From a virus: 50,902 nucleotides of DNA. The notes under the pieces were generated by a model. The model was not told where the DNA came from, searched no databases, and saw nothing but the letters and a program-made list of their open reading frames with translations. The stretch spans positions 1 to 50,902 of the IMG/VR virus record IMGVR_UViG_3300032087_005175, one strand, 5' to 3'. A program made the position numbers and the translations under genes. This document shows, one piece after another, positions 1 to 50,902 of this stretch (positions within the stretch are counted from its first letter, which is position 1; each line of letters opens with the position of its first letter).

Positions 1-86
1 GGGGTATATAAACCGATGTACACTTTGCCGTTATCGTATCCCTCAAATCCAACGAACATTCCAAAAATCGTGTAGAGCGTCATCAT
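1..86 (-). CDS. Hypothetical protein, partial (runs off the left edge)
   Basis: Only the first 28 codons are inside the window. The reading begins MMTLYTIFGMFVGFEGYDNG and stays open to the edge. A GGAG Shine-Dalgarno sequence lies 8 nt before the first ATG, and a second ATG follows directly, so the start may be at 86 or 83. It is the last visible gene of the leftward small-gene cluster. No family is recognised. The real-gene call rests on the ribosome binding site, strand agreement with its neighbours and the open frame. Confidence 0.6.
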   Translation of the reverse strand, partial: MMTLYTIFGMFVGFEGYDNGKVYIGLYT

Positions 87-275
87 TTTTCATTCTCCGT
101 GGGTTATCCTTGCCAATACTTTATATATCGACCATCCACACTGAATACTTCACAAAAAAATAAAAATTTTGGGCTTGATTTTCGCTGGCTATTTCCATAC
201 AATCGAACCGCCCACATTGGGTGGTACAACCCCCCATTGGGGGTAGAAAAAGCCCTTTTCCCCTCTGCTGGGGGA
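87..275. other. Non-coding stretch with three palindromic GC hairpins
   Basis: I see no convincing gene here. On the plus strand the stretch holds CCCACATTGGGTGG (211-224), CCCCCATTGGGGG (231-243) and CCCCTCTGCTGGGGG (260-274). These are members of the palindrome family described for the left arm. The promoter of the gene at 1-86 should lie here, but no convincing -35/-10 pair is visible. Confidence 0.6.
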
Positions 276-392
276 TTACACCCTGAATACCCACCTAGTA
301 AACATATAAGTAAATAGTAAATGGTAACCCATAGCGAAAGCCCACCCGTACTCTCGTAAGAATGGTTCCAGTGTAAATAGTGGCTCAGGCAT
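276..392 (-). CDS. Small hypothetical protein, 38 aa
   Basis: This 38-codon frame starts MPEPLFTLEPFLREYG and ends WVFRV. Its start lies 6 nt after the stop of the preceding tiny gene, with a GAGG ribosome binding site overlapping that stop. The middle and end are aromatic and hydrophobic (WAFAMGYHLLFTYMF), which could be a short membrane segment. It is the third gene of a tightly packed leftward cluster (467-769, 399-470, 276-392). No family is recognised. The call depends on spacing and the ribosome binding site only. The stop is followed at once by a GC hairpin (260-274) that may end the transcript. Confidence 0.45.
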   Translation of the reverse strand: MPEPLFTLEPFLREYGWAFAMGYHLLFTYMFTRWVFRV

Positions 393-398
393 ATTCCC

Positions 399-470
399 TC
401 ACAAACAAATGAATACCACACTCACCACACACATAATAACAGCGTAACAAATCACCATAGACAATATCAT
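399..470 (-). CDS. Tiny membrane peptide, 23 aa
   Basis: This 23-residue frame (MILSMVICYAVIMCVVSVVF plus ICL) is hydrophobic from end to end, as expected for a single membrane-spanning helix. It has three cysteines and no charged residue. Its ATG overlaps the TGA stop of the preceding gene in the classic ATGA arrangement, so it is probably translated by coupling. GGGG in the end of that gene can serve as the ribosome binding site. The role is unknown. Small phage membrane peptides can act in lysis, superinfection exclusion or envelope signalling, but nothing here decides between these. Confidence 0.5.
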   Translation of the reverse strand: MILSMVICYAVIMCVVSVVFICL

Positions 471-769
471 TTTGTTCCCCTTACTGGTAAGTTCCTGATC
501 TGTTGCAGCACATCCGCAACCTGTCCAAAGTTCAAGAATCCGCAAACGTCACTAGTGACCGGAGTATCGTACACTATAGAACCATCGCTGTCAAGCACAG
601 CAACCTCGAATAGCCCCTCCTTTGCACCATAACTACCACTATTCCAGATCACACTAGCACCGTAGCCGTTACTATAGTAGTATTGTTTTTGGTAGTGTCC
701 TTCGCCAAACCCTGGAACCTTGCCCGTAAAGTTTGCTTCGACGCATTGTAGTGTGTTTACTTGTGTCAT
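467..769 (-). CDS. Conserved phage hypothetical protein, 100 aa
   Basis: The protein starts MTQVNTLQCVEANFTG and has a middle of the form GYGASVIWNSGSYGAKEGLF followed by EVAVLDSDGSIVYDTPVTSD. I recall this pattern (YGxSVI, EGLFEVAVLD, YDTPxTxDVxGxL) from many small phage proteins of unknown function, so it looks like a conserved early gene. The start is supported by AAGGAG a few bases before ATG and by an excellent upstream promoter (797-825). Its stop codon overlaps the start of the 23-aa membrane peptide downstream. No catalytic motif is visible. Confidence 0.8.
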   Translation of the reverse strand: MTQVNTLQCVEANFTGKVPGFGEGHYQKQYYYSNGYGASVIWNSGSYGAKEGLFEVAVLDSDGSIVYDTPVTSDVCGFLNFGQVADVLQQIRNLPVRGTK

Positions 770-796
770 TTTTTTCTCCTTACTTCCTATATCGAA

Positions 797-825
797 ATTC
801 TACCACAAAAACTTTAGCGTGTCAA
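797..825 (-). promoter_or_regulatory. Sigma70-type promoter for 467-769
   Basis: Read on the minus strand, TTGACA (825-820) and TAGAAT (802-797) are separated by exactly 17 nt. The start codon follows about 28 nt after the -10 box. The -35 box lies inside the last codons of the upstream gene 814-1026, where TTG ACA encodes Leu-Thr just before its stop. Confidence 0.85.
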
Positions 826-1026
826 GCGGCCACGAGAAATTTCTCGTCCGAGTCTATCCTCAATGATAAACCTGGCCGGAACAATACTTCTCACACATTC
901 GGCAATCTTGCCATTTCGAGAAAACTTGTTGCGAACAATCGTTTCCAACGTGCGAGCATTATCGTGGTGGAACGTGTTGGTCAGTCCACCGTCACTGTTC
1001 AAAAGTTTAGCAGTGTACATTTCCAT
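814..1026 (-). CDS. Hypothetical protein, 70 aa
   Basis: This small basic protein begins MEMYTAKLLNSDGGLTNTFH and ends GREISRGRLTR. It lies 15 nt after the gene at 1042-1179 and is preceded by a purine-rich GAGAGAAAGAA leader, the same style of ribosome binding site as other genes of this arm. It probably shares the transcript from the promoter at 1223-1251. Its 3' end carries the -35 box of the next promoter. No family is recognised. Confidence 0.7.
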   Translation of the reverse strand: MEMYTAKLLNSDGGLTNTFHHDNARTLETIVRNKFSRNGKIAECVRSIVPARFIIEDRLGREISRGRLTR

Positions 1027-1041
1027 TTCTTTCTCTCTTTC

Positions 1042-1179
1042 TCAACCAACGGTTATTTCGTCATCACTCTCATCACTGATCACCACACAATGCTCTCCGC
1101 ACCGTGGGCAAATCTCGTGGTCAATTTGTGAACCGTACATCGGTTCGTTGCAGCAATCTGATTGAATCATCATTCCCAT
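1042..1179 (-). CDS. Small Cys-rich (zinc-ribbon-like) protein, 45 aa
   Basis: The frame begins MGMMIQSDCCNEPMYGSQID and ends in an acidic tail. Cysteines at residues 9, 10, 24, 27 and 31 form CC and CPRCGEHC motifs typical of small metal-binding folds. AGGAG lies about 9 nt before the ATG, and a strong promoter (1223-1251) sits upstream. It is clearly related to the protein at 2948-3094: both have SDCC and then CPxCGEHCxVIS followed by an acidic end. Structural zinc binding is inferred. The biological role is unknown. Confidence 0.75.
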   Translation of the reverse strand: MGMMIQSDCCNEPMYGSQIDHEICPRCGEHCVVISDESDDEITVG

Positions 1180-1222
1180 TTTTCTTTCTCCTAAACTTTC
1201 TTTCCTTACTTCTTATATCGAC

Positions 1223-1251
1223 ATTCTAGCACATGGAACTTTAGCTGTCAA
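1223..1251 (-). promoter_or_regulatory. Sigma70-type promoter for 1042-1179 and 814-1026
   Basis: Minus-strand TTGACA (1251-1246) and TAGAAT (1228-1223) have a 17-nt spacer. The spacer and the bases just downstream (TCGATATA, then AAGTAAGG) closely resemble the promoter at 797-825, so the two are probably copies of one cassette. Confidence 0.85.
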
Positions 1252-1271
1252 GCAAAATTTTTTGATTTTTT

Positions 1272-1478
1272 TTATTCCCAATTTTTGTATCGCAACCGCA
1301 GCACACCAGCAGCGGCACGGATGCCATTTTCGATAGCTTCACGATCATCCCCCTCAAGGGTGGGGAGATGCTGTTGAGCAACACGAAGCCAAGTCCGAAC
1401 TGTAAAATTGTTCAGCTTGTGGAATTTTTCTTGCAATTCAAAAACACTGGGAACACGACTCATTTCCAAAACACTCAT
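1272..1478 (-). CDS. Hypothetical protein, 68 aa, paralogue of 2089-2274
   Basis: The frame is open further upstream, but a sigma70 promoter (1507-1535) lies inside that extension, so the long form is unlikely. I choose the start MSVLEMSRVPS because an AGAGAG leader like that of neighbouring genes precedes it. The next upstream ATG (MKEREL) would place the start almost on the transcription start. The second half (TVRTWLRVAQQHLPTLEGDD and an Ala/Arg-rich helix) resembles the protein at 2089-2274 (TVLDIWIEVAEQRIPNLRGE). The two look like a duplicated helical family. Function is unknown. Confidence 0.7.
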   Translation of the reverse strand: MSVLEMSRVPSVFELQEKFHKLNNFTVRTWLRVAQQHLPTLEGDDREAIENGIRAAAGVLRLRYKNWE

Positions 1479-1506
1479 TTCTAACTCTCTTTCTTTCATG
1501 CTTGCC

Positions 1507-1535
1507 ATTATACCATAATTATCGTCATTTGTCAA
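1507..1535 (-). promoter_or_regulatory. Sigma70-type promoter for 1272-1478
   Basis: Minus-strand TTGACA (1535-1530) and a perfect TATAAT (1512-1507) have a 17-nt spacer. This promoter decides the start of the gene at 1272-1478, because the longer frame would begin upstream of it. Confidence 0.85.
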
Positions 1536-1640
1536 TAGGTTTCTTGAAAAAATTCTCGATTTTTGTGTCAAGAAAATTTGACAAAACTTTTTCATTTTTC
1601 GGCACGTTTGGCACGAGGTTTGCTGGCTGTTTGCATAATT

Positions 1641-1655
1641 TAACCCGAAGGGTTA
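1641..1655. repeat. Perfect hairpin TAACCC-GAA-GGGTTA
   Basis: A 6-bp perfect inverted repeat with a 3-nt centre lies in the gap between 1272-1478 and 1700-2029. Read on the minus strand its RNA would be CCC-UUC-GGG, a stable UUCG-type tetraloop stem. It has no T-run, so it is not a canonical terminator. Confidence 0.6.
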
Positions 1656-1664
1656 GCTAGTACA

Positions 1665-1689
1665 GGGGGGTCAACCCCCCATAGGTGGG
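1665..1689. repeat. Compound G/C palindrome GGGGGGTCAACCCCCC plus hairpin
   Basis: GGGGGGTCAACCCCCC is directly joined to ATAGGTGGGG, so the central C-tract can pair with either flanking G-tract. The GTCAACCCCCC part also occurs at 2079-2089 and 2326-2336. At those two places it abuts a -35 box on the minus strand. Confidence 0.75.
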
Positions 1690-1699
1690 GAAAAGCGCT

Positions 1700-2029
1700 T
1701 TACTCCCCCTCGAATGGGGAGGTTTCCTCCTCAGATAAGCTAGCATACTGAGCAGCCAACGCAGCCACCCGTTCGGGGGATCCTGGTTTGCCTACTGGGA
1801 ACCGCATACGATCTTCACCCCCTATAAGGCGGGGATCAGCTTTTGGGCTTTTGATTCGCAATTCCCGCAAGCCTGAGCGTGAAAACTTCAATACCTTTTC
1901 ACTCTGCACCATACCACCATCGGCGGTAGTCTTTTGGCAAGGAATGGCGATACCCTTCCAGACTGAGGATACTTGATTCCAAGCATTGCGAGTGATCGGG
2001 AACTGCGACATCATTTTTTCGGTACTCAT
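1700..2029 (-). CDS. Hypothetical protein, 109 aa
   Basis: The start MSTEKMMSQFPITRNAWNQV is chosen over an upstream ATG because it follows a GAAAGAGAGAAAAAA leader and a promoter (2055-2083). The protein has a Trp-containing N-terminal part, a basic middle (SRSGLRELRIKSPKADPR) and an Ala/acidic C-terminus. Two GC palindromes lie inside the coding sequence (1703-1721 and 1817-1834). The first sits at the extreme 3' end and encodes the terminal residues (TSPFEGE), so the palindrome has shaped the protein end. No family is recognised. Confidence 0.65.
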   Translation of the reverse strand: MSTEKMMSQFPITRNAWNQVSSVWKGIAIPCQKTTADGGMVQSEKVLKFSRSGLRELRIKSPKADPRLIGGEDRMRFPVGKPGSPERVAALAAQYASLSEEETSPFEGE

Positions 2030-2054
2030 TTTTTTCTCTCTTTCTTGTGTGTGA

Positions 2055-2083
2055 AGTATACCAAAAGTTTTTTGTGCTGTCAA
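2055..2083 (-). promoter_or_regulatory. Sigma70-type promoter for 1700-2029
   Basis: Minus-strand TTGACA (2083-2078) and TATACT (2060-2055) have a 17-nt spacer. The -35 box is directly preceded by the G-tract of a GC palindrome (2081-2099). Confidence 0.85.
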
Positions 2084-2088
2084 CCCCC

Positions 2089-2274
2089 CTATCGGGTGGC
2101 TAGCTCTTTTCTTGCATGAATCAAGGCCCGCATGACGGACAGTTGTTCTTCACCCCTCAGATTAGGGATGCGTTGTTCGGCAACCTCAATCCATATGTCT
2201 AGGACAGTGGTGCCCATATCTGCGAAATATTTAGCGTAGCAGTTAGCGGTAGGGTAAATCTTAACATTTTGCAT
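2089..2274 (-). CDS. Hypothetical protein, 61 aa, paralogue of 1272-1478
   Basis: The start MQNVKIYPTANCYAKYFADM follows AGGAG with good spacing. The frame extends 12 codons further up, but that part lies in the promoter leader. The C-terminal two thirds align by eye with the protein at 1272-1478: TV-x-x-x-W-x-x-VA-(E/Q)-Q-x-x-P-x-L-x-G-(D/E) and then an Ala/Arg helix. Both are short and probably all-helical. The stop codon is inside the GC palindrome at 2081-2099. Function is unknown. Confidence 0.7.
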   Translation of the reverse strand: MQNVKIYPTANCYAKYFADMGTTVLDIWIEVAEQRIPNLRGEEQLSVMRALIHARKELATR

Positions 2275-2300
2275 TTTCAATTCTCCTAAGTGTGAAACAG

Positions 2301-2330
2301 ATTCTAACAAAACTTTTCCTGCGGTGTCAA
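2301..2330 (-). promoter_or_regulatory. Sigma70-type promoter for 2089-2274
   Basis: Minus-strand TTGACA (2330-2325) and TAGAAT (2306-2301) have an 18-nt spacer. The palindrome CCCCCCTCGCTAGGGGG (2331-2347) directly abuts the -35 box, the same arrangement as at 2078-2099. Confidence 0.85.
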
Positions 2331-2364
2331 CCCCCCTCGCTAGGGGGCTGGTTTAGATACTACA

Positions 2365-2892
2365 CTATGCCACGATCACCCCCTCCTCTGAGGGATCCCA
2401 TAGGATCGTTGGGATTTTGCTGTTCGTCATGTCGCCCCGAAAGTAGATATCGTATCCTTCCGACTTGCGTTTGGCGTTTGATGCCCACCGTTTGACGTCT
2501 CGACTACTAGCAGTCTTAACTACTACCCCATTGGTGGGGTGTACGAAAGCGAAAAACAGAATGTCGAATAGTTCAGGCTTGACGCCGCAGAAATAATACT
2601 TTCCCGACGTTGGGCCGAGTAGACTAGACTTCACTTCACCCCGAACAATCCTACCCCCCACGTAGAGGGATATGTCATGAGTATGAGCACAACCCCCCAT
2701 ATGGGCGGAGTCTATGCCGAATCGTTTCATATGATCGACAATCATAAGCTCAACGCTAGTCCCCCTATCGGTGGGGGACATTTGAGCTAGGTCGAAACTA
2801 AGCTCACTCTTTTGGGGGGTATATACTTGGTTGTCGCCTCGCTTGCTGGCAATGGCATTTTTTGCGTTAGCTAAATCAAGCATTGTAAACAT
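2365..2892 (-). CDS. Putative PD-(D/E)XK superfamily nuclease, 175 aa
   Basis: The frame is open to 3060, but the start MFTMLDLANAKNAIASKRGD is chosen because a promoter (2922-2951) and the end of another gene lie upstream and an AGGAAAAAA leader precedes it. The core holds a conserved-looking Glu helix (SVELMIVDHMKRFG), then HDISLYVGGRIVRGEVKSS. The Asp, followed about a dozen residues later by Glu-x-Lys, is the usual PD-(D/E)XK arrangement of restriction enzymes and Holliday-junction resolvases. A role in cutting host or foreign DNA, or in recombination, is inferred. Five GC palindromes are embedded in the coding sequence (2378-2395, 2525-2540, 2651-2671, 2692-2708, 2759-2779) without breaking the frame. 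Confidence 0.7.
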   Translation of the reverse strand: MFTMLDLANAKNAIASKRGDNQVYTPQKSELSFDLAQMSPTDRGTSVELMIVDHMKRFGIDSAHMGGCAHTHDISLYVGGRIVRGEVKSSLLGPTSGKYYFCGVKPELFDILFFAFVHPTNGVVVKTASSRDVKRWASNAKRKSEGYDIYFRGDMTNSKIPTILWDPSEEGVIVA

Positions 2893-2921
2893 GGGTTTTT
2901 TCCTAGTGGTGATTTTTGTCG

Positions 2922-2951
2922 AGTCTACCATATTGTATCGGCAATCGTCAA
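2922..2951 (-). promoter_or_regulatory. Sigma70-type promoter for 2365-2892
   Basis: Minus-strand TTGACG (2951-2946) and TAGACT (2927-2922) have an 18-nt spacer. The stop codon TGA of the upstream gene 2948-3094 is part of the -35 box. Confidence 0.7.
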
Positions 2952-3094
2952 GCGGAAATTTCATATTCTTCCGAAATAACTTCGCAATGCTCACCGCAAG
3001 CGGGGCAGCATTGGGCATCGTCACGGCAGTATTCGCCGCAGCAGTCTGAAACGTATGCAATTTCGATTCTAGTGTATTCTTCGATTCTACTCAT
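2948..3094 (-). CDS. Small Cys-rich (zinc-ribbon-like) protein, 48 aa
   Basis: The start MSRIEEYTRIEIAYVSDCCG follows GGAG at 8 nt. Seven cysteines (residues 18, 19, 23, 29, 30, 33, 37) include CPACGEHC. The match to the protein at 1042-1179 (SDCC, CPxCGEHCxVIS, acidic tail) shows a duplicated family. Binding of one or two zinc ions is inferred. A zinc-ribbon of this size could bind nucleic acid or a host protein. Its promoter is not clear from the sequence. Confidence 0.75.
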   Translation of the reverse strand: MSRIEEYTRIEIAYVSDCCGEYCRDDAQCCPACGEHCEVISEEYEISA

Positions 3095-3546
3095 TTTCGA
3101 TTCTCCAAAAGGTTTCGTTTTCAATACTAGTGTATAATGCAATCACCGTGCCATTCGGAAAAAAATTTTTTTGCCTAGAAAATAGGGCTTTTTTTATCGT
3201 ATCCCCCATTGGTGGGTGAGGCATTTTGCTACAAAGTGTAGCTTTTTGCAATGAATCTTGCAACACACCCCCTATCGGTAGGGTAAAATTTCAGATTTTG
3301 TCTCATAGTTGGACAAATTGTAGTTATATCCCCCATAAGAGGGGAATAGAAGCTATTATCCCCCAAAAGGGGGGAAAAGCTGTTTCGCTTGTCGCTTGGA
3401 AGCATACCCCCCAAAAGTAGGGTAGGATAATCATACCCCCATTAAGAGGGGTGGGTTTTTTTGTTTGCCACCATAGAGGGGATCACCCCCCCAAAAGCGG
3501 GGGGGCATCTAAACACAATAGGCACCCTCTCAAAAAATTAACCGAT
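3095..3546. repeat. Gene-free stretch with a dense cluster of GC palindromes
   Basis: About 450 bp contain no convincing gene. At least seven palindromes sit here (3203-3508), roughly one every 25-75 bp towards the right end, culminating in CACCCCCCCAAAAGCGGGGGGG (positions 3484-3505). A weaker hairpin with a T-run (GCCTA-gaaaa-TAGGGC, about 3173-3196) could end transcription. The 3' end of the gene at 3547-3765 and the leader of 2948-3094 bound the stretch. Confidence 0.7.
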
Positions 3547-3765
3547 TTAATTTATGTTTATGTTATCGGTACTCTGTTTCTTTCGTGGCCTGCCCCTACT
3601 TTTCTTTACATTCTCTTTTCGTCTCTGTTGGCGCACCATATCAGATGTAACATTCTCACCACTAATTTTGCTCATTCTAGCAGCAATTTCTCTATCTGTC
3701 ATAGTTCCCGCATTATCCTTTATAAACCCTCGCTCTGCAGCACTCCACTTCTTATAATTAGCCAT
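3547..3765 (-). CDS. Small HTH / AT-hook-like DNA-binding protein, 72 aa
   Basis: The protein starts MANYKKWSAAERGFIKDNAG and continues with a helix-turn-helix-like segment (MTDREIAARMSKIS). A very basic part with SRGRPRKK follows, which has the RGRP core of an AT-hook. The N-terminal pattern (E-x-x-F/Y-I-K-x-N, then IAA-x-(M/L)) matches the start of the protein at 4579-5385. It is transcribed away from the late operon, with the divergent control region 3766-3844 between them, so it may regulate the switch from the left arm to the late genes. That role is inferred from position and DNA-binding features. Confidence 0.7.
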   Translation of the reverse strand: MANYKKWSAAERGFIKDNAGTMTDREIAARMSKISGENVTSDMVRQQRRKENVKKSRGRPRKKQSTDNININ

Positions 3766-3781
3766 TTTAATAGTCCTTACA

Positions 3782-3824
3782 TTGACAAAAGGTGTATACT
3801 ATTTAATATAATACGAATTACACC
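3782..3824 (+). promoter_or_regulatory. Divergent control region: promoter, GTGTATA motif, inverted GGTGTA repeat
   Basis: Plus-strand TTGACA (3782-3787) is followed after 19 nt by TATAAT (3807-3812), a usable but stretched sigma70 promoter. Inside the spacer lies GGTGTATA (3791-3798), the motif that recurs before late genes. GGTGTA (3791-3796) is mirrored by TACACC (3819-3824), so the minus strand also reads GGTGTAAT towards the HTH gene. The pair may be an operator, or a phage-type promoter in each direction. Confidence 0.6.
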
Positions 3825-3844
3825 AGTTTTTGCAAGGAGCTATT

Positions 3845-3991
3845 ATGACTAAATCGGTTGATTCCACACTTTGCGTTAAAGCCTGTGCCAATGTTGATGT
3901 AACTCAGGATCTAGAAAAATGTGAAGGAAAATGCGTCAGAGAATTACTAGATGAGCAAAAAGAAAAAGAAAACCAAAAAGAATCTAGCTAA
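3845..3991 (+). CDS. Small Cys4 protein, 48 aa, first gene of the rightward operon
   Basis: The frame begins MTKSVDSTLCVKACANVDVT and ends in a Lys/Glu-rich helix (ELLDEQKEKENQKESS). Cysteines at residues 10, 14, 26 and 30 (C-x3-C-x11-C-x3-C) suggest a paired-helix disulfide or metal site. AAGGAG precedes the ATG by 6 nt, the best ribosome binding site in the area. Its last 41 nt overlap the start of the sigma factor gene in another frame, so translation is probably coupled. No family is recognised. A partner or modulator of the sigma factor is possible but speculative. Confidence 0.7.
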   Translation: MTKSVDSTLCVKACANVDVTQDLEKCEGKCVRELLDEQKEKENQKESS

Positions 3992-4586
3992 CGGAGTAAC
4001 AGAAGAAGAGTTTTTAACCGTTTTAGACAACATAAGCAAACGGCTAGGAAACAAATTCAAATTCGGCTATCATACCTTTGAAGATATGAAGCAGCAAGCT
4101 GCAATATTTGCCCTAGAAGGACTAGAACGATACGACAATAAAAGACCATTAGAAAACTTCCTATGGACCCATGTTCGTAACCGCCTTTTTAATTATAAAC
4201 GAGACAATTATCAAAGGCCCGATAAACCTTGTTTAACCTGCCCCTTTTATGATAAGCACTTTCAAAAAAGCGACAGTCAATGCACTGAGTATAAAGACAT
4301 TAGCGAGTGCTCACTTTACTCATCATGGCTCGAACGAAACTCGGCCAAAAAGAACATAATGAAACCAGTAGGAATAGACAGCCTTAGTTTTAATTTTGCC
4401 AATAAAACAGATGTTGACCAAGAAGTGTCCAACGAACAAATATTTGAAATTATAGAAAGCAACCTGCCCACACAATATCGTGAACTTTATCTTAGATATC
4501 GCTATGGCGACAAAATCAATAAAAACGACCAAAACAAAATTGTAAATATCATACGTAAAATCCTAGAGGAAAATAAAGATGGCTAA
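3951..4586 (+). CDS. Phage RNA polymerase sigma factor-like protein, 211 aa
   Basis: Residues about 38-88 (FGYHTFEDMKQQAAIFALEG, then LENFLWTHVRNRLFNYKRDN) match sigma70 region 2, the part that binds core polymerase and opens the -10 box. A Cys4 segment (C94, C97, C111, C120, beginning DKPCLTCPFYDK) follows and looks like an inserted zinc-binding element. The C-terminus (residues about 160-205) is a helical region that could act like region 4. The size is like T4 gp55-type late sigma factors. It heads the packaging operon and probably redirects host polymerase to late promoters. The N-terminus is a poly-lysine run. The start overlaps the preceding gene. Confidence 0.75.
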   Translation: MSKKKKKTKKNLANGVTEEEFLTVLDNISKRLGNKFKFGYHTFEDMKQQAAIFALEGLERYDNKRPLENFLWTHVRNRLFNYKRDNYQRPDKPCLTCPFYDKHFQKSDSQCTEYKDISECSLYSSWLERNSAKKNIMKPVGIDSLSFNFANKTDVDQEVSNEQIFEIIESNLPTQYRELYLRYRYGDKINKNDQNKIVNIIRKILEENKDG

Positions 4587-5385
4587 AGTCCCCCGTAAAC
4601 GCGGCCAGCTGTCACTAGACGAAGAACAATATATTAAGGAAAATTTCCAAAAGCTTAGTGTTAAAGATATTGCCGCCCACCTAAACCGCACTACTGCACC
4701 AATCAGTAGATTTATCGAAGAAACAAAACTAGATTTTATACAGGACCAAGAAGGTTATGACACCCTACGAACCAAATTACACAGTAAGAATTTCTGGGGC
4801 GAAATTAAAAAACAATTTGATGAGGAAAGTGGGGAATTAGAATACTTTGAGAACACCTGGATTAATTTAGTCAAACAATTTAGGGAGGATGTTTTACCCG
4901 CCGAGGAACTCCAGATCAAACAATTTATAACCATAGACATTCTTATTAACCGCTCTATGAAAGAACGCAAACGCCACATAGCCGATACTGAAAAATTACA
5001 AAAACAAGTTGATAAAGAATACTCTAAGAATGAAGACGAACGAGACATACAAAGATTGACCAATTTAGAAACCCAATTGAGTTTTGCCCGTAATAGTATT
5101 GCCAACTACACAAATGAGTACACTAAGCTGCTGAACGAACAACAAAAGATAAGCAAGGACCTAAAAGCCACTCGTGAACAGCGAATCAAGCGAATTGAGG
5201 ACGGCAAGAGTAGTTGGGTGGGGCTTATACGAATGTTGGAGGATGAAGAACTACGAGAAAAGCAAGGACGAGAAATGGAAATTTTACGTATGGCAACAAA
5301 CAAAGCTCAGAGTACACTTACTGAATATCATACTTATGCAGACAATGCGGTAGACAAACCCTTTTTATTACCAGAAGATGCGTAA
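4579..5385 (+). CDS. HTH/coiled-coil protein, probable terminase small subunit, 268 aa
   Basis: Residues about 8-50 (RGQLSLDEEQYIKENFQKLS then VKDIAAHLNRTTAPISRFIE) form a helix-turn-helix of the kind used to recognise packaging sites. The middle, about residues 125-215, is a long charged coiled coil suited to oligomer formation. The gene lies between the sigma factor and the large terminase and overlaps both neighbours by 8 nt. Small terminases bind phage DNA and start packaging, and a DNA-binding N-terminus plus oligomerising middle fits that. No specific family signature is seen, so an alternative is a transcription regulator. Confidence 0.55.
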   Translation: MAKVPRKRGQLSLDEEQYIKENFQKLSVKDIAAHLNRTTAPISRFIEETKLDFIQDQEGYDTLRTKLHSKNFWGEIKKQFDEESGELEYFENTWINLVKQFREDVLPAEELQIKQFITIDILINRSMKERKRHIADTEKLQKQVDKEYSKNEDERDIQRLTNLETQLSFARNSIANYTNEYTKLLNEQQKISKDLKATREQRIKRIEDGKSSWVGLIRMLEDEELREKQGREMEILRMATNKAQSTLTEYHTYADNAVDKPFLLPEDA

Positions 5386-5641
5386 CTATAAAGACCCACA
5401 ATACAAACTTTGGAGAGATCGAATTAAATGGTTGGACAAATATACGTGCCAATGGCCAGGTTGTAACATGAAGAAAAAATTGCAGGTTCATCATATAAAA
5501 AGATGGAGTGAATTTCCAGGGTTAAGATATCATGAACATAATGGCATTACCTTGTGTAGGCAGCACCATCAATTTATTAAGGACAATGAAGACGCTTATG
5601 CAGAAACCTTTTTTAAGATTGTTAGTAGGAGAAAAACATGA
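5378..5641 (+). CDS. HNH endonuclease, 87 aa
   Basis: The domain fills the whole protein: C24 and C29 (CQWPGC), the HH pair at 38-39 (LQVHHIKRWSEF), N55 (HNGITLC) and C60-x2-H63-H64 (CRQHH). This is a complete beta-beta-alpha-metal HNH site with a structural zinc. HNH proteins encoded beside terminase genes in other phages (for example HK97 gp74) help the terminase cut concatemers, so a packaging role is likely. A free-standing homing nuclease is the alternative. It overlaps both neighbours by a few bases, which favours an integral operon member over an insertion. Confidence 0.85.
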   Translation: MRNYKDPQYKLWRDRIKWLDKYTCQWPGCNMKKKLQVHHIKRWSEFPGLRYHEHNGITLCRQHHQFIKDNEDAYAETFFKIVSRRKT

Positions 5642-6207
5642 TTATCAATAAGAAAGTTAACCTTCACAAATATAGATTAGTTCACCCAAAAACCGGTGAA
5701 GTACATCCAGCTGAAGATATTACGCTTGATCCTATCGAGGTAACATTCCAAGTATTAGATCAGGCCAAGGCTGTATTTGCTGTGTTTAAGGGAGTTCCTA
5801 GACCACTCCCTTTACTCAATGGGCCAGCTTTTGAGCAATTCCAAAAGGATGGTTCGCCAGAAGGCAGGTTAGAAGAAATGGTAACAAAATTTCTAGGTGA
5901 TGATCCACAGGCGGTTCTACAAAGATTAATGCCAAGAACTCTAGATAGCGATCCTGATGGCCCTGGCACTATTCTTTCTGGCATGTTAAGTGCTATGGGC
6001 ATTAACTCCACACCTAATTGTTCGTGTCGCGCTCGTGCTATTCGTATGAATACTGAAGGGCCAGACTGGTGTGAAAATAATCTTCAAACTATTTTAGACT
6101 GGTTGCGTGAAGAGGCAAAGAAAAGAAAGTTACCATTCGTAGAGTCAGGAGCAAAGCTAATGGTGCAAAAGGCTATCTCAAAGTCTAGACGATTATTAGC
6201 AAAATAA
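5638..6207 (+). CDS. Protein with a planctomycete-type Cys module, 189 aa
   Basis: The C-terminal half begins GPGTILSGMLSAMGI (residues about 108-122), then CSC (128-130), RxNxxGPDWC (145) and a helix LDWLREEAKKRKLPF. I recall this GPGTxLxxLL, CxC, GPxWC, WLREEAxKRGLPF layout from many Planctomycetes proteins and their phages, often attached to other domains. The three cysteines may bind a metal with another ligand. The N-terminal 100 residues are an unknown mixed alpha/beta region. Its start overlaps the HNH stop (ATGA). The position between two nucleases and before the large terminase suggests a DNA-processing or packaging role, but function is not known. Confidence 0.65.
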   Translation: MIINKKVNLHKYRLVHPKTGEVHPAEDITLDPIEVTFQVLDQAKAVFAVFKGVPRPLPLLNGPAFEQFQKDGSPEGRLEEMVTKFLGDDPQAVLQRLMPRTLDSDPDGPGTILSGMLSAMGINSTPNCSCRARAIRMNTEGPDWCENNLQTILDWLREEAKKRKLPFVESGAKLMVQKAISKSRRLLAK

Positions 6208-6663
6208 ATGAGCTTACCTACCATCATCATAGATACGAGAGAACAACAACCGTGGCAATTTCCTAATCATACTACGGCTGTTAAGAAATTAGATACAGGT
6301 GACTATTCTCTAGAGGGACTAGAGAATGTACTATGTATTGAAAGAAAGAAAAACACTTCGGAATTTGCTAAGAATATTATTGAGAAAAGATATGATGACT
6401 GGACTATGAGAATGGCCGAGTTCAAACATAAATATTTGTTACTTGAATGTTCTTTAGCAGATGTATATAGGTTTCCTGAGAAATCAGGCATCCCAAAATA
6501 TTTGCTGAGCAAAACCAGAATTAGTTCCAAGTTTTTGATTAAGAAACTACTAGAATTGCAAATACTACATAATATTCATGTGTTGTTTTGCGACTCTTCT
6601 TATACAGCATCAAAGATAGCTGAAGATATTATGTATAGGGTATACAAAAATGAGCAAGAATGA
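6208..6663 (+). CDS. ERCC4-type (XPF/Mus81 family) nuclease, 151 aa
   Basis: The motifs of the ERCC4 nuclease fold appear in order: IIIDTREQ (D9, R11, E12), GDYSL (D32) and CIERKKNTSEF (E45, R46, K47). They form the catalytic (V/E)ERKxxxD-type site, with Ser-Glu replacing the usual terminal Asp. The protein is only the nuclease domain, without the usual helix-hairpin-helix tail. Such phage proteins cut branched DNA. Placed immediately before the large terminase, it may resolve branches in replicating DNA before packaging. It starts right after the TAA of the previous gene, and its end overlaps the terminase start. Confidence 0.85.
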   Translation: MSLPTIIIDTREQQPWQFPNHTTAVKKLDTGDYSLEGLENVLCIERKKNTSEFAKNIIEKRYDDWTMRMAEFKHKYLLLECSLADVYRFPEKSGIPKYLLSKTRISSKFLIKKLLELQILHNIHVLFCDSSYTASKIAEDIMYRVYKNEQE

Positions 6664-8680
6664 TAGTATATTAGATGACGCATGGTTAGGACTAGGCGAT
6701 CTATCTCTTATCGACACGCCTAATAATCCTATGATAGGGCGCAGAAAGTATGACATAGAACATCCTGATTACCATTTGTTAAAAATAATGCGTAACCCTG
6801 ATTATATTGGGACCACAGCTAAGTTATTATTTGGCATAGAGTTGCATCCAATACAAATAGCTATCTTACAAGAATTTTGGGTGCGTCCGTTTCCTATGTT
6901 TATTGCATCTCGTGGTTTCGGTAAATCATTTCTAATGTCTATGTACTGTATCTTAAAATGCGTATTTACACCTGGTACTAAGATTGTTGTCGTAGGTGCC
7001 GCCTTTAGACAGAGTAAGATTATATTCGAATATATGGAAACTATTTGGAGAAATAGTCCAATATTAAGGAGTATTTTCAGTGGCAATGATGACGGTCCTC
7101 GCAGAGACGTTGATCGCTGTACAATGAGATTAGGCGATAGCTGGACTATTGCTATCCCTATGGGTGATGGTTCTAAAATCAGAGGTTTAAGAGCGCATAT
7201 TATTATTGCTGATGAGTTTGCATCCATATCACCAGATATTTACGAGACTGTTGTAGCAGGCTTTGCTGCAGTGAGTGCTAGCCCTATACAAAACGTAAAA
7301 GAAGAAGCCAAAAAACAAGCGATGAAAGATTTGGGTATATGGAATGAGGAACTAGAAAGCCTAACCAAGAAGATGGGTAACCAGGCTATTATTTCTGGTA
7401 CAGCTGATTACGCATTTAAACACTTTGCTCAATACTGGAAAAGATATAGAGCTATTGTAGAAAGCAAAGGAGATCCTAATAAACTAGAAGATATATTTGG
7501 TGCTGAAGTACCTGATAATTTTAACTGGAAAGACTACAGCGTTATCAGAGTGCCATATGAATTAATACCAAAAGGCTTTATGGATGATAAGCAAGTATCT
7601 AGAGCTAAAGCCACCATTCATACCGGTATATACAATATGGAATATGCCGCAGTATTCGTAGAGGATAGTGAAGGGTTTTTCAGAAGAAGTCTTGTAGAAA
7701 GTTGTGTTGTTAATGACAACAAACCAATTAAGCACTTAGATGAGACTATTGTATTTGATGCAGTTACAAGAGGTAATCCAAAGGCAAAATACGTCTATGG
7801 CATAGATCCTGCTTCAGAACAAGACAATTTCAGTATTGTGGTTTTAGAGCTACACCCAACACATAATAGAGTAGTATATGTATGGACAACCAATAGGAAA
7901 AATTTTAAAGAAAGACAAAAGCGAGGTCTGATTTCTGAACACGATTTTTATGGTTTCTGCGCCAGGAAGATCAGAGATCTAATGAAGATATTTCCTTGTG
8001 AGAGAATTGGTCTTGATGCTCAGGGTGGTGGTATAGCAATCGAGGAAGCTTTACACGATCCGGTTAGACTACAACCAGGCGAACATTTAATATGGCCTAT
8101 TATTGATTATGACACGAAGAAGTCCAAAGATACTGATGCCCAGCCAGGTTTACATATTCTGGAACTAGTTCAATTTGCCAAAGCTGAATGGACAGCTCAA
8201 GCTAATCACGGCCTACGTAAAGATATGGAAGACAAAAAACTATTGTTTCCTCGTTTTGATAATTTCTCCTTAGGTTTAGCAATGGAGAAAGAACAGAAAA
8301 ATATTGCAGAAGATGACCTTAATCCTCTTTACGATAGCCTCAGTGAGTGCATACTAGAAATAGAAGAACTTAAAGATGAGCTTACCACTATTGTTATGAC
8401 TCAAACTAGTACCAGTGCTGGAGCTAGAGATCGATGGGATACTCCAGAAGTAAAACTAAGTGGTGGCAAAAAGGGCAGACTACGCAAAGATAGATATAGC
8501 TCTCTTATTATAGCGAATATGCTTGCTAGACAAATGACTAATGTTATAGCTCCTATTAATTATGAGGTAGTTGGAGGTAATGCGAGTAACGTTGGAAAAA
8601 CCACCGGAGACATGTATAAAGGCCCAGACTGGTTCACTAGTGCAGCCAACGACGATATTTATACGGGAATTTACAGATAA
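6650..8680 (+). CDS. terL: Terminase large subunit (packaging ATPase and nuclease), 676 aa
   Basis: The ATPase domain holds Walker A S87-RGFGKS and Walker B IIIADE (184-189), with IRGLRAH before it. The nuclease domain (RNase H fold) has D386 (YVYGIDPASEQDNFS), D456 (ERIGLDAQGGG) and D562 (NPLYDSLSE), the expected acidic triad. The motor pumps DNA into the prohead through the portal and cuts it. The length is somewhat larger than the common 450-600 residues, with an insert between Walker B and the nuclease (about residues 205-245). The start overlaps the end of the ERCC4 gene by 14 nt. It is the last gene of the packaging operon. Confidence 0.95.
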   Translation: MSKNDSILDDAWLGLGDLSLIDTPNNPMIGRRKYDIEHPDYHLLKIMRNPDYIGTTAKLLFGIELHPIQIAILQEFWVRPFPMFIASRGFGKSFLMSMYCILKCVFTPGTKIVVVGAAFRQSKIIFEYMETIWRNSPILRSIFSGNDDGPRRDVDRCTMRLGDSWTIAIPMGDGSKIRGLRAHIIIADEFASISPDIYETVVAGFAAVSASPIQNVKEEAKKQAMKDLGIWNEELESLTKKMGNQAIISGTADYAFKHFAQYWKRYRAIVESKGDPNKLEDIFGAEVPDNFNWKDYSVIRVPYELIPKGFMDDKQVSRAKATIHTGIYNMEYAAVFVEDSEGFFRRSLVESCVVNDNKPIKHLDETIVFDAVTRGNPKAKYVYGIDPASEQDNFSIVVLELHPTHNRVVYVWTTNRKNFKERQKRGLISEHDFYGFCARKIRDLMKIFPCERIGLDAQGGGIAIEEALHDPVRLQPGEHLIWPIIDYDTKKSKDTDAQPGLHILELVQFAKAEWTAQANHGLRKDMEDKKLLFPRFDNFSLGLAMEKEQKNIAEDDLNPLYDSLSECILEIEELKDELTTIVMTQTSTSAGARDRWDTPEVKLSGGKKGRLRKDRYSSLIIANMLARQMTNVIAPINYEVVGGNASNVGKTTGDMYKGPDWFTSAANDDIYTGIYR

Positions 8681-8681
8681 T

Positions 8682-8726
8682 AGTGTATAAACCTTGTAAT
8701 TCCATTGCAATCCTATTATAATAGAA
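8682..8726 (+). promoter_or_regulatory. AGTGTATAA motif and a sigma70-like promoter before the portal gene
   Basis: AGTGTATAA (8682-8690) is a copy of the recurrent late-gene motif. Directly after it, TTGTAA (8694-8699) and a perfect TATAAT (8717-8722) are separated by 17 nt. Only AGAACT lies between TATAAT and the ATG at 8729, so a transcript from this promoter would be nearly or fully leaderless. No Shine-Dalgarno sequence is visible. Confidence 0.6.
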
Positions 8727-8728
8727 CT

Positions 8729-10927
8729 ATGACAAAAAAATATCCCAAAAGTGACGCTATCAAAGACGCAGAGCCCTACATACCAGAAGAAGCCTACATA
8801 TTGTGGGGAGACGATTCAGCGTCCAAAGAAGCCGCACAAAAAGCATCAGCAGGAGCTTTAGATGAATACACAGCTGTTGGCAGCAAAACTGTTGCTCATT
8901 CTAGATATCGTACCGATTTCTCTAATCTGGATACTAATACCTCTGGTCGCCCAGGTTTAACTAGATCAGATTACGACTTTTTTCGACCTGATGAAGCTGT
9001 GCCAAAGCGTGTTAAAAATATCATGCTTAAGGCTGAAGATATTTATCAGCGCGTTGGATTGGTGAAAAATGTTATTGATCTAATGGGTGATTTTGCCACA
9101 CAAGGTATTCGTATAGTACATCGAAATAAAAAAGTCGAAAGATTTTATCAGAGATGGTTTCAAAAGATTGGCGGCAAAGATCGTAGTGAAAGATTTGTAA
9201 ATAATCTTTATAAGACTGGGAATGTAATTGTTAACAGACAAATTGGAAAGATCTCTAAGAAAGTTGAACAAAATATGTACAAGGCACTATCAGCTAGTAA
9301 TGCTGATTTTGTTGTAGTGCCAGAACCAGCTGTAGCTAAAAAAGAAATCCCTTGGAAATACACTTTTATCAATCCTGTTTATGTAGATGTAGCAGCAGGC
9401 TCGTTAGCTTCTTTTGTAACAGATAAAAGATACGAGCTTGTTCTACCAGCGAGCTTACGCAAAACAATAAACTCACCGAAAAACGAGGCAGAGGTACAGA
9501 TCATCTCGCAGTTGCCAGATGCTATTATAGAGGCAGCTAAAAGCAAAAAGAAATACCCTCTTGACCCGAGTAAGACATTGGTTTTTCATTACAAGAAAGA
9601 CGATTGGCAAAGTTGGGCATATCCTATGATATATGCAATTATGGATGACATAACAGTTATTGAAAAGTTGAAACTTGCAGATATGTCAGCTTTGGATGGA
9701 GCTATTTCCAATATTAGAATTTTCAAGTTAGGTAATTTGGAGCATAAGATAGCACCAACTAGAGCTGCAACATCTAAATTGGCTCAGATTCTCGGTAATA
9801 ATGTTGGTGGTGGAACGATGGATTTAGTTTGGGGTCCCGACATAGAATTACTAGAAAGTAAGACTAATGTGCATCAATTCTTGGGCGAAGCTAAGTACAT
9901 TCCTCACTTAAACGCAGTGTATGCAGGATTAGGAATTCCGCCAACATTAACCGGGACATTTGGTGCAGCAGGCACGACTAATAATTTTATTAGCTTAAAA
10001 ACACTAACCCAAAGATTGCAGTATGGTCGTGATGTATTAGTTAGCTTCTGGGAAAAAGAAATTGAATTAGTACAAAAGGCTATGGGTTTTACATATCCAG
10101 CAAAGATCGAATTTGACCGTATGGACCTCAGTAATGAAGAAGCAGAAAAATCATTACTTATTCAGTTGGCAGATAGAAATATCGTGAGCGACGAAATGAT
10201 CAGATCTAGATTTGGATTTGATCCAGATATGGAAAAGACCAGGGTAAACAAAGAACATCGTGACCATAAGAAGATTAATAATCCGCCAAAGGTTGGCCCA
10301 TATCACGATGGTAATTTTGAAAATAATATTAAGAAAATTGGTCTACAGATGGGTATGTTAACACCTAGTGAAGTTGGCGTTGAATTGATGGAGAAAGATC
10401 CAAAACAGAAAAATTTGATGCAGTTAAAAAATCAATATGAAGCCAAGAAAGAAACCAAGGCTCCACAAGACTCTAAACCGCCAGGACAATCTGGTGAAGG
10501 ACGTCCGATGAATTCTAAGGATACCGAAAAAAGAAAAGAAAAAGAATTTGCTCCACAAACTGGCGCTAGTTTATCTATCTGGGCTACAAAAGCACAGGAA
10601 TTAATTTCAGAAATTGTTAACCCCATAATGTTAGACTTTTACTCCAAGAAAAACCTAAGAAGTTTATCCAACACAGAATCTGCAGAATTAGAAGAAATCA
10701 AAGCTAAGATACTATTTAACATTAAACCATATTCAACTATTGATTCTGATAGCATAGAAACCATTTTGGCTACTATTAATAGCAAGGCGAACTGCGAACT
10801 TATGCATCACTATAAAAAGTGGCAAAAATCTATTCAAGAAGATTTGTCTTATGCTATGTCTCTAGATGAGCAGAAGCAAGCTAAGGCATCTTTTTATTCT
10901 ATGGTGTATACAATCCTACATCAATAA
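8729..10927 (+). CDS. Portal protein, 732 aa
   Basis: The start MTKKYPKSDAIKDAEPYIPE is chosen over an upstream in-frame TTG. The body has typical portal features: a helix-rich core with GLVKNVIDLMGDFATQGIRI, a dodecamer-type stem region near FHYKKDDWQSWAYPMIYAIM and a conserved GIPPTLTGTFGAAGTTNNF segment before long helices. The last 230 residues are charged helices with a Lys/Gln/Pro-rich linker (KETKAPQDSKPPGQSGEGRP), probably a barrel or crown extension. The gene follows the large terminase, as usual. It forms the ring at one vertex through which DNA enters. The role is secure from order and sequence, but no exact family can be named. Confidence 0.88.
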   Translation: MTKKYPKSDAIKDAEPYIPEEAYILWGDDSASKEAAQKASAGALDEYTAVGSKTVAHSRYRTDFSNLDTNTSGRPGLTRSDYDFFRPDEAVPKRVKNIMLKAEDIYQRVGLVKNVIDLMGDFATQGIRIVHRNKKVERFYQRWFQKIGGKDRSERFVNNLYKTGNVIVNRQIGKISKKVEQNMYKALSASNADFVVVPEPAVAKKEIPWKYTFINPVYVDVAAGSLASFVTDKRYELVLPASLRKTINSPKNEAEVQIISQLPDAIIEAAKSKKKYPLDPSKTLVFHYKKDDWQSWAYPMIYAIMDDITVIEKLKLADMSALDGAISNIRIFKLGNLEHKIAPTRAATSKLAQILGNNVGGGTMDLVWGPDIELLESKTNVHQFLGEAKYIPHLNAVYAGLGIPPTLTGTFGAAGTTNNFISLKTLTQRLQYGRDVLVSFWEKEIELVQKAMGFTYPAKIEFDRMDLSNEEAEKSLLIQLADRNIVSDEMIRSRFGFDPDMEKTRVNKEHRDHKKINNPPKVGPYHDGNFENNIKKIGLQMGMLTPSEVGVELMEKDPKQKNLMQLKNQYEAKKETKAPQDSKPPGQSGEGRPMNSKDTEKRKEKEFAPQTGASLSIWATKAQELISEIVNPIMLDFYSKKNLRSLSNTESAELEEIKAKILFNIKPYSTIDSDSIETILATINSKANCELMHHYKKWQKSIQEDLSYAMSLDEQKQAKASFYSMVYTILHQ
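10902..10910 (+). promoter_or_regulatory. TGGTGTATA motif before the protease gene
   Basis: This copy of the recurrent motif lies inside the last codons of the portal gene, 28 nt before the ATG at 10939. Its placement in coding sequence makes it less certain than the intergenic copies. Confidence 0.45.
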
Positions 10928-10938
10928 AAGGGTAAAAT

Positions 10939-12468
10939 ATGAAAATATACAAACAAGAAATTGCTGATGGTATTGACGGACTTATTACTAGTCAAGCATC
11001 CGTTACGTATGCATCAGTAGCAGAACCTTGTTCTGACAAATCAAAGTTTGACCTGAGCAATATCAAGAGTGTTGCTTCCATAGATGATAAAGACTTATAT
11101 TATGTTCAGTCTATTTTGGTAAGCTCTAGCTGGAATAAAAATGATGATATTTTTGATAAAGCAGAAATATGGAAAGCTAAAAATACTCCAGAAGACAAAC
11201 CTACTAATTTAGAGCACGATGAAAGCTTAATTATAGGTCATATTACCTCAAACTATCCTATCGATGAGAACGGGGAGATTATTCCTGTAGATACTCCGAT
11301 AGAAGAACTTCCAGACAAATACCATATTCTTACTGGCTCGGTAATATATAGAGCTTTTACTAAACCTGATATGAAAGATATGTCAGACAGACTTGTTGCT
11401 GAAATTGAAAATGGCACAAAATATGTTAGTATGGAATGTTATTTTAATAATTTTGACTACGGCCTCAGAAATGTTGAGACCGGAGAATATAAAGTTTTAG
11501 CTAGGGAAGAAGACACATCTCATTTAACAAAACACTTAAGAGCTTATGGTGGTACTGGCGAACACGAGGGTTATACCATAGGCAGAGTCTTAAGAAATAT
11601 TACTTTTAGTGGCAAAGGTTTTGTTGACAAACCGGCCAATGTTGATAGTATAATATTTAGCAAAACTATGATTGATAATTTTTTGGAAGAGAAAAAATCG
11701 GATTTTGAAAAAAAGGGTGTAATAGACAATAAGCCGTTTTCTAAGTCGGAGACCAATATTATGAATTTAGAAGATACGATAGAAAAAATTAACACTAAAT
11801 TAGACACAGTTTTAACCTCAGAGGCTTTTCAGTCTACTTACACAAAAGCTAGTGATCTTGAGACCAAAGTTGCTGAATTAGAATCTTCAGCTACCGAAGC
11901 TCAAACATCTTTTGATGAAAAGTATTCTGCTCTTGAAGCTGCCATGAAGGATAAAGAAGAAGAAATGAAAAAGAAGGAAGAAATGCTTGGTAAAGCAGAA
12001 GAAGAGAAGACAGCACTTCAAGAAGCTCTTGATGCTGCCAACGAAGTTCTTGCTGGATACAAGCAAAAAGAAGAAGAAATGGCAAAAAAAGAGAAGATGA
12101 TGAAAAGAATGGCTTCTCTAATTGAGGCTGGTCTAGATAATGATGCCGCATCAGCTGCTGTTGAAAAGTTTGATAGCATTGATGATGATTCTTTTGATGC
12201 TTTTACCTCGCTCTTGGCAGCTATGAAGCCAGCTAAGAAAAAGGTTGAAGAAGAAAAAGAAGAAGCATCTGAAGAGACCACCGAAGTTTCTTCGGATGTA
12301 GAAGAAAAAGCAGAAGAGGAGTCAGTTGCTGACGCTTCAGATCTCGAAAACGTAGAGGTTGAACCAGAGGTTAGCCTTGCCGTTAGCGATGAAGAAGAAG
12401 CACCAGCTATCGAAACTACTCGTGCAGCTTTAGTTGATTTTGTTAAGTCTAGACTTCAAACCAAGTAA
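10939..12468 (+). CDS. Prohead protease fused to a scaffold-like coiled coil, 509 aa
   Basis: Residues 1-245 form a globular domain with NLEHDESLIIGHI (H93) and YVSMECYF (S164), the His-Ser pattern of the herpesvirus-type prohead proteases. From about 275 to 390 the sequence is a long Lys/Glu/Ala coiled coil, followed by a highly acidic region (about 420-490) and a short C-terminal helix (VDFVKSRLQTK). This is the classic make-up of a protease-scaffold fusion that shapes the capsid and is then digested. An internal ATG with a good ribosome binding site (11761) could yield scaffold alone. GGG-TAAAAT precedes the start. Confidence 0.8.
   Translation: MKIYKQEIADGIDGLITSQASVTYASVAEPCSDKSKFDLSNIKSVASIDDKDLYYVQSILVSSSWNKNDDIFDKAEIWKAKNTPEDKPTNLEHDESLIIGHITSNYPIDENGEIIPVDTPIEELPDKYHILTGSVIYRAFTKPDMKDMSDRLVAEIENGTKYVSMECYFNNFDYGLRNVETGEYKVLAREEDTSHLTKHLRAYGGTGEHEGYTIGRVLRNITFSGKGFVDKPANVDSIIFSKTMIDNFLEEKKSDFEKKGVIDNKPFSKSETNIMNLEDTIEKINTKLDTVLTSEAFQSTYTKASDLETKVAELESSATEAQTSFDEKYSALEAAMKDKEEEMKKKEEMLGKAEEEKTALQEALDAANEVLAGYKQKEEEMAKKEKMMKRMASLIEAGLDNDAASAAVEKFDSIDDDSFDAFTSLLAAMKPAKKKVEEEKEEASEETTEVSSDVEEKAEEESVADASDLENVEVEPEVSLAVSDEEEAPAIETTRAALVDFVKSRLQTK
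11761..12468 (+). CDS. Possible nested scaffolding protein from an internal start, 235 aa
   Basis: Within the protease-scaffold gene, codon 275 is ATG (MNLEDTIEKINTKLDTVL) preceded by CGGAG 9 nt upstream. It falls exactly at the boundary between the protease domain and the coiled coil. A separate scaffold made from the same frame is established for lambda C/Nu3 and similar phages. Here it is inferred from the ribosome binding site and the domain boundary. Confidence 0.5.
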   Translation: MNLEDTIEKINTKLDTVLTSEAFQSTYTKASDLETKVAELESSATEAQTSFDEKYSALEAAMKDKEEEMKKKEEMLGKAEEEKTALQEALDAANEVLAGYKQKEEEMAKKEKMMKRMASLIEAGLDNDAASAAVEKFDSIDDDSFDAFTSLLAAMKPAKKKVEEEKEEASEETTEVSSDVEEKAEEESVADASDLENVEVEPEVSLAVSDEEEAPAIETTRAALVDFVKSRLQTK

Positions 12469-12494
12469 TTTAATTTAGTATAGGGAGAAAAAAC

Positions 12495-12953
12495 ATGGCT
12501 CTTAAACCAGATCGTATAGAATCTCAAACAGATATCTCTTTCTTTATGAATGCTGTCGCTGAGCGCGGTGGTGTTGTATCGGTTCTTACCGGTGGATCCG
12601 GAGTTGCAATGGATGACGGTAATGCTGTTGTTGAATATGCAAGTACCGCTTCCGGTTCTTTACCAGTCGGTTTGCTTCTTAATGATGTTCAGAATTATGA
12701 CCTCACTAAGCAGCATATCAACTGGCACAAAGATGAAGTGCAAGTTGGTTCGAAAGTCACTGTCTTGCGTCAAGGTCAAGTGACTACCGACGTTATTGCT
12801 ACAGGTGTTAATCCATCTGCTGGTCAAGCTGCCTATCTCGCTGATGGCGGTGAACTTAGTAGTAGTCAATGTGCTGGCTGTCCACAAGTTGGTCAGTGGC
12901 TGAGTGGCAAAGACGCCGATGGTTTCGCCAAAGTATCTATCAACATAACTTGA
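12495..12953 (+). CDS. Probable head decoration protein, 152 aa
   Basis: The small beta- and Gly-rich protein (VVSVLTGGSGVAMDDGNAVV and GSKVTVLRQGQVTTDVIATG) lies directly before the major capsid gene, where lambda gpD-like or cement proteins usually sit. VGLLLNDVQNYDLTK and VGSKVTVLRQGQ recall DUF2190-like capsid decoration folds. It probably binds the capsid surface and stabilises it after expansion. GGGAG precedes the start. Codon choice (CGT, GTT, GGT) resembles the major capsid gene, consistent with high expression. Confidence 0.7.
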   Translation: MALKPDRIESQTDISFFMNAVAERGGVVSVLTGGSGVAMDDGNAVVEYASTASGSLPVGLLLNDVQNYDLTKQHINWHKDEVQVGSKVTVLRQGQVTTDVIATGVNPSAGQAAYLADGGELSSSQCAGCPQVGQWLSGKDADGFAKVSINIT

Positions 12954-12981
12954 ATTTAATAACAAAGAGGGAGAATAAATT

Positions 12982-13998
12982 ATGTCATCAGTTCAATCTA
13001 AAGCTTTTACTCCGACACCAGAACTTACCGATCTTTTGATCAAATCTGGTTCACAGCAAAAAGAGATTTCTCTTGCTGCTAATGCTGAATTTGCTAAGGC
13101 TCTCGAACAACCTCTTCGTCAGGGTGTTCTTAGCGGAAATGTCCTCGACGGCATTTTTGAGCCAATTCAGTTAAGCCAAGGTGCAACTCCAGAATTTCCA
13201 TTGGATTTTCTTGCTCCTGGTACTGAAAAGGACTTTGTGGCCTATACCATTCCTAATCACGGATATATTCCAGAGCGTCACGTCGAAGGCGATTATGTCA
13301 TGGTTCCAACCTACGACATTGGTTCTTCGATTGATTATCTCTTAAAGTATGCTCGTGATGCTCGTTGGGATGTTGTTGGTCGTGCAATGGAAGTTCTTGA
13401 AGCTTCTTTTGTTAAGAAGATGAATGACGATGGTTGGCACACCTTGCTTTCAGCTGGTGTTGACCGTAACATTGTTGTTTATGATAGCGATGCTGCTGTT
13501 GGTCAGTTCACCAAGCGTCTTGTTAGTCTTATGAAGACTGTCATGCGTCGTAATGGTGGCGGTAACAGTGCTAGCAATAACAGAGGTCAACTTACTGACC
13601 TTTATGTTTCTCCAGAAGCTATGGAAGACCTTCGCAACTGGGGTATTGATCAGGTTGATGAAGTTACTCGTCGTGAGATTTATGTTGCTGACGATGGTAG
13701 CGGAGTTGTCAATCGTGTGTTCGGTGTGAACTTGCACGATCTTGATGAACTCGGTGAGGGTCAAGAATATCAATTATTCTACAGCGATGTTCTCGGTGGC
13801 ACTCTTGATAGTGATGCTGAACTCGTTGTGGGTCTTGATCTTCGCAAACGCGATAGCTTCATCATGCCAGTTCGTGAGGGTGTCCAAATCTTTGAAGACG
13901 ATACTCTTCATCGTCAAAAGAGAGCCGGATTCTACGGATGGGCAGAACAGGGCTTTGCTGTCCTTGATAACCGCAGAGTTATTCTCGGATCTCTCTAA
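12982..13998 (+). CDS. Major capsid protein, 338 aa
   Basis: The position after protease and decoration genes, the size, and a strong GAGGGAG ribosome binding site identify this as the capsid subunit of the HK97 fold. Recognisable parts are the Phe/Pro-rich early region (FPLDFLAPGTEKDFVAYTIP), a long helix (IDYLLKYARDARWDVVGRAM) and LTDLYVSPEAMEDLRNWGID near the A-domain. Arginine codons are mostly CGT/CGC, whereas most other genes use AGA, a mark of very high expression. A strong terminator follows. The N-terminus may be trimmed by the protease, but no cleavage site is obvious. Confidence 0.88.
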   Translation: MSSVQSKAFTPTPELTDLLIKSGSQQKEISLAANAEFAKALEQPLRQGVLSGNVLDGIFEPIQLSQGATPEFPLDFLAPGTEKDFVAYTIPNHGYIPERHVEGDYVMVPTYDIGSSIDYLLKYARDARWDVVGRAMEVLEASFVKKMNDDGWHTLLSAGVDRNIVVYDSDAAVGQFTKRLVSLMKTVMRRNGGGNSASNNRGQLTDLYVSPEAMEDLRNWGIDQVDEVTRREIYVADDGSGVVNRVFGVNLHDLDELGEGQEYQLFYSDVLGGTLDSDAELVVGLDLRKRDSFIMPVREGVQIFEDDTLHRQKRAGFYGWAEQGFAVLDNRRVILGSL

Positions 13999-14023
13999 TA
14001 GCTCTCAACTGTTATTGCTTTAT

Positions 14024-14054
14024 AAGGGCTGGCCTAAAAACCAGCCCTTTTTTT
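14024..14054 (+). terminator. Strong intrinsic terminator after the capsid gene
   Basis: AAGGGCTGG and CCAGCCCTT form a perfect 9-bp stem around an 8-nt loop and run into seven T residues. This separates the head operon from the fibre operon. Confidence 0.95.
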
Positions 14055-14062
14055 ATGATATA

Positions 14063-14070
14063 GGTGTATC
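14063..14070 (+). promoter_or_regulatory. GGTGTATC motif, candidate phage promoter for the fibre operon
   Basis: The motif lies just after the terminator and 30 nt before the ATG at 14101. Because the terminator should stop upstream transcripts, a promoter is needed here, and no sigma70 -35/-10 pair is evident. Confidence 0.6.
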
Positions 14071-14100
14071 TAACAGTATACATCGCGCACGAGGTACCAT

Positions 14101-14508
14101 ATGGCTGCTACTCAATACGATTTTAAAATCGAACAAGGATCCTCCTTCAGAATGTCTTTAATCTATAAAGATTCTGATGGTAACCCTATTGACTTAACGA
14201 ATTATTGTGCCAGATTAGTTTGGAAAACCAATACCAATAAAACTCAATCTTTTACCACTGAAAATATAGATTTTACCAAATATAAATTTTACATTGAAAG
14301 TGCTGTCGATGGTAAATTAACTTTATTATTTCCAGCCAATACGACCAATGCCTTCGACTTCACATCTGCAAAATACGACTTAGAATTACAAGATAAAAAT
14401 TCTCAACTGTATACCGGTGGCGGAGCAGAAACATTTCGTATACTTTTTGGCAATATTAACATAGTAAAACGATATAGTAAATCTACCGAACTATTGGATT
14501 GTGACTAA
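14101..14508 (+). CDS. Virion protein, fibre-base type, 135 aa
   Basis: The protein opens YDFKIEQGSSFRMSLIYKDS and continues DGNPIDLTNYCARLVWKTNT. This is the layout of the immunoglobulin-like N-terminal domains seen at the start of phage baseplate or fibre proteins (BppU-like: a beta-sandwich with a variable-pressure-like strand pattern). It is the first gene after the capsid terminator and its stop overlaps the next start (TAATGG). It probably attaches fibres or adhesins to the particle. The match is by pattern only. Confidence 0.5.
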   Translation: MAATQYDFKIEQGSSFRMSLIYKDSDGNPIDLTNYCARLVWKTNTNKTQSFTTENIDFTKYKFYIESAVDGKLTLLFPANTTNAFDFTSAKYDLELQDKNSQLYTGGGAETFRILFGNINIVKRYSKSTELLDCD

Positions 14509-14864
14509 TGGCTTTTTCAGTAGAAGTTTTACCAGAATTAACCAATATTATCTCGATAGAGACTACATTTACCAATACCATAGAAACAGATATAGATGCT
14601 ATAGAATCTAATAAGCAAACACTGGAGATAATTAACAACAACTATAATAATGATATTGAATATACCAAAAATATAATTGACATAGAAACCACAAACGTTG
14701 ATACTACAACCAATTATATTGATATTGAGATATACGACACTTACGCATTAGAAATCGTAACAGATACCACCTTAATGAGCAATATACACTATTCCAGAGT
14801 AGATGGATTAGCAGATTTTATAGATTCACGAATACCAAACGCATTCGACTGCGGAACACCATAA
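14508..14864 (+). CDS. Hypothetical virion protein, 118 aa
   Basis: The sequence is dominated by Ile, Thr, Asn and Asp, with repeated IDIET / TIETDIDAIES-like segments and almost no basic residues. This looks like a repetitive helical or fibrous element. The C-terminus (VDGLADFIDSRIPNAFDCGT) recalls fibre endings. It overlaps the previous gene by one base and is followed by two fibre genes, so it is probably part of the same fibre complex. No family is recognised. Confidence 0.55.
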   Translation: MAFSVEVLPELTNIISIETTFTNTIETDIDAIESNKQTLEIINNNYNNDIEYTKNIIDIETTNVDTTTNYIDIEIYDTYALEIVTDTTLMSNIHYSRVDGLADFIDSRIPNAFDCGTP

Positions 14865-14876
14865 TAGGAGCTTAAA

Positions 14877-16118
14877 ATGCCAAGAGATACATTAATACAG
14901 GTTAGAAGAGGTACATTATCTCAGTGGAATATTGTTAATCCTACATTACAAGATGGTGAAATTGGCTTTATTACTGATTCCTGTCAATTAGTTATTGGTG
15001 ATGGCCTAACAGACTTTAGTGGTGTTTATAGCGCGGGTTGTGTGATTGGTAGTGGCGGTGGCGGTGGCGGCGGTGGAGGCACCATCAATGATAGCTTCAA
15101 ATATATTAACGTTTCTGGTCAGGATTTAATTGTAGCTAGTGGTGAGGCTACTTTAAATCTATTAGCCGGTCACGGCGTTAATATAGGCTCTGTAGCGGCT
15201 ACTGATACCATTACCTTTTCTGTAAGCGGATTGGTTGCTGCAGACATTACAGACTTTGATACAGCTGTAGTAGATGCTATTGATACAGATCTAAGGGCTG
15301 GGGATAATATTGTTTTAACTTATGATGTCATTAATGATGATCTATATATTAATGCTACCGGAGTTGTAACACACAATGCGGATGGCGATGTATACATTGA
15401 AGGAGACTTAAGCGTTGCTGGCAACTTTAATGTTGCTGGATCTAGCACAGTATTTAATAGTACCAATGTTAATATTGGTGACAACATTATTACTCTTAAT
15501 ATTGTTGATGTAGTACCTAGTGGTGGTATTCTTATTGTTAGATCAGGAATTGAACCTACTGGTTATGCCTCTTTGTTGTGGCAGGAAAATAATAGCAGGT
15601 GGGAATTAAGCTCTGGTGTTTATTCTCCTATTGTATATGCAGACACAATTAATGCTACCACAATCAACGGCTTTTTAGAAGGTACGGCAGCTTGCGCAAA
15701 TACTATTAATATTAGTGGTATTGATTTAGGCGGTCAGGTCAATGGCCTTCTTCTAACAAATGTTATAGATAGTGGTTGCCAAACTGTAGTGGCCGATACC
15801 AGTTTAGTTTATGATGCTAGTGGCCAAGTATTATCTGCTACATATTTTAGTGGACAATTATTAGGTTATGCCAATAATGCATATAGAGTAGATGCAGTTG
15901 AAACATCACAGAATCTTAACTATAATATTGTATTGGTAGAACAACCTGGGTCTGGAGTATACCTATTTGCTGACGGTAGCGGCTTATATTACAATCCAAG
16001 CACTAATTTATTGCATGTTCCTATTATATCTGGTGCCCCTTCATCTGCAAATATTAATGATTATATTATTCAGAACTATACAATAAAATTCTCCAAGATC
16101 GACGGAGGAACTCCATAA
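14877..16118 (+). CDS. Tail fibre / adhesin protein, 413 aa
   Basis: The N-terminus (MPRDTLIQVRRGTLSQWNIV, NPTLQDGEIGFITDSCQLVI, GDGLTDF) is a widespread phage fibre head module: RRGT, W, L-x-x-GE-x-G and GDG. A nine-glycine hinge (residues about 62-70) separates it from a beta-rich shaft (ITFSVSGLVAADITDFDTAV, DVYIEGDLSVAGNFNVAG). The end (YIIQNYTIKFSKIDGGTP) is shared in style with the next genes. It probably forms a trimer that contributes to host contact. AGGAGC precedes the start. Confidence 0.8.
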   Translation: MPRDTLIQVRRGTLSQWNIVNPTLQDGEIGFITDSCQLVIGDGLTDFSGVYSAGCVIGSGGGGGGGGGTINDSFKYINVSGQDLIVASGEATLNLLAGHGVNIGSVAATDTITFSVSGLVAADITDFDTAVVDAIDTDLRAGDNIVLTYDVINDDLYINATGVVTHNADGDVYIEGDLSVAGNFNVAGSSTVFNSTNVNIGDNIITLNIVDVVPSGGILIVRSGIEPTGYASLLWQENNSRWELSSGVYSPIVYADTINATTINGFLEGTAACANTINISGIDLGGQVNGLLLTNVIDSGCQTVVADTSLVYDASGQVLSATYFSGQLLGYANNAYRVDAVETSQNLNYNIVLVEQPGSGVYLFADGSGLYYNPSTNLLHVPIISGAPSSANINDYIIQNYTIKFSKIDGGTP

Positions 16119-16128
16119 GGAAGTTTAG

Positions 16129-16698
16129 ATGCCGAGGAATAACGAAATACAGTTTCGTAGAGGAACTGTAACAGAATGGAACACCATTGATCCTATACTA
16201 GCCAGTGGTGAACCTGCATTTAATTTAACAAACTATAGCCTAAAAATAGGTGACGGTGAAAAGGAATGGTCTTTATTGCCAGAAATTGGCGGTACTGACA
16301 TATATCTTTCTGGAGTTTCTTTTGACAATAATACTAGAAATTTAACATTTACTTGGAATTCCACACTATCAGACTTAACGGTTAATATTCCTGGTGGTAG
16401 TGGCGGCACGACAGGAAACACCTTAGCTTACCAAAATATCAACACAAATACCACACTTTCCTATAATGACCATTTGATATTCGTTGATACCAGCTCTAAT
16501 AGTGTAGATATTCAGCTACCATTAGCATCTGGCTATGGAGGTACACAATTTATTTTAAAGCAAAAAACTGGGAATAATCCTATTAATATATTACCTAGCG
16601 GCAATGAAACCATAGATGATCAGTCACAATATCAAATATTTTATAGTAAGAATTCAATCAGTGTAGTTTCCGATAATAGTAATTGGTATATTGTTTAG
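16129..16698 (+). CDS. Short fibre protein with the same head module, 189 aa
   Basis: The start MPRNNEIQFRRGTVTEWNTI, DPILASGEPAFNLTNYSLKI and GDGEKEW repeat the head module of the preceding protein, so the two are paralogues. The C-terminus (LPLASGYGGTQFILKQKTGN then VSDNSNWYIV) resembles that of the next gene (LPTAASGLMTVVKKVDAAEG then VSDSTDWYVI), suggesting a shared C-terminal beta domain. It is probably a fibre or adhesin tip subunit. AGGAAG precedes the start. Confidence 0.75.
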   Translation: MPRNNEIQFRRGTVTEWNTIDPILASGEPAFNLTNYSLKIGDGEKEWSLLPEIGGTDIYLSGVSFDNNTRNLTFTWNSTLSDLTVNIPGGSGGTTGNTLAYQNINTNTTLSYNDHLIFVDTSSNSVDIQLPLASGYGGTQFILKQKTGNNPINILPSGNETIDDQSQYQIFYSKNSISVVSDNSNWYIV

Positions 16699-16705
16699 TG
16701 TATAA
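16696..16705 (+). promoter_or_regulatory. TAGTGTATAA motif before 16751
   Basis: A copy of the recurrent late-gene motif overlaps the stop codon of the preceding gene and lies 45 nt before the ATG at 16751. An A-run and GGGG ribosome binding site follow. Confidence 0.55.
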
Positions 16706-16750
16706 AATACTAAGCTTAAGCTTTATTTTGCAAAAAAAAAGGGGTAAATT

Positions 16751-17353
16751 ATGGCATATCGCACAATAGATGAAAATAGAGTACCATCAGGAATTGTGTT
16801 TTTTGGACCTACTGCAGCTGATCAAACTTTTGAGTCGAATAGCAGTCTTATTTTTGATAGTGGAACAGAAACACTATATGTAAACAATTTAAATATTGAT
16901 GGCGCTTTGACTGGCGCAGGAGGCAGTATTAATGTTTCCGGAGATACTGGCACTTCCGAAGTTGTAACTCTTGGAGATACATTAAAAATTTTTGGCGGAA
17001 ATGGCATCTCAACACTTAGTTCTGCAACAGATACTATAACCATTAGTTTGGTTGATGGTGGTGTTACAGAAGACAAGATTAGTCGTAGTGTTGGCACATA
17101 TAACGCTACAGCCAGTATTACTCACGACATTGCTTTAGCAACAGCAGGAGCTGGTGGTATTACTTTAACGTTACCAACAGCTGCTAGTGGTTTAATGACA
17201 GTGGTTAAAAAAGTTGATGCCGCAGAAGGCGTAGTCACTGTCGTTGGAGGTGGCTCCGCTGAAGTTGATGGTTCTGTTGGGGGTAAGAGTTTATATTACC
17301 AATGGGAGACTATGACTTTCGTTAGTGATAGCACAGATTGGTATGTGATCTGA
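16751..17353 (+). CDS. Fibre protein, 200 aa
   Basis: The N-terminal half (VFFGPTAADQTFESNSSLIF, NNLNIDGALTGAGGSINVSG) is a typical Gly/Thr/Asp fibre shaft. The C-terminal half (LPTAASGLMTVVKKVDAAEG, VVTVVGGGSAEVDGSVGGKS, YYQWETMTFVSDSTDWYVI) is a compact beta domain shared with the preceding protein. It is one of a set of four fibre-type genes in tandem. A GGGG ribosome binding site lies 9 nt upstream. Confidence 0.7.
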   Translation: MAYRTIDENRVPSGIVFFGPTAADQTFESNSSLIFDSGTETLYVNNLNIDGALTGAGGSINVSGDTGTSEVVTLGDTLKIFGGNGISTLSSATDTITISLVDGGVTEDKISRSVGTYNATASITHDIALATAGAGGITLTLPTAASGLMTVVKKVDAAEGVVTVVGGGSAEVDGSVGGKSLYYQWETMTFVSDSTDWYVI

Positions 17354-17382
17354 TAAATTAATTTAGGAAATTTTAGGAACGT

Positions 17383-20300
17383 ATGGTTTACGCAATAACT
17401 TTACAAACAAGTGATTCTGGAATAGATCCAGGAGAAAAGATAGGTATTATCGGATTCGCTGCTTCTAATGATGACAGCGGATCTGATGCTATAACTATAG
17501 CAGCAAGCATTTATGCTGAAGCTGAAACGGAATTTACTGCTGCTTCAAATAAAACCGCTATAGTTTTTGCTTTATCTTCGTCTGGCAATAATGATATTTC
17601 AGAAAAAGTCAGAATCACTAGTGACGGATATCTTGGAATTAATAATAATTTACCATTATATGCATTAGATGTTAATGGAAGTGGAAATTTTAGTGGTAGC
17701 GTAACTGCTACAAGCTTAATAAAATCCGGTGGAACTTCTTCTCAGTTCTTAAAGGCAGATGGTTCCGTTGATGGAAGCACTTATGCAAAATCAGCTGGAT
17801 CAGCATATCATGTAGCTTGGTTTCAAGGTACTGGCGGTGGCAATGACATAACTTATTATGGTAGCGACACAAAGGATAATATCTATGTCAGTACTGACAT
17901 ATATTTTCAGTCTAAGTACGGCATGAGATTTCTTACCGATACTAACTTTATTAGTGGAACTGAGCGACTACACCTTGATACTTCTGAGGCTGTTTTTAAC
18001 GATGGTGGAAATAATTATGACTTCAGAGTAGAAGGCGATACTGATAGTGACCTATTATTTGTAGACGCAAACCTAGACATTGTTCAAATTGGCAAGCTAA
18101 ATATTAATGGTGCGTTTACATTTCCAACGGTAGATGGCTCTTCTGGTCAGTCTTTAGTTACAGACGGTGCTGGAAATGTTAGCTGGAGTGGTGTTAGCGG
18201 CGGCGGCACAGACACTAACGACTACGTTGATTCCATAAGCTTTAACACATCAGACGGCGTTTTGACACTTGGTAGAACTGGAGCTTTATCTGATCTAACC
18301 GTTGATTTAGATGGTAGATACCTAGAAGCCCACCCCTCAACCTCTCCCGCCTCTTCGTCGGACAATAGTGGAAGAACATACATACAAGATATTTTATTAG
18401 ATAGTTATGGTCATGTCACCGGGATAGCTACTGCCACGGAAACTGTAACTGATACTACTTATACCGATGGAAGTGGCTTGTCATTAGTTGGTACTACATT
18501 CCACGCCAATGTGGATAGTACTACTCAGTCTGTAGCCCCCAACTCCGTTAGCTCAACGGCTAGCAGAACATACGCTGTACAAGTTGATTCTAGCGATAAA
18601 CTTGTAGTTAATGTTCCTTGGGTTGACACCGATACAAACATATCTTTATCTGGAAATCTCGTTGGTGACTTAAATCTAAACAACTACGACATAGTTGGTA
18701 CTGGCAACATTACAATAGACGGCAACATTACCGCAGAATATTTTTACGGAGATCTTGACGGCGTAGTTGTCACAGAATGTAGAAATGGAACAGCAAGCAC
18801 AATTTCTGAAGGAACTCCCGTTTATGTTTCTGGATATTACTCTGCAAATGGAAAGCCCCTCATTGCAGAAGCAAATGCTAGTAGTTCATCTACCATGCCA
18901 GCTATTGGCCTATTAGCTTCTGATCTAGCTTCTGGCGCAGAGGGCCATGTTCATGTGTTTGGTCTGGCGCAGAATTTACCATCCGGTGTTACTAATGGCT
19001 TCAGCGTTGGCGAAACTGTGTACGTTGCGGCTGGAGGCGGGCTGACAAATGTTCGCCCCACTGGAGTCTCTGAATTAGTACAGAACATGGGGCGTGTTCT
19101 CAAAACTGGCACTAATGGTAGGATACTTGTCCTTGGTCCCGGTAGATCAAATGATGTTCCTAATAGTGGACATTTTGAACAGCTTACCGTTGACGAAGCA
19201 TCTAATTTCTTATCAACTATATATGCTCCTAATATTGGTGCTGGTGAAGATAATAGCGTTGTTGTTTTAGATAGTGATGGAAAATTAAGAACAGATGAAA
19301 TTGATTCTAGAGTGTGGGGAAGTTCCTTGGTAGATGGAAATGGCACAGCAAACTATCTGCCAAAATGGAGCGATACAGACACTTTAACGAACAGTGTTAT
19401 TTATGATAATGGAACGAATGTTGGTATTGGAACGGCTTCGCCAGCAACAAAGTTGCATATTGAAAGTCCAACGGATGTTTCCTATGGAAACCTTTTCATT
19501 CATGATACAACCTCTATGGCCGCTGGTGTTGGTGGCTCTATTTGTTTTGGTGGGAAATACACAACAGCTGGAGCTACTGCTAGACTTGGCGTAATCAAAG
19601 CAGAAAAAGAAAATTCTACTGACGGAAATAGCCTGTCATCTCTTGTCTTTATGACAAATGATCAAGCTGGAACATTTGTTGAAGAAAGAATGAGAATTAC
19701 TAGTGATGGTAAAGTTGGTATTGGAACGGCTACACCACAAGCAAAACTAGACGTTAACGGAGTCGCTCTTTTCGGAACAACCGCTGGAAGCAACACCGTT
19801 TATTATGCTGCTGGTCAAGGTTTAGATCTCGTAAAGTCTACAGATTCTACTGACGGTTTACATTTTGGTGATAAAGCGTACTTAATAAGCAGTGCGTACC
19901 AAGGAATTAAGCACCTTGGCATGACAGGCTCTGGTGATTACATGATGATGAGTGAAGGCTTGCACACTCTTATTAGCGCTAAAGCTACTACTGGCTCTGT
20001 TTGGATTAGAGGTGGCGGTAATTACTCTGCTAATCAAATTAAAGTATATCCATCCATTATGCCAAACGGCGCTTCTGTTGAAATAGATGGCACAAATACC
20101 TCAGAAATTGTTGTTAATCAACTTGGTAACAATGTTGATTTTAGAGTAGAAGGTGATTCTGATACTCACCTATTATTTGCTGATGCTAGCTCTGACAGGG
20201 CTGGTATAGGAACAAACGCTCCAAATGGTAAGCTCGGCGTTTATCATACACTAACCAAAAATACTACTGGTCCTTCTTATGAGCATGGAATACATAACAG

Positions 20301-21660
20301 CGCTAATCATTACACAACTGGGAATGGCACGAATTATTCTTGGGGTCAAACCACAGATATCAGAAAACATGTAGCAAGCGGTGTTACTGATACTGGATAT
20401 GTGATGGGTACTGACTTTATAGCAGTTTTATCAGACGAAGGTTCTTTAGGCAGTTCATTTGGCTTAAGAACTTATGCTGGTATTAATAACCAGAGTGATA
20501 ACGGAACGCTTACCGCAGCATATGGAATTCAGTCTAGAGTTATTAATTTTGGGCAAGGTACGGCCAATATTAACACAGCCCGTGGTATTGATGTTTATAT
20601 ACAGGGCGATCTTGGCAATGCTGGAAATGGGAAAATAACAACCGCCTACGGCTTATATGTTAATCCTCTTTATAATGTAACAACAATCTCTTACGGTTTG
20701 TATATTGCCCCTATGGTTAACACCACAACTAACAGGTACGGAGTTTATCAAAACGGATCTAATGATACTAATGTTTTTATGGGAAATGTTGGGATTGGGA
20801 CAAACGATCCTTCTTCTCCGCTCACAGTTGCCGCATCTAATGAAGAAGGCATAAGAATACATACCGACAGCGCACCGTCTCAAAATTTTATAATAGGTAG
20901 AAATACTTCGAATGGAACTCTTGTATTCAAAGGTTCTCAAAGCGACTTTAGTGCTTATGAGTTTAGATCAACAATTGGCGGGTCTTCACAAACTGTTTTA
21001 CAAACAGATAGACTAACTGGAGCCATTACATTCAATGATGAGTTTACTTTCCCAACCACAGACGGCTCTGGTAATCAAGCTATAATTACCGATGGTAATG
21101 GAAATCTTTCATGGCAGAGTGTATTGCTTGATAATGACCTAAATGCTAGCATGGAAGCTGGTGATGGTATTACCTTAGTATATGATAGCGGCACTTCTAT
21201 CCTAGCTATTGGTTTGAATCCTACGGGCGTTTTTGATAGCCTTAGTATTAATAATGAATTTACTTTCCCAACAACAGATGGTTCTGCTGATCAAGTGCTT
21301 GTAACAAATGGAAGCGGTGTTATTACTTGGCAAAATCAATCGGTAGGAGCTGCTTCTGCTACAGCTTGGGGAAGTTACAACGGCAGTACCAACGCTAGAA
21401 ATCAGGAATATAATGTTAGTAGCATAACAGATAATGGAGGTGCTGGCCAACATACCATCAATCTTTCTATTACAATGAGTAGTACTGATTATTGTGTTGT
21501 GGCTAATGAATATCATCAGCTTAACTGGACTTTTGGTACTAGCGCAACCATTGCTACTAGGAGTACAACTAGTTTCCAAATTTGGACCGGAGGCATAAAT
21601 GGAACAACAAATAGTGAGTTTGATTCTCCATATGTAGCATACGCCGTGTTCGGTAGTTAG
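17383..21660 (+). CDS. Large tail fibre / adhesin, 1425 aa
   Basis: A long beta-rich shaft carries repeated modules. FTFPT(V/T)DG with a following GNxSW occurs near residues 245, 1221 and 1294. VGIGT-x-x-P-x-x-KL modules (VGIGTASPATKLHIES, VGIGTATPQAKLDVNG, VGIGTNDPSSPLTVA) are widespread in fibres of aquatic phages. The last ~100 residues (SYNGSTNARNQEYNVSSITD, NEYHQLNWTFGTSATIATRS, VAYAVFGS) look like a globular tip and are a candidate receptor-binding domain. No S74-type autoproteolytic chaperone end is present. Two small genes follow that resemble fibre-assembly genes. AGGAACGT precedes the start. Confidence 0.82.
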   Translation: MVYAITLQTSDSGIDPGEKIGIIGFAASNDDSGSDAITIAASIYAEAETEFTAASNKTAIVFALSSSGNNDISEKVRITSDGYLGINNNLPLYALDVNGSGNFSGSVTATSLIKSGGTSSQFLKADGSVDGSTYAKSAGSAYHVAWFQGTGGGNDITYYGSDTKDNIYVSTDIYFQSKYGMRFLTDTNFISGTERLHLDTSEAVFNDGGNNYDFRVEGDTDSDLLFVDANLDIVQIGKLNINGAFTFPTVDGSSGQSLVTDGAGNVSWSGVSGGGTDTNDYVDSISFNTSDGVLTLGRTGALSDLTVDLDGRYLEAHPSTSPASSSDNSGRTYIQDILLDSYGHVTGIATATETVTDTTYTDGSGLSLVGTTFHANVDSTTQSVAPNSVSSTASRTYAVQVDSSDKLVVNVPWVDTDTNISLSGNLVGDLNLNNYDIVGTGNITIDGNITAEYFYGDLDGVVVTECRNGTASTISEGTPVYVSGYYSANGKPLIAEANASSSSTMPAIGLLASDLASGAEGHVHVFGLAQNLPSGVTNGFSVGETVYVAAGGGLTNVRPTGVSELVQNMGRVLKTGTNGRILVLGPGRSNDVPNSGHFEQLTVDEASNFLSTIYAPNIGAGEDNSVVVLDSDGKLRTDEIDSRVWGSSLVDGNGTANYLPKWSDTDTLTNSVIYDNGTNVGIGTASPATKLHIESPTDVSYGNLFIHDTTSMAAGVGGSICFGGKYTTAGATARLGVIKAEKENSTDGNSLSSLVFMTNDQAGTFVEERMRITSDGKVGIGTATPQAKLDVNGVALFGTTAGSNTVYYAAGQGLDLVKSTDSTDGLHFGDKAYLISSAYQGIKHLGMTGSGDYMMMSEGLHTLISAKATTGSVWIRGGGNYSANQIKVYPSIMPNGASVEIDGTNTSEIVVNQLGNNVDFRVEGDSDTHLLFADASSDRAGIGTNAPNGKLGVYHTLTKNTTGPSYEHGIHNSANHYTTGNGTNYSWGQTTDIRKHVASGVTDTGYVMGTDFIAVLSDEGSLGSSFGLRTYAGINNQSDNGTLTAAYGIQSRVINFGQGTANINTARGIDVYIQGDLGNAGNGKITTAYGLYVNPLYNVTTISYGLYIAPMVNTTTNRYGVYQNGSNDTNVFMGNVGIGTNDPSSPLTVAASNEEGIRIHTDSAPSQNFIIGRNTSNGTLVFKGSQSDFSAYEFRSTIGGSSQTVLQTDRLTGAITFNDEFTFPTTDGSGNQAIITDGNGNLSWQSVLLDNDLNASMEAGDGITLVYDSGTSILAIGLNPTGVFDSLSINNEFTFPTTDGSADQVLVTNGSGVITWQNQSVGAASATAWGSYNGSTNARNQEYNVSSITDNGGAGQHTINLSITMSSTDYCVVANEYHQLNWTFGTSATIATRSTTSFQIWTGGINGTTNSEFDSPYVAYAVFGS

Positions 21661-21668
21661 GAGTCAAA

Positions 21669-21908
21669 ATGAAAAAGATTATATATCCAGAAAATGAAAC
21701 AATAGCCATAGTTCATCCGTCTTTAAGTTGTCCACTTACTGTAGAGCAAATAGCTCAAAAAGATGTCCCAAGCGGAGTACCGTATTTAATAATAGAAGAA
21801 GAACTATTACCAGAAGACAGAACATTTCGATATGCTTGGACGGCAGATTTTTCAAATCCAGACGGCTATGGTATAGGCGCAGAAGAATGGTTTAGGAGGA
21901 ATCCATGA
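21669..21908 (+). CDS. Small fibre-associated protein, 79 aa
   Basis: The protein runs MKKIIYPENETIAIVHPSLS, IAQKDVPSGVPYLIIEEELL and PEDRTFRYAWTADFSNPDG. I recall this KDVPxGxPYxIV and DRTFRxAW pattern from small proteins next to fibre genes in many phages. A role in fibre folding or attachment is likely, like Tfa-type assembly proteins, but this is inferred from location. GGAG precedes the start and the stop overlaps the next start. Confidence 0.65.
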   Translation: MKKIIYPENETIAIVHPSLSCPLTVEQIAQKDVPSGVPYLIIEEELLPEDRTFRYAWTADFSNPDGYGIGAEEWFRRNP

Positions 21909-22165
21909 TAAGTATTGATATGAAAAAAGCCAGAGACATATGGAGAGACAACTTGCGATTGGAAAGATCGCCAGTTCTAGAGTCATTAGATCTAGAGTTC
22001 ATTAGAGCTTTAGAGTCTGGAAATACTGAGCAGCAAGAAAAAATAAAAAAACAAAAACAAGACTTGAGGGATGTTCCAGCAGATCCCCGAATAGAAAAAG
22101 CGCAAACAGCAGAAGATTTAAAACAACTTAAGCTAGTAGATGAAATAATTACCATTATCAAATAA
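21905..22165 (+). CDS. Small helical protein, fibre-associated, 86 aa
   Basis: The protein opens MISIDMKKARDIWRDNLRLE. A helical, charged remainder (LESGNTEQQEKIKKQKQDLR, DVPADPRIEKAQTAEDLKQL) follows. This K-A-x-x-(I/W)-x-R-x-x-LR and LRDxPxDP pattern resembles the C-terminal part of phage fibre-assembly and tail proteins. It overlaps the preceding gene by 4 nt (ATGA) and has AGGAGG directly upstream, so it is translated in coupling with it. The two may act as one split assembly factor. Confidence 0.65.
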   Translation: MISIDMKKARDIWRDNLRLERSPVLESLDLEFIRALESGNTEQQEKIKKQKQDLRDVPADPRIEKAQTAEDLKQLKLVDEIITIIK

Positions 22166-22175
22166 GGAGAATATT

Positions 22176-22493
22176 ATGGCAGATTTACCAATTTTAGATG
22201 CAGTTAATCCAGAAGTGATTCCTGCTAAAACTTACGACAGGGTGTGGATCGAAGAGGTCGTTATTCGCGCCCCTGACCCAAACGGCGACATCTTGGGTGA
22301 GGTCAAGCTTCGCAAATATGGTATTTTTGACGGCATTGCTGAATTTGAACCCGGAAACGGACAGTGGATTCGCGTAGAAAACATGCTACAAAAAGCTGAT
22401 ACAGACGCTACTCTCCAGACAGCCATGACGGCCCTAATCGGCTATGTTATGCAAGTTGGCGTTGAGAATAATGTTATCACACCACCACAATAA
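22176..22493 (+). CDS. Hypothetical virion-module protein, 105 aa
   Basis: The sequence (MADLPILDAVNPEVIPAKTY, DRVWIEEVVIRAPDPNGDIL) suggests a small beta-rich protein with a helical C-terminus (QTAMTALIGYVMQVGVE). Codons are visibly more GC-rich than in the flanking genes (many C-ending codons, CGC for Arg), which hints at recent transfer or special expression. A good AAGGAG site precedes the start. It could be a minor capsid or fibre component. No family is recognised. Confidence 0.65.
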   Translation: MADLPILDAVNPEVIPAKTYDRVWIEEVVIRAPDPNGDILGEVKLRKYGIFDGIAEFEPGNGQWIRVENMLQKADTDATLQTAMTALIGYVMQVGVENNVITPPQ

Positions 22494-22511
22494 ACAATCT
22501 AAGGAGATAAT

Positions 22512-23042
22512 ATGACGAACTATTTCCCACCAGAGCCAGATGGCAATCAAATTTATACCGCAGAATCTGGCACTGTTGTTAAGGTAAGAAAAGAAGGATC
22601 AAATTACAAAATTGCCAAACTTCCAAAACCCACAACTGGAAATATCGCTTTAACAGCAACTCCGAATGGTTCCATTGGTTACAGCATAAATTATGAATAC
22701 AGTGATACTACACGATTAAGGAATGACACAACACAGCCTGACTTATCTGAGGTATTACCAGCTCTTAATCCAACATTAGAAATATATAATACAGATATAT
22801 TCAGTATTAAAGTCAATTTAGAAAATACTACCAATAGTTCTTTTCCATTAACTATATCCAGCAATTCGATTTACCCATTAAGTGGTATCGCTGTTGGCTC
22901 ATTATTTAACAATAGCGCAACATCAGGAGAATATGTTAAGTGGTATCCTGGCGTTGATGCTTCTGGTACATTTTATTATGTATTTTCTGACTCACCTCAA
23001 TTTACTATGGGTGGCACAATCACAGTAATACCTGCACCATAA
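22512..23042 (+). CDS. Hypothetical virion-module protein, 176 aa
   Basis: The Asn/Thr/Pro-rich beta sequence (PEPDGNQIYTAESGTVVKVR, SIGYSINYEYSDTTRLRNDT, KWYPGVDASGTFYYVFSDSP) looks like a surface or adhesin-type protein with one or two beta sandwiches. It ends the accessory block between fibres and neck proteins. AAGGAG precedes the start. The stop is followed directly by the TGGTGTAT motif. No family is recognised. Confidence 0.6.
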   Translation: MTNYFPPEPDGNQIYTAESGTVVKVRKEGSNYKIAKLPKPTTGNIALTATPNGSIGYSINYEYSDTTRLRNDTTQPDLSEVLPALNPTLEIYNTDIFSIKVNLENTTNSSFPLTISSNSIYPLSGIAVGSLFNNSATSGEYVKWYPGVDASGTFYYVFSDSPQFTMGGTITVIPAP

Positions 23043-23050
23043 TGGTGTAT
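23043..23050 (+). promoter_or_regulatory. TGGTGTAT motif before the neck/tail operon
   Basis: The motif lies right after the stop of 22512-23042 and 44 nt before the ATG at 23095. It would drive the neck gene cluster. Confidence 0.55.
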
Positions 23051-23094
23051 TTAATAATATTAGCAATTTTAACCTTTTAAAGATGGAATAAATT

Positions 23095-23616
23095 ATGTCC
23101 TGGATACTAGAAATTCCTATAATTGTACGCACTTGGATTAACGACTTATCCGACAATCCTACATATAGTGATGACCGACTCCAGCAAGTTATCATTGTGG
23201 CTGGTCAGTATGTAACTAGAGAAATTAATCTAGACACAAAATATACTTGTGATGTTATTAATCTAACTATTACTCCTGATCCTTCATTAAGCAAAACTCG
23301 TGATGAAGCCTTTATTAGTTTTGTGGCATTAAAATCAGCATGTATTCTTGACCAGAGTACTTTCAGAACTAAAGCAGCTTCTGAAGGAGTTAGGGCAGGA
23401 TTGGGTTCTGCTAATATTTCTGTGGCTGGTAATTTAAAAGGCTATAAAGACATACTAGACACAGGCCCTTGTAAAATGTACGAAAAGCTTCGTATGGAAT
23501 ATGAGATTGGTAATGCTAACGGTATTAAGGCTGTTCTTAGTCCCTTCGTGGGCAATAACTTTGATGCTAGATATATTAATAGAGAGTACGCAAGATATAG
23601 AGACTTTTATTCATGA
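23095..23616 (+). CDS. Head-tail connector / neck protein, 173 aa
   Basis: The helical protein opens MSWILEIPIIVRTWINDLSD and includes SDDRLQQVIIVAGQYVTREI, then GLGSANISVAGNLKGYKDIL and a conserved-looking end, NGIKAVLSPFV. This layout (helical start, RLxxxIxxAxxYV, tail helix) matches gp6-like adaptor proteins that sit under the portal. It begins the neck block and overlaps the next gene by 4 nt. Assignment is by position and fold impression. Confidence 0.6.
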   Translation: MSWILEIPIIVRTWINDLSDNPTYSDDRLQQVIIVAGQYVTREINLDTKYTCDVINLTITPDPSLSKTRDEAFISFVALKSACILDQSTFRTKAASEGVRAGLGSANISVAGNLKGYKDILDTGPCKMYEKLRMEYEIGNANGIKAVLSPFVGNNFDARYINREYARYRDFYS

Positions 23617-24812
23617 TAGATTATAGCTCTTTAAAATCTATTTATAATGACGCAATAGACGGATTACTATCTGCTAATGGACTAACTGTTCCGTGTTCTA
23701 TCGTATATGAAGATCCTAATGGTGAAGATTGCCCTAATTGTGTAGTTAATCCTATTACTGGCAGATCTAGTTTTGCACACACCGATCCTGCTGAAACCAT
23801 AACCATAATATCAAGCGGTAGCGGAATTCCTAGTAAAAGCTTGACAGATATCTATGTTTTGTATATGAGCGAAAATTCTAATTTGGTTGCTAATATAGAT
23901 ACGGCATATAGCTCTTTTAGGTCTTCGTTTCCAGATGTTTTAATGTTTGTTTTAGATATGGCCGTGCCTTCTGGTGAAATTGAAATACAATATCCTGTCG
24001 GATTTGCTACTGATGATAAATGCTTTTCTAGCCGATTAGATCTATCTACATATATTTATCGTGATAGTGGCAATGCTTCTTTAGCTACAGATTCATACCA
24101 ACTTTTATTAAATATGATTAATGATCCTGGAGTTCCTTCTGATGTTGTTAATTTATTCGATAATGCTAATAGCGTCCTAGTAGCTTTTGACGCTAGCAGC
24201 AGCGCTAATGCCCCCAATTCCATCCAGGCTACTGCTGATAATCTTATTACAGACTTAGAAAATAATGGCATAACAACGAGAACTGTATCCGTATACCAAG
24301 AAGAACTTTTTTGTCCATACATAGCAAATTCTTGTATTGACACTAATGATCCTTTAATTTCTGGTTTTTATACCTCCTGCACACAAAATGTTGGCTGGCC
24401 ATTAGGTGGTTGGCTTTGCACAGATACAGAACCTCCCACTGAAACCATTACGGTTACCCAGCCACCCTATGCAACTTCTGGTAATTTGGTTTGGTTCCCA
24501 GAAGGCTCAATATGTCCGATTTGTAATGGTCAGGGCGTTTTAAGCAAAACCTCAACCGAAACGCAAAATCTTGCAGTTATTTTTGACTCCAAAAAGTTTA
24601 TCAACTTTGGTAATGTCAATGTGCCTGTAGGAGATATACAAATCATATGTCCAATTACCCTATATCCGCAGCTTGCCTCAGCTAGTTATATTACTGTAGA
24701 TACCAACATCAGTTCATATGCACAGCACAAATATACTCGGATATCAGATCCGCAACCTGTTGGTTTGGGTGATAATCGTTATATATTCAGCAATTGGGAA
24801 AGAAGCTCATAA
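23613..24812 (+). CDS. Neck / head-closure type protein with two Cys-pair modules, 399 aa
   Basis: Two Cys modules frame the protein: CPNC (40-43) followed by PITGRSSF, and CPIC (301-304) followed by NGQGVLSKTST. The C-terminal module (FPEGSICPICNGQGVL) is a pattern I recall from neck proteins of aquatic phages. Between them, residues about 78-240 form an inserted alpha/beta region containing VLVAFDASSSANAPNSI, where DASSS (193-197) resembles the MIDAS of von Willebrand A domains. A metal-binding neck protein with an inserted domain is likely. The exact role (stopper or completion) is inferred. It overlaps both neighbours. Confidence 0.6.
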   Translation: MIDYSSLKSIYNDAIDGLLSANGLTVPCSIVYEDPNGEDCPNCVVNPITGRSSFAHTDPAETITIISSGSGIPSKSLTDIYVLYMSENSNLVANIDTAYSSFRSSFPDVLMFVLDMAVPSGEIEIQYPVGFATDDKCFSSRLDLSTYIYRDSGNASLATDSYQLLLNMINDPGVPSDVVNLFDNANSVLVAFDASSSANAPNSIQATADNLITDLENNGITTRTVSVYQEELFCPYIANSCIDTNDPLISGFYTSCTQNVGWPLGGWLCTDTEPPTETITVTQPPYATSGNLVWFPEGSICPICNGQGVLSKTSTETQNLAVIFDSKKFINFGNVNVPVGDIQIICPITLYPQLASASYITVDTNISSYAQHKYTRISDPQPVGLGDNRYIFSNWERSS

Positions 24813-25447
24813 TGCGTTTTACTACTAAGCTTTTGGAATCAGATAGCGAGATTGCAAGCCTTATTTTAAAATCTATATTAGGTGATGCAAAAAATTACTT
24901 CAGAAAACTTGGACCTAAATTACAACCTGAAATTCAACGTATAGTTAAAACAGCAATTACAAACAGCTTAGAATATCAATCTATTGTTTCTGGTAAATTA
25001 CGACAACATTTTGGACTTCCTGATGGATCATCTAGACTATCTCAAATAATGGCCCTATGGGAAAGAATACAGGTAGAAACAAAACCTCCTAAAATTAAAG
25101 GCAGTCAAATTGGTGCATCTATAGAAATAGTAATGATCAAGGCTGACTATTCAGATGTGCTCAATTTACCAGCAAGTGTTTTGGTTACTGAAACAGGAGA
25201 GCAGCTAGAGTGGTTAAATTGGCTACTTCTTGCTGGAGACAAAACTATTATACGAGATTATGAAATCGTGATTGGCCCAAGCAAATATTCTCGTACAGGT
25301 GATGCAATAATGAAAAAGAAAGTTTCTGGAAAATGGAAAGTACCTTCTGAGTTTTCTGGAACCTCTAAGAGTAATTGGATTACTCGTGTATTAGATAGTG
25401 TGAGTTCTGATATTGATAATGCTATAGAAAAAGCGGTTAAACTATGA
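24812..25447 (+). CDS. Tail completion / neck protein, 211 aa
   Basis: The start MRFTTKLLESDSEIASLILK is used because its ATG overlaps the TAA of the previous gene. An upstream TTG would add six residues with no support. The protein is helical at first and ends with SKYSRTGDAIM, KWKVPSEFSGTSKSNWITR and a last helix. The RTGxxIM and NWITRxL motifs are familiar from minor tail and HK97 gp10-like completion proteins. It likely joins the neck to the tail tube. Confidence 0.6.
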   Translation: MRFTTKLLESDSEIASLILKSILGDAKNYFRKLGPKLQPEIQRIVKTAITNSLEYQSIVSGKLRQHFGLPDGSSRLSQIMALWERIQVETKPPKIKGSQIGASIEIVMIKADYSDVLNLPASVLVTETGEQLEWLNWLLLAGDKTIIRDYEIVIGPSKYSRTGDAIMKKKVSGKWKVPSEFSGTSKSNWITRVLDSVSSDIDNAIEKAVKL

Positions 25448-26391
25448 ATACATTTTATGGTGTTAAAAAAGTTGGTCAAAATTTTCTGATCAATCAACTT
25501 GAAATCAATATGAAGTCATTTCTGGAATGGGGCTTTTTGAATGCTGGTGGGTTCGTAAATGTGCATAGATCCATCCAGAACGTCCATGCAAACAGCTTAT
25601 TTAAATTATACCCTATAGAGGACCCTAATTTTAATAACGGCCAAATATGGCAAACAGCGCATAAAGGATGGGTATACGAAAGCGGGATTGTTAATGATGG
25701 TGTATCTCCCATACCTATTAGTGGTATTTATATTGGTAATGATTTTTACGATACCAATACCACAGGAGACTATCAATATAGTGTTGACTATAAAAATAGC
25801 AGAATTATTTTCAACAAAAAATTATCTACCAGATCTAATATCACCATGAGTCATAGCTATAAATGGGTACAGATCTACAACTATACTGATGCTAAATGGT
25901 GGCAGCAACTACAATATAATACAGATAGCAATTCCACACATCTAAATCAAACAGACAAGGGAGACTTCCACCTATCTGCTAAAAATAGAGTACAATTACC
26001 TGCTATTATAATAGAAACTGTAGCAAGAGGTACTGCTGATCCTTTCCAACTAGGAGATAAATCACTGAGAATTACTCAAGATTTCCTTTTTCATATTGTG
26101 GCAGATAATTACGACGACCGCAATAACCTGATAGATATACTAAGATTGCAGGAAGATAAAGTATTAACCTTTTACGATGTAGATAAAGTGGTTAAAAACC
26201 AAATTCACCCGATTAATTATGATGGCACATTAAATCCAAATAGAGTTAATTATGATCTTATAGTTGGAGATTCTTCATACACTTGGCGCACTTGCAGATT
26301 AAAAGACATGATAGTTTCAGAGGTCCAATCTGTAAATTCTGAACTTTATGAGGCGAACATCAGGACTTCTGCTGAAATTATAATAGTTTAA
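25444..26391 (+). CDS. Tail / baseplate-type structural protein, 315 aa
   Basis: The protein starts MNTFYGVKKVGQNFLINQLE. The N-terminal part has mostly beta segments (YQYSVDYKNSRIIFNKKLST, NITMSHSYKWVQIYNYTDAK). The second half includes AIIIETVARGTADPFQLGDK, DDRNNLIDILRLQEDKVLTF and a C-terminal beta region. A segment like this (residue-rich DxRNxLIDxL near a long beta sandwich) occurs in proteins that terminate or adapt tail tubes. It lies just before the tail tube genes and overlaps the previous gene. Function is inferred from order. Confidence 0.55.
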   Translation: MNTFYGVKKVGQNFLINQLEINMKSFLEWGFLNAGGFVNVHRSIQNVHANSLFKLYPIEDPNFNNGQIWQTAHKGWVYESGIVNDGVSPIPISGIYIGNDFYDTNTTGDYQYSVDYKNSRIIFNKKLSTRSNITMSHSYKWVQIYNYTDAKWWQQLQYNTDSNSTHLNQTDKGDFHLSAKNRVQLPAIIIETVARGTADPFQLGDKSLRITQDFLFHIVADNYDDRNNLIDILRLQEDKVLTFYDVDKVVKNQIHPINYDGTLNPNRVNYDLIVGDSSYTWRTCRLKDMIVSEVQSVNSELYEANIRTSAEIIIV

Positions 26392-26397
26392 AAAAAA

Positions 26398-26408
26398 TGG
26401 TGTATAAT
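26398..26408 (+). promoter_or_regulatory. TGGTGTATAAT motif before the tail tube genes
   Basis: The motif follows an A8 run and lies 39 nt before the ATG at 26448. A perfect TATAAT is included in it, but no matching -35 box is seen. This suits a promoter recognised mainly through its -10 region. Confidence 0.6.
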
Positions 26409-26447
26409 TCAATAACGTCTACCTTTTAACAAATTCGGAGATATAAA

Positions 26448-27383
26448 ATGTCAAATCGTATTTTTTACGCATCGCAGGGCGTATCAGTGGGCAAAAGTGG
26501 TACTGCCAACACTGTACAAGGTGCCCAAAGTGTTACTATGAACACTAATTACAATCTTGAGCAAGTTTTCCAACTCGGTAGACTTGAAGTTTATGATAAT
26601 GTTGTTGGAGATCCTAGTGTTGAAGTTGGTATTACTAAAGTATTAGATGGTAAGCCATTAATCTATAATCTTGCTTGTGGCTCTGGTAGTATTCAGCAAA
26701 CCGCAAATGTGGAAAGTACTGTCGAATTTGCTGTTGGCGCAGACACTGTAGAAAATATTGGCGATAATGGAAATATTACTACAATTACTTGCGATCCTAT
26801 TTACTTACAATCATTAACTTATACATTCCCTGTGGACGGTGATTTTACAGAAGAAGTTAATTTTGTTGGCATTAGTAAAACTGTTGCAACAGCTGCTGCG
26901 CCCGCTACTCCAACTGCAGGTAGTGATAGTACCCAGACTGTTCTTAGACGACAAAACTTTAAAGTTGATGGCTTACCAGTTGCTGTTTCTGGAGCTAATG
27001 TACAAAGCATTACTATTAGTGCTGACCTTGGTCGTGAAAGTATTTACAAACTTGGTCAGTTTAAAGAATTTCATCGTTATGTTAACTTCCCACTTGAAAT
27101 TAGCTTAGAGATTGAAGTTTTAGCTACAGATCTTGATAATTTGGCAGTTGATGTTGATAATCTAGGTTGTAGTGGGTTAAATCTGGGTAGCGAAGCTGTT
27201 ACATTGAATCTTTGTGCTCCTAGTGGTGGAAATTCAACAGTTTATAGCTTTGATCTTGGAGATAAAGTTTCGTTAACTAGCGTAGCATTTAATGGTGGAG
27301 ATACTGGTGGTGGTAATGCAACTTTAACTTACAGTTATATTGCATACAATACCTTTACTCCTGCTGGCCCAGCAGTTACGTAA
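26448..27383 (+). CDS. Major tail tube protein, 311 aa
   Basis: The protein starts MSNRIFYASQGVSVGKSGTA and has the beta-strand pattern expected of tail tubes: VTMNTNYNLEQVFQLGRLEV, VEVGITKVLDGKPLIYNLAC, then LQSLTYTFPVDGDFTEEVNF and a final strand TLTYSYIAYNTF. GTP repeats are absent. It is preceded by a late-type motif and GGAG. The next gene is a full-length paralogue, so the tube may be built from one with the other as a tip or terminator ring. CGT arginine codons are common, fitting high expression. Confidence 0.7.
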   Translation: MSNRIFYASQGVSVGKSGTANTVQGAQSVTMNTNYNLEQVFQLGRLEVYDNVVGDPSVEVGITKVLDGKPLIYNLACGSGSIQQTANVESTVEFAVGADTVENIGDNGNITTITCDPIYLQSLTYTFPVDGDFTEEVNFVGISKTVATAAAPATPTAGSDSTQTVLRRQNFKVDGLPVAVSGANVQSITISADLGRESIYKLGQFKEFHRYVNFPLEISLEIEVLATDLDNLAVDVDNLGCSGLNLGSEAVTLNLCAPSGGNSTVYSFDLGDKVSLTSVAFNGGDTGGGNATLTYSYIAYNTFTPAGPAVT

Positions 27384-27410
27384 TCACATGATGCAATTAG
27401 GAAATGGTGA

Positions 27411-28346
27411 ATGGGAAAAAGAGTATTTCATGCCTGTCAAGGGGTTGCTATAGATGGCAATCCTTTGGCGGGTGTTCAAAATTTAAGTGTTAGAACTTCT
27501 AATGACACTCATGTTGTAGACAATTTTGGCTCTTTAGGTATTGATGGTATCTACGCAGATAATCCTACGTCTACTATCACACTTAGTAGAGTTCTAGACG
27601 CATCTGCAGACGTTAGATATCCTATCAACACAGAACTTCATGACGTTTTACCGTCTATCGCCACTAACGGTAAATATCTATGCTTATTTATAGGGGATGA
27701 TACTAAAGATGTAGCGGGCAATACTGCTGGCACCAGTATTAAATTCAATAATATTGTCTATAATCGTTATACTTATAATTTTGTTGTTGATGGTAATTTT
27801 ACTGAAGATATCGAAATTATTAGCAATGAAAAAATCATAGGCAACAATGATTGTGATATTACATCTATGGACAGCTTGCCTAGCGGAGCAGATGTAGCTC
27901 GTAGACAAATGTTTAGTTCATCATACAATTTAGGTGAGAAATTTCCTTCTAGTGGTAATTTACAAACCTTAACAATAGATATTCCATTTAATATACAAAC
28001 AGTACAAGAATTTGGTAAACCTATCTCAGATAAGACTAAAAAATATCGCTATGCCACTATGCCTGTGGAAATTACTGTAGAAGCTACCATACAATATACT
28101 CCAACTAATAGTAATGATCAATATGATAATTATAGCTTTAGCTCTAGTGGTATATTTTGTGACAACGCAACCGGATTACCTACCACAGACAGTTTAAGCT
28201 TTGGTTTTTGTTCTGGCATTACTTTCCAGATAGATAATTGCATTCTAAATAGTGTTAATTATGACGGAGGCGGAACAGACGGCTCTTATGTACAATTCAC
28301 CTACTCATATAGCTGCTATAATCAATTTAAGATTGCATCTTCATGA
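27411..28346 (+). CDS. Second tail-tube-like protein (paralogue), 311 aa
   Basis: It has the same length as 26448-27383 and can be aligned throughout by eye: RVFHACQGVAIDGN versus RIFYASQGVSVGKS, STITLSRVLDASAD versus VEVGITKVLDGKP, YTYNFVVDGNFTED versus LTYTFPVDGDFTEE, and the final FTYSYSCYNQF versus LTYSYIAYNTF. It contains three extra Cys in the last third. A duplication gave a major and a minor (tip, terminator or fibre-attaching) tube subunit. AGGAAATGGTGA precedes the start. Its stop overlaps the next gene (ATGA). Confidence 0.7.
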   Translation: MGKRVFHACQGVAIDGNPLAGVQNLSVRTSNDTHVVDNFGSLGIDGIYADNPTSTITLSRVLDASADVRYPINTELHDVLPSIATNGKYLCLFIGDDTKDVAGNTAGTSIKFNNIVYNRYTYNFVVDGNFTEDIEIISNEKIIGNNDCDITSMDSLPSGADVARRQMFSSSYNLGEKFPSSGNLQTLTIDIPFNIQTVQEFGKPISDKTKKYRYATMPVEITVEATIQYTPTNSNDQYDNYSFSSSGIFCDNATGLPTTDSLSFGFCSGITFQIDNCILNSVNYDGGGTDGSYVQFTYSYSCYNQFKIASS

Positions 28347-29377
28347 ACAACTTACACAAAAATTTAGATAGATTATTTTCTGGATATTATTATGTTAAGT
28401 TTAAGGACGATAAATTCAAAGTTGTGTTACCAGATGTTTTCATTAATAATAAGGCAGATAGATTTTACGATAAAATATTAGACGAAATTAAATTTGACAA
28501 TTCAGAATATTGGCTATCAGAAGATAAAAGATTTTTTATATTGAACCACCACAACATATGGAATTCAGATAAACAAAAGCACATAGATACTGCTCTAAAA
28601 GATTTAGACAAAATGAAAATACAACTATATAAAAACTTTTGGAGCAAGGATACTAGGGATTTGATCAAAGACAAAATCAAACAAATTAAAGACCAGATAA
28701 AAGACTTACATCATCAGAAGTATACCTTTTATGAATTTACCAAAGAATCATATGCTACCGTCATGAAAAATCGATATATTATTAAAAACACGGTGTATTA
28801 CAAAGGTAGATTATTTTTAAAGGACAAAACTGTTCCATACAGGAAACGATTGTTATATCTGAATAAGATTATGGGAATGATAGAAGAATTATCAACTGAG
28901 GATATTAGGGAGTGTATTCATAGCGAAACATGGAAAAGCGTCTGGGACTCTGCTAGATCTAGAATATTTGGTAAGCCTGTGGTGAAGTGTAACGATGAAC
29001 AGAAGGTAGCTATTAATTTTGCACAAACTATAGATAATATTCGCAAACACCCTAAATGTCCTAATAATGATGTAATTGAAGACTCTGACGCTTTAGATGG
29101 TTGGATATTATTTCAGAACGAAGAACACGAAAAAGAAGCCAAGAAAGCTGAAATTGAAAGCAAAATCAAAGATAAAAATGCTGGTGAAGTTTTTGTTATG
29201 GCACAGAACCAACAAGAAATTAAAGACATCATGGCACTTAACGACCCACTAACTAGAAAAGACATCCGAGATATGCACAGCTTTGTGAAATCCCATGGCA
29301 AGCAAGTGGATTTCTCTGAAGTTCCATCTATGAAACAACGCATAATTAGAGAGAATAAAGAAAATGCAAAAAAATAA
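28343..29377 (+). CDS. Tail assembly chaperone-like protein, 344 aa
   Basis: The protein is charged and helical and contains FGKPVVKCNDEQKVAINFAQ, DNIRKHPKCPNNDVIEDSDA, LDGWILFQNEEHEKEAKKAE and then AGEVFVMAQNQQEIKDIMAL. I recall this combination (CPxDxVIxDxDxLDGWxxxQ, EVFVxAxNxxExxxI) from genes between tail tube and tape measure in aquatic phages. That is the position of chaperones. Its end (GCAAAAAAATAA, 29366-29377) holds a seven-A run that could allow slippage into the next gene. The start overlaps the stop of the tube paralogue. Confidence 0.6.
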   Translation: MNNLHKNLDRLFSGYYYVKFKDDKFKVVLPDVFINNKADRFYDKILDEIKFDNSEYWLSEDKRFFILNHHNIWNSDKQKHIDTALKDLDKMKIQLYKNFWSKDTRDLIKDKIKQIKDQIKDLHHQKYTFYEFTKESYATVMKNRYIIKNTVYYKGRLFLKDKTVPYRKRLLYLNKIMGMIEELSTEDIRECIHSETWKSVWDSARSRIFGKPVVKCNDEQKVAINFAQTIDNIRKHPKCPNNDVIEDSDALDGWILFQNEEHEKEAKKAEIESKIKDKNAGEVFVMAQNQQEIKDIMALNDPLTRKDIRDMHSFVKSHGKQVDFSEVPSMKQRIIRENKENAKK

Positions 29378-29669
29378 CTGTAGACAAATCATCAATGATG
29401 TTGAAACCCGCTTTAAAACCATTATGATAGGTAGTATTGCCAGGGTTGAAAATTATTTCGGTTATTTATGGGGACATCCAGAAAAAGACAATATAACAGA
29501 CAAGCAAAAGGAGTTTAAGCAACTTTGGGAAGAATTGCGTACGGAGATGTTAAATCATGGTAATTTCCATATAAGAAAAGGCTTGGAAGACTTAGAAGAG
29601 TCTTTAGCCAGAGAGCAGGATCGTTATGAGTATACATTTTATGTAAAGGATAATAACAGGAGAAACTAA
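29364..29669 (+). CDS. Tail chaperone-like protein or frameshift partner, 101 aa
   Basis: The sequence (MQKNNCRQIINDVETRFKTI, MIGSIARVENYFGYLWGHPE, FKQLWEELRTEMLNHGNFHI) is a conserved-looking helical family with MIGxLAxxExxFGYLWG and LWExxRxxxLNHGN. It overlaps the previous gene by 14 nt. It has its own ATG with a weak AGAGAG site. The overlap contains the A7 run, and a -2 slip there would fuse both frames without a stop. Like lambda G/GT, it may be made both alone and as a fusion. This is an inference. Confidence 0.6.
   Translation: MQKNNCRQIINDVETRFKTIMIGSIARVENYFGYLWGHPEKDNITDKQKEFKQLWEELRTEMLNHGNFHIRKGLEDLEESLAREQDRYEYTFYVKDNNRRN
29368..29374 (+). promoter_or_regulatory. A7 run, candidate slippery site at the gene overlap
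   Basis: The frame reads GCA AAA AAA TAA. A -2 slip at AAA AAA keeps base pairing and would continue as AAT AAC TGT in the frame of 29364-29669. A -1 slip would not. This is a candidate only. Confidence 0.35.
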
Positions 29670-29670
29670 T

Positions 29671-30546
29671 ATGAGCGATACGTTCAAGGTTGTTAAAGAC
29701 GGACAAGAAGTTGAATTAACAGTTAAAGCTCCATCACCTAAAAATCAGAGAGAAAGCCAAAAGATTTACAATAGGGCATTTTCTGACGCTATATCGTCTG
29801 GATCTATTATTAGGGCTAGGCTAGATGGAGTAATGAAAGATCAGGGATTATGGAATGACGAAAAAGAAAAAGAATATCAAACTATCCAAAAACTTATTCT
29901 AGACAAGGAAAGAATCCTAGCCAAAGGCGGCATTAGTCTAGAACAAGCCAAGCGTGAAGCACTAGAGATGCAAAAACACCGAAATAAGTTAAAAGATCTT
30001 ATTTCCACCAGAACCACCCTCGACTCACATACTGCTGAAGGACAGGCAGATAATGCTAGATTTAATTTCTTAGTATCTTGTTGTGTGGTGTATAAAGAAG
30101 GTAACAAACCTTACTTTTCAGGATATGAGGACTATGTAAGTAGGGCACTTGAACCTGCAGCCATTATTGGTGCGCAGAAATTGGCAAACATGGTTTATGG
30201 GTTAGATGATGACTTTGAGAAAAATTTACCTGAAAACAAGTTTTTACAGAAGTATAAATTTGTTGACAAAGATTTACGACTTATTGATAAAAAAGGTAGA
30301 CTTATCGATAATGAAGGTAGACTCATTAATGAAGAAGGTAGATTTATTGATGAAGAAGGTAATATTGTCGATATCGACGGCAATCCATTGGATGCCCAAG
30401 ATAACTATAAGTTTGAATTTAGCCCATTCTTAGACGAGAATGGTAAACCTATATCAGAGGAAAGTGATTCCGATGAAACAGCCTCAGTTGAAGAAAAACC
30501 TAAACGATCTCCAAGGAAAAAGAAGGCAGAATCTGCAGAGGCATAA
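29671..30546 (+). CDS. Structural / chaperone protein with a 7-residue acidic repeat, 291 aa
   Basis: Residues 1-200 are helical (VELTVKAPSPKNQRESQKIY, RALEPAAIIGAQKLANMVYG), with KAPSPKNQRESQKIYNRAF at the start. Residues 203-237 are five tandem heptads: RLIDKKG, RLIDNEG, RLINEEG, RFIDEEG, NIVDIDG. The end is acidic then basic (EEKPKRSPRKKKAESAEA). I recall (R/H)LI(D/N)xEG repeats from tail proteins next to the tape measure in large phages, whose role is not established. AGGAG precedes the ATG by 10 nt. A terminator follows directly. Confidence 0.6.
   Translation: MSDTFKVVKDGQEVELTVKAPSPKNQRESQKIYNRAFSDAISSGSIIRARLDGVMKDQGLWNDEKEKEYQTIQKLILDKERILAKGGISLEQAKREALEMQKHRNKLKDLISTRTTLDSHTAEGQADNARFNFLVSCCVVYKEGNKPYFSGYEDYVSRALEPAAIIGAQKLANMVYGLDDDFEKNLPENKFLQKYKFVDKDLRLIDKKGRLIDNEGRLINEEGRFIDEEGNIVDIDGNPLDAQDNYKFEFSPFLDENGKPISEESDSDETASVEEKPKRSPRKKKAESAEA
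30277..30381 (+). repeat. Five tandem 21-bp repeats (heptad coding)
   Basis: Units encode RLIDKKG, RLIDNEG, RLINEEG, RFIDEEG and NIVDIDG. The DNA units are similar but not identical (for example GGTAGACTTATCGATAATGA), so this is an old expanded repeat inside 29671-30546. Confidence 0.85.
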
Positions 30547-30575
30547 TTGTTTTTGTAAATCATCATCATTCAAAG

Positions 30576-30610
30576 ACCCTCTATATTTCGGTATAGGGGG
30601 TTTTGTTTTG
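30576..30610 (+). terminator. Intrinsic terminator before the tape measure gene
   Basis: ACCCTCTATA pairs with TATAGGGGGT (10 bp, one G-T pair) around a 6-nt TTTCGG loop and leads into TTTTGTTTTG. The following 16 nt contain the tape measure ribosome binding site. No GTGTATA motif occurs in this gap, so the tape measure gene probably depends on readthrough or on an unseen promoter. Confidence 0.85.
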
Positions 30611-30622
30611 GGAGATTAATAC

Positions 30623-33600
30623 ATGGCTAAACCCTTCAATTTGACAGTCGCATTAAATCTGCAAGGCCCCAATAATGTTAAGAAGGTTGTTGCAGATATT
30701 CGTAGGCAGTTAACTGGTATCAAGGCTGACGTTGACTTAAATATCAAAGCTGACTCTGCTAAAAACATAGCCGGTATTAATAAACAGATATCTTCGCTAT
30801 CTTCTGCTGCCAAAATAGCTAGCGCTAATGTTACAACATTAAATAATGCTATTAAAACACTAGGTGCTAGCTTTCAACAAACCAACAGCCTGGCGAATAA
30901 TTTTAACAAAGCCGCCAAACAAACATCTGGCAACCTAAAGAAAAGCGCAAAAGATGTCAAAGTAGCAGCAACAGCAGTTGAAGAATTTGGTAAACAGTCG
31001 GCGTTAGCAGTAAAAAGATTTGCAGCATTTAGTATTGTTACGTCTATCATTAATAGATTTAGTAATGCTGTTAGTGATGGCTTTAAAGCATTCGTGGATT
31101 TTGATCGTCAGTTGGTCAGAATTAGCCAGGTTACTAAAGGTAGCGCTTCTGATATTCGTAATCTCTCTAAAGAGATAGGTAGCTTAGCTCAAAACTTCGG
31201 TGTCGCATCAGAAGATTTAGCCGAAGTATCACTTACTCTTGCTCAGGCCGGTTTGTCTGCTAATCAAGCTAGAGCAGCATTAGAGGCACTTGCTAAAACA
31301 TCATTAGCTGCTACGTTCGATAATATTAATAATACTACTGAGGGTAGTATTGCTCTTATGAGACAGTTTAAGATTAGCGTTAATGATCTTGAAAGTGCAT
31401 TAGGTAGTATTAATGCTGTGGCTGGATCGTTTGCTGTTGAAGCTAGTGATATTATTACCGCTATCTCTCGTGCTGGTGGTGTGTTTGCTGCTGCTAGTCG
31501 TGGTGTTAGCGAAGGCAAAGATGCTCTAAATGAATTTATTGCAGTCTTTACTAGTGTTCGTGCAACTACTCGTGAAAGTGCTGAAACTATTGCTACTGGT
31601 TTAAGAACAGTATTTACTCGTATTCAGCGTGGCAGCACAATTAAATTCTTAAGAGAGTTTGGCGTTGAACTACAAGACGCTGAAGGTAAATTTGTTGGTG
31701 CATATGAAGCTACTAGAAGATTAAGTGAGGGTCTTGCTAGTCTTGATCCTAGAGATGTACGTTTTACCAGAATTGTAGAAGAACTTGGTGGATTCCGTCA
31801 GATCGGCAAAGTGATTCCGCTTATTCAACAGTTCGCAACCGCACAAGAAGCATTAGGTGTAGCACAAAGAGGCGCTGGGTCTTTATCTAGTGATGCCGCT
31901 AAAGCACAGGCTGCCCTTGCTGTTCAGTTCCAAAAAACTAGAGAAGAATTTTCGGCACTTATCAGAGAGATTGGACAAAGTGCTACTTTCCAAACTATTA
32001 CTAAAATCGTATTAGGATTAGCTAGTGCGTTTATTAAAGTTGCCGGTGCTCTTAAGCCTATACTGCCTCTGTTAACAGCACTTACTGCTGTTAAGGGATT
32101 CAAGTTTATTACCGAATTTGTTAGTGGTTTTAAGGGTGGTCTTGGTGGTGCTGGAGCCGGAGGTATTGGTGCTACTATAGGCGGCGCACTTGGCGGTGGT
32201 GGCGGTGATAGTGATAAGGGTGGTAAAAAACAAGCCACCGAAAATAATACAACAGCTTTAACTGCTAATACTACAGCATTAACTACAGTAACATCGGCTG
32301 TTCAACAATTAACTACTGCTATTAATGCATTAGCTAATAAGTCTGGTGGAGAATATCCTTCTGGTTTAACATTTGCTAGTGGTGGTAGTGTGCCTGGTAC
32401 TGGTAATCGTGATACTGTAAAGGCTATGCTTACTCCTGGTGAATTTGTTATCAGAAAGAAAGCTGTAGAAGCTATTGGTGCCGATAATTTAAGTAGGATA
32501 AATAAGTACTCTTATGGTGGCAAAGTTAATAATGCAGATGAATTTGAAAACTATAATATCACAACGGTAGATCTCAAAGACAAAAGAAAAGGTTTAACCA
32601 AAGCACTAGGAGCAACTGCTAGAGGATCTTTATTAGGTAATATGTTCGAAGGTTTTCTATACAATAAGTTTAAAGTCAGATCTCAGGATCAAAAATTTCC
32701 AGATGTACCTAATGTGCGAAATAATCCTCAAGCCATGAAAGCTGTTGGAGACAAACTTACAGATGAAATAGAACATGTAGAATTTAAGTATAAAAAAGAA
32801 CTCGAAAATAATGCTAAATATGACGCTAAATATACTAAAGACAATACTGCTGTTTTTTCAGCATTCAATAAAGGAGGATCAGCACAAGACACTGTTCCTG
32901 CACTTCTAACTCCTGGTGAATTTGTTCTTAACAAAAAGGCTGCACAGAAACTAGGTGGCGTTACACTCAATAAACTCAACAATGCTGATAAAATACAAGG
33001 ATTTAATAAGGGTGGTGTTGTTCAAAGATTTGTGGGAGGTGGTGGAGTTCAACCTCCTATCGGCGGAGGGGTGGTAGATCCATCTGTTAAGGCCACTATT
33101 GATAAGCTTGATAAAAATCTTAGGGGTGTTGGGGCTTTCTTAGAAGATATGTTTGTAACTGCTGGGGCAACAGCTGAGGAACAACAAAACGCAGTACAAG
33201 CTTTGCAAGATTTAGTTAATGACGTTAACAAAGCTCGTGCGAGTGGTGATAAAGATAAAATTGCTGAGGCAGAGAAGGCTCTTAGAGATGACCTTAAAGG
33301 CGCAATGGAAATGTTTGAGGACTTTAAGAAAGCTGAGGGCCTTGATAAGCCCGAGAAACCTAGAGCCTCTAAAGCTCCTGGCGGACTTGGATATCCAGGT
33401 TCAATGGTTACTCAGCCTGGGGGATTTAATGCAACAGTACTTCCAGAGGCAGCTAAAACCAAAAGTGCTTTTCAAAAACTTACAGCAGCAATAGAAAAAC
33501 TTAATGATAAAACGGGTAGTGCAGTTGGTACATTAGGAGTTGGTCTAAGTGCAGCTTTACCACAAATAGATAAGCTTGTAGAAACTTTTGATAGACTAAA

Positions 33601-36600
33601 TAATTCTGCAGTAGCTGCTAGTGAAGAATTCCAAACTTTCCGAGGCGCTTTGGAACAAGGTGCTAGTCAGGGTCTTAGTGCTTCGGTTGCAGCGCAACAA
33701 GCTGGTTTTGGCAGAAGAGGAGCTGCTGCTATAGGCGGTTTAGGATTTTTAGGAGGTGCAATTTCTGGCGGCATTGCTGGTGGCGTAGAGGCTAGGGCGG
33801 CACAATTTCAACAAGAAGCTGCCGCCGCAAACGTATCTCGTGAGCGAGCCCAAGAAGACTACTCAACTGCCGAAACTCAACAACAAAGAAGGGCTGCACT
33901 AAAAGAATTAACCTTAGCAAATGCACAAGCTGCTGATGCTACAGCTAAAGCTAATGCTGAATTTAACTCAGAATTAGCACAAGCTGGTCGTAGTGCTGGT
34001 ATATTTAGTAATGCTTTGATACAAGGTATCAGTGCTTTGGCTTTACTTCGTCAATTTCGTGGTGGAGGACGCAGAAGAGGATTCTCCAAAGGTGGTGTTG
34101 TTTATGCTAACGATGGCATGTTGGTAGACTATCAACCTAAAGGCACAGACACTATTCCTGCAATGCTTACAAGGGGAGAATACGTAGTTAATGCAGATGC
34201 TACAGCAAAAAATCTTGGCGTATTAGAGGCTATCAATAAAAGTAAAGGCGGCTATATTGGTGGTGGCGTTCAATATTTACAAGGTGGCGGTCTTGCTGGT
34301 GCTACTGGTGGTAACCTTGTTAGGGCGGCAGATAGAGTTGCTGATTCATTAAATAAAACATCAGACAGTCTAGATAAAACCGGTAAAGATGTTGAAAAAT
34401 CTGGTGAAAGATGGGGCGGTGCTATTGGTGATGCCTTAACAATGACCAGCGATAGTACGGCGGTTAATGTAGCAAGCTTTGCTGCGCAATCTACTGCAGC
34501 TGGTTTGGTTCCTTTTGCTGGAGCAGGAATAGACTACGCTTCTGCGTATACCAATCTCCAACGTGGTGACGTAACTTCTGCTGGCATAGATGCTTTATTT
34601 GGTACTGTTGATTTAATTACAGATACCGTGCAAGGTCTTACATACCTTACTGGTGTTGGTGCGCCTGTTGCTGCTGGTGGAGGAGTAGCCGCACAGGTAG
34701 GTACCGATGCAACACAAGCGGGCCTCAAGAAAGCTATAAAAGAATTTGGTCCAGCTATTGCTAAACGAGCAAAAGGCGCTTTTGAGGCTGTTGCGGATTA
34801 TGGTAAAAAAGCATGGACCAACACGACGGGTTTTGCAAAAAATGCCTGGGACAAAGCAGCAAAAACAGGTTCTAGTATTTGGAGCACAATTAGCGACAAC
34901 GCTAGTTCAGCTTTAGCAGCTGGTGGCACCTTGCTTGCTGGTGGATTAGCTTTTGGAAGAAGAGGTGCGAAACCAGGAGCTAAATTTGCCAAAGGTCGCA
35001 GGGCTGTAGAAGCTGGTAGGTCTGGAAGAAGAACAAGTAGAGCAAGAGGGGGCGGTGGATTTCGTGGTAGATTAGGAACTTTGGCTAATATAGGAGCTTT
35101 CGCACTTCCTGCCGCATTTGCAGCATCTGAAGCTTTTTATGAAGATCCAGAAATAGCCGCAAGACAACAAGCTGCATCTCAAGAAAGATTCAGAAACACA
35201 GCAGACGCAGCAATTAAGAGAGGTCAATCAGCAAGATTACAAAGTCCTTTGGCTGGCAGAGAAGTTTCACAATTGAGAGATTTTAGAGCTGAAGGATTAT
35301 CACAATCTGAGATTAGAAGAAGAATGGGTAAGGGCGGTATAGCCGCATCTACTGAAGCCTCTGGTGGTTTCACTCAAGAACAAAGACGTCAAGAAACATT
35401 AGCTGCTAAAGGATTTGACATTAAAGCTGGACAAACTGTTGAGGAGTTCTTAGGTACGTTAAATGATACGGACAGGGCAGCCGCAGATGCAGCGGTAGCT
35501 CAGGCAGACTACTCATTAAAGCTAGATGCATTAATAGCTAATAGAAAAAAAGAAATTGACTTATTAGCAGAAGGTAGTACTGCTCGTGCAAATGCAGAAC
35601 AAACCCTACAAAATGACATAAGAGCTATAGAATCCGGAGAAAAGTCTATTGATGATTTTAGTGGAGAAATTGAAAAACAAATTGGTGCCACAGATATGGC
35701 AGCAGCTTCTGCGGCAGAACTTGCTAGAAATCTTCAACAATTCCAAAAAGCTACTGCGGCCATTACGGCGGTAATGACGCGAGCTAGCGGTGCTATGAAA
35801 CGCATTTCAGATAGTATTGATCTTATTGTGGCTCAATCTGATGACTTTGCCGCAGCAAGAAGTGGTAGTGCGACTGCAACCGGGGCTATTCAAGCTGCTA
35901 ATTTTGAAAGAGATGTTCAAGTACTTGGTAATATGCAGGCCTTTAGTCCAGAAGAAGTAAGTCGAACTCTTGCTCGTGTTACATCCACAATGGGCGATAG
36001 TGAAGCTGTTCAGCAGGCTGCCGATCTTGTTCAGGGACAACAAGTATTAGACAGACTCAAGCCCACTCTTGAAGCTGCGATGCAAGGTGAAGATGCTCCT
36101 AGCCAAGCTGATTTAGAAAAAATTATTGCTGAAGGTTTTGAGGGCGTCCCAATGGCGGACCCGAATTTTGCTGAAGATTTTGCAAGAGAAACTGCCAGAA
36201 GCATGGTTTCTACTGGCGGCGAAGGTAAACAAACATCTCAGGCTATGGAACAAAAAGCTAAACAGGCTCAAGAATTCTTACGTCAGCAGGCTATGCTTAC
36301 TGCTAAAGCACTCAAAGCTATTGCTCAACAGTCAGACAAATATACACAACAACTAATGAAGATTACGGATATGGAAATCCGTAGAGAGCAAATTGGTATT
36401 GAAACAGCTAATAATCTTAAGCAAGCACTAGGATTTAAGCTTACTCCTGGCGAAGCAACAGCAGCTAGTCAAGCTAGAGTTAAAGGTTTAACTGGAGGCA
36501 TTACTGATCCCAACGCTATCTTTAATAAGATGCAAGAAGATTTAGCTAAACGAGAGCAGATGATTCAAGATGCTGAAGCTCAGGGCCCAGAAGCGCTGAA

Positions 36601-37609
36601 GTTAGCAATGACATCTGGTGAGTTTGCAGAATTAAATAAGTCTATTAATCAATCTAGACAAGCATTAGAATTTTTGGCAAATGATACTACAGCAGCCGAT
36701 GCTGCCCTACAACGAATTGCAGACAGAGATAAACAACTTAAAGCACAGTCTGATACCGCTCTTGATCTTGTGAGTGACCCAACCAAGGCACTAGAGTTTA
36801 TTGGTCAAGCTCAGTCATTGAGTAGAGTATTAAGTGGGCGTGGTGGACAAATGGATATAGGGCAAGGTCGGGCCTTATTAGGTCAGCTAGAAGGCATGAT
36901 TCCTCAAGAACAGTTTGCCAAGCTTCAAGAAAAATTCTTTGGTGGTGCTGGAGCCTCTATGGGCCTAAGTGCAGAAATGAAACCGTTTGCTGCTGGAGTA
37001 GCTTCAGATGTAGCGGGCAAAAAACAAGATCCTATTATGGCGAAAGAAATTGCTGCCTATGAAAAGGCTGCAAAGATTCGTGAAGAAGCTATGACTAAAT
37101 TAATTGCTCTAGAAACAGAATCTGCAGAAAACATCAAAAATAGTATGGGTAAAATAGACACAGCTACTAGTGAGCTTGCTCCTACTATTGATGGTATTGT
37201 AAATGAGCTTACAAAACTGCAAGAAAAGCTACAACAAATAAATGCTGGTCAACAAATTCCTGCACCTGCTAATGGCGTAGTGGCTGTTCCTCCAGCACCA
37301 ACCGGTGCAGGTAGTGTTGCCGCCGCTATTCCAAGTGCTTTAGCATCGCCAACCCCAGCTCAGGCAGCCCCAACTGCTGCCGCCGCACCAGCAGCACCTG
37401 CCACGGCCGCAGCTGATCAAGGTGGCGCTAGACAGGTAGAACTAGCTCTTGCAGGCGCCACTACAGTAAATGTATCATTTAGTCCAGACGATATGAAAGC
37501 ACTAACAGGAATGGGAGAGGCTATGCAGCAAGAATTTGGTAGAAAGATAGCAGGTGCTATACAAACGGCTAGTAATGGTCAACTTGATATACTGAAATAC
37601 ATGAGTTAA
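30623..37609 (+). CDS. Tape measure protein, 2328 aa, with an embedded nuclease-like domain
   Basis: The very long Ala/Lys/Gln-rich helical protein has hydrophobic Gly/Ala stretches (for example ALLRQFRGGGRRRGFSKGG). It sets tail length and is ejected with DNA. Three copies of a (S/T)PGEFV-type motif occur near residues 602 (KAMLTPGEFVIRKKA), 762 (ALLTPGEFVLNKKAA) and 1182 (AMLTRGEYVVNADAT), each followed by a (L/N)-rich helix. Between the first two lies a globular insert (about 629-745) with GNMFEGFLYNKF, FPDV and HVEFKYKK, resembling PD-(D/E)XK nucleases. The C-terminus is a Pro/Ala linker (near 2215-2265) then a conserved helix. GGGAG precedes the start. Confidence 0.9.
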   Translation: MAKPFNLTVALNLQGPNNVKKVVADIRRQLTGIKADVDLNIKADSAKNIAGINKQISSLSSAAKIASANVTTLNNAIKTLGASFQQTNSLANNFNKAAKQTSGNLKKSAKDVKVAATAVEEFGKQSALAVKRFAAFSIVTSIINRFSNAVSDGFKAFVDFDRQLVRISQVTKGSASDIRNLSKEIGSLAQNFGVASEDLAEVSLTLAQAGLSANQARAALEALAKTSLAATFDNINNTTEGSIALMRQFKISVNDLESALGSINAVAGSFAVEASDIITAISRAGGVFAAASRGVSEGKDALNEFIAVFTSVRATTRESAETIATGLRTVFTRIQRGSTIKFLREFGVELQDAEGKFVGAYEATRRLSEGLASLDPRDVRFTRIVEELGGFRQIGKVIPLIQQFATAQEALGVAQRGAGSLSSDAAKAQAALAVQFQKTREEFSALIREIGQSATFQTITKIVLGLASAFIKVAGALKPILPLLTALTAVKGFKFITEFVSGFKGGLGGAGAGGIGATIGGALGGGGGDSDKGGKKQATENNTTALTANTTALTTVTSAVQQLTTAINALANKSGGEYPSGLTFASGGSVPGTGNRDTVKAMLTPGEFVIRKKAVEAIGADNLSRINKYSYGGKVNNADEFENYNITTVDLKDKRKGLTKALGATARGSLLGNMFEGFLYNKFKVRSQDQKFPDVPNVRNNPQAMKAVGDKLTDEIEHVEFKYKKELENNAKYDAKYTKDNTAVFSAFNKGGSAQDTVPALLTPGEFVLNKKAAQKLGGVTLNKLNNADKIQGFNKGGVVQRFVGGGGVQPPIGGGVVDPSVKATIDKLDKNLRGVGAFLEDMFVTAGATAEEQQNAVQALQDLVNDVNKARASGDKDKIAEAEKALRDDLKGAMEMFEDFKKAEGLDKPEKPRASKAPGGLGYPGSMVTQPGGFNATVLPEAAKTKSAFQKLTAAIEKLNDKTGSAVGTLGVGLSAALPQIDKLVETFDRLNNSAVAASEEFQTFRGALEQGASQGLSASVAAQQAGFGRRGAAAIGGLGFLGGAISGGIAGGVEARAAQFQQEAAAANVSRERAQEDYSTAETQQQRRAALKELTLANAQAADATAKANAEFNSELAQAGRSAGIFSNALIQGISALALLRQFRGGGRRRGFSKGGVVYANDGMLVDYQPKGTDTIPAMLTRGEYVVNADATAKNLGVLEAINKSKGGYIGGGVQYLQGGGLAGATGGNLVRAADRVADSLNKTSDSLDKTGKDVEKSGERWGGAIGDALTMTSDSTAVNVASFAAQSTAAGLVPFAGAGIDYASAYTNLQRGDVTSAGIDALFGTVDLITDTVQGLTYLTGVGAPVAAGGGVAAQVGTDATQAGLKKAIKEFGPAIAKRAKGAFEAVADYGKKAWTNTTGFAKNAWDKAAKTGSSIWSTISDNASSALAAGGTLLAGGLAFGRRGAKPGAKFAKGRRAVEAGRSGRRTSRARGGGGFRGRLGTLANIGAFALPAAFAASEAFYEDPEIAARQQAASQERFRNTADAAIKRGQSARLQSPLAGREVSQLRDFRAEGLSQSEIRRRMGKGGIAASTEASGGFTQEQRRQETLAAKGFDIKAGQTVEEFLGTLNDTDRAAADAAVAQADYSLKLDALIANRKKEIDLLAEGSTARANAEQTLQNDIRAIESGEKSIDDFSGEIEKQIGATDMAAASAAELARNLQQFQKATAAITAVMTRASGAMKRISDSIDLIVAQSDDFAAARSGSATATGAIQAANFERDVQVLGNMQAFSPEEVSRTLARVTSTMGDSEAVQQAADLVQGQQVLDRLKPTLEAAMQGEDAPSQADLEKIIAEGFEGVPMADPNFAEDFARETARSMVSTGGEGKQTSQAMEQKAKQAQEFLRQQAMLTAKALKAIAQQSDKYTQQLMKITDMEIRREQIGIETANNLKQALGFKLTPGEATAASQARVKGLTGGITDPNAIFNKMQEDLAKREQMIQDAEAQGPEALKLAMTSGEFAELNKSINQSRQALEFLANDTTAADAALQRIADRDKQLKAQSDTALDLVSDPTKALEFIGQAQSLSRVLSGRGGQMDIGQGRALLGQLEGMIPQEQFAKLQEKFFGGAGASMGLSAEMKPFAAGVASDVAGKKQDPIMAKEIAAYEKAAKIREEAMTKLIALETESAENIKNSMGKIDTATSELAPTIDGIVNELTKLQEKLQQINAGQQIPAPANGVVAVPPAPTGAGSVAAAIPSALASPTPAQAAPTAAAAPAAPATAAADQGGARQVELALAGATTVNVSFSPDDMKALTGMGEAMQQEFGRKIAGAIQTASNGQLDILKYMS

Positions 37610-37613
37610 AACT

Positions 37614-39461
37614 ATGCAACATCAAATATCTAACTTAAATGATAGCTCAATTGAATATACAATATTAACAGATCCACCAGGTAGTGGTACAGTTATATCT
37701 TTTGGTGGAATAACATTTAATCCGGTTCCAAAAGTTTCTATGAATATAGAAACATATAAAACTGGAGCTTTTGTTATTGGTGGCATTATGAATGTTACGC
37801 TAGAAGGTGTTTTTCATGGAGATAATTTTACAGCTACAGCAAATCAACTTACTGGAAAAATTAATGCCTTAGCATCCAACCACAAATGTATAGATGATAT
37901 TACTATTAAGTGTGGCGATACTGCTATTATTGATAGTGGTATAGGCTGGATTAAAAGCTATTCATTTCCACAGGGCGAACAAAGTAACTGGTACAACATT
38001 ATACCATATACCATAGAATTAGCTGTGGCACGAAACAGTGGTGCAGAATTGGTGGTTCCAGATCCAGAAATAGCGAGTAGATATGCTTTAGGTAATAATT
38101 ATTTGAGAAGTTTAAAGGAAGATGTTTCTATCTCCATAGATGAGACTGCTCTGCAAACATATTCTCCTTCTGGCACTTCTAGCATGGGTTCGAATCATAG
38201 ATACAGTAATGATCATATTATTGTTAAATATTCCATTGAGGCTCAGGGATTGGAAACTTGTAATGGTTGCGCCGCAGGTAGTGGGGTTGTTGGAGGCATA
38301 GAAGCTGCTAAGAACGTAATAGCTCATAGGCACTATAATTTACAAACTCTAAATGACAACCTTTTTGCTTGCGGTAGTGGTTTATTTCCATCGGGCAACT
38401 ATGATTTTACTAAAAGATATAATCATACCAGAGACGTTAGTTATTCTGAACTAGATGGTAGCATATCTGTAAATGGCACTTATATTGTACGCCCCACTGG
38501 CGTAGCACACAATATATTATTGACATTAGATTCTAATGCAGATTCTAGTATAGAAACTGGGGAAAAAACCATTACTATCAACGGTAATATTCGTGGTTTG
38601 GTAGAAAACACTTTTAGTAGCGACTTATTTGCTCAAAGCAATGAAGATAAGATTAACAAACAAACTGCAGCCATGAATGCTGCTGAATCACATTTGTATC
38701 ACTTGGTTAATAGTGATGCTAGTGGTATTATGGATTATGTTAAAGGTAAAAATAATTTAATCACTTTCAATAATGCTGTAGGTGATAGCAAGAATAAACT
38801 AGGGTACGGTGATGATAATACTGGAGAAAATTGGGCTCAAGACACAAATTCTTGGACAGGACATGACACTAACGAATTTAGACTATTACAGAAAACCTTT
38901 AAAAGAAATCCTGTTACTAGCTCAATAGACTTTACATTAACATATTCAAATAAGAATAAACACAAAATACCATATGCTTTATGGGCAGATATTAATATAG
39001 AACACGAATTGCCTGCCAGAAGATTAGTTGAACATGTGGTACCAGGCAGAGGGTATCCTTTAATACAAGATATTATGTGCGATACCTTAGATAGTTATAC
39101 TATTACTGTAAATGCTCAATTTGAGCCTACAAGAAATATACATAAGGTTATAGGCGCAGCTGCTGAAACGATATTACTATTGATTAATGAAACCGCTAAT
39201 GACTTAAATGCGTCTAGTTGGATTAGAACTCAAGACAGTGAAAGTATAGGTAACAACGGGTCATACAGGAGAACAATCAAATTGACTAGACACAGTTGCT
39301 TTGACGGGGCTACTTCGTCTAGTGCATTGGATTATGTAAGGATGCAACCGCCCAATTTTAGTAATGAGGCAGAGACCGAGGCTTCAGAACCTAGCCAAGC
39401 ACCTACTATCAACATAGCAGATACCTTAAACAACGAACCAACATTACCAGTATCAGAATAG
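37614..39461 (+). CDS. Distal tail / baseplate protein, 615 aa
   Basis: Beta-rich from the start (SSIEYTILTDPPGSGTVISF, GGITFNPVPKVSMNIETYKT), with repeats of a beta sandwich and a region DDNTGENWAQDTNSWTGHDT. Immediately downstream of the tape measure in other phages come distal tail (Dit) and hub proteins. This is the size and position for one. Its C-terminus is Ser/Pro/Glu-rich (PPNFSNEAETEASEPSQAPT). The following gene begins 7 nt later. The specific role is inferred from order. Confidence 0.6.
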   Translation: MQHQISNLNDSSIEYTILTDPPGSGTVISFGGITFNPVPKVSMNIETYKTGAFVIGGIMNVTLEGVFHGDNFTATANQLTGKINALASNHKCIDDITIKCGDTAIIDSGIGWIKSYSFPQGEQSNWYNIIPYTIELAVARNSGAELVVPDPEIASRYALGNNYLRSLKEDVSISIDETALQTYSPSGTSSMGSNHRYSNDHIIVKYSIEAQGLETCNGCAAGSGVVGGIEAAKNVIAHRHYNLQTLNDNLFACGSGLFPSGNYDFTKRYNHTRDVSYSELDGSISVNGTYIVRPTGVAHNILLTLDSNADSSIETGEKTITINGNIRGLVENTFSSDLFAQSNEDKINKQTAAMNAAESHLYHLVNSDASGIMDYVKGKNNLITFNNAVGDSKNKLGYGDDNTGENWAQDTNSWTGHDTNEFRLLQKTFKRNPVTSSIDFTLTYSNKNKHKIPYALWADINIEHELPARRLVEHVVPGRGYPLIQDIMCDTLDSYTITVNAQFEPTRNIHKVIGAAAETILLLINETANDLNASSWIRTQDSESIGNNGSYRRTIKLTRHSCFDGATSSSALDYVRMQPPNFSNEAETEASEPSQAPTINIADTLNNEPTLPVSE

Positions 39462-39468
39462 GATAGGC

Positions 39469-40362
39469 ATGTTTAGGATTTATTATGATATTAATGTAAG
39501 AAGCTCTAGGAAAGAACTTTACTTCCCACAAAGCATAAATAAAGTCTACAACTATATTAAGTGCAATAATATTGACATTAATAATGTAGGGCTTAATAAA
39601 ATCTATTCGGTAAATGGAGTAGACCAAATAGTTCACAAAATAGATGACACAGGATTCTTTATTGCACCAGGTATTTTTATCGCTAATCCTTTAGAGAAAG
39701 ACAACTATAGCATAGTTATTAATGACACCACCTACTCATTATCTTTCAATCCTTATGACGATATTGATCAAATATTGGTAGGTTCGGTGGTTTTTGCAGA
39801 CAGAGTGGGAAGTTGTAGGGCTGGCGATACTTTAAGACTTATTGAGGATGCTGACACATTAGCACTATTAAACTATGTAACAATTACTGATGTAGAAAAT
39901 TTGTTTGGAATATACTTACATGAAGCTCCTACTACTGTAGCTTATTTTGATCATTCCTTACCTGTTTTAGATTGGTTAAACAAATGCAATAATCTCTATG
40001 GTCAATCTTTGAGCACGCCCAAAAAAGATGTCAACATATTTTTATACTACCGAATATATGGTGGTATTCCACATATGAAAAGATCGGCAGATAATACATA
40101 CGATTTTATCTTACAAAATTTAACCACCAACGAAGAAATATCTTTAAAAGCTAAGCAGTTTGGTTATCAACAAATTAATCTAAAACATAGATATAGACTC
40201 AAAATCACAGATGCTATGGGTGATATTCCACTAATGATTAATGATACCGCAAATTCTGCTGAATATATTGAGTTAGACTTAACAAATCCCTCTATGTATA
40301 TACCAATAGAAACATTATCAGAGGGTAATACAAAATTAAGACCTTTATCGGAGATATGGTGA
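39469..40362 (+). CDS. Tail / baseplate structural protein, 297 aa
   Basis: The protein begins MFRIYYDINVRSSRKELYFP. It has an ordered alternation of beta strands and short helices (NIDINNVGLNKIYSVNGVDQ, PGIFIANPLEKDNYSIVIND), with ATTVAYFDHSLPVLDWLNKC in the middle. GGATAGG precedes the ATG. It sits between two large tail proteins and is probably a baseplate wedge or hub component. No family is recognised. Confidence 0.55.
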   Translation: MFRIYYDINVRSSRKELYFPQSINKVYNYIKCNNIDINNVGLNKIYSVNGVDQIVHKIDDTGFFIAPGIFIANPLEKDNYSIVINDTTYSLSFNPYDDIDQILVGSVVFADRVGSCRAGDTLRLIEDADTLALLNYVTITDVENLFGIYLHEAPTTVAYFDHSLPVLDWLNKCNNLYGQSLSTPKKDVNIFLYYRIYGGIPHMKRSADNTYDFILQNLTTNEEISLKAKQFGYQQINLKHRYRLKITDAMGDIPLMINDTANSAEYIELDLTNPSMYIPIETLSEGNTKLRPLSEIW

Positions 40363-40366
40363 TAAT

Positions 40367-43300
40367 ATGTCTATATTTGATAATAATATACACGTTCAAA
40401 AACCTGGCAAGTTTTCTCTTGGCGAATCTTCCAACCCTATACCATATCAACAATGGGCAAATTGTGACATCAAAGGCTTTGATTTACATCTAGGTTACGG
40501 ATCACAAGAAACAACACTTACCCTTAATCTTGTTGAAACCATGGAGCCTCCTGCTGCTGGTCAAACAGGCACAGGACAAAACCTTATAAATGAAACATAT
40601 CCCAATGCAGAAAGTTGTGATTCTCCTTCTCCAGACCAACCCTGCGTTACTCGGGCATACAATGGCGTTTTAGGCCAATTGTACAATATACAATTTTTTG
40701 CCACTAATGGAGATGTGGTTTTTGAATTTGCTGGTGTCTTGCAAGACCATGATATCAAAATGGATTCTGGTGGTCGCACTATTACCGCTAGGTTAGTAGA
40801 TGGCAAGCAATATTTAGACAACGTAACCATTATTACTAATAAATATTATAGCAGAAGCTATGTCTATGATAATTCTACTGGTAGCAGTAAAAACGTTTTA
40901 AATGCATTATATGAAGCTGAACCTGGTGTTTCTGCACAGTTTGATAAACTTACTAATTATACTTCTGGTTTAGACAAATGCGCTTATTATATGGATAGCG
41001 GGACAGACAAGGATGGTATGCCAGCACTATTTGTGCTTGGTCAATTTATGTCTGCTACTAGGTATTTATCTTTTCCATTAACTACTCAACAAGCTAGAAT
41101 TAATATAGATGACGTATACAACGCATTAACATCCGACGTTAAAGCTATACCATTAAGAATAAATGACACATCTATTTCTTTATTAAGTTTATTGCAAATG
41201 GTATCTGATGCAACTGGTAGAGAGTTTTTTGCCTATATGGAATATAATGATAGTGGCTTTGAAATTGTAGTGAAAACTATAGATAAGACAAAAATTATAT
41301 CTGGCACTACGTTAAGAAATAAAATTAATGACTTATATTACAGTCAGTCACGAGGTAGCCGTAATTATTCTAGTGTTAGTTATGGTCAAGAAGCTGTAAC
41401 AGAAAATACTAGAAATATTATTATTGGAAGTAATATGAGATATATGTTAGAAATTGAAAGAGATACTCAGTTCGATGTATTTGGTACTAGCTCTTGGGAA
41501 AATTGGCAAATTCAAACTTGGACATCAACTACCCCTGATCCGCAAGATTTAGACAATGTAATTCCTAAAACAGGTTCGGAAGCTATTGTTAAAACATTAG
41601 ACTACACGGAAAAACCTTCAACAGCCTGTTATGATGCAAGTCAATGGGTACCACAAGGAGGCGGCACATGTAACATTCCTACTGGTGGCGGTAGAATTGC
41701 TATGTTACTAGGAGAAATGTTGAATGGTTTTAGCGCAGACGGCATTCCTACATATAGATTAAATGTAAGTAATTTATGTGGAGATATTATTGATACAACG
41801 TATGACATTACAGAGTTGTGTCAAATATTAGGATTGGGATGCACAGGTACTGCTAGATTAAGTCAAGAAGAATTACTATTTAGCGAAACCTACGAATCGT
41901 ATATCAATTGGTCTATTATGCATCCAGGTTCTATAGGGTACACTTTTGGTCAAGCTATATTTGGTAGCTTGTGGGGAAATTTTGAAAAATATGCTTTGAA
42001 AATTTTTGCGGATATTGTTGACAATGGTAGCTTCGACAGCTTTAAAGATCCAGCATTAGCGTTTCCTGATGCTCAAGTTAGTCAAAAACTTTTTGAAGTT
42101 GTTCATCAATACGTTAAAAATATATATGATAATTATTATGGTAGAGAATATGTTGTGCTTTTGGATTCTAAGATTAATGGTGTTAATAGTTTTGATGTGT
42201 GTTTAGGTAAAAGCTATAACACTTGGTCTGCTAGTGCTGATGGTCAAGCGCCCGGCTCATCGCCATCTTCAGCAACTTTACCCATAAGTCAAGTAACTGA
42301 CTTTATACAAAATGGTGTAGTTCAACAGGCGATTAAAACTGCTGGGTCAAATGGCTACCTTTCTGCTACAGACACTATAGTTAATGGAGGATGGTTTGCT
42401 GGTACTGCGGCCTATCATAGCAATATACTTGGTATTGATGCCACAAACGGACTTAGTACTTTTCTTAATGACGATAATACTATTGGTGGATTTATTAAAT
42501 ATGGACCAGTAGATAATATATGTAAAAGAATAGGCAATGTAACTTTTTCCTTCAGAGTTGATCTTAGTGATCTAGACCCTAAAGATTTTTATATCTACCA
42601 AAATAATTTATATTTACGGGCTAGTTTTAGCGAAGAGATGTATTTCACGGCATTTGCTGGTGCCAATTATGGAGGAGATAAAGTATTTGCTAGATTTAGT
42701 ATTCCACGAGTTAAGCTTGTGCCGTCTTTAAATACTAACGCAGCAGTTGGTAGAGCTGCTAGTAGAATGGCTTTAATAGCATTGCAAGCTATGACTGATA
42801 TTACAAAATTAGATGCTATTGCTGATGGCACCATTACTTTAGAACAGGCAATTAAAGATAAGTTGGCTGGCGGTGGCATTAATCCAGGCACTTGGGACGG
42901 CATAGCTTCCAATTTAGCTATTACTAATTTAGCAAAAATTTCTGTACCGGCTATTGTGCCACTAGCTGTAGCTATTCCGTTTGAAAGCCAAACTATGACA
43001 TATGGCCCGTGGCACTTTCAGACAGAAGAGACCGGCGGTATGCAGGTTATAGATTACGATATTAACCCTTGGTCTTATGGTTTCGGAAGTACTGCTCATA
43101 ATGATAGCTTTGTTAACATGAGAGCAGATGGTATGTTATTGGCCAGGAACGGTGCTTGTGGTCGTACATATCAAGAAAAAGCCACTTTGAGCTTTGTAGG
43201 ATTACCATCATTTAATATAGGTAGCTTAGCGGACGATACTGATATTCAGTCTGCTATTTTAAGCGATATAACATTTAATTTTGGTGTTGATGGTGCCAAA

Positions 43301-45115
43301 ACCAATATGACATATCAAACATTTAGTCCTAAATTCGGCTCGATGCCTCAATACGTTGTAGAGGCTAACAAAAAGACCATTGCTAATAAATTAGAGTATA
43401 TGAGAACTTTTCGTGCTGATAGATATAAAAATAGAGCAATGTCATTAAAGCTTAGAGAAGATGTATTGAAAATCATGGCTGGTAAAGGTGGTGGAGGTGG
43501 AGGTGGTTCTGCAGGAACAGAAAATCCTACATACAATTCTAAATACGATCATTCTCCATCTAAATTATTAGTGGGCGGTTATCTTAATAAAAATACAACA
43601 GAAGAAATCACCAATAATTCATTTAATGTAGGCACAGACTCGAGTACAGTACAGACGCATACATATACTCAAGATAAATGTGAAGATATTGACAACAATC
43701 CATTTCCACTAACAAAAAATGCTCCAGATAATACTAATGGAAATATTTTAAAAAGATATGTTAGTGCTGAAATACATCCTACATATGAGTTTGATACTAC
43801 TCAAGCTGAATACTATAAAAATATGAGTATTATGAGTATGGATGGAATATTTTTACCTGTATCTGTTAATGGCGGAAGTAATAATAAGCTGTGCAGATAT
43901 GCCACACCTAAAACATATAGCACATTACCTAAAAGCAGGCCAATACATTCCATGCCACCCATTCAGTATAATGGTCAAGAATTTTTTAACTTAGACATTC
44001 ACAACAAATACTTAAACCCTATACTTAATACGTCTATTATGTCTTCTGATTGGTCAGATGGTAGACAAAATGGGAGCAATAAAGGTTTTGTAATTATTAA
44101 TATAGGACAAGGCGACACACCACAAGAACATATTAATTTTGATGAATTAAAGGAGACCGGTGGATCTACGGCTATAGATAGAGCTAATTTCTCTGATTTT
44201 AGATTCCATGCACTTAGAGGCCCACTGGTATTACAATCTTGGGGCTATGATATTAATGGCAAGCCTATACCTAATGCTAATGACTCAGCAACTGCCGCTG
44301 AAGCTGGTCAGTTTAATGATATCTTCCTTAAGGATAAATTCTTAAAAAATTGGCTAGCAAACCCCAAAACATGGCCTGTAGGACCAATAGATCTACGCTG
44401 GGATAGACACAGAGGCGTATGGGTATCCCCACCAGCCAACAAAATAATTGTAGCTAGACTTACCAGCAAAATGAATCCCTTTGGCACCGCCTCTGCAGAA
44501 CTATTAAATCCTGCATCTGGCGGCAAACAATATTATAACGAATACAATTTATATGGGCCAGATGGAGAAAATATTAAAGAAGATGTTAGAAATTGCACAG
44601 TTACAGTTCATGACTATATAGGTCAAGCATTACCAAAGTGTGCTATTGTTTATGTTTATTATGATGACGGTAAATATATTGTAGTTAATGCTGGCGTTAA
44701 TATATTACAAAGAGCTAGGATAGGCTCTGGTAATACGATTAGTTGTAACGGTAAATGCAAGGGGGAGCTTTTTTATATAGAAGAAGGAGGTGGGTATTCA
44801 TATGGTGATCCTTATTCTATAGAAATTATAGACACAATGGGCATAGTGCCTCAAACTTTGCCTGGATACACTAGATTATGGGTCACTAAACTCGATGATA
44901 GTCCAGCTTATGAAATAGTTTACATAGGCAATAGAGAAGATGCTAATTGTGGATCATGTGGTGGTTTTGGGGTATATAGTATTGCTGGAGTTGATTTTAA
45001 TAAGTTGCCAACTGTTACCACTGTAGGAAAGGTACTTACTGTTACTGATGGTGGCTGTTTGGCACTGGTTGGCACTAGTGACTGTACTTCACAATCATCA
45101 GCAGGAACGACATAG
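40367..45115 (+). CDS. Large baseplate hub-type protein, 1582 aa
   Basis: The N-terminus (SLGESSNPIPYQQWANCDIK, GFDLHLGYGSQETTLTLNLV) is a beta domain I recall from baseplate proteins in aquatic phages. The middle holds long helices (SRMALIALQAMTDITKLDAI). A glycine run (GKGGGGGGGGSAG, near residue 1042) acts as a hinge before a last third rich in beta strands. C-terminal cysteines (CNGKCKG, CGSCGGFG, GGCLALVGTSDC) suggest disulfides or metal. The start is 4 nt after the stop of 39469-40362. A baseplate hub or tail-tip spike role is inferred. Confidence 0.6.
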   Translation: MSIFDNNIHVQKPGKFSLGESSNPIPYQQWANCDIKGFDLHLGYGSQETTLTLNLVETMEPPAAGQTGTGQNLINETYPNAESCDSPSPDQPCVTRAYNGVLGQLYNIQFFATNGDVVFEFAGVLQDHDIKMDSGGRTITARLVDGKQYLDNVTIITNKYYSRSYVYDNSTGSSKNVLNALYEAEPGVSAQFDKLTNYTSGLDKCAYYMDSGTDKDGMPALFVLGQFMSATRYLSFPLTTQQARINIDDVYNALTSDVKAIPLRINDTSISLLSLLQMVSDATGREFFAYMEYNDSGFEIVVKTIDKTKIISGTTLRNKINDLYYSQSRGSRNYSSVSYGQEAVTENTRNIIIGSNMRYMLEIERDTQFDVFGTSSWENWQIQTWTSTTPDPQDLDNVIPKTGSEAIVKTLDYTEKPSTACYDASQWVPQGGGTCNIPTGGGRIAMLLGEMLNGFSADGIPTYRLNVSNLCGDIIDTTYDITELCQILGLGCTGTARLSQEELLFSETYESYINWSIMHPGSIGYTFGQAIFGSLWGNFEKYALKIFADIVDNGSFDSFKDPALAFPDAQVSQKLFEVVHQYVKNIYDNYYGREYVVLLDSKINGVNSFDVCLGKSYNTWSASADGQAPGSSPSSATLPISQVTDFIQNGVVQQAIKTAGSNGYLSATDTIVNGGWFAGTAAYHSNILGIDATNGLSTFLNDDNTIGGFIKYGPVDNICKRIGNVTFSFRVDLSDLDPKDFYIYQNNLYLRASFSEEMYFTAFAGANYGGDKVFARFSIPRVKLVPSLNTNAAVGRAASRMALIALQAMTDITKLDAIADGTITLEQAIKDKLAGGGINPGTWDGIASNLAITNLAKISVPAIVPLAVAIPFESQTMTYGPWHFQTEETGGMQVIDYDINPWSYGFGSTAHNDSFVNMRADGMLLARNGACGRTYQEKATLSFVGLPSFNIGSLADDTDIQSAILSDITFNFGVDGAKTNMTYQTFSPKFGSMPQYVVEANKKTIANKLEYMRTFRADRYKNRAMSLKLREDVLKIMAGKGGGGGGGSAGTENPTYNSKYDHSPSKLLVGGYLNKNTTEEITNNSFNVGTDSSTVQTHTYTQDKCEDIDNNPFPLTKNAPDNTNGNILKRYVSAEIHPTYEFDTTQAEYYKNMSIMSMDGIFLPVSVNGGSNNKLCRYATPKTYSTLPKSRPIHSMPPIQYNGQEFFNLDIHNKYLNPILNTSIMSSDWSDGRQNGSNKGFVIINIGQGDTPQEHINFDELKETGGSTAIDRANFSDFRFHALRGPLVLQSWGYDINGKPIPNANDSATAAEAGQFNDIFLKDKFLKNWLANPKTWPVGPIDLRWDRHRGVWVSPPANKIIVARLTSKMNPFGTASAELLNPASGGKQYYNEYNLYGPDGENIKEDVRNCTVTVHDYIGQALPKCAIVYVYYDDGKYIVVNAGVNILQRARIGSGNTISCNGKCKGELFYIEEGGGYSYGDPYSIEIIDTMGIVPQTLPGYTRLWVTKLDDSPAYEIVYIGNREDANCGSCGGFGVYSIAGVDFNKLPTVTTVGKVLTVTDGGCLALVGTSDCTSQSSAGTT

Positions 45116-45117
45116 TT

Positions 45118-48100
45118 ATGGACAACTATACGGCGTTAGAGCAATTATCTCATATATATCATGCATATAATGGCTTGCCAAAAGCAGAAGCCTTAATGTG
45201 TATTCATAATACTATTGGCTTGATATTTGATTCTGGTACCATTGTACCTAGTGGCGAAATGCCGGTCACAGAAAGCGCCCTGACTACTGCTATTATAGAA
45301 AAATATTCTGACTATTATCAAAATATCAGAGCAGAGGGCGCTAAGGTAGAACGGTCTTTTTTAAAGTTGTACCAATTAGATCAGCTTGATAAAACCAAAG
45401 CTTTATCCATAGAAAACTTTAACGATATTACTGACGTTAAATTAAGCGAGGAATGTGTTAACAATAGTGGTATAGGCTGCGATCAACCAATACCTATAGA
45501 TGTTATGCATTCTGGATTTAATTTTGAGTGTAAATTATATTCTGGTGTACCGCTTTTTGGACGGTACATACCCAATGCTACACTAGACTTATCTGCGGGT
45601 CGTACATATCTATTTAACATAGATTCTTCAGGCCATCCATTTGCGATACAAACAGTTGCTGAGCCTTATAATTCTGGCAGCCTAGTGCCATTGTCAAATA
45701 ATCCTACAGCAACTGGGACTATAGAATTAGAAATTCCAAAAAGTGGCTTATGGATCAATAATCAACAATATAAAACACTATACTATGCTTGTGCTAATGA
45801 TGGTGATAAGCTACATTTTGACAATTATGAGAATATCAATTTTACAATTATAGGTACAAATGATGTGCCTATTATTACTGATATTAAGGATAACTTTATA
45901 GGGGTGGCAGAAGAAGTTGATGCTACTGGTCAAATTATTTTAGCTAACGGAAAAGTACGCCTATTAGATTTGGATTTTGAAGATACACTGACTTATACAA
46001 TTACACCTCTTACTTTTTTTGGTCAATTAACCAGCCCTGATCGATTTTCTATAGAATTAGAAGCAGATCCTAGTGGTGATCTATTAACCAATGCTGGTTA
46101 TGTTGATATGGTTTGGAAATATTCTGGATTACCTACAAATTTAGATTTCTTAAGATTCGGACAGACTCTTCCTTTAAGATGGAATTTAAAATTTAATGAC
46201 GGTCACCAGAACTCAAATACGGTACCTATTAGCATTTATTTATATGGAACTAATGATCCAGTAATCTTGAATACCGGTTTAGATTCTGTCATGAGTGGAA
46301 CAGTAACTGCATTGCCAAATTATTCTACTGATATATTATCTACAGAAGGTTATTTTTATTTTCAAGATCCTGATTTAGGAGATGTCCACAGAACTTATTA
46401 TGAGAAAATTTCTGGTAATCACGGGGTTTTAGGATTAAGTTTAGATGAAGCTAATAAAAAAGTAACTTGGATATATGATGTGAGTAATGTAGAGCTATGG
46501 ACGCTATCTTCTGGCATGGTAGTGGAGGAAGTATTTAGGATATATGTAGCAGATAATTATGGATCTTCTTTTTCGGAAGATATTTCCATCTCTCTTAGTG
46601 GGGTCGATCAATTCGGTACCCAATCAATAGACTATGATATTTCTCAGTACACAACCTTCAATTGTAATCCTTCTGGTACAGGTATTACTCTAATTGAAAC
46701 AAATTTTCCGTTTTATAAAAGTGGGGAGTTTTGTTTATCTGGAATATCTATTAATTTTGATGACAAGGTCTCACTTACTGCAACAGTAGAAATTAGTGGT
46801 CGTACTTCTGGACTTCCTGTGAGCAGTGGTCAGGTTCTGGATATGCTTAGCTATAATCTAGATAAGGAAAATGAAAAAATTACCTGGGTCTTTGATAGTA
46901 AACCCGAAGCTTTTAATTATTTACGCCTAAATGACAATCTGAATATATCATATCAGATTCGTATAGCTGAAGATAAAGAAGGCGGCATAATCAATATTAA
47001 ACCGCCGTTTCAGCCTTATATTGTTGAGCCTAGATACGACGCATATCTTGAGCCTGGTACACATGACTATATTGATAGTAAATATTGGGGAACTAATGAG
47101 AGAATACCATTAAAATATGGTGGTTTAAGTGACATTAAAGTATTTTTTGACCGCAACACTAATTGTGTTGACATTAATAATTTTAAGTATTTGGCTAGCG
47201 GCTCTTTGCTTTTAGACAATATTCGTATTCCTTTTCATCCTCAAATTATATCAGAAGATCAAGATGTTTTTGCTGGTTATAAACCTTCAGATTTGATATC
47301 TCAAAACGGTAATTGGGGATGGAATAATTTTTTATATACTTCTGAATTATCTGAATCACAAAAACGAAAATATATATTGCAAATTGGCAAAAACTATGAA
47401 GATATACTAAAAGAATACGATGAGAAAGGAGAAGTAAGCCCTTACCTATATAGTACAAAATGGCCAGCAGAAAAAGTATATGTTAGTTTCGAGCCATCAT
47501 TTATTGGCGTAAGCGGTATTCATTACGAAAGCGGAGATCCACCATTAATAAATGTTATAACAGACAAGGGCGAATTATTATGTAGTGGTGAGCCAGTAGC
47601 TTATCGCAACATTAGCTTAGTAGATATTAGACCAAATGTTTATGCTGTTAATACTTATCTAAATAGTCAATTAGCCACTAATTCCACTTTTGTTACCAAG
47701 TGTTCATCTCCTATTATAGGCTATTTTTTAACTGCAGACAACCAACCTTTCGGCAGTTACTTTCAACTAGAATATATGGTTAAAAATGGTCAAAGCGCCT
47801 ATACTCTATCTGCCCTTAGTGTTTTGGTGCAAAATCGTGAATGGCACAGAGATGCCGGTCATGCCCTACTTTCTACTTCCATAGAAATAGATAATGATGA
47901 GATTGTAGATATTATAGAATTAAGTAATGCGGTAGAGACTTTTGGTATTATATCTTGGGCTGAAGGTTATGACGGAGCAATAAGATCGGACGAAGACGGA
48001 TTATCTACACTAGGTAAAATTACTAAGGTTGGCAGCATTAGAGGCACTTTTGCTACTGTTTGTACTTGCGACGAAAATGGTGATATTGCAGATTGCGGTT

Positions 48101-50658
48101 GTACAGATTTCTTGTTTGCCAATCAAATGTATTTTCCTATTGGCACAGATATTTCCGATCTAGAAGTTGGCATGCAGGTATACGGCCCGTTTGTACCGTA
48201 TGGTACATATATAACTGAGATTAATAGAAGTACTGCTTCTGGTGGATGCGGACCCGTTATTACTATAAGTCAATATGTTGACGACGAAATTACTGGAGGT
48301 GTTTTTGGTAATTGTTCTAGATATTATTCTTTTTATTTTTCAAAATTAGAAACAACTAAAAAAATAGATATAGTTTATCCATTAAGATCCAACAAGGCTC
48401 AGCTTTTTGAGTATGGCCTTAGATTCGGGCAAATTTATATGCCAGTATTTTGCTCATACGCCTATTATCACAAGTGGGTTGGTGTGCCAGTAGGACCATA
48501 CAAAGGCGTTATTAAAATTGCTGGTAAAAGTCCAACTTTATATCCTAGTCAAAATTTTTCTTCAACTACTGGCGATACTAGAAGCTCTTGGGATATGGGA
48601 TATAGACCAGTTTCTTTAAGTGCCTACGAAAGTAAAATGACTCAACCAGGCAGTTTGATAAACGAAACTTATAGTGATCTTAGATGCAAAGGAACTTTCC
48701 CGTTTTTTGATATACAAGGCTATCCATGTCCCAGTATTTTCTGCCCAACATCACTAGATCCTTGTTTTGTCTGTATAGCTTTTGATGCTTATGGTGTAGG
48801 CGGCAATGGTGGAAGATCTTTTAACAATCCCTGTTATGCTCAAGATATACTAGCGTATGATGGTACTTCATTTTTTAATTATGACATTAATCCTAATGGT
48901 ATTTTTCTTTGGGAGGGAGAAGGTGGTATTCGCAGATACGATCCATTGCAGGACTTAGATTATTTAATAGCTAATTCTGGGACCGGATGGGCTGGAAATG
49001 CAGACTTTCCTGCTGGAACCGTACAAGATCCTTTACATAGACCTATCATAGATGGACATACTGGAGCAGCAGGTGTCGCTAATGGATACATCAACCCTTC
49101 TGTTGAAGTAACCAGAAATCCACAAAAAGATCCTAGACCAATGAGCCTAGACACTGCTGCACACCCTATTACGTATGGAGAGGTTGCTGATACTCCTTTT
49201 TATGTATATCAGCCACATGGTCATGTACATTTCCTAGTGATTTATAGGCGTAGGCTAGGTTGGGGTGAACCTAAATATGCATTTGATCAGTGTGGAAATG
49301 AAACACCAGATACTTTAATATATACGGAACCTGATCCTATTGGAAATCCTGGTGTATTTTTACCTTATCCTGAATATAGTTGTGCTCCTGGTTATGCAAC
49401 TTTCCGTGGTAAGAATACCGCTACTGTTAGAGTTCTTATGGATAATTTGCACGTTAACGTAGTTAAAGATATTCATGGTCAATATCCAGAAAAGGCTCAT
49501 GATATTATCATAGATAATCATTCAAATTTTGATACTGGAATAATACTTCCTTCAGAATCTGGAACAGAATGGACTTTAACTACACCACTATATAATCCTT
49601 GGGAAAATGCAGAATATGACAGATTGTATCCTTGCACTGATAGAAGAGTATATGTAAGAGAAGAAACTTTTCATGGAAATGTGAATGTTGGTAATGAAGA
49701 TAATCCTTGGTATTGTTATCAATTGCCAGAAAAAGTCAAAACGTGTGGAGACACCAATTCAGTAATATCAGAAACTTCTGCTTTAGAATTAATAGATTTT
49801 GGTTATACTCTTGAAGGTATGCAAGAACTTGCAGAACAGAAATATCAATGTTGTAGACCATATGCAAGAGGATGTTTTTGTCCTTTTGGGTATTATGATA
49901 AATTTGGCTGGAGTTTGCTGGACAACGGTGCCTATCTTCATATCGCAGCGATACCAGATCCAGATAATTGCTTTGATTCTGTATTTGAATGGGAATTGAA
50001 TATAGATTTATCTGAATATGGATGTCCGTGTGCTACTTACGGTACCCAAACATCTGCTGGTACAACCCCGCAGGGTATAGGTCAATCATTCCCTCTTGAG
50101 GGTCATGATTGCTGTGAATATCCTGGTTCACAACCATGTCCTATTTACGCATCAACTCTTTTTAGTGGCACATTTTTTATAGCAGGTGCTGGAATAGAAA
50201 TTTGGATAGAATATTATTGGGATAAAGAAGATAAATTTCCAGGTAATGATATGTGGATCAGGTTTAGGGGGAGATTCGTTGGACCGGGAGATGATTGGTC
50301 AGAAGGTGGGTTTTTTCATCAAGACTGGATAAGCAGAGGATCAAATTGTTATACTTGTGAACATTGTGCTAATGATGGTTCATATGCAGATTTTCTTAGA
50401 AATGAAATGTGTTGCTCTGAAGATCCCACCGCCTGTGCTTTATTACCCGATATAGAGTTAGAAACAGAATGGGCAAAAGTTCCTTGTCCAGAAGATATGG
50501 GAGGTAGTGTATCGCTATCTCTTGCTGGAGAAAAGATGAATGCAAGCTTTACATTTAAAGGTAATTGTCTACAAGGTTTGATATATGATGTTAATGGAAT
50601 TGCGTTGAGTAGTTCAGATGATAATTGTGGCTTAGGTATACCTATTATATGGGGTTGA
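45118..50658 (+). CDS. Very large multi-domain baseplate / adhesin protein, 1846 aa
   Basis: Domains in order: an N-terminal helical part (to about 110); a cupredoxin-like beta domain (about 142-245, SGHPFAIQ at 171-178 and LYYACANDGD from about 221); three tandem cadherin/VCBS-type beta repeats starting at GTNDVPIITD (about 246), GTNDPVILNT (about 378) and the segment after 490; then a beta-rich remainder that becomes very Cys-rich (about 38 Cys in the last ~860 residues: CTCDENG, YQCCRPYARGCFCPFG, CYTCEHC). This is the style of an exposed receptor-binding or glycan-binding tail protein. The start is 2 nt after the stop of 40367-45115. Confidence 0.65.
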   Translation: MDNYTALEQLSHIYHAYNGLPKAEALMCIHNTIGLIFDSGTIVPSGEMPVTESALTTAIIEKYSDYYQNIRAEGAKVERSFLKLYQLDQLDKTKALSIENFNDITDVKLSEECVNNSGIGCDQPIPIDVMHSGFNFECKLYSGVPLFGRYIPNATLDLSAGRTYLFNIDSSGHPFAIQTVAEPYNSGSLVPLSNNPTATGTIELEIPKSGLWINNQQYKTLYYACANDGDKLHFDNYENINFTIIGTNDVPIITDIKDNFIGVAEEVDATGQIILANGKVRLLDLDFEDTLTYTITPLTFFGQLTSPDRFSIELEADPSGDLLTNAGYVDMVWKYSGLPTNLDFLRFGQTLPLRWNLKFNDGHQNSNTVPISIYLYGTNDPVILNTGLDSVMSGTVTALPNYSTDILSTEGYFYFQDPDLGDVHRTYYEKISGNHGVLGLSLDEANKKVTWIYDVSNVELWTLSSGMVVEEVFRIYVADNYGSSFSEDISISLSGVDQFGTQSIDYDISQYTTFNCNPSGTGITLIETNFPFYKSGEFCLSGISINFDDKVSLTATVEISGRTSGLPVSSGQVLDMLSYNLDKENEKITWVFDSKPEAFNYLRLNDNLNISYQIRIAEDKEGGIINIKPPFQPYIVEPRYDAYLEPGTHDYIDSKYWGTNERIPLKYGGLSDIKVFFDRNTNCVDINNFKYLASGSLLLDNIRIPFHPQIISEDQDVFAGYKPSDLISQNGNWGWNNFLYTSELSESQKRKYILQIGKNYEDILKEYDEKGEVSPYLYSTKWPAEKVYVSFEPSFIGVSGIHYESGDPPLINVITDKGELLCSGEPVAYRNISLVDIRPNVYAVNTYLNSQLATNSTFVTKCSSPIIGYFLTADNQPFGSYFQLEYMVKNGQSAYTLSALSVLVQNREWHRDAGHALLSTSIEIDNDEIVDIIELSNAVETFGIISWAEGYDGAIRSDEDGLSTLGKITKVGSIRGTFATVCTCDENGDIADCGCTDFLFANQMYFPIGTDISDLEVGMQVYGPFVPYGTYITEINRSTASGGCGPVITISQYVDDEITGGVFGNCSRYYSFYFSKLETTKKIDIVYPLRSNKAQLFEYGLRFGQIYMPVFCSYAYYHKWVGVPVGPYKGVIKIAGKSPTLYPSQNFSSTTGDTRSSWDMGYRPVSLSAYESKMTQPGSLINETYSDLRCKGTFPFFDIQGYPCPSIFCPTSLDPCFVCIAFDAYGVGGNGGRSFNNPCYAQDILAYDGTSFFNYDINPNGIFLWEGEGGIRRYDPLQDLDYLIANSGTGWAGNADFPAGTVQDPLHRPIIDGHTGAAGVANGYINPSVEVTRNPQKDPRPMSLDTAAHPITYGEVADTPFYVYQPHGHVHFLVIYRRRLGWGEPKYAFDQCGNETPDTLIYTEPDPIGNPGVFLPYPEYSCAPGYATFRGKNTATVRVLMDNLHVNVVKDIHGQYPEKAHDIIIDNHSNFDTGIILPSESGTEWTLTTPLYNPWENAEYDRLYPCTDRRVYVREETFHGNVNVGNEDNPWYCYQLPEKVKTCGDTNSVISETSALELIDFGYTLEGMQELAEQKYQCCRPYARGCFCPFGYYDKFGWSLLDNGAYLHIAAIPDPDNCFDSVFEWELNIDLSEYGCPCATYGTQTSAGTTPQGIGQSFPLEGHDCCEYPGSQPCPIYASTLFSGTFFIAGAGIEIWIEYYWDKEDKFPGNDMWIRFRGRFVGPGDDWSEGGFFHQDWISRGSNCYTCEHCANDGSYADFLRNEMCCSEDPTACALLPDIELETEWAKVPCPEDMGGSVSLSLAGEKMNASFTFKGNCLQGLIYDVNGIALSSSDDNCGLGIPIIWG

Positions 50659-50664
50659 TGTAAA

Positions 50665-50902
50665 ATGGACGATATTCAAAAAATATTAATGGTCTTGCAA
50701 TCTATAGGATGTAAAATAAGCATACAAGATGATAAAATTGTATTTAGCGATAAAGAGCTTGTAAATGAAATACTCTTAAATAAAATTGAGACACATAAAA
50801 CAGATATTAAATTACGTCTATCTAATGATATACAAACAATGTCCCTTGATCTTGACTCAGGTGGAGTTGGTACAGAACTTAAAAAACTTTTAAGCCCTAT
50901 GT
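50665..50902 (+). CDS. Hypothetical protein, partial (runs off the right edge), with a Cys-module start
   Basis: The frame begins MDDIQKILMVLQSIGCKISI 6 nt after the previous stop and stays open to the edge (79 codons). The visible end is SGGVGTELKKLLSPM, the opening GxGTELKKLL motif of the module recalled from Planctomycetes proteins and seen in 5638-6207. If so, CxC and GPxWC motifs should follow outside the window. GATGTAAA precedes the start, with no strong ribosome binding site. Confidence 0.65.
   Translation, partial: MDDIQKILMVLQSIGCKISIQDDKIVFSDKELVNEILLNKIETHKTDIKLRLSNDIQTMSLDLDSGGVGTELKKLLSPM

Follow-up and report, generated by a model that had tools for sequence, protein, structure and literature searches.

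Promoter-early stem-loop (PeSL) cassettes have been described in T4-type phages (Arbiol 2010 and Comeau 2014, cited in PMC4503421), and a PeSL-like design has been proposed for one haloarchaeal virus (PMC3950731). As outlined in PMC4503421, the T4-type cassettes sit between small early genes, pair a stem-loop with a strong early sigma70 promoter, and repeat through a variable region in which they are tied to gene swapping. In cluster A mycobacteriophages, the repressor sites called stoperators are asymmetric, 13 bp long and mostly in a single orientation (PMC6550527). Here, we describe a family of C-run/G-run palindromes whose intergenic copies resemble the T4-type cassettes in their strong promoters and in their association with gene exchange.

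The window, that is, the whole stretch of DNA analysed, comprises 50,902 nucleotides of a virus (IMG/VR record IMGVR_UViG_3300032087_005175). It belongs to a widespread, uncultured family of tailed phages that is not T4-like. The best isolate matches of its terminase were Bacillus phages Stahl and Slash (26% identity) and Microcystis phage MaeS (24%), with no isolate match reaching 80% query coverage, and its best PHROG was phrog_2; these matches do not place it among the T4-type myoviruses. No similar DNA was found in isolated phages. Two metagenome-assembled genomes, one of Flavobacteriales and one of SAR202, contained terminase relatives; as these belong to different phyla, no host was called.

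Distribution of the palindromes

The window was searched for units of the form C4+/N2-9/G3+ or C3+/N2-9/G4+. Bases 1-3530 contained 22 palindromes, compared to a mean of 2.2 in dinucleotide shuffles of the same segment (n = 500, maximum 8). The other 47 kb held a single weak copy at 50066, CCCCGCAGGG, where 4.5 were expected. A first-pass annotation had described about 20 units crowded into the left arm and none elsewhere; the weak copy aside, this description was confirmed, and neither an even spread nor a match to shuffled sequence was seen. G-first control hairpins numbered five in 1-3530, with no enrichment comparable to that of the C-first units. Ten of the 22 palindromes lie within genes (~5 per kb), where the annotation had counted at least nine, and 12 lie outside (~7.5 per kb). 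In the cassettes, the palindromes often come in pairs ~28-40 bp apart. The features of the left arm are as follows.

230-243 and 260-274, minus strand: pair of palindromes with centres separated by ~30 bp, immediately following TAA in gene sense, spacer AAAA..TTTT
1349-1365, minus strand: palindrome in the 1272-1499 gene (LPTLEGD), alone not significant (p 0.36)
1675-1719, minus strand: palindrome pair; the C-terminal residues SPFEGE of the 1700 gene product are encoded by 1705-1719, and 1675-1690 follows the stop codon
1768-1779, minus strand: palindrome in the 1700 gene (SPERV)
1818-1834, minus strand: palindrome in the 1700 gene (DPRLIGG), retained in 18 of 23 homologues
2055-2083, minus strand: sigma70-type promoter, TTGACA-17-TATACT, extended -10 (TG)
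2084-2096, minus strand: palindrome adjoining the -35 box of the 2083-2055 promoter
2153-2167, minus strand: palindrome in the 2089 gene (IPNLRG)
2301-2330, minus strand: sigma70-type promoter, TTGACA-18-TAGAAT, extended -10 (TG)
2331-2347, minus strand: palindrome adjoining the -35 box of the 2330-2301 promoter
2365-2892, minus strand: putative PD-(D/E)XK-type nuclease gene with five coding palindromes
2379-2394, minus strand: coding palindrome PSEEGV, retained in L088 and L089
2526-2539, minus strand: coding palindrome HPTNGV, retained in L088 and L089
2654-2669, minus strand: coding palindrome SLYVGG, retained in L004, L088 and L089
2693-2705, minus strand: coding palindrome AHMGG, retained in L088 and L089
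2761-2777, minus strand: coding palindrome SPTDRG, missing in L088
3203-3505, no strand assigned: cluster of seven palindromes starting at 3203, 3268, 3330, 3360, 3407, 3436 and 3486, downstream of the 3547-3765 regulator gene; right part conserved in relatives
3434-3458, plus strand: intrinsic-terminator-like copy, a hairpin followed by GGTTTTTTTG, with a counterpart at the equivalent position in about ten relatives
3547-3765, minus strand: small DNA-binding-protein candidate gene with weak AT-hook and D5-like matches

Across the wider family, the gap between C-run and G-run is sharply 4-8 nt, and the centres vary. The two runs and the range of gap lengths are the conserved parts. Among the copies compared, there was no common core beyond the runs, no base-pair extension in the flanks, no covariation in the loop, and no trade-off between loop and run that kept total length constant. 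The exact 17-mer CCCCCTATCGGTGGGGG occurred in four viral contigs, which we estimate to be roughly chance level and regard as uninformative.

The 2365-2892 protein has invariant D73, E86 and K88, and its predicted fold is nearest to that of the homing endonuclease I-Ssp6803I (Z 12.0), supporting its assignment as a putative PD-(D/E)XK nuclease. The five palindromes in its gene occupy three frames, in agreement with the annotation. The nuclease was rejected as a general reader or cutter of the palindromes: tblastn found the gene in few relatives, whereas the palindromes are widespread.

Promoter cassettes and gene exchange

In ~60 relatives, intergenic copies follow a stop codon and precede the next early promoter, and often adjoin a near-consensus TTGACA-17-TATAAT. 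That the promoters of these cassettes are early is what we infer. Counting the window together with its relatives, 36 palindromes adjoin a -35 box, all on the early strand; two of these belong to the window. Stems of at least 5 bp directly upstream of strong promoters numbered 26, as compared to 6.5 in shuffles. In the distant relative G006, the order gene end, palindrome, GC palindrome, palindrome, promoter occurs eight times with a spacing of 38-41 bp. A stop codon directly before the palindrome was rejected as a general rule (42 cases versus 36 expected).

Of the homology breakpoints, 44% lay no more than 40 nt from a cassette feature, versus 21% at random; with only intergenic positions considered, the figures were 47% and 29%, the comparisons between relatives not being independent of each other. 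The left arm has near-consensus sigma70-type promoters with an extended -10 on the minus strand and adjacent stem-loops between genes, and relatives show exchange at the cassettes. The intergenic palindromes are best read as the stem-loop component of PeSL-like cassettes; the comparison with PeSLs made in the first-pass annotation is borne out by the promoter-adjoining copies and the clustering of breakpoints.

Coding copies

Coding copies of CCCC..GGGG numbered 49, against 10.8 expected from synonymous shuffling that kept protein and codon usage (z 15.6). The excess was limited to CCCC..GGGG, the other 15 of 16 GC arms being at or near chance. The arms of related genomes are non-independent samples; using one gene per family, the count was 15 versus 3.5. 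In the window, observed and expected copies were 9 and 1.8 in the early zone, and 0 and 1.2 in the rest; the corresponding values for G003 were 8 and 1.9, and 1 and 2.2. G013 taken alone showed a weak effect (3 versus 1.4). At the palindrome site of the 1700 homologues, CCC was used in 18/23 and GGG in 20/23, as compared to 28/122 and 12/187, respectively, elsewhere in these homologues.

The closest orthologues have the same length and amino acids, with codons switched to CCC or GGG. At the SPTDRG site, the codons are CCC ACC GAT AGG GGG in the window versus CCA CTT GAT CGT GGA in L088. Because the orthologues show codon replacement at equal length, the coding copies are not insertions, contrary to the annotation's suggestion of mobile stem-loops and of invasion of coding sequence. 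A spread of mobile hairpin elements by insertion, like that of mitochondrial hairpin elements or REPs, would explain the many copies with variable centres in and between genes, as well as the whole regulatory segments that recur within the arms of relatives. Nevertheless, codon replacement largely refutes this reading for the coding copies, and the missing core and unpaired flanks also speak against it, making it very unlikely.

It is also highly improbable that the runs are a by-product of conserved Pro..Gly protein motifs (DPRxxGG, SPFxEG, SLYVGG) through codon chance. The coding copies do lie on conserved Pro and Gly residues, but CCC and GGG are much commoner here than elsewhere in the genes concerned, synonymous shuffles fall well short of the observed count, and the intergenic copies are non-coding. 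The annotation had allowed that orthologues might show the tracts as ordinary conserved codons: the amino acids are indeed conserved, yet the codons are far from ordinary. Codon choice shows the coding copies to be under constraint at synonymous sites.

Termination and RNA folding

On the early strand, a T-run followed the palindrome in only 2 of 206 copies. On the other strand, T-runs followed 15 copies, mostly at a single conserved position that corresponds to 3434-3458 of the window. Overall, the palindromes do not have the GC stem and T-run of an intrinsic terminator; the 3434-3458 copy does have both on the plus strand, in canonical and conserved form. As the T-run is absent from most early-strand copies, these are not ordinary intrinsic terminators. 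The palindromes could alternatively be plain intrinsic terminators, or hairpins at mRNA ends, that separate the early genes, the coding copies being due to chance. This would fit the many copies located past the end of a gene and ahead of the following promoter, and the one copy with a conserved T-run. This explanation is nonetheless improbable: other GC stems and G-first stems lack comparable enrichment, and the coding copies exceed chance.

RNA folding of stretches of the window gave mixed z values of -0.35 to -3.3, and paired copies also fold across each other. Rfam covariance models gave no match at the gathering score in the window and eight related loci; a match to MicA (E 0.17) was below threshold and was rejected. 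No tRNA was found.

Sequence specificity of the arms

The first-pass annotation held that arms are conserved and centres vary, such that selection acts on the hairpin rather than on one sequence. The centres do vary, but compensated arms (e.g., CTCC/GGAG) were not enriched. Generic base pairing is therefore no explanation, and the identity of the C-run and G-run is kept; the result also makes it less likely that the palindromes act in RNA through structure alone. On the sense strand, the G-run was less tolerant of substitution than the C-run, indicating a reader with direction. The register CCC-N7-GGG fits ~90% of the promoter-adjoining copies; over all copies, the best single register fits at most 74%.

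These data bear on the possibility that the palindromes are DNA operators, bound by a phage regulator that represses initiation and blocks elongation, like mycobacteriophage L5 stoperators. Sequence-specific arms without compensation, the shared register at promoters, and sites both at promoters and inside early genes are consistent with operators. So is the 3547-3765 gene, which is conserved beside the palindrome cluster in >50 relatives and whose product is a candidate palindrome reader. Against this, no one register serves all copies, the gap ranges between 4 and 8, the stricter G-run is not what is expected of a symmetric dimer site, and no repressor or integrase was identified. We regard operators as rather unlikely.

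Proposed mechanism and comparison with known systems

We lean towards a single sequence-specific element, a C-run, 4-8 nt and a G-run, that forms PeSL-like cassettes for early punctuation and shuffling and also occurs as coding copies, with the same proposed factor acting on both. The element would be used throughout an early, leftward-transcribed zone, in cassettes where a stop codon is followed by one to three palindromes, then by a strong sigma70 promoter and the next small gene. These cassettes would punctuate single-gene early transcription units and appear to be favoured sites of gene-content swaps, as are T4-type PeSLs. The coding copies would have arisen by codon replacement and been kept by synonymous-site selection; the same factor therefore probably reads them. 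Reading would most likely occur on the sense transcript, through pausing, termination or processing of early RNA. The enrichment of the palindromes, their position, their adjacency to promoters, the constraint at synonymous sites, the restriction to the early zone and the clustering of breakpoints are observed; we infer the transcript-level reading, the insulation between genes and the factor itself. More tentatively, the degenerate palindrome may be a dispersed phage recognition site through which one proposed factor reads the whole early region, as RNA or DNA, for example for shut-off or processing as a unit. Since a specific palindrome is present at synonymous sites of the early genes, codon choice in these phages encodes a second signal. 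As the PeSL-like design occurs here in an unrelated, widespread uncultured family, it may be general in large phages.

Several differences separate this locus from the T4-type PeSLs: the phage is not T4-like, the stems are specific C-run/G-run stems, often paired and mostly without T-runs, and the element is also written in coding sequence via synonymous codons. HIP1 of cyanobacteria is one exact octamer palindrome that occurs across whole genomes in coding and non-coding sequence; the palindromes here are likewise abundant in both, but the motif is degenerate and limited to the early zone. The haloarchaeal virus HGTV-1 has a promoter-like motif and inverted repeat before most ORFs on one genome side, which is similar, although its promoter is archaeal and TATA-like and the description of the motif in PMC3950731 reports no coding copies. 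The mitochondrial repetitive and double hairpin-forming elements are hairpins, sometimes double or GC-rich, in and between genes, and they are insertions (PMC2800124). The palindromes resemble them in form and location, but their coding copies arose by replacement of codons. Finally, cluster A stoperators are also many dispersed sites, some in genes, that act on transcription (PMC6550527). Unlike these asymmetric sites of one orientation, the sites described here are palindromes of variable gap, symmetric in their runs and only mildly asymmetric.

Palindrome abundance and distribution

The palindromes comprise a C-run, a gap of 4-8 nt and a G-run (C-first), and the reversed order (G-first) served as the control. 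In the window, a 50,902-base IMG/VR virus record, twenty-two occur in the left arm (bases 1-3530), the early zone whose minus-strand genes read leftward. Dinucleotide shuffles of this arm yielded a mean of 2.2 and a maximum of 8, supporting an excess over shuffled sequence; the arm contains 5 G-first hairpins. The first-pass annotation had confined the family to the left arm and placed five copies inside the 2365-2892 gene. The five were confirmed, and the confinement held except for one weak unit in the rest of the window, where 4.5 C-first units were expected. Ten of the left-arm copies lie in genes (~5/kb) and 12 lie outside them (~7.5/kb).

Searches with the terminase (6650-8680) identified hundreds of homologues in environmental viral contigs, of which 80, at 74-88% identity, were kept. 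The window phage belongs to an uncultured tailed-phage family and is not T4-like, as its terminase is at most 26% identical to those of the best isolated phages across most of the protein and its left-arm DNA matched no isolated phage. The left-arm small genes read leftward and the structural genes rightward. In relatives of 224 kb and 96 kb, the palindromes form a single concentration each: 15 of 24 within 38-44 kb in record G013, and 21 of 24 within 62-74 kb in record G003. Other genes observed in the window were as follows:

1041-1178 (-) and 2948-3096 (-), short cysteine-rich paralogues (DCC..C..CGEHC)
1272-1499 and 2089-2274, paralogues by appearance
3951-4586 (+), possible late sigma factor at the divergence point, from a weak, sub-threshold match to sigma-70 region 2 (E 0.0003)

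In two related loci, L004 and L089, TGCAAAA repeats resembling origin iterons lie beside a palindrome cluster homologous to window 3203-3505.

Intergenic copies and early-strand promoters

Five promoters on the left-arm minus strand have an extended -10 and match 11 or 12 of 12 consensus positions; at two of them, a palindrome abuts the -35. Across the window and ~85 related loci, a palindrome ends 0-4 nt ahead of TTGAC at 36 promoters, all 36 on the early strand. Counting any stem of at least 5 bp, 26 of 177 strong promoters had one directly upstream, versus 6.5 in shuffles, and these included stems other than C/G, such as CTTAC/GTAAG and TTTTT/AAAAA. When all viral contigs were scanned for a palindrome plus promoter, 113 C-first and 27 G-first contigs were returned; homologues of window proteins were encoded on 37 and 0 of these, respectively.

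Other copies are paired, with centres mostly 27-30 bp apart, and often lie close to the end of one gene, ahead of the next promoter. In loci L022, L035 and L044, several early proteins end in EEDFA, or in a near variant of it, directly before a palindrome pair. A T-run follows the palindrome on the early strand in 2 of 206 copies. A conserved, textbook intrinsic terminator occurs at 3434-3458 (+); it faces rightward, in antisense to early genes, and lies immediately ahead of the small regulator gene 3547-3765.

A distant relative, G006 (terminase identity 53%), contains eight cassettes in loci L087 and L250, each flanked by a gene end on one side and a promoter-like sequence on the other, and each with two palindromes 38-41 bp apart flanking a third GC palindrome. 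The central palindrome varies in sequence and retains its palindromy (GTGTGCCGGCACAC, GCGGGGCGCCCCGC). A second intergenic element of the family is built from long inverted repeats, CGTAAGTCCTTA..TAAGGACTTACG, arranged in tandem ~53 bp apart around the GC palindrome GGGCCGCCC. It occurs in the left arms of L030, L076, L021, L007 and L010, for example:

L030:1006-1135, second intergenic element
L030:1697-1830, second intergenic element

A loose pattern matched this element up to 14 times per arm, and those arms that were scanned gave no Rfam match to it.

Coding copies and synonymous codons

When the 2365-2892 gene was aligned with five homologues, the closest relatives showed no insertions at the palindrome sites. 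Both L088 and L089 retain four of the five sites; the fifth is a codon replacement (TCT CCA CTT GAT CGT GGA in L088 versus TCC CCC ACC GAT AGG GGG in the window). The annotation of the product as a nuclease gained support: D73, E86 and K88 are invariant, and the best match of the structure model (mean pLDDT 69) is I-Ssp6803I, a homing endonuclease (Z 12.0 across 124 residues), with restriction enzymes and Hjc resolvases next. Together, the residues and the model support a PD-(D/E)XK-type nuclease.

In the family of the early 1700 gene, the DPRxxGG motif is written with CCC in 18 of 23 cases and with GGG in 20 of 23; elsewhere in these genes, Pro codons are CCC in 28 of 122 cases and Gly codons are GGG in 12 of 187. 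In all three cases carrying GGT, CCC is missing too (Fisher p ~0.006, by hand); thus, the C-run and G-run tend to be lost together. Separately, a 95-aa HU/IHF-like gene in the L030 early zone encodes an RNPxTGE motif with CCCCCGAACGGGGG.

Among 303 early-strand genes, of which some short ORFs may be spurious, 49 CCCC..GGGG units were observed versus 10.8 under synonymous-codon shuffling; the other 15 four-letter G/C arms stayed within z 2.0. This excess was not driven by the two main families alone: 24 units versus 7.2 expected remained once they were removed, 15 versus 3.5 when each family was represented by a single gene, and 12 versus 2.8 in ORFs of at least 80 aa with both families removed. 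Other-strand ORFs of the arms also showed an excess (62 versus 34.7), probably because some overlie early-strand sequence. The coding excess was confined to the early zone in the window (9 versus 1.8 expected; rest, 0 versus 1.2) and in G003 (8 versus 1.9; rest, 1 versus 2.2), and weakly so in G013 (3 versus 1.4; rest, 7 versus 6.8).

Recognition of the palindromes

In coding and non-coding DNA alike, gaps of 4-8 nt predominate, with a sharp drop at 9-10 nt. Pairing of the flanks beyond the palindrome was not above chance. Arms changed on both sides with pairing kept were not clearly enriched, in small numbers, and among single changes the C-run was more tolerant than the sense-strand G-run. 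Therefore, run identity matters, pairing alone is an insufficient explanation and the element has a direction. The register CCC-N7-GGG accounts for ~90% of promoter copies; among all copies, no register exceeds 74%. We favour a reader of the sense transcript, the main rival being a DNA-binding protein.

Shuffling at cassettes and proposed mechanism

Related arms are mosaics in which regulatory segments of 65-130 bp are repeated several times per arm. A cassette feature (a C/G palindrome, a CGTAAG-type inverted repeat or a promoter) lay no more than 40 nt from 44% of homology breakpoints versus 21% of random positions, and from 47% versus 29% using intergenic positions only, an effect of uncertain size because the comparisons are non-independent. 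This clustering matches the pattern of the promoter-early stem-loop cassettes (PeSLs) of T4-type phages.

The proposed mechanism builds on five properties demonstrated at the sequence level: palindrome position, promoter adjacency, synonymous constraint, zone confinement and breakpoint clustering. The promoters would act early, judging from their consensus and from a comparison to the early promoters of T4 (PMC2988021). The cassettes would separate single-gene units, and one factor would read all palindrome copies.

Comparison with known systems

PeSLs, reportedly described by Arbiol in 2010 and Comeau in 2014 (both cited in PMC4503421), are said to combine a stem-loop with an early promoter and to be linked to shuffling. 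By the definition in citing papers, the present cassettes share both the design and the tie to shuffling. A search of open papers found no precise counterpart of the coding layer. Stoperators (PMC6550527) share the dispersal inside genes, although each is an asymmetric repressor site, and mitochondrial hairpin elements (PMC2800124) differ in being insertions. A PeSL-like design has also been proposed beyond T4, for the HGTV-1 motif (PMC3950731).

Follow-up and report, generated by a model that had tools for sequence, protein, structure and literature searches.

Recurrent copies of a short motif, GGTGTAT, precede the late genes of an uncultivated phage, which raises the question of whether the motif is a promoter and what reads it. 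The phage is represented by IMG/VR record IMGVR_UViG_3300032087_005175, whose entire 50,902 bases were analysed (hereafter the window) and which is a piece of a larger phage. On the plus strand, the genes for a sigma factor (3951), a helix-turn-helix (HTH) protein (4579), an HNH-like protein (5378), an ERCC4 nuclease (6208), the large terminase (TerL, 6650), the portal (8729), a 509-aa protein (10939), the cement protein (12495) and the major capsid protein (MCP, 12982) are followed by fibre, tail and large virion genes up to the window end. Small minus-strand genes occupy the leftmost 3 kb, and strong host-type promoters precede several of these genes. No Rfam families or tRNAs were found in the window. 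A megablast search of the first half of the window against 50,697 phage records revealed no close isolate by DNA, and TerL has about 26% identity at best with that of isolated phages. The group is uncultivated and very common, with hundreds of contigs and with records of up to about 230 kb. Clues to the host from genome contigs are weak and come from two contigs only, VFHP01000009.1 and NZWA01000009.1, which were binned into metagenome-assembled genomes (MAGs) labelled SAR202 and Flavobacteriales, and mis-binning is possible.

The features of the window to which the analysis refers are the following.

797..825, minus strand: early host-type promoter TTGACA-17-TAGAAT; further ones at 1251-1223, 1535-1507, 2083-2055 and 2330-2301
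3782..3809, plus strand: host sigma-70-type promoter TTGACA-16-TAATAT, predicted to drive the sigma operon
3791..3798, plus strand: candidate late-promoter motif GGTGTATA, in the gap 3766-3844, within the spacer of the sigma operon's host-type promoter
3845..3961, plus strand: ORF of 38 aa that opens the sigma operon, with a similar ORF in 14 relatives
3951..4586, plus strand: phage sigma factor with sigma-70 region 2, a Cys-rich insertion and a short region-4.1-like tail
4579..5385, plus strand: HTH protein, weakly similar to the T5 transcription regulator D5 (E=0.001), 70-82% conserved in relatives
8682..8690, plus strand: candidate late-promoter motif AGTGTATAA, preceding the portal gene (ATG 8729)
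10903..10910, plus strand: candidate late-promoter motif GGTGTATA, within the final portal codons, 5' of gene 10939
14024..14054, plus strand: intrinsic terminator, 3' of the major capsid gene
14063..14070, plus strand: candidate late-promoter motif GGTGTATC, preceding gene 14101
16697..16705, plus strand: candidate late-promoter motif AGTGTATAA, preceding gene 16751
23044..23051, plus strand: candidate late-promoter motif GGTGTATT, preceding gene 23095; 10 loci, the window among them, have the motif before this gene
26399..26407, plus strand: candidate late-promoter motif GGTGTATAA, preceding the tail gene 26448

All seven copies listed in the first-pass annotation are present, two of them one base away from the positions given there (10903 and 23044 instead of 10902 and 23043). 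Counted from the first G of GTGTAT, and with the portal start taken as ATG 8729, they lie 35-53 nt from a start codon, and six of the seven plus-strand gaps longer than 40 nt hold the motif, as had been described, the exception being 30547-30622. The copy near 10903 had been called intergenic, which is incorrect: it lies within the final codons of the portal ORF, and the gap there (10928-10938) measures 11 nt. The reported intragenic copies are real, at positions that read 25699, 28792, 30087 and 49351 (25700, 30085 and 49350 were off), and further copies were found at 3071, 3129, 9916, 21118, 28911 and 50506; many copies of the motif fall within genes. RGTGTATA occurs 8 times in the window against an expected mean of 4.4, and 8 of 100 shuffles reach 8, so that its abundance is not significant, and the string count in the window was rejected as evidence because it is near the chance level. 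Within about 465 nt of gap, plus-strand [AG]GTGTAT was observed 6 times, against about 0.16 expected by chance from the plus-strand density; the Poisson value for this placement, about 2e-8, is only a guide because the gaps had been chosen in the first-pass annotation. The motif-free gap 30547-30622 contains a terminator-like hairpin immediately 5' of the tape-measure gene, which may set read-through into that gene. The AGTGTAT copies at 3071 and 3129 (plus strand) lie in the early region inside repeated TTTCGATTCTAGTGTAT, and no obvious plus-strand gene follows them.

A terminase scan yielded 80 relatives with 74-88% identity (clade A; 58 contigs after dereplication), and the motif search in relatives that had been proposed earlier gave an overwhelming enrichment in late gaps. 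In the 80 relatives, RGTGTATA occurs 95 times on the forward (late) strand versus 7 times on the reverse strand, and 75 of about 104 forward copies sit 32-63 nt upstream of a start. A search of all hexamers, with the motif not preselected, ranked GTGTAT first in the zone from -70 to -25 before late-strand genes, where it was found 127 times versus 5.3 expected in the 58 dereplicated contigs, with 4 occurrences on the reverse strand. Orthologous gaps were also read without selection for the motif, a random 80-nt stretch holding [AG]GTGTA[TC] 2% of the time. GTGTA was present in the TerL-portal gap of 58/58 clade A contigs and in 36/36 MCP-downstream gaps (30/30 MCP-g14101 and 6/6 MCP-g23095), and 43 of 50 relatives carried the motif at the 3' end of the portal gene. 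Two large relatives, with records of 200 and 231 kb, carry the motif before genes 15 and 19 times, versus 2.2 and 2.5 expected, respectively; reversed or scrambled control motifs reached at most about 2.4 times the expectation in the same two records. The genes marked in this way encode portal, tail fibre or spike and baseplate-like proteins, and also PhoH-like, protease and HNH proteins, so the motif is not exclusive to virion genes. Using the terminase of a MAG contig (52% identity), we collected a second group of 80 contigs, 60 of them after dereplication (clade B, 52-56% TerL identity), in which GTGTA was found at the end of the terminase gene or just past it in 60/60. The TerL-portal gaps of Bacillus phage Stahl and Microcystis phage MaeS do not contain GTGTA.

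The information at the sites is limited to [AG]GTGTA[TC] and the AT-rich DNA downstream. The lack of a -35 box, noticed earlier for most copies in the window, holds generally, as none of 131 sites has 5/6 matches to TTGACA at 15-19 bp when TATNNN is taken as the hexamer; with GTGTAT as the hexamer, a -35 was found in 2/131, which is not above shifted controls. These phages do possess host sigma-70 promoters (TTGACA-17-TATAAT), both on the early strand and upstream of the sigma operon. Unlike such promoters, the late sites have neither TTGACA nor a conserved final T of TATAAT, and a host sigma-70 or extended -10 promoter was rejected for these sites. The position of the motif directly after a terminator, first noted downstream of the major capsid gene, recurs in 21 of 31 MCP-downstream gaps, where an intrinsic terminator ends 6-50 nt upstream. 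Immediately downstream of a terminator, transcription has to be initiated anew.

The sigma factor encoded at 3951-4586, absent from the earlier account, was found here as a conserved phage gene. The window protein alone matches sigma-70 region 2 weakly, and searches with its sequence alone gave nothing useful against the PDB and, by tblastn, no match. With the alignment of the family, Sigma70_r2 and TIGR02937 were matched in 41/41 cases each, mostly below the curated cut-offs, and profile A3, which includes clade B, retrieved sigma-B of S. aureus from the PDB at 1.3e-4. The T4 gp55 profile was matched with E values of 0.0023 (A1) and 1.7e-5 (A3, probability 79%), the A3 match spanning the initial portion of region 2. 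The best Foldseek matches of the predicted structure (pTM 0.45) are nearly all sigma factors, with E-values above 0.02. In our own reading of the alignment and the model, the tail resembles region 4.1 and has no obvious recognition helix; a sigma factor without a recognisable -35-reading helix-turn-helix fits promoters without a -35. Among clade A contigs that reach far enough, 55 of 56 carry the gene, as do 24 of 29 in clade B. A single sigma-70 region-2 gene was found in 13 of 14 large records, and two in the remaining one. Motif and sigma gene co-occur in every relative, which leaves no contrast between relatives with and without either one. The clade A proteins share an invariant four-cysteine insertion (C94, C97, C111 and C120 in the window), possibly a zinc site, which is lacking in clade B.

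The best reading of the data, and one that we consider likely, is that GGTGTAT is a -10-only late promoter read by the host RNA polymerase together with the phage sigma factor. The motif, approximately [A/G]GTGTA[T/C] with AT-rich DNA after it, would form the entire late-promoter core in a large family of uncultivated giant phages and would act in vivo late in infection. The host's core RNA polymerase, with the phage sigma bound, would read GTGTAT as a -10-type element, whose TAT is taken as positions -12 to -10. The AT-rich DNA right behind would then be opened, and transcription would start about 11 nt past the A, so that leaders would measure about 20-40 nt. As for a phage-encoded RNA polymerase, single-subunit or multisubunit, no PF00562 was detected in 14 records with a positive control, though phage RNA polymerases can be too diverged for this family; PF00940 was not found either, though its control also gave no match.

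We infer the pairing of sigma and motif from their co-occurrence and from the shared lack of a -35-reading part and a -35. The late promoter might instead be read by a host alternative sigma factor or by another phage protein, with the product of 3951-4586 doing something else. The link between this sigma and the motif consists of co-occurrence and fold, and the adjoining gene at 4579-5385 encodes another conserved DNA-binding protein, the HTH protein (70-82% identity, similar to D5 at E=0.001), which may be an alternative regulator or the small terminase. Such a reader is nonetheless unlikely, considering that 13 of 14 large relatives have no sigma-70 region-2 gene besides the one of the 3951-4586 type, that the part missing from the sigma matches the element missing from the promoters, and that the motif is kept across many contigs with probably different hosts.

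The leaders of the sigma operon at 41 dereplicated loci contain a host sigma-70-like promoter in 34 cases. GTGTA is nested in this promoter, 4-5 nt past TTGAC, at 21 of the 41 loci, as in the window (TTGACA at 3782, GGTGTATA at 3791), and was not found in 11 of the 41 leaders. This arrangement suggests a host-driven start of the sigma operon by sigma-70, after which GTGTA in the promoter spacer, present in about half of the relatives, may allow self-activation. Promoters of the type TTGAC-16..18-TATAAT number 138 on the early strand versus 6 on the late strand; host-type promoters thus appear to occupy one strand and GTGTAT promoters the other.

The nested motif at the sigma operon resembles T4 middle promoters (MotA box plus -10), in which a short phage-specific motif lies upstream. 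GTGTAT could accordingly be an activator or repressor site at which a phage DNA-binding protein acts on the host sigma-70 polymerase, a reading favoured by the fixed spot of GTGTA in the host-type promoter spacer and by the enrichment of a weak TATA, 13 nt downstream from where the motif begins, in MCP-downstream sites (13 of 41). However, unlike T4 middle promoters, the late sites have no -10 at the right spacing: they lack a -35 as well as a TATAAT at usable spacing, and the TATA falls where transcription is predicted to start and is seldom seen in the remaining classes of site, which makes this reading quite improbable. A bipartite promoter GTGTAT-7-TATA was also rejected, since the TATA is only weakly enriched outside the MCP-downstream sites.

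At the portal end, where the motif encodes ...Met-Val-Tyr, the Val codon is GTG in 41/41 cases, compared with 7.3% of Val codons elsewhere in the portal gene. The residue before this Val varies (Met, Thr, Ser, Leu, Ala), yet the third base of its codon is invariably G, which creates GGTGTA. In clade B, the terminase has a terminal Val-Tyr whose Val is encoded by GTG in 36 of 40 cases; where another codon is used, the motif is placed after the stop. GTG is thus fixed despite a varying neighbour residue, indicating selection on the DNA that protein constraint does not explain, and this codon test at the portal end and the clade B TerL end rules out coding constraint. The near-chance raw count in the window and the site class within coding sequence might suggest that GTGTAT acts in the RNA or in translation, reflects a constraint on the encoded protein, or arose by chance. 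These readings are very hard to reconcile with its variable distance to the start, its occurrence both before and inside stop regions, the GTG codons fixed with varying residues, the strand bias and the enrichment; a chance string is refuted.

The proposed promoter, read by host polymerase with the phage sigma, is closest to T4 late transcription among known systems. T4 late promoters have the consensus TATAAATA, a -10-only core, and depend on gp55, gp33 and gp45 (PMC2988020, PMC7892883), and the cyanophage late-promoter consensus is NATATAATA (PMC3184105). The likeness to T4 late promoters drawn in the first-pass annotation was borne out in its logic, namely in the strand, the orthologous gaps in two clades, the missing -35 and the presence of a sigma factor, but not in the consensus. 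Shared with T4 are a 6-8 bp -10-only core without a -35, AT-rich DNA downstream, a short phage sigma-70 region-2 protein and the late virion genes served. The core here is [AG]GTGTA[TC], unlike that of T4 or the cyanophages, and TATAAATA occurs in the relatives 95 times forward and 118 times reverse, with no late-strand bias; with GGTGTAT as the consensus, the motif is no T4 late promoter in the strict sense. Unlike gp55, the sigma here has a Cys-rich insertion (clade A) and a region-4.1-like tail, and its gene heads the packaging operon. A further, possible difference from T4 is that neither a bacterial-type clamp (no PF02767 in 14 records, good control) nor a gp45-like clamp (no PF09116, weak control) was detected. 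Homologues of gp33 are hard to recognise from sequence. Because the T4 consensus and a clamp-based activator were not found, we describe the system as working like T4 late transcription, with a different consensus and different components, and do not file it as a member. Tentatively, the sigma lineage may be only remotely related to gp55 or independently derived, reading a -10-type GTGTAT without a -35 and without a clamp-gp33 activator, and activating itself through the nested GTGTA. Judged by TerL (24-26% identity), the nearest isolates are Bacillus phage Stahl and Microcystis phage MaeS, of which Stahl has its own sigma gene. No earlier description of GTGTAT late promoters was found in the literature searched.

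The motif would supply a regulatory code for a very common uncultivated phage group without a close isolate, making late operons legible from the sequence. It also illustrates how a putative promoter can slide between coding and non-coding sequence with its DNA letters fixed, and raises the question of whether late transcription outside the T4 group needs the replication clamp.

Two other kinds of repeated element were observed. Between the motif and the portal start (8690-8728), an AAT-CC-AATTA-like element is repeated at a spacing of about 11 bp, and a similar repeat follows the TerL stop in clade B, e.g., CAATCCAATTACAATCCAATT; its possible roles are those of operator, leader element or packaging site. 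In addition, positions 1-3600 of the window contain at least 13 scattered small G/C hairpin elements of the form CCCCC-N4-5-GGGG, e.g., CAACCCCCCATAGGTGGGGA, sited among and within the small minus-strand genes.
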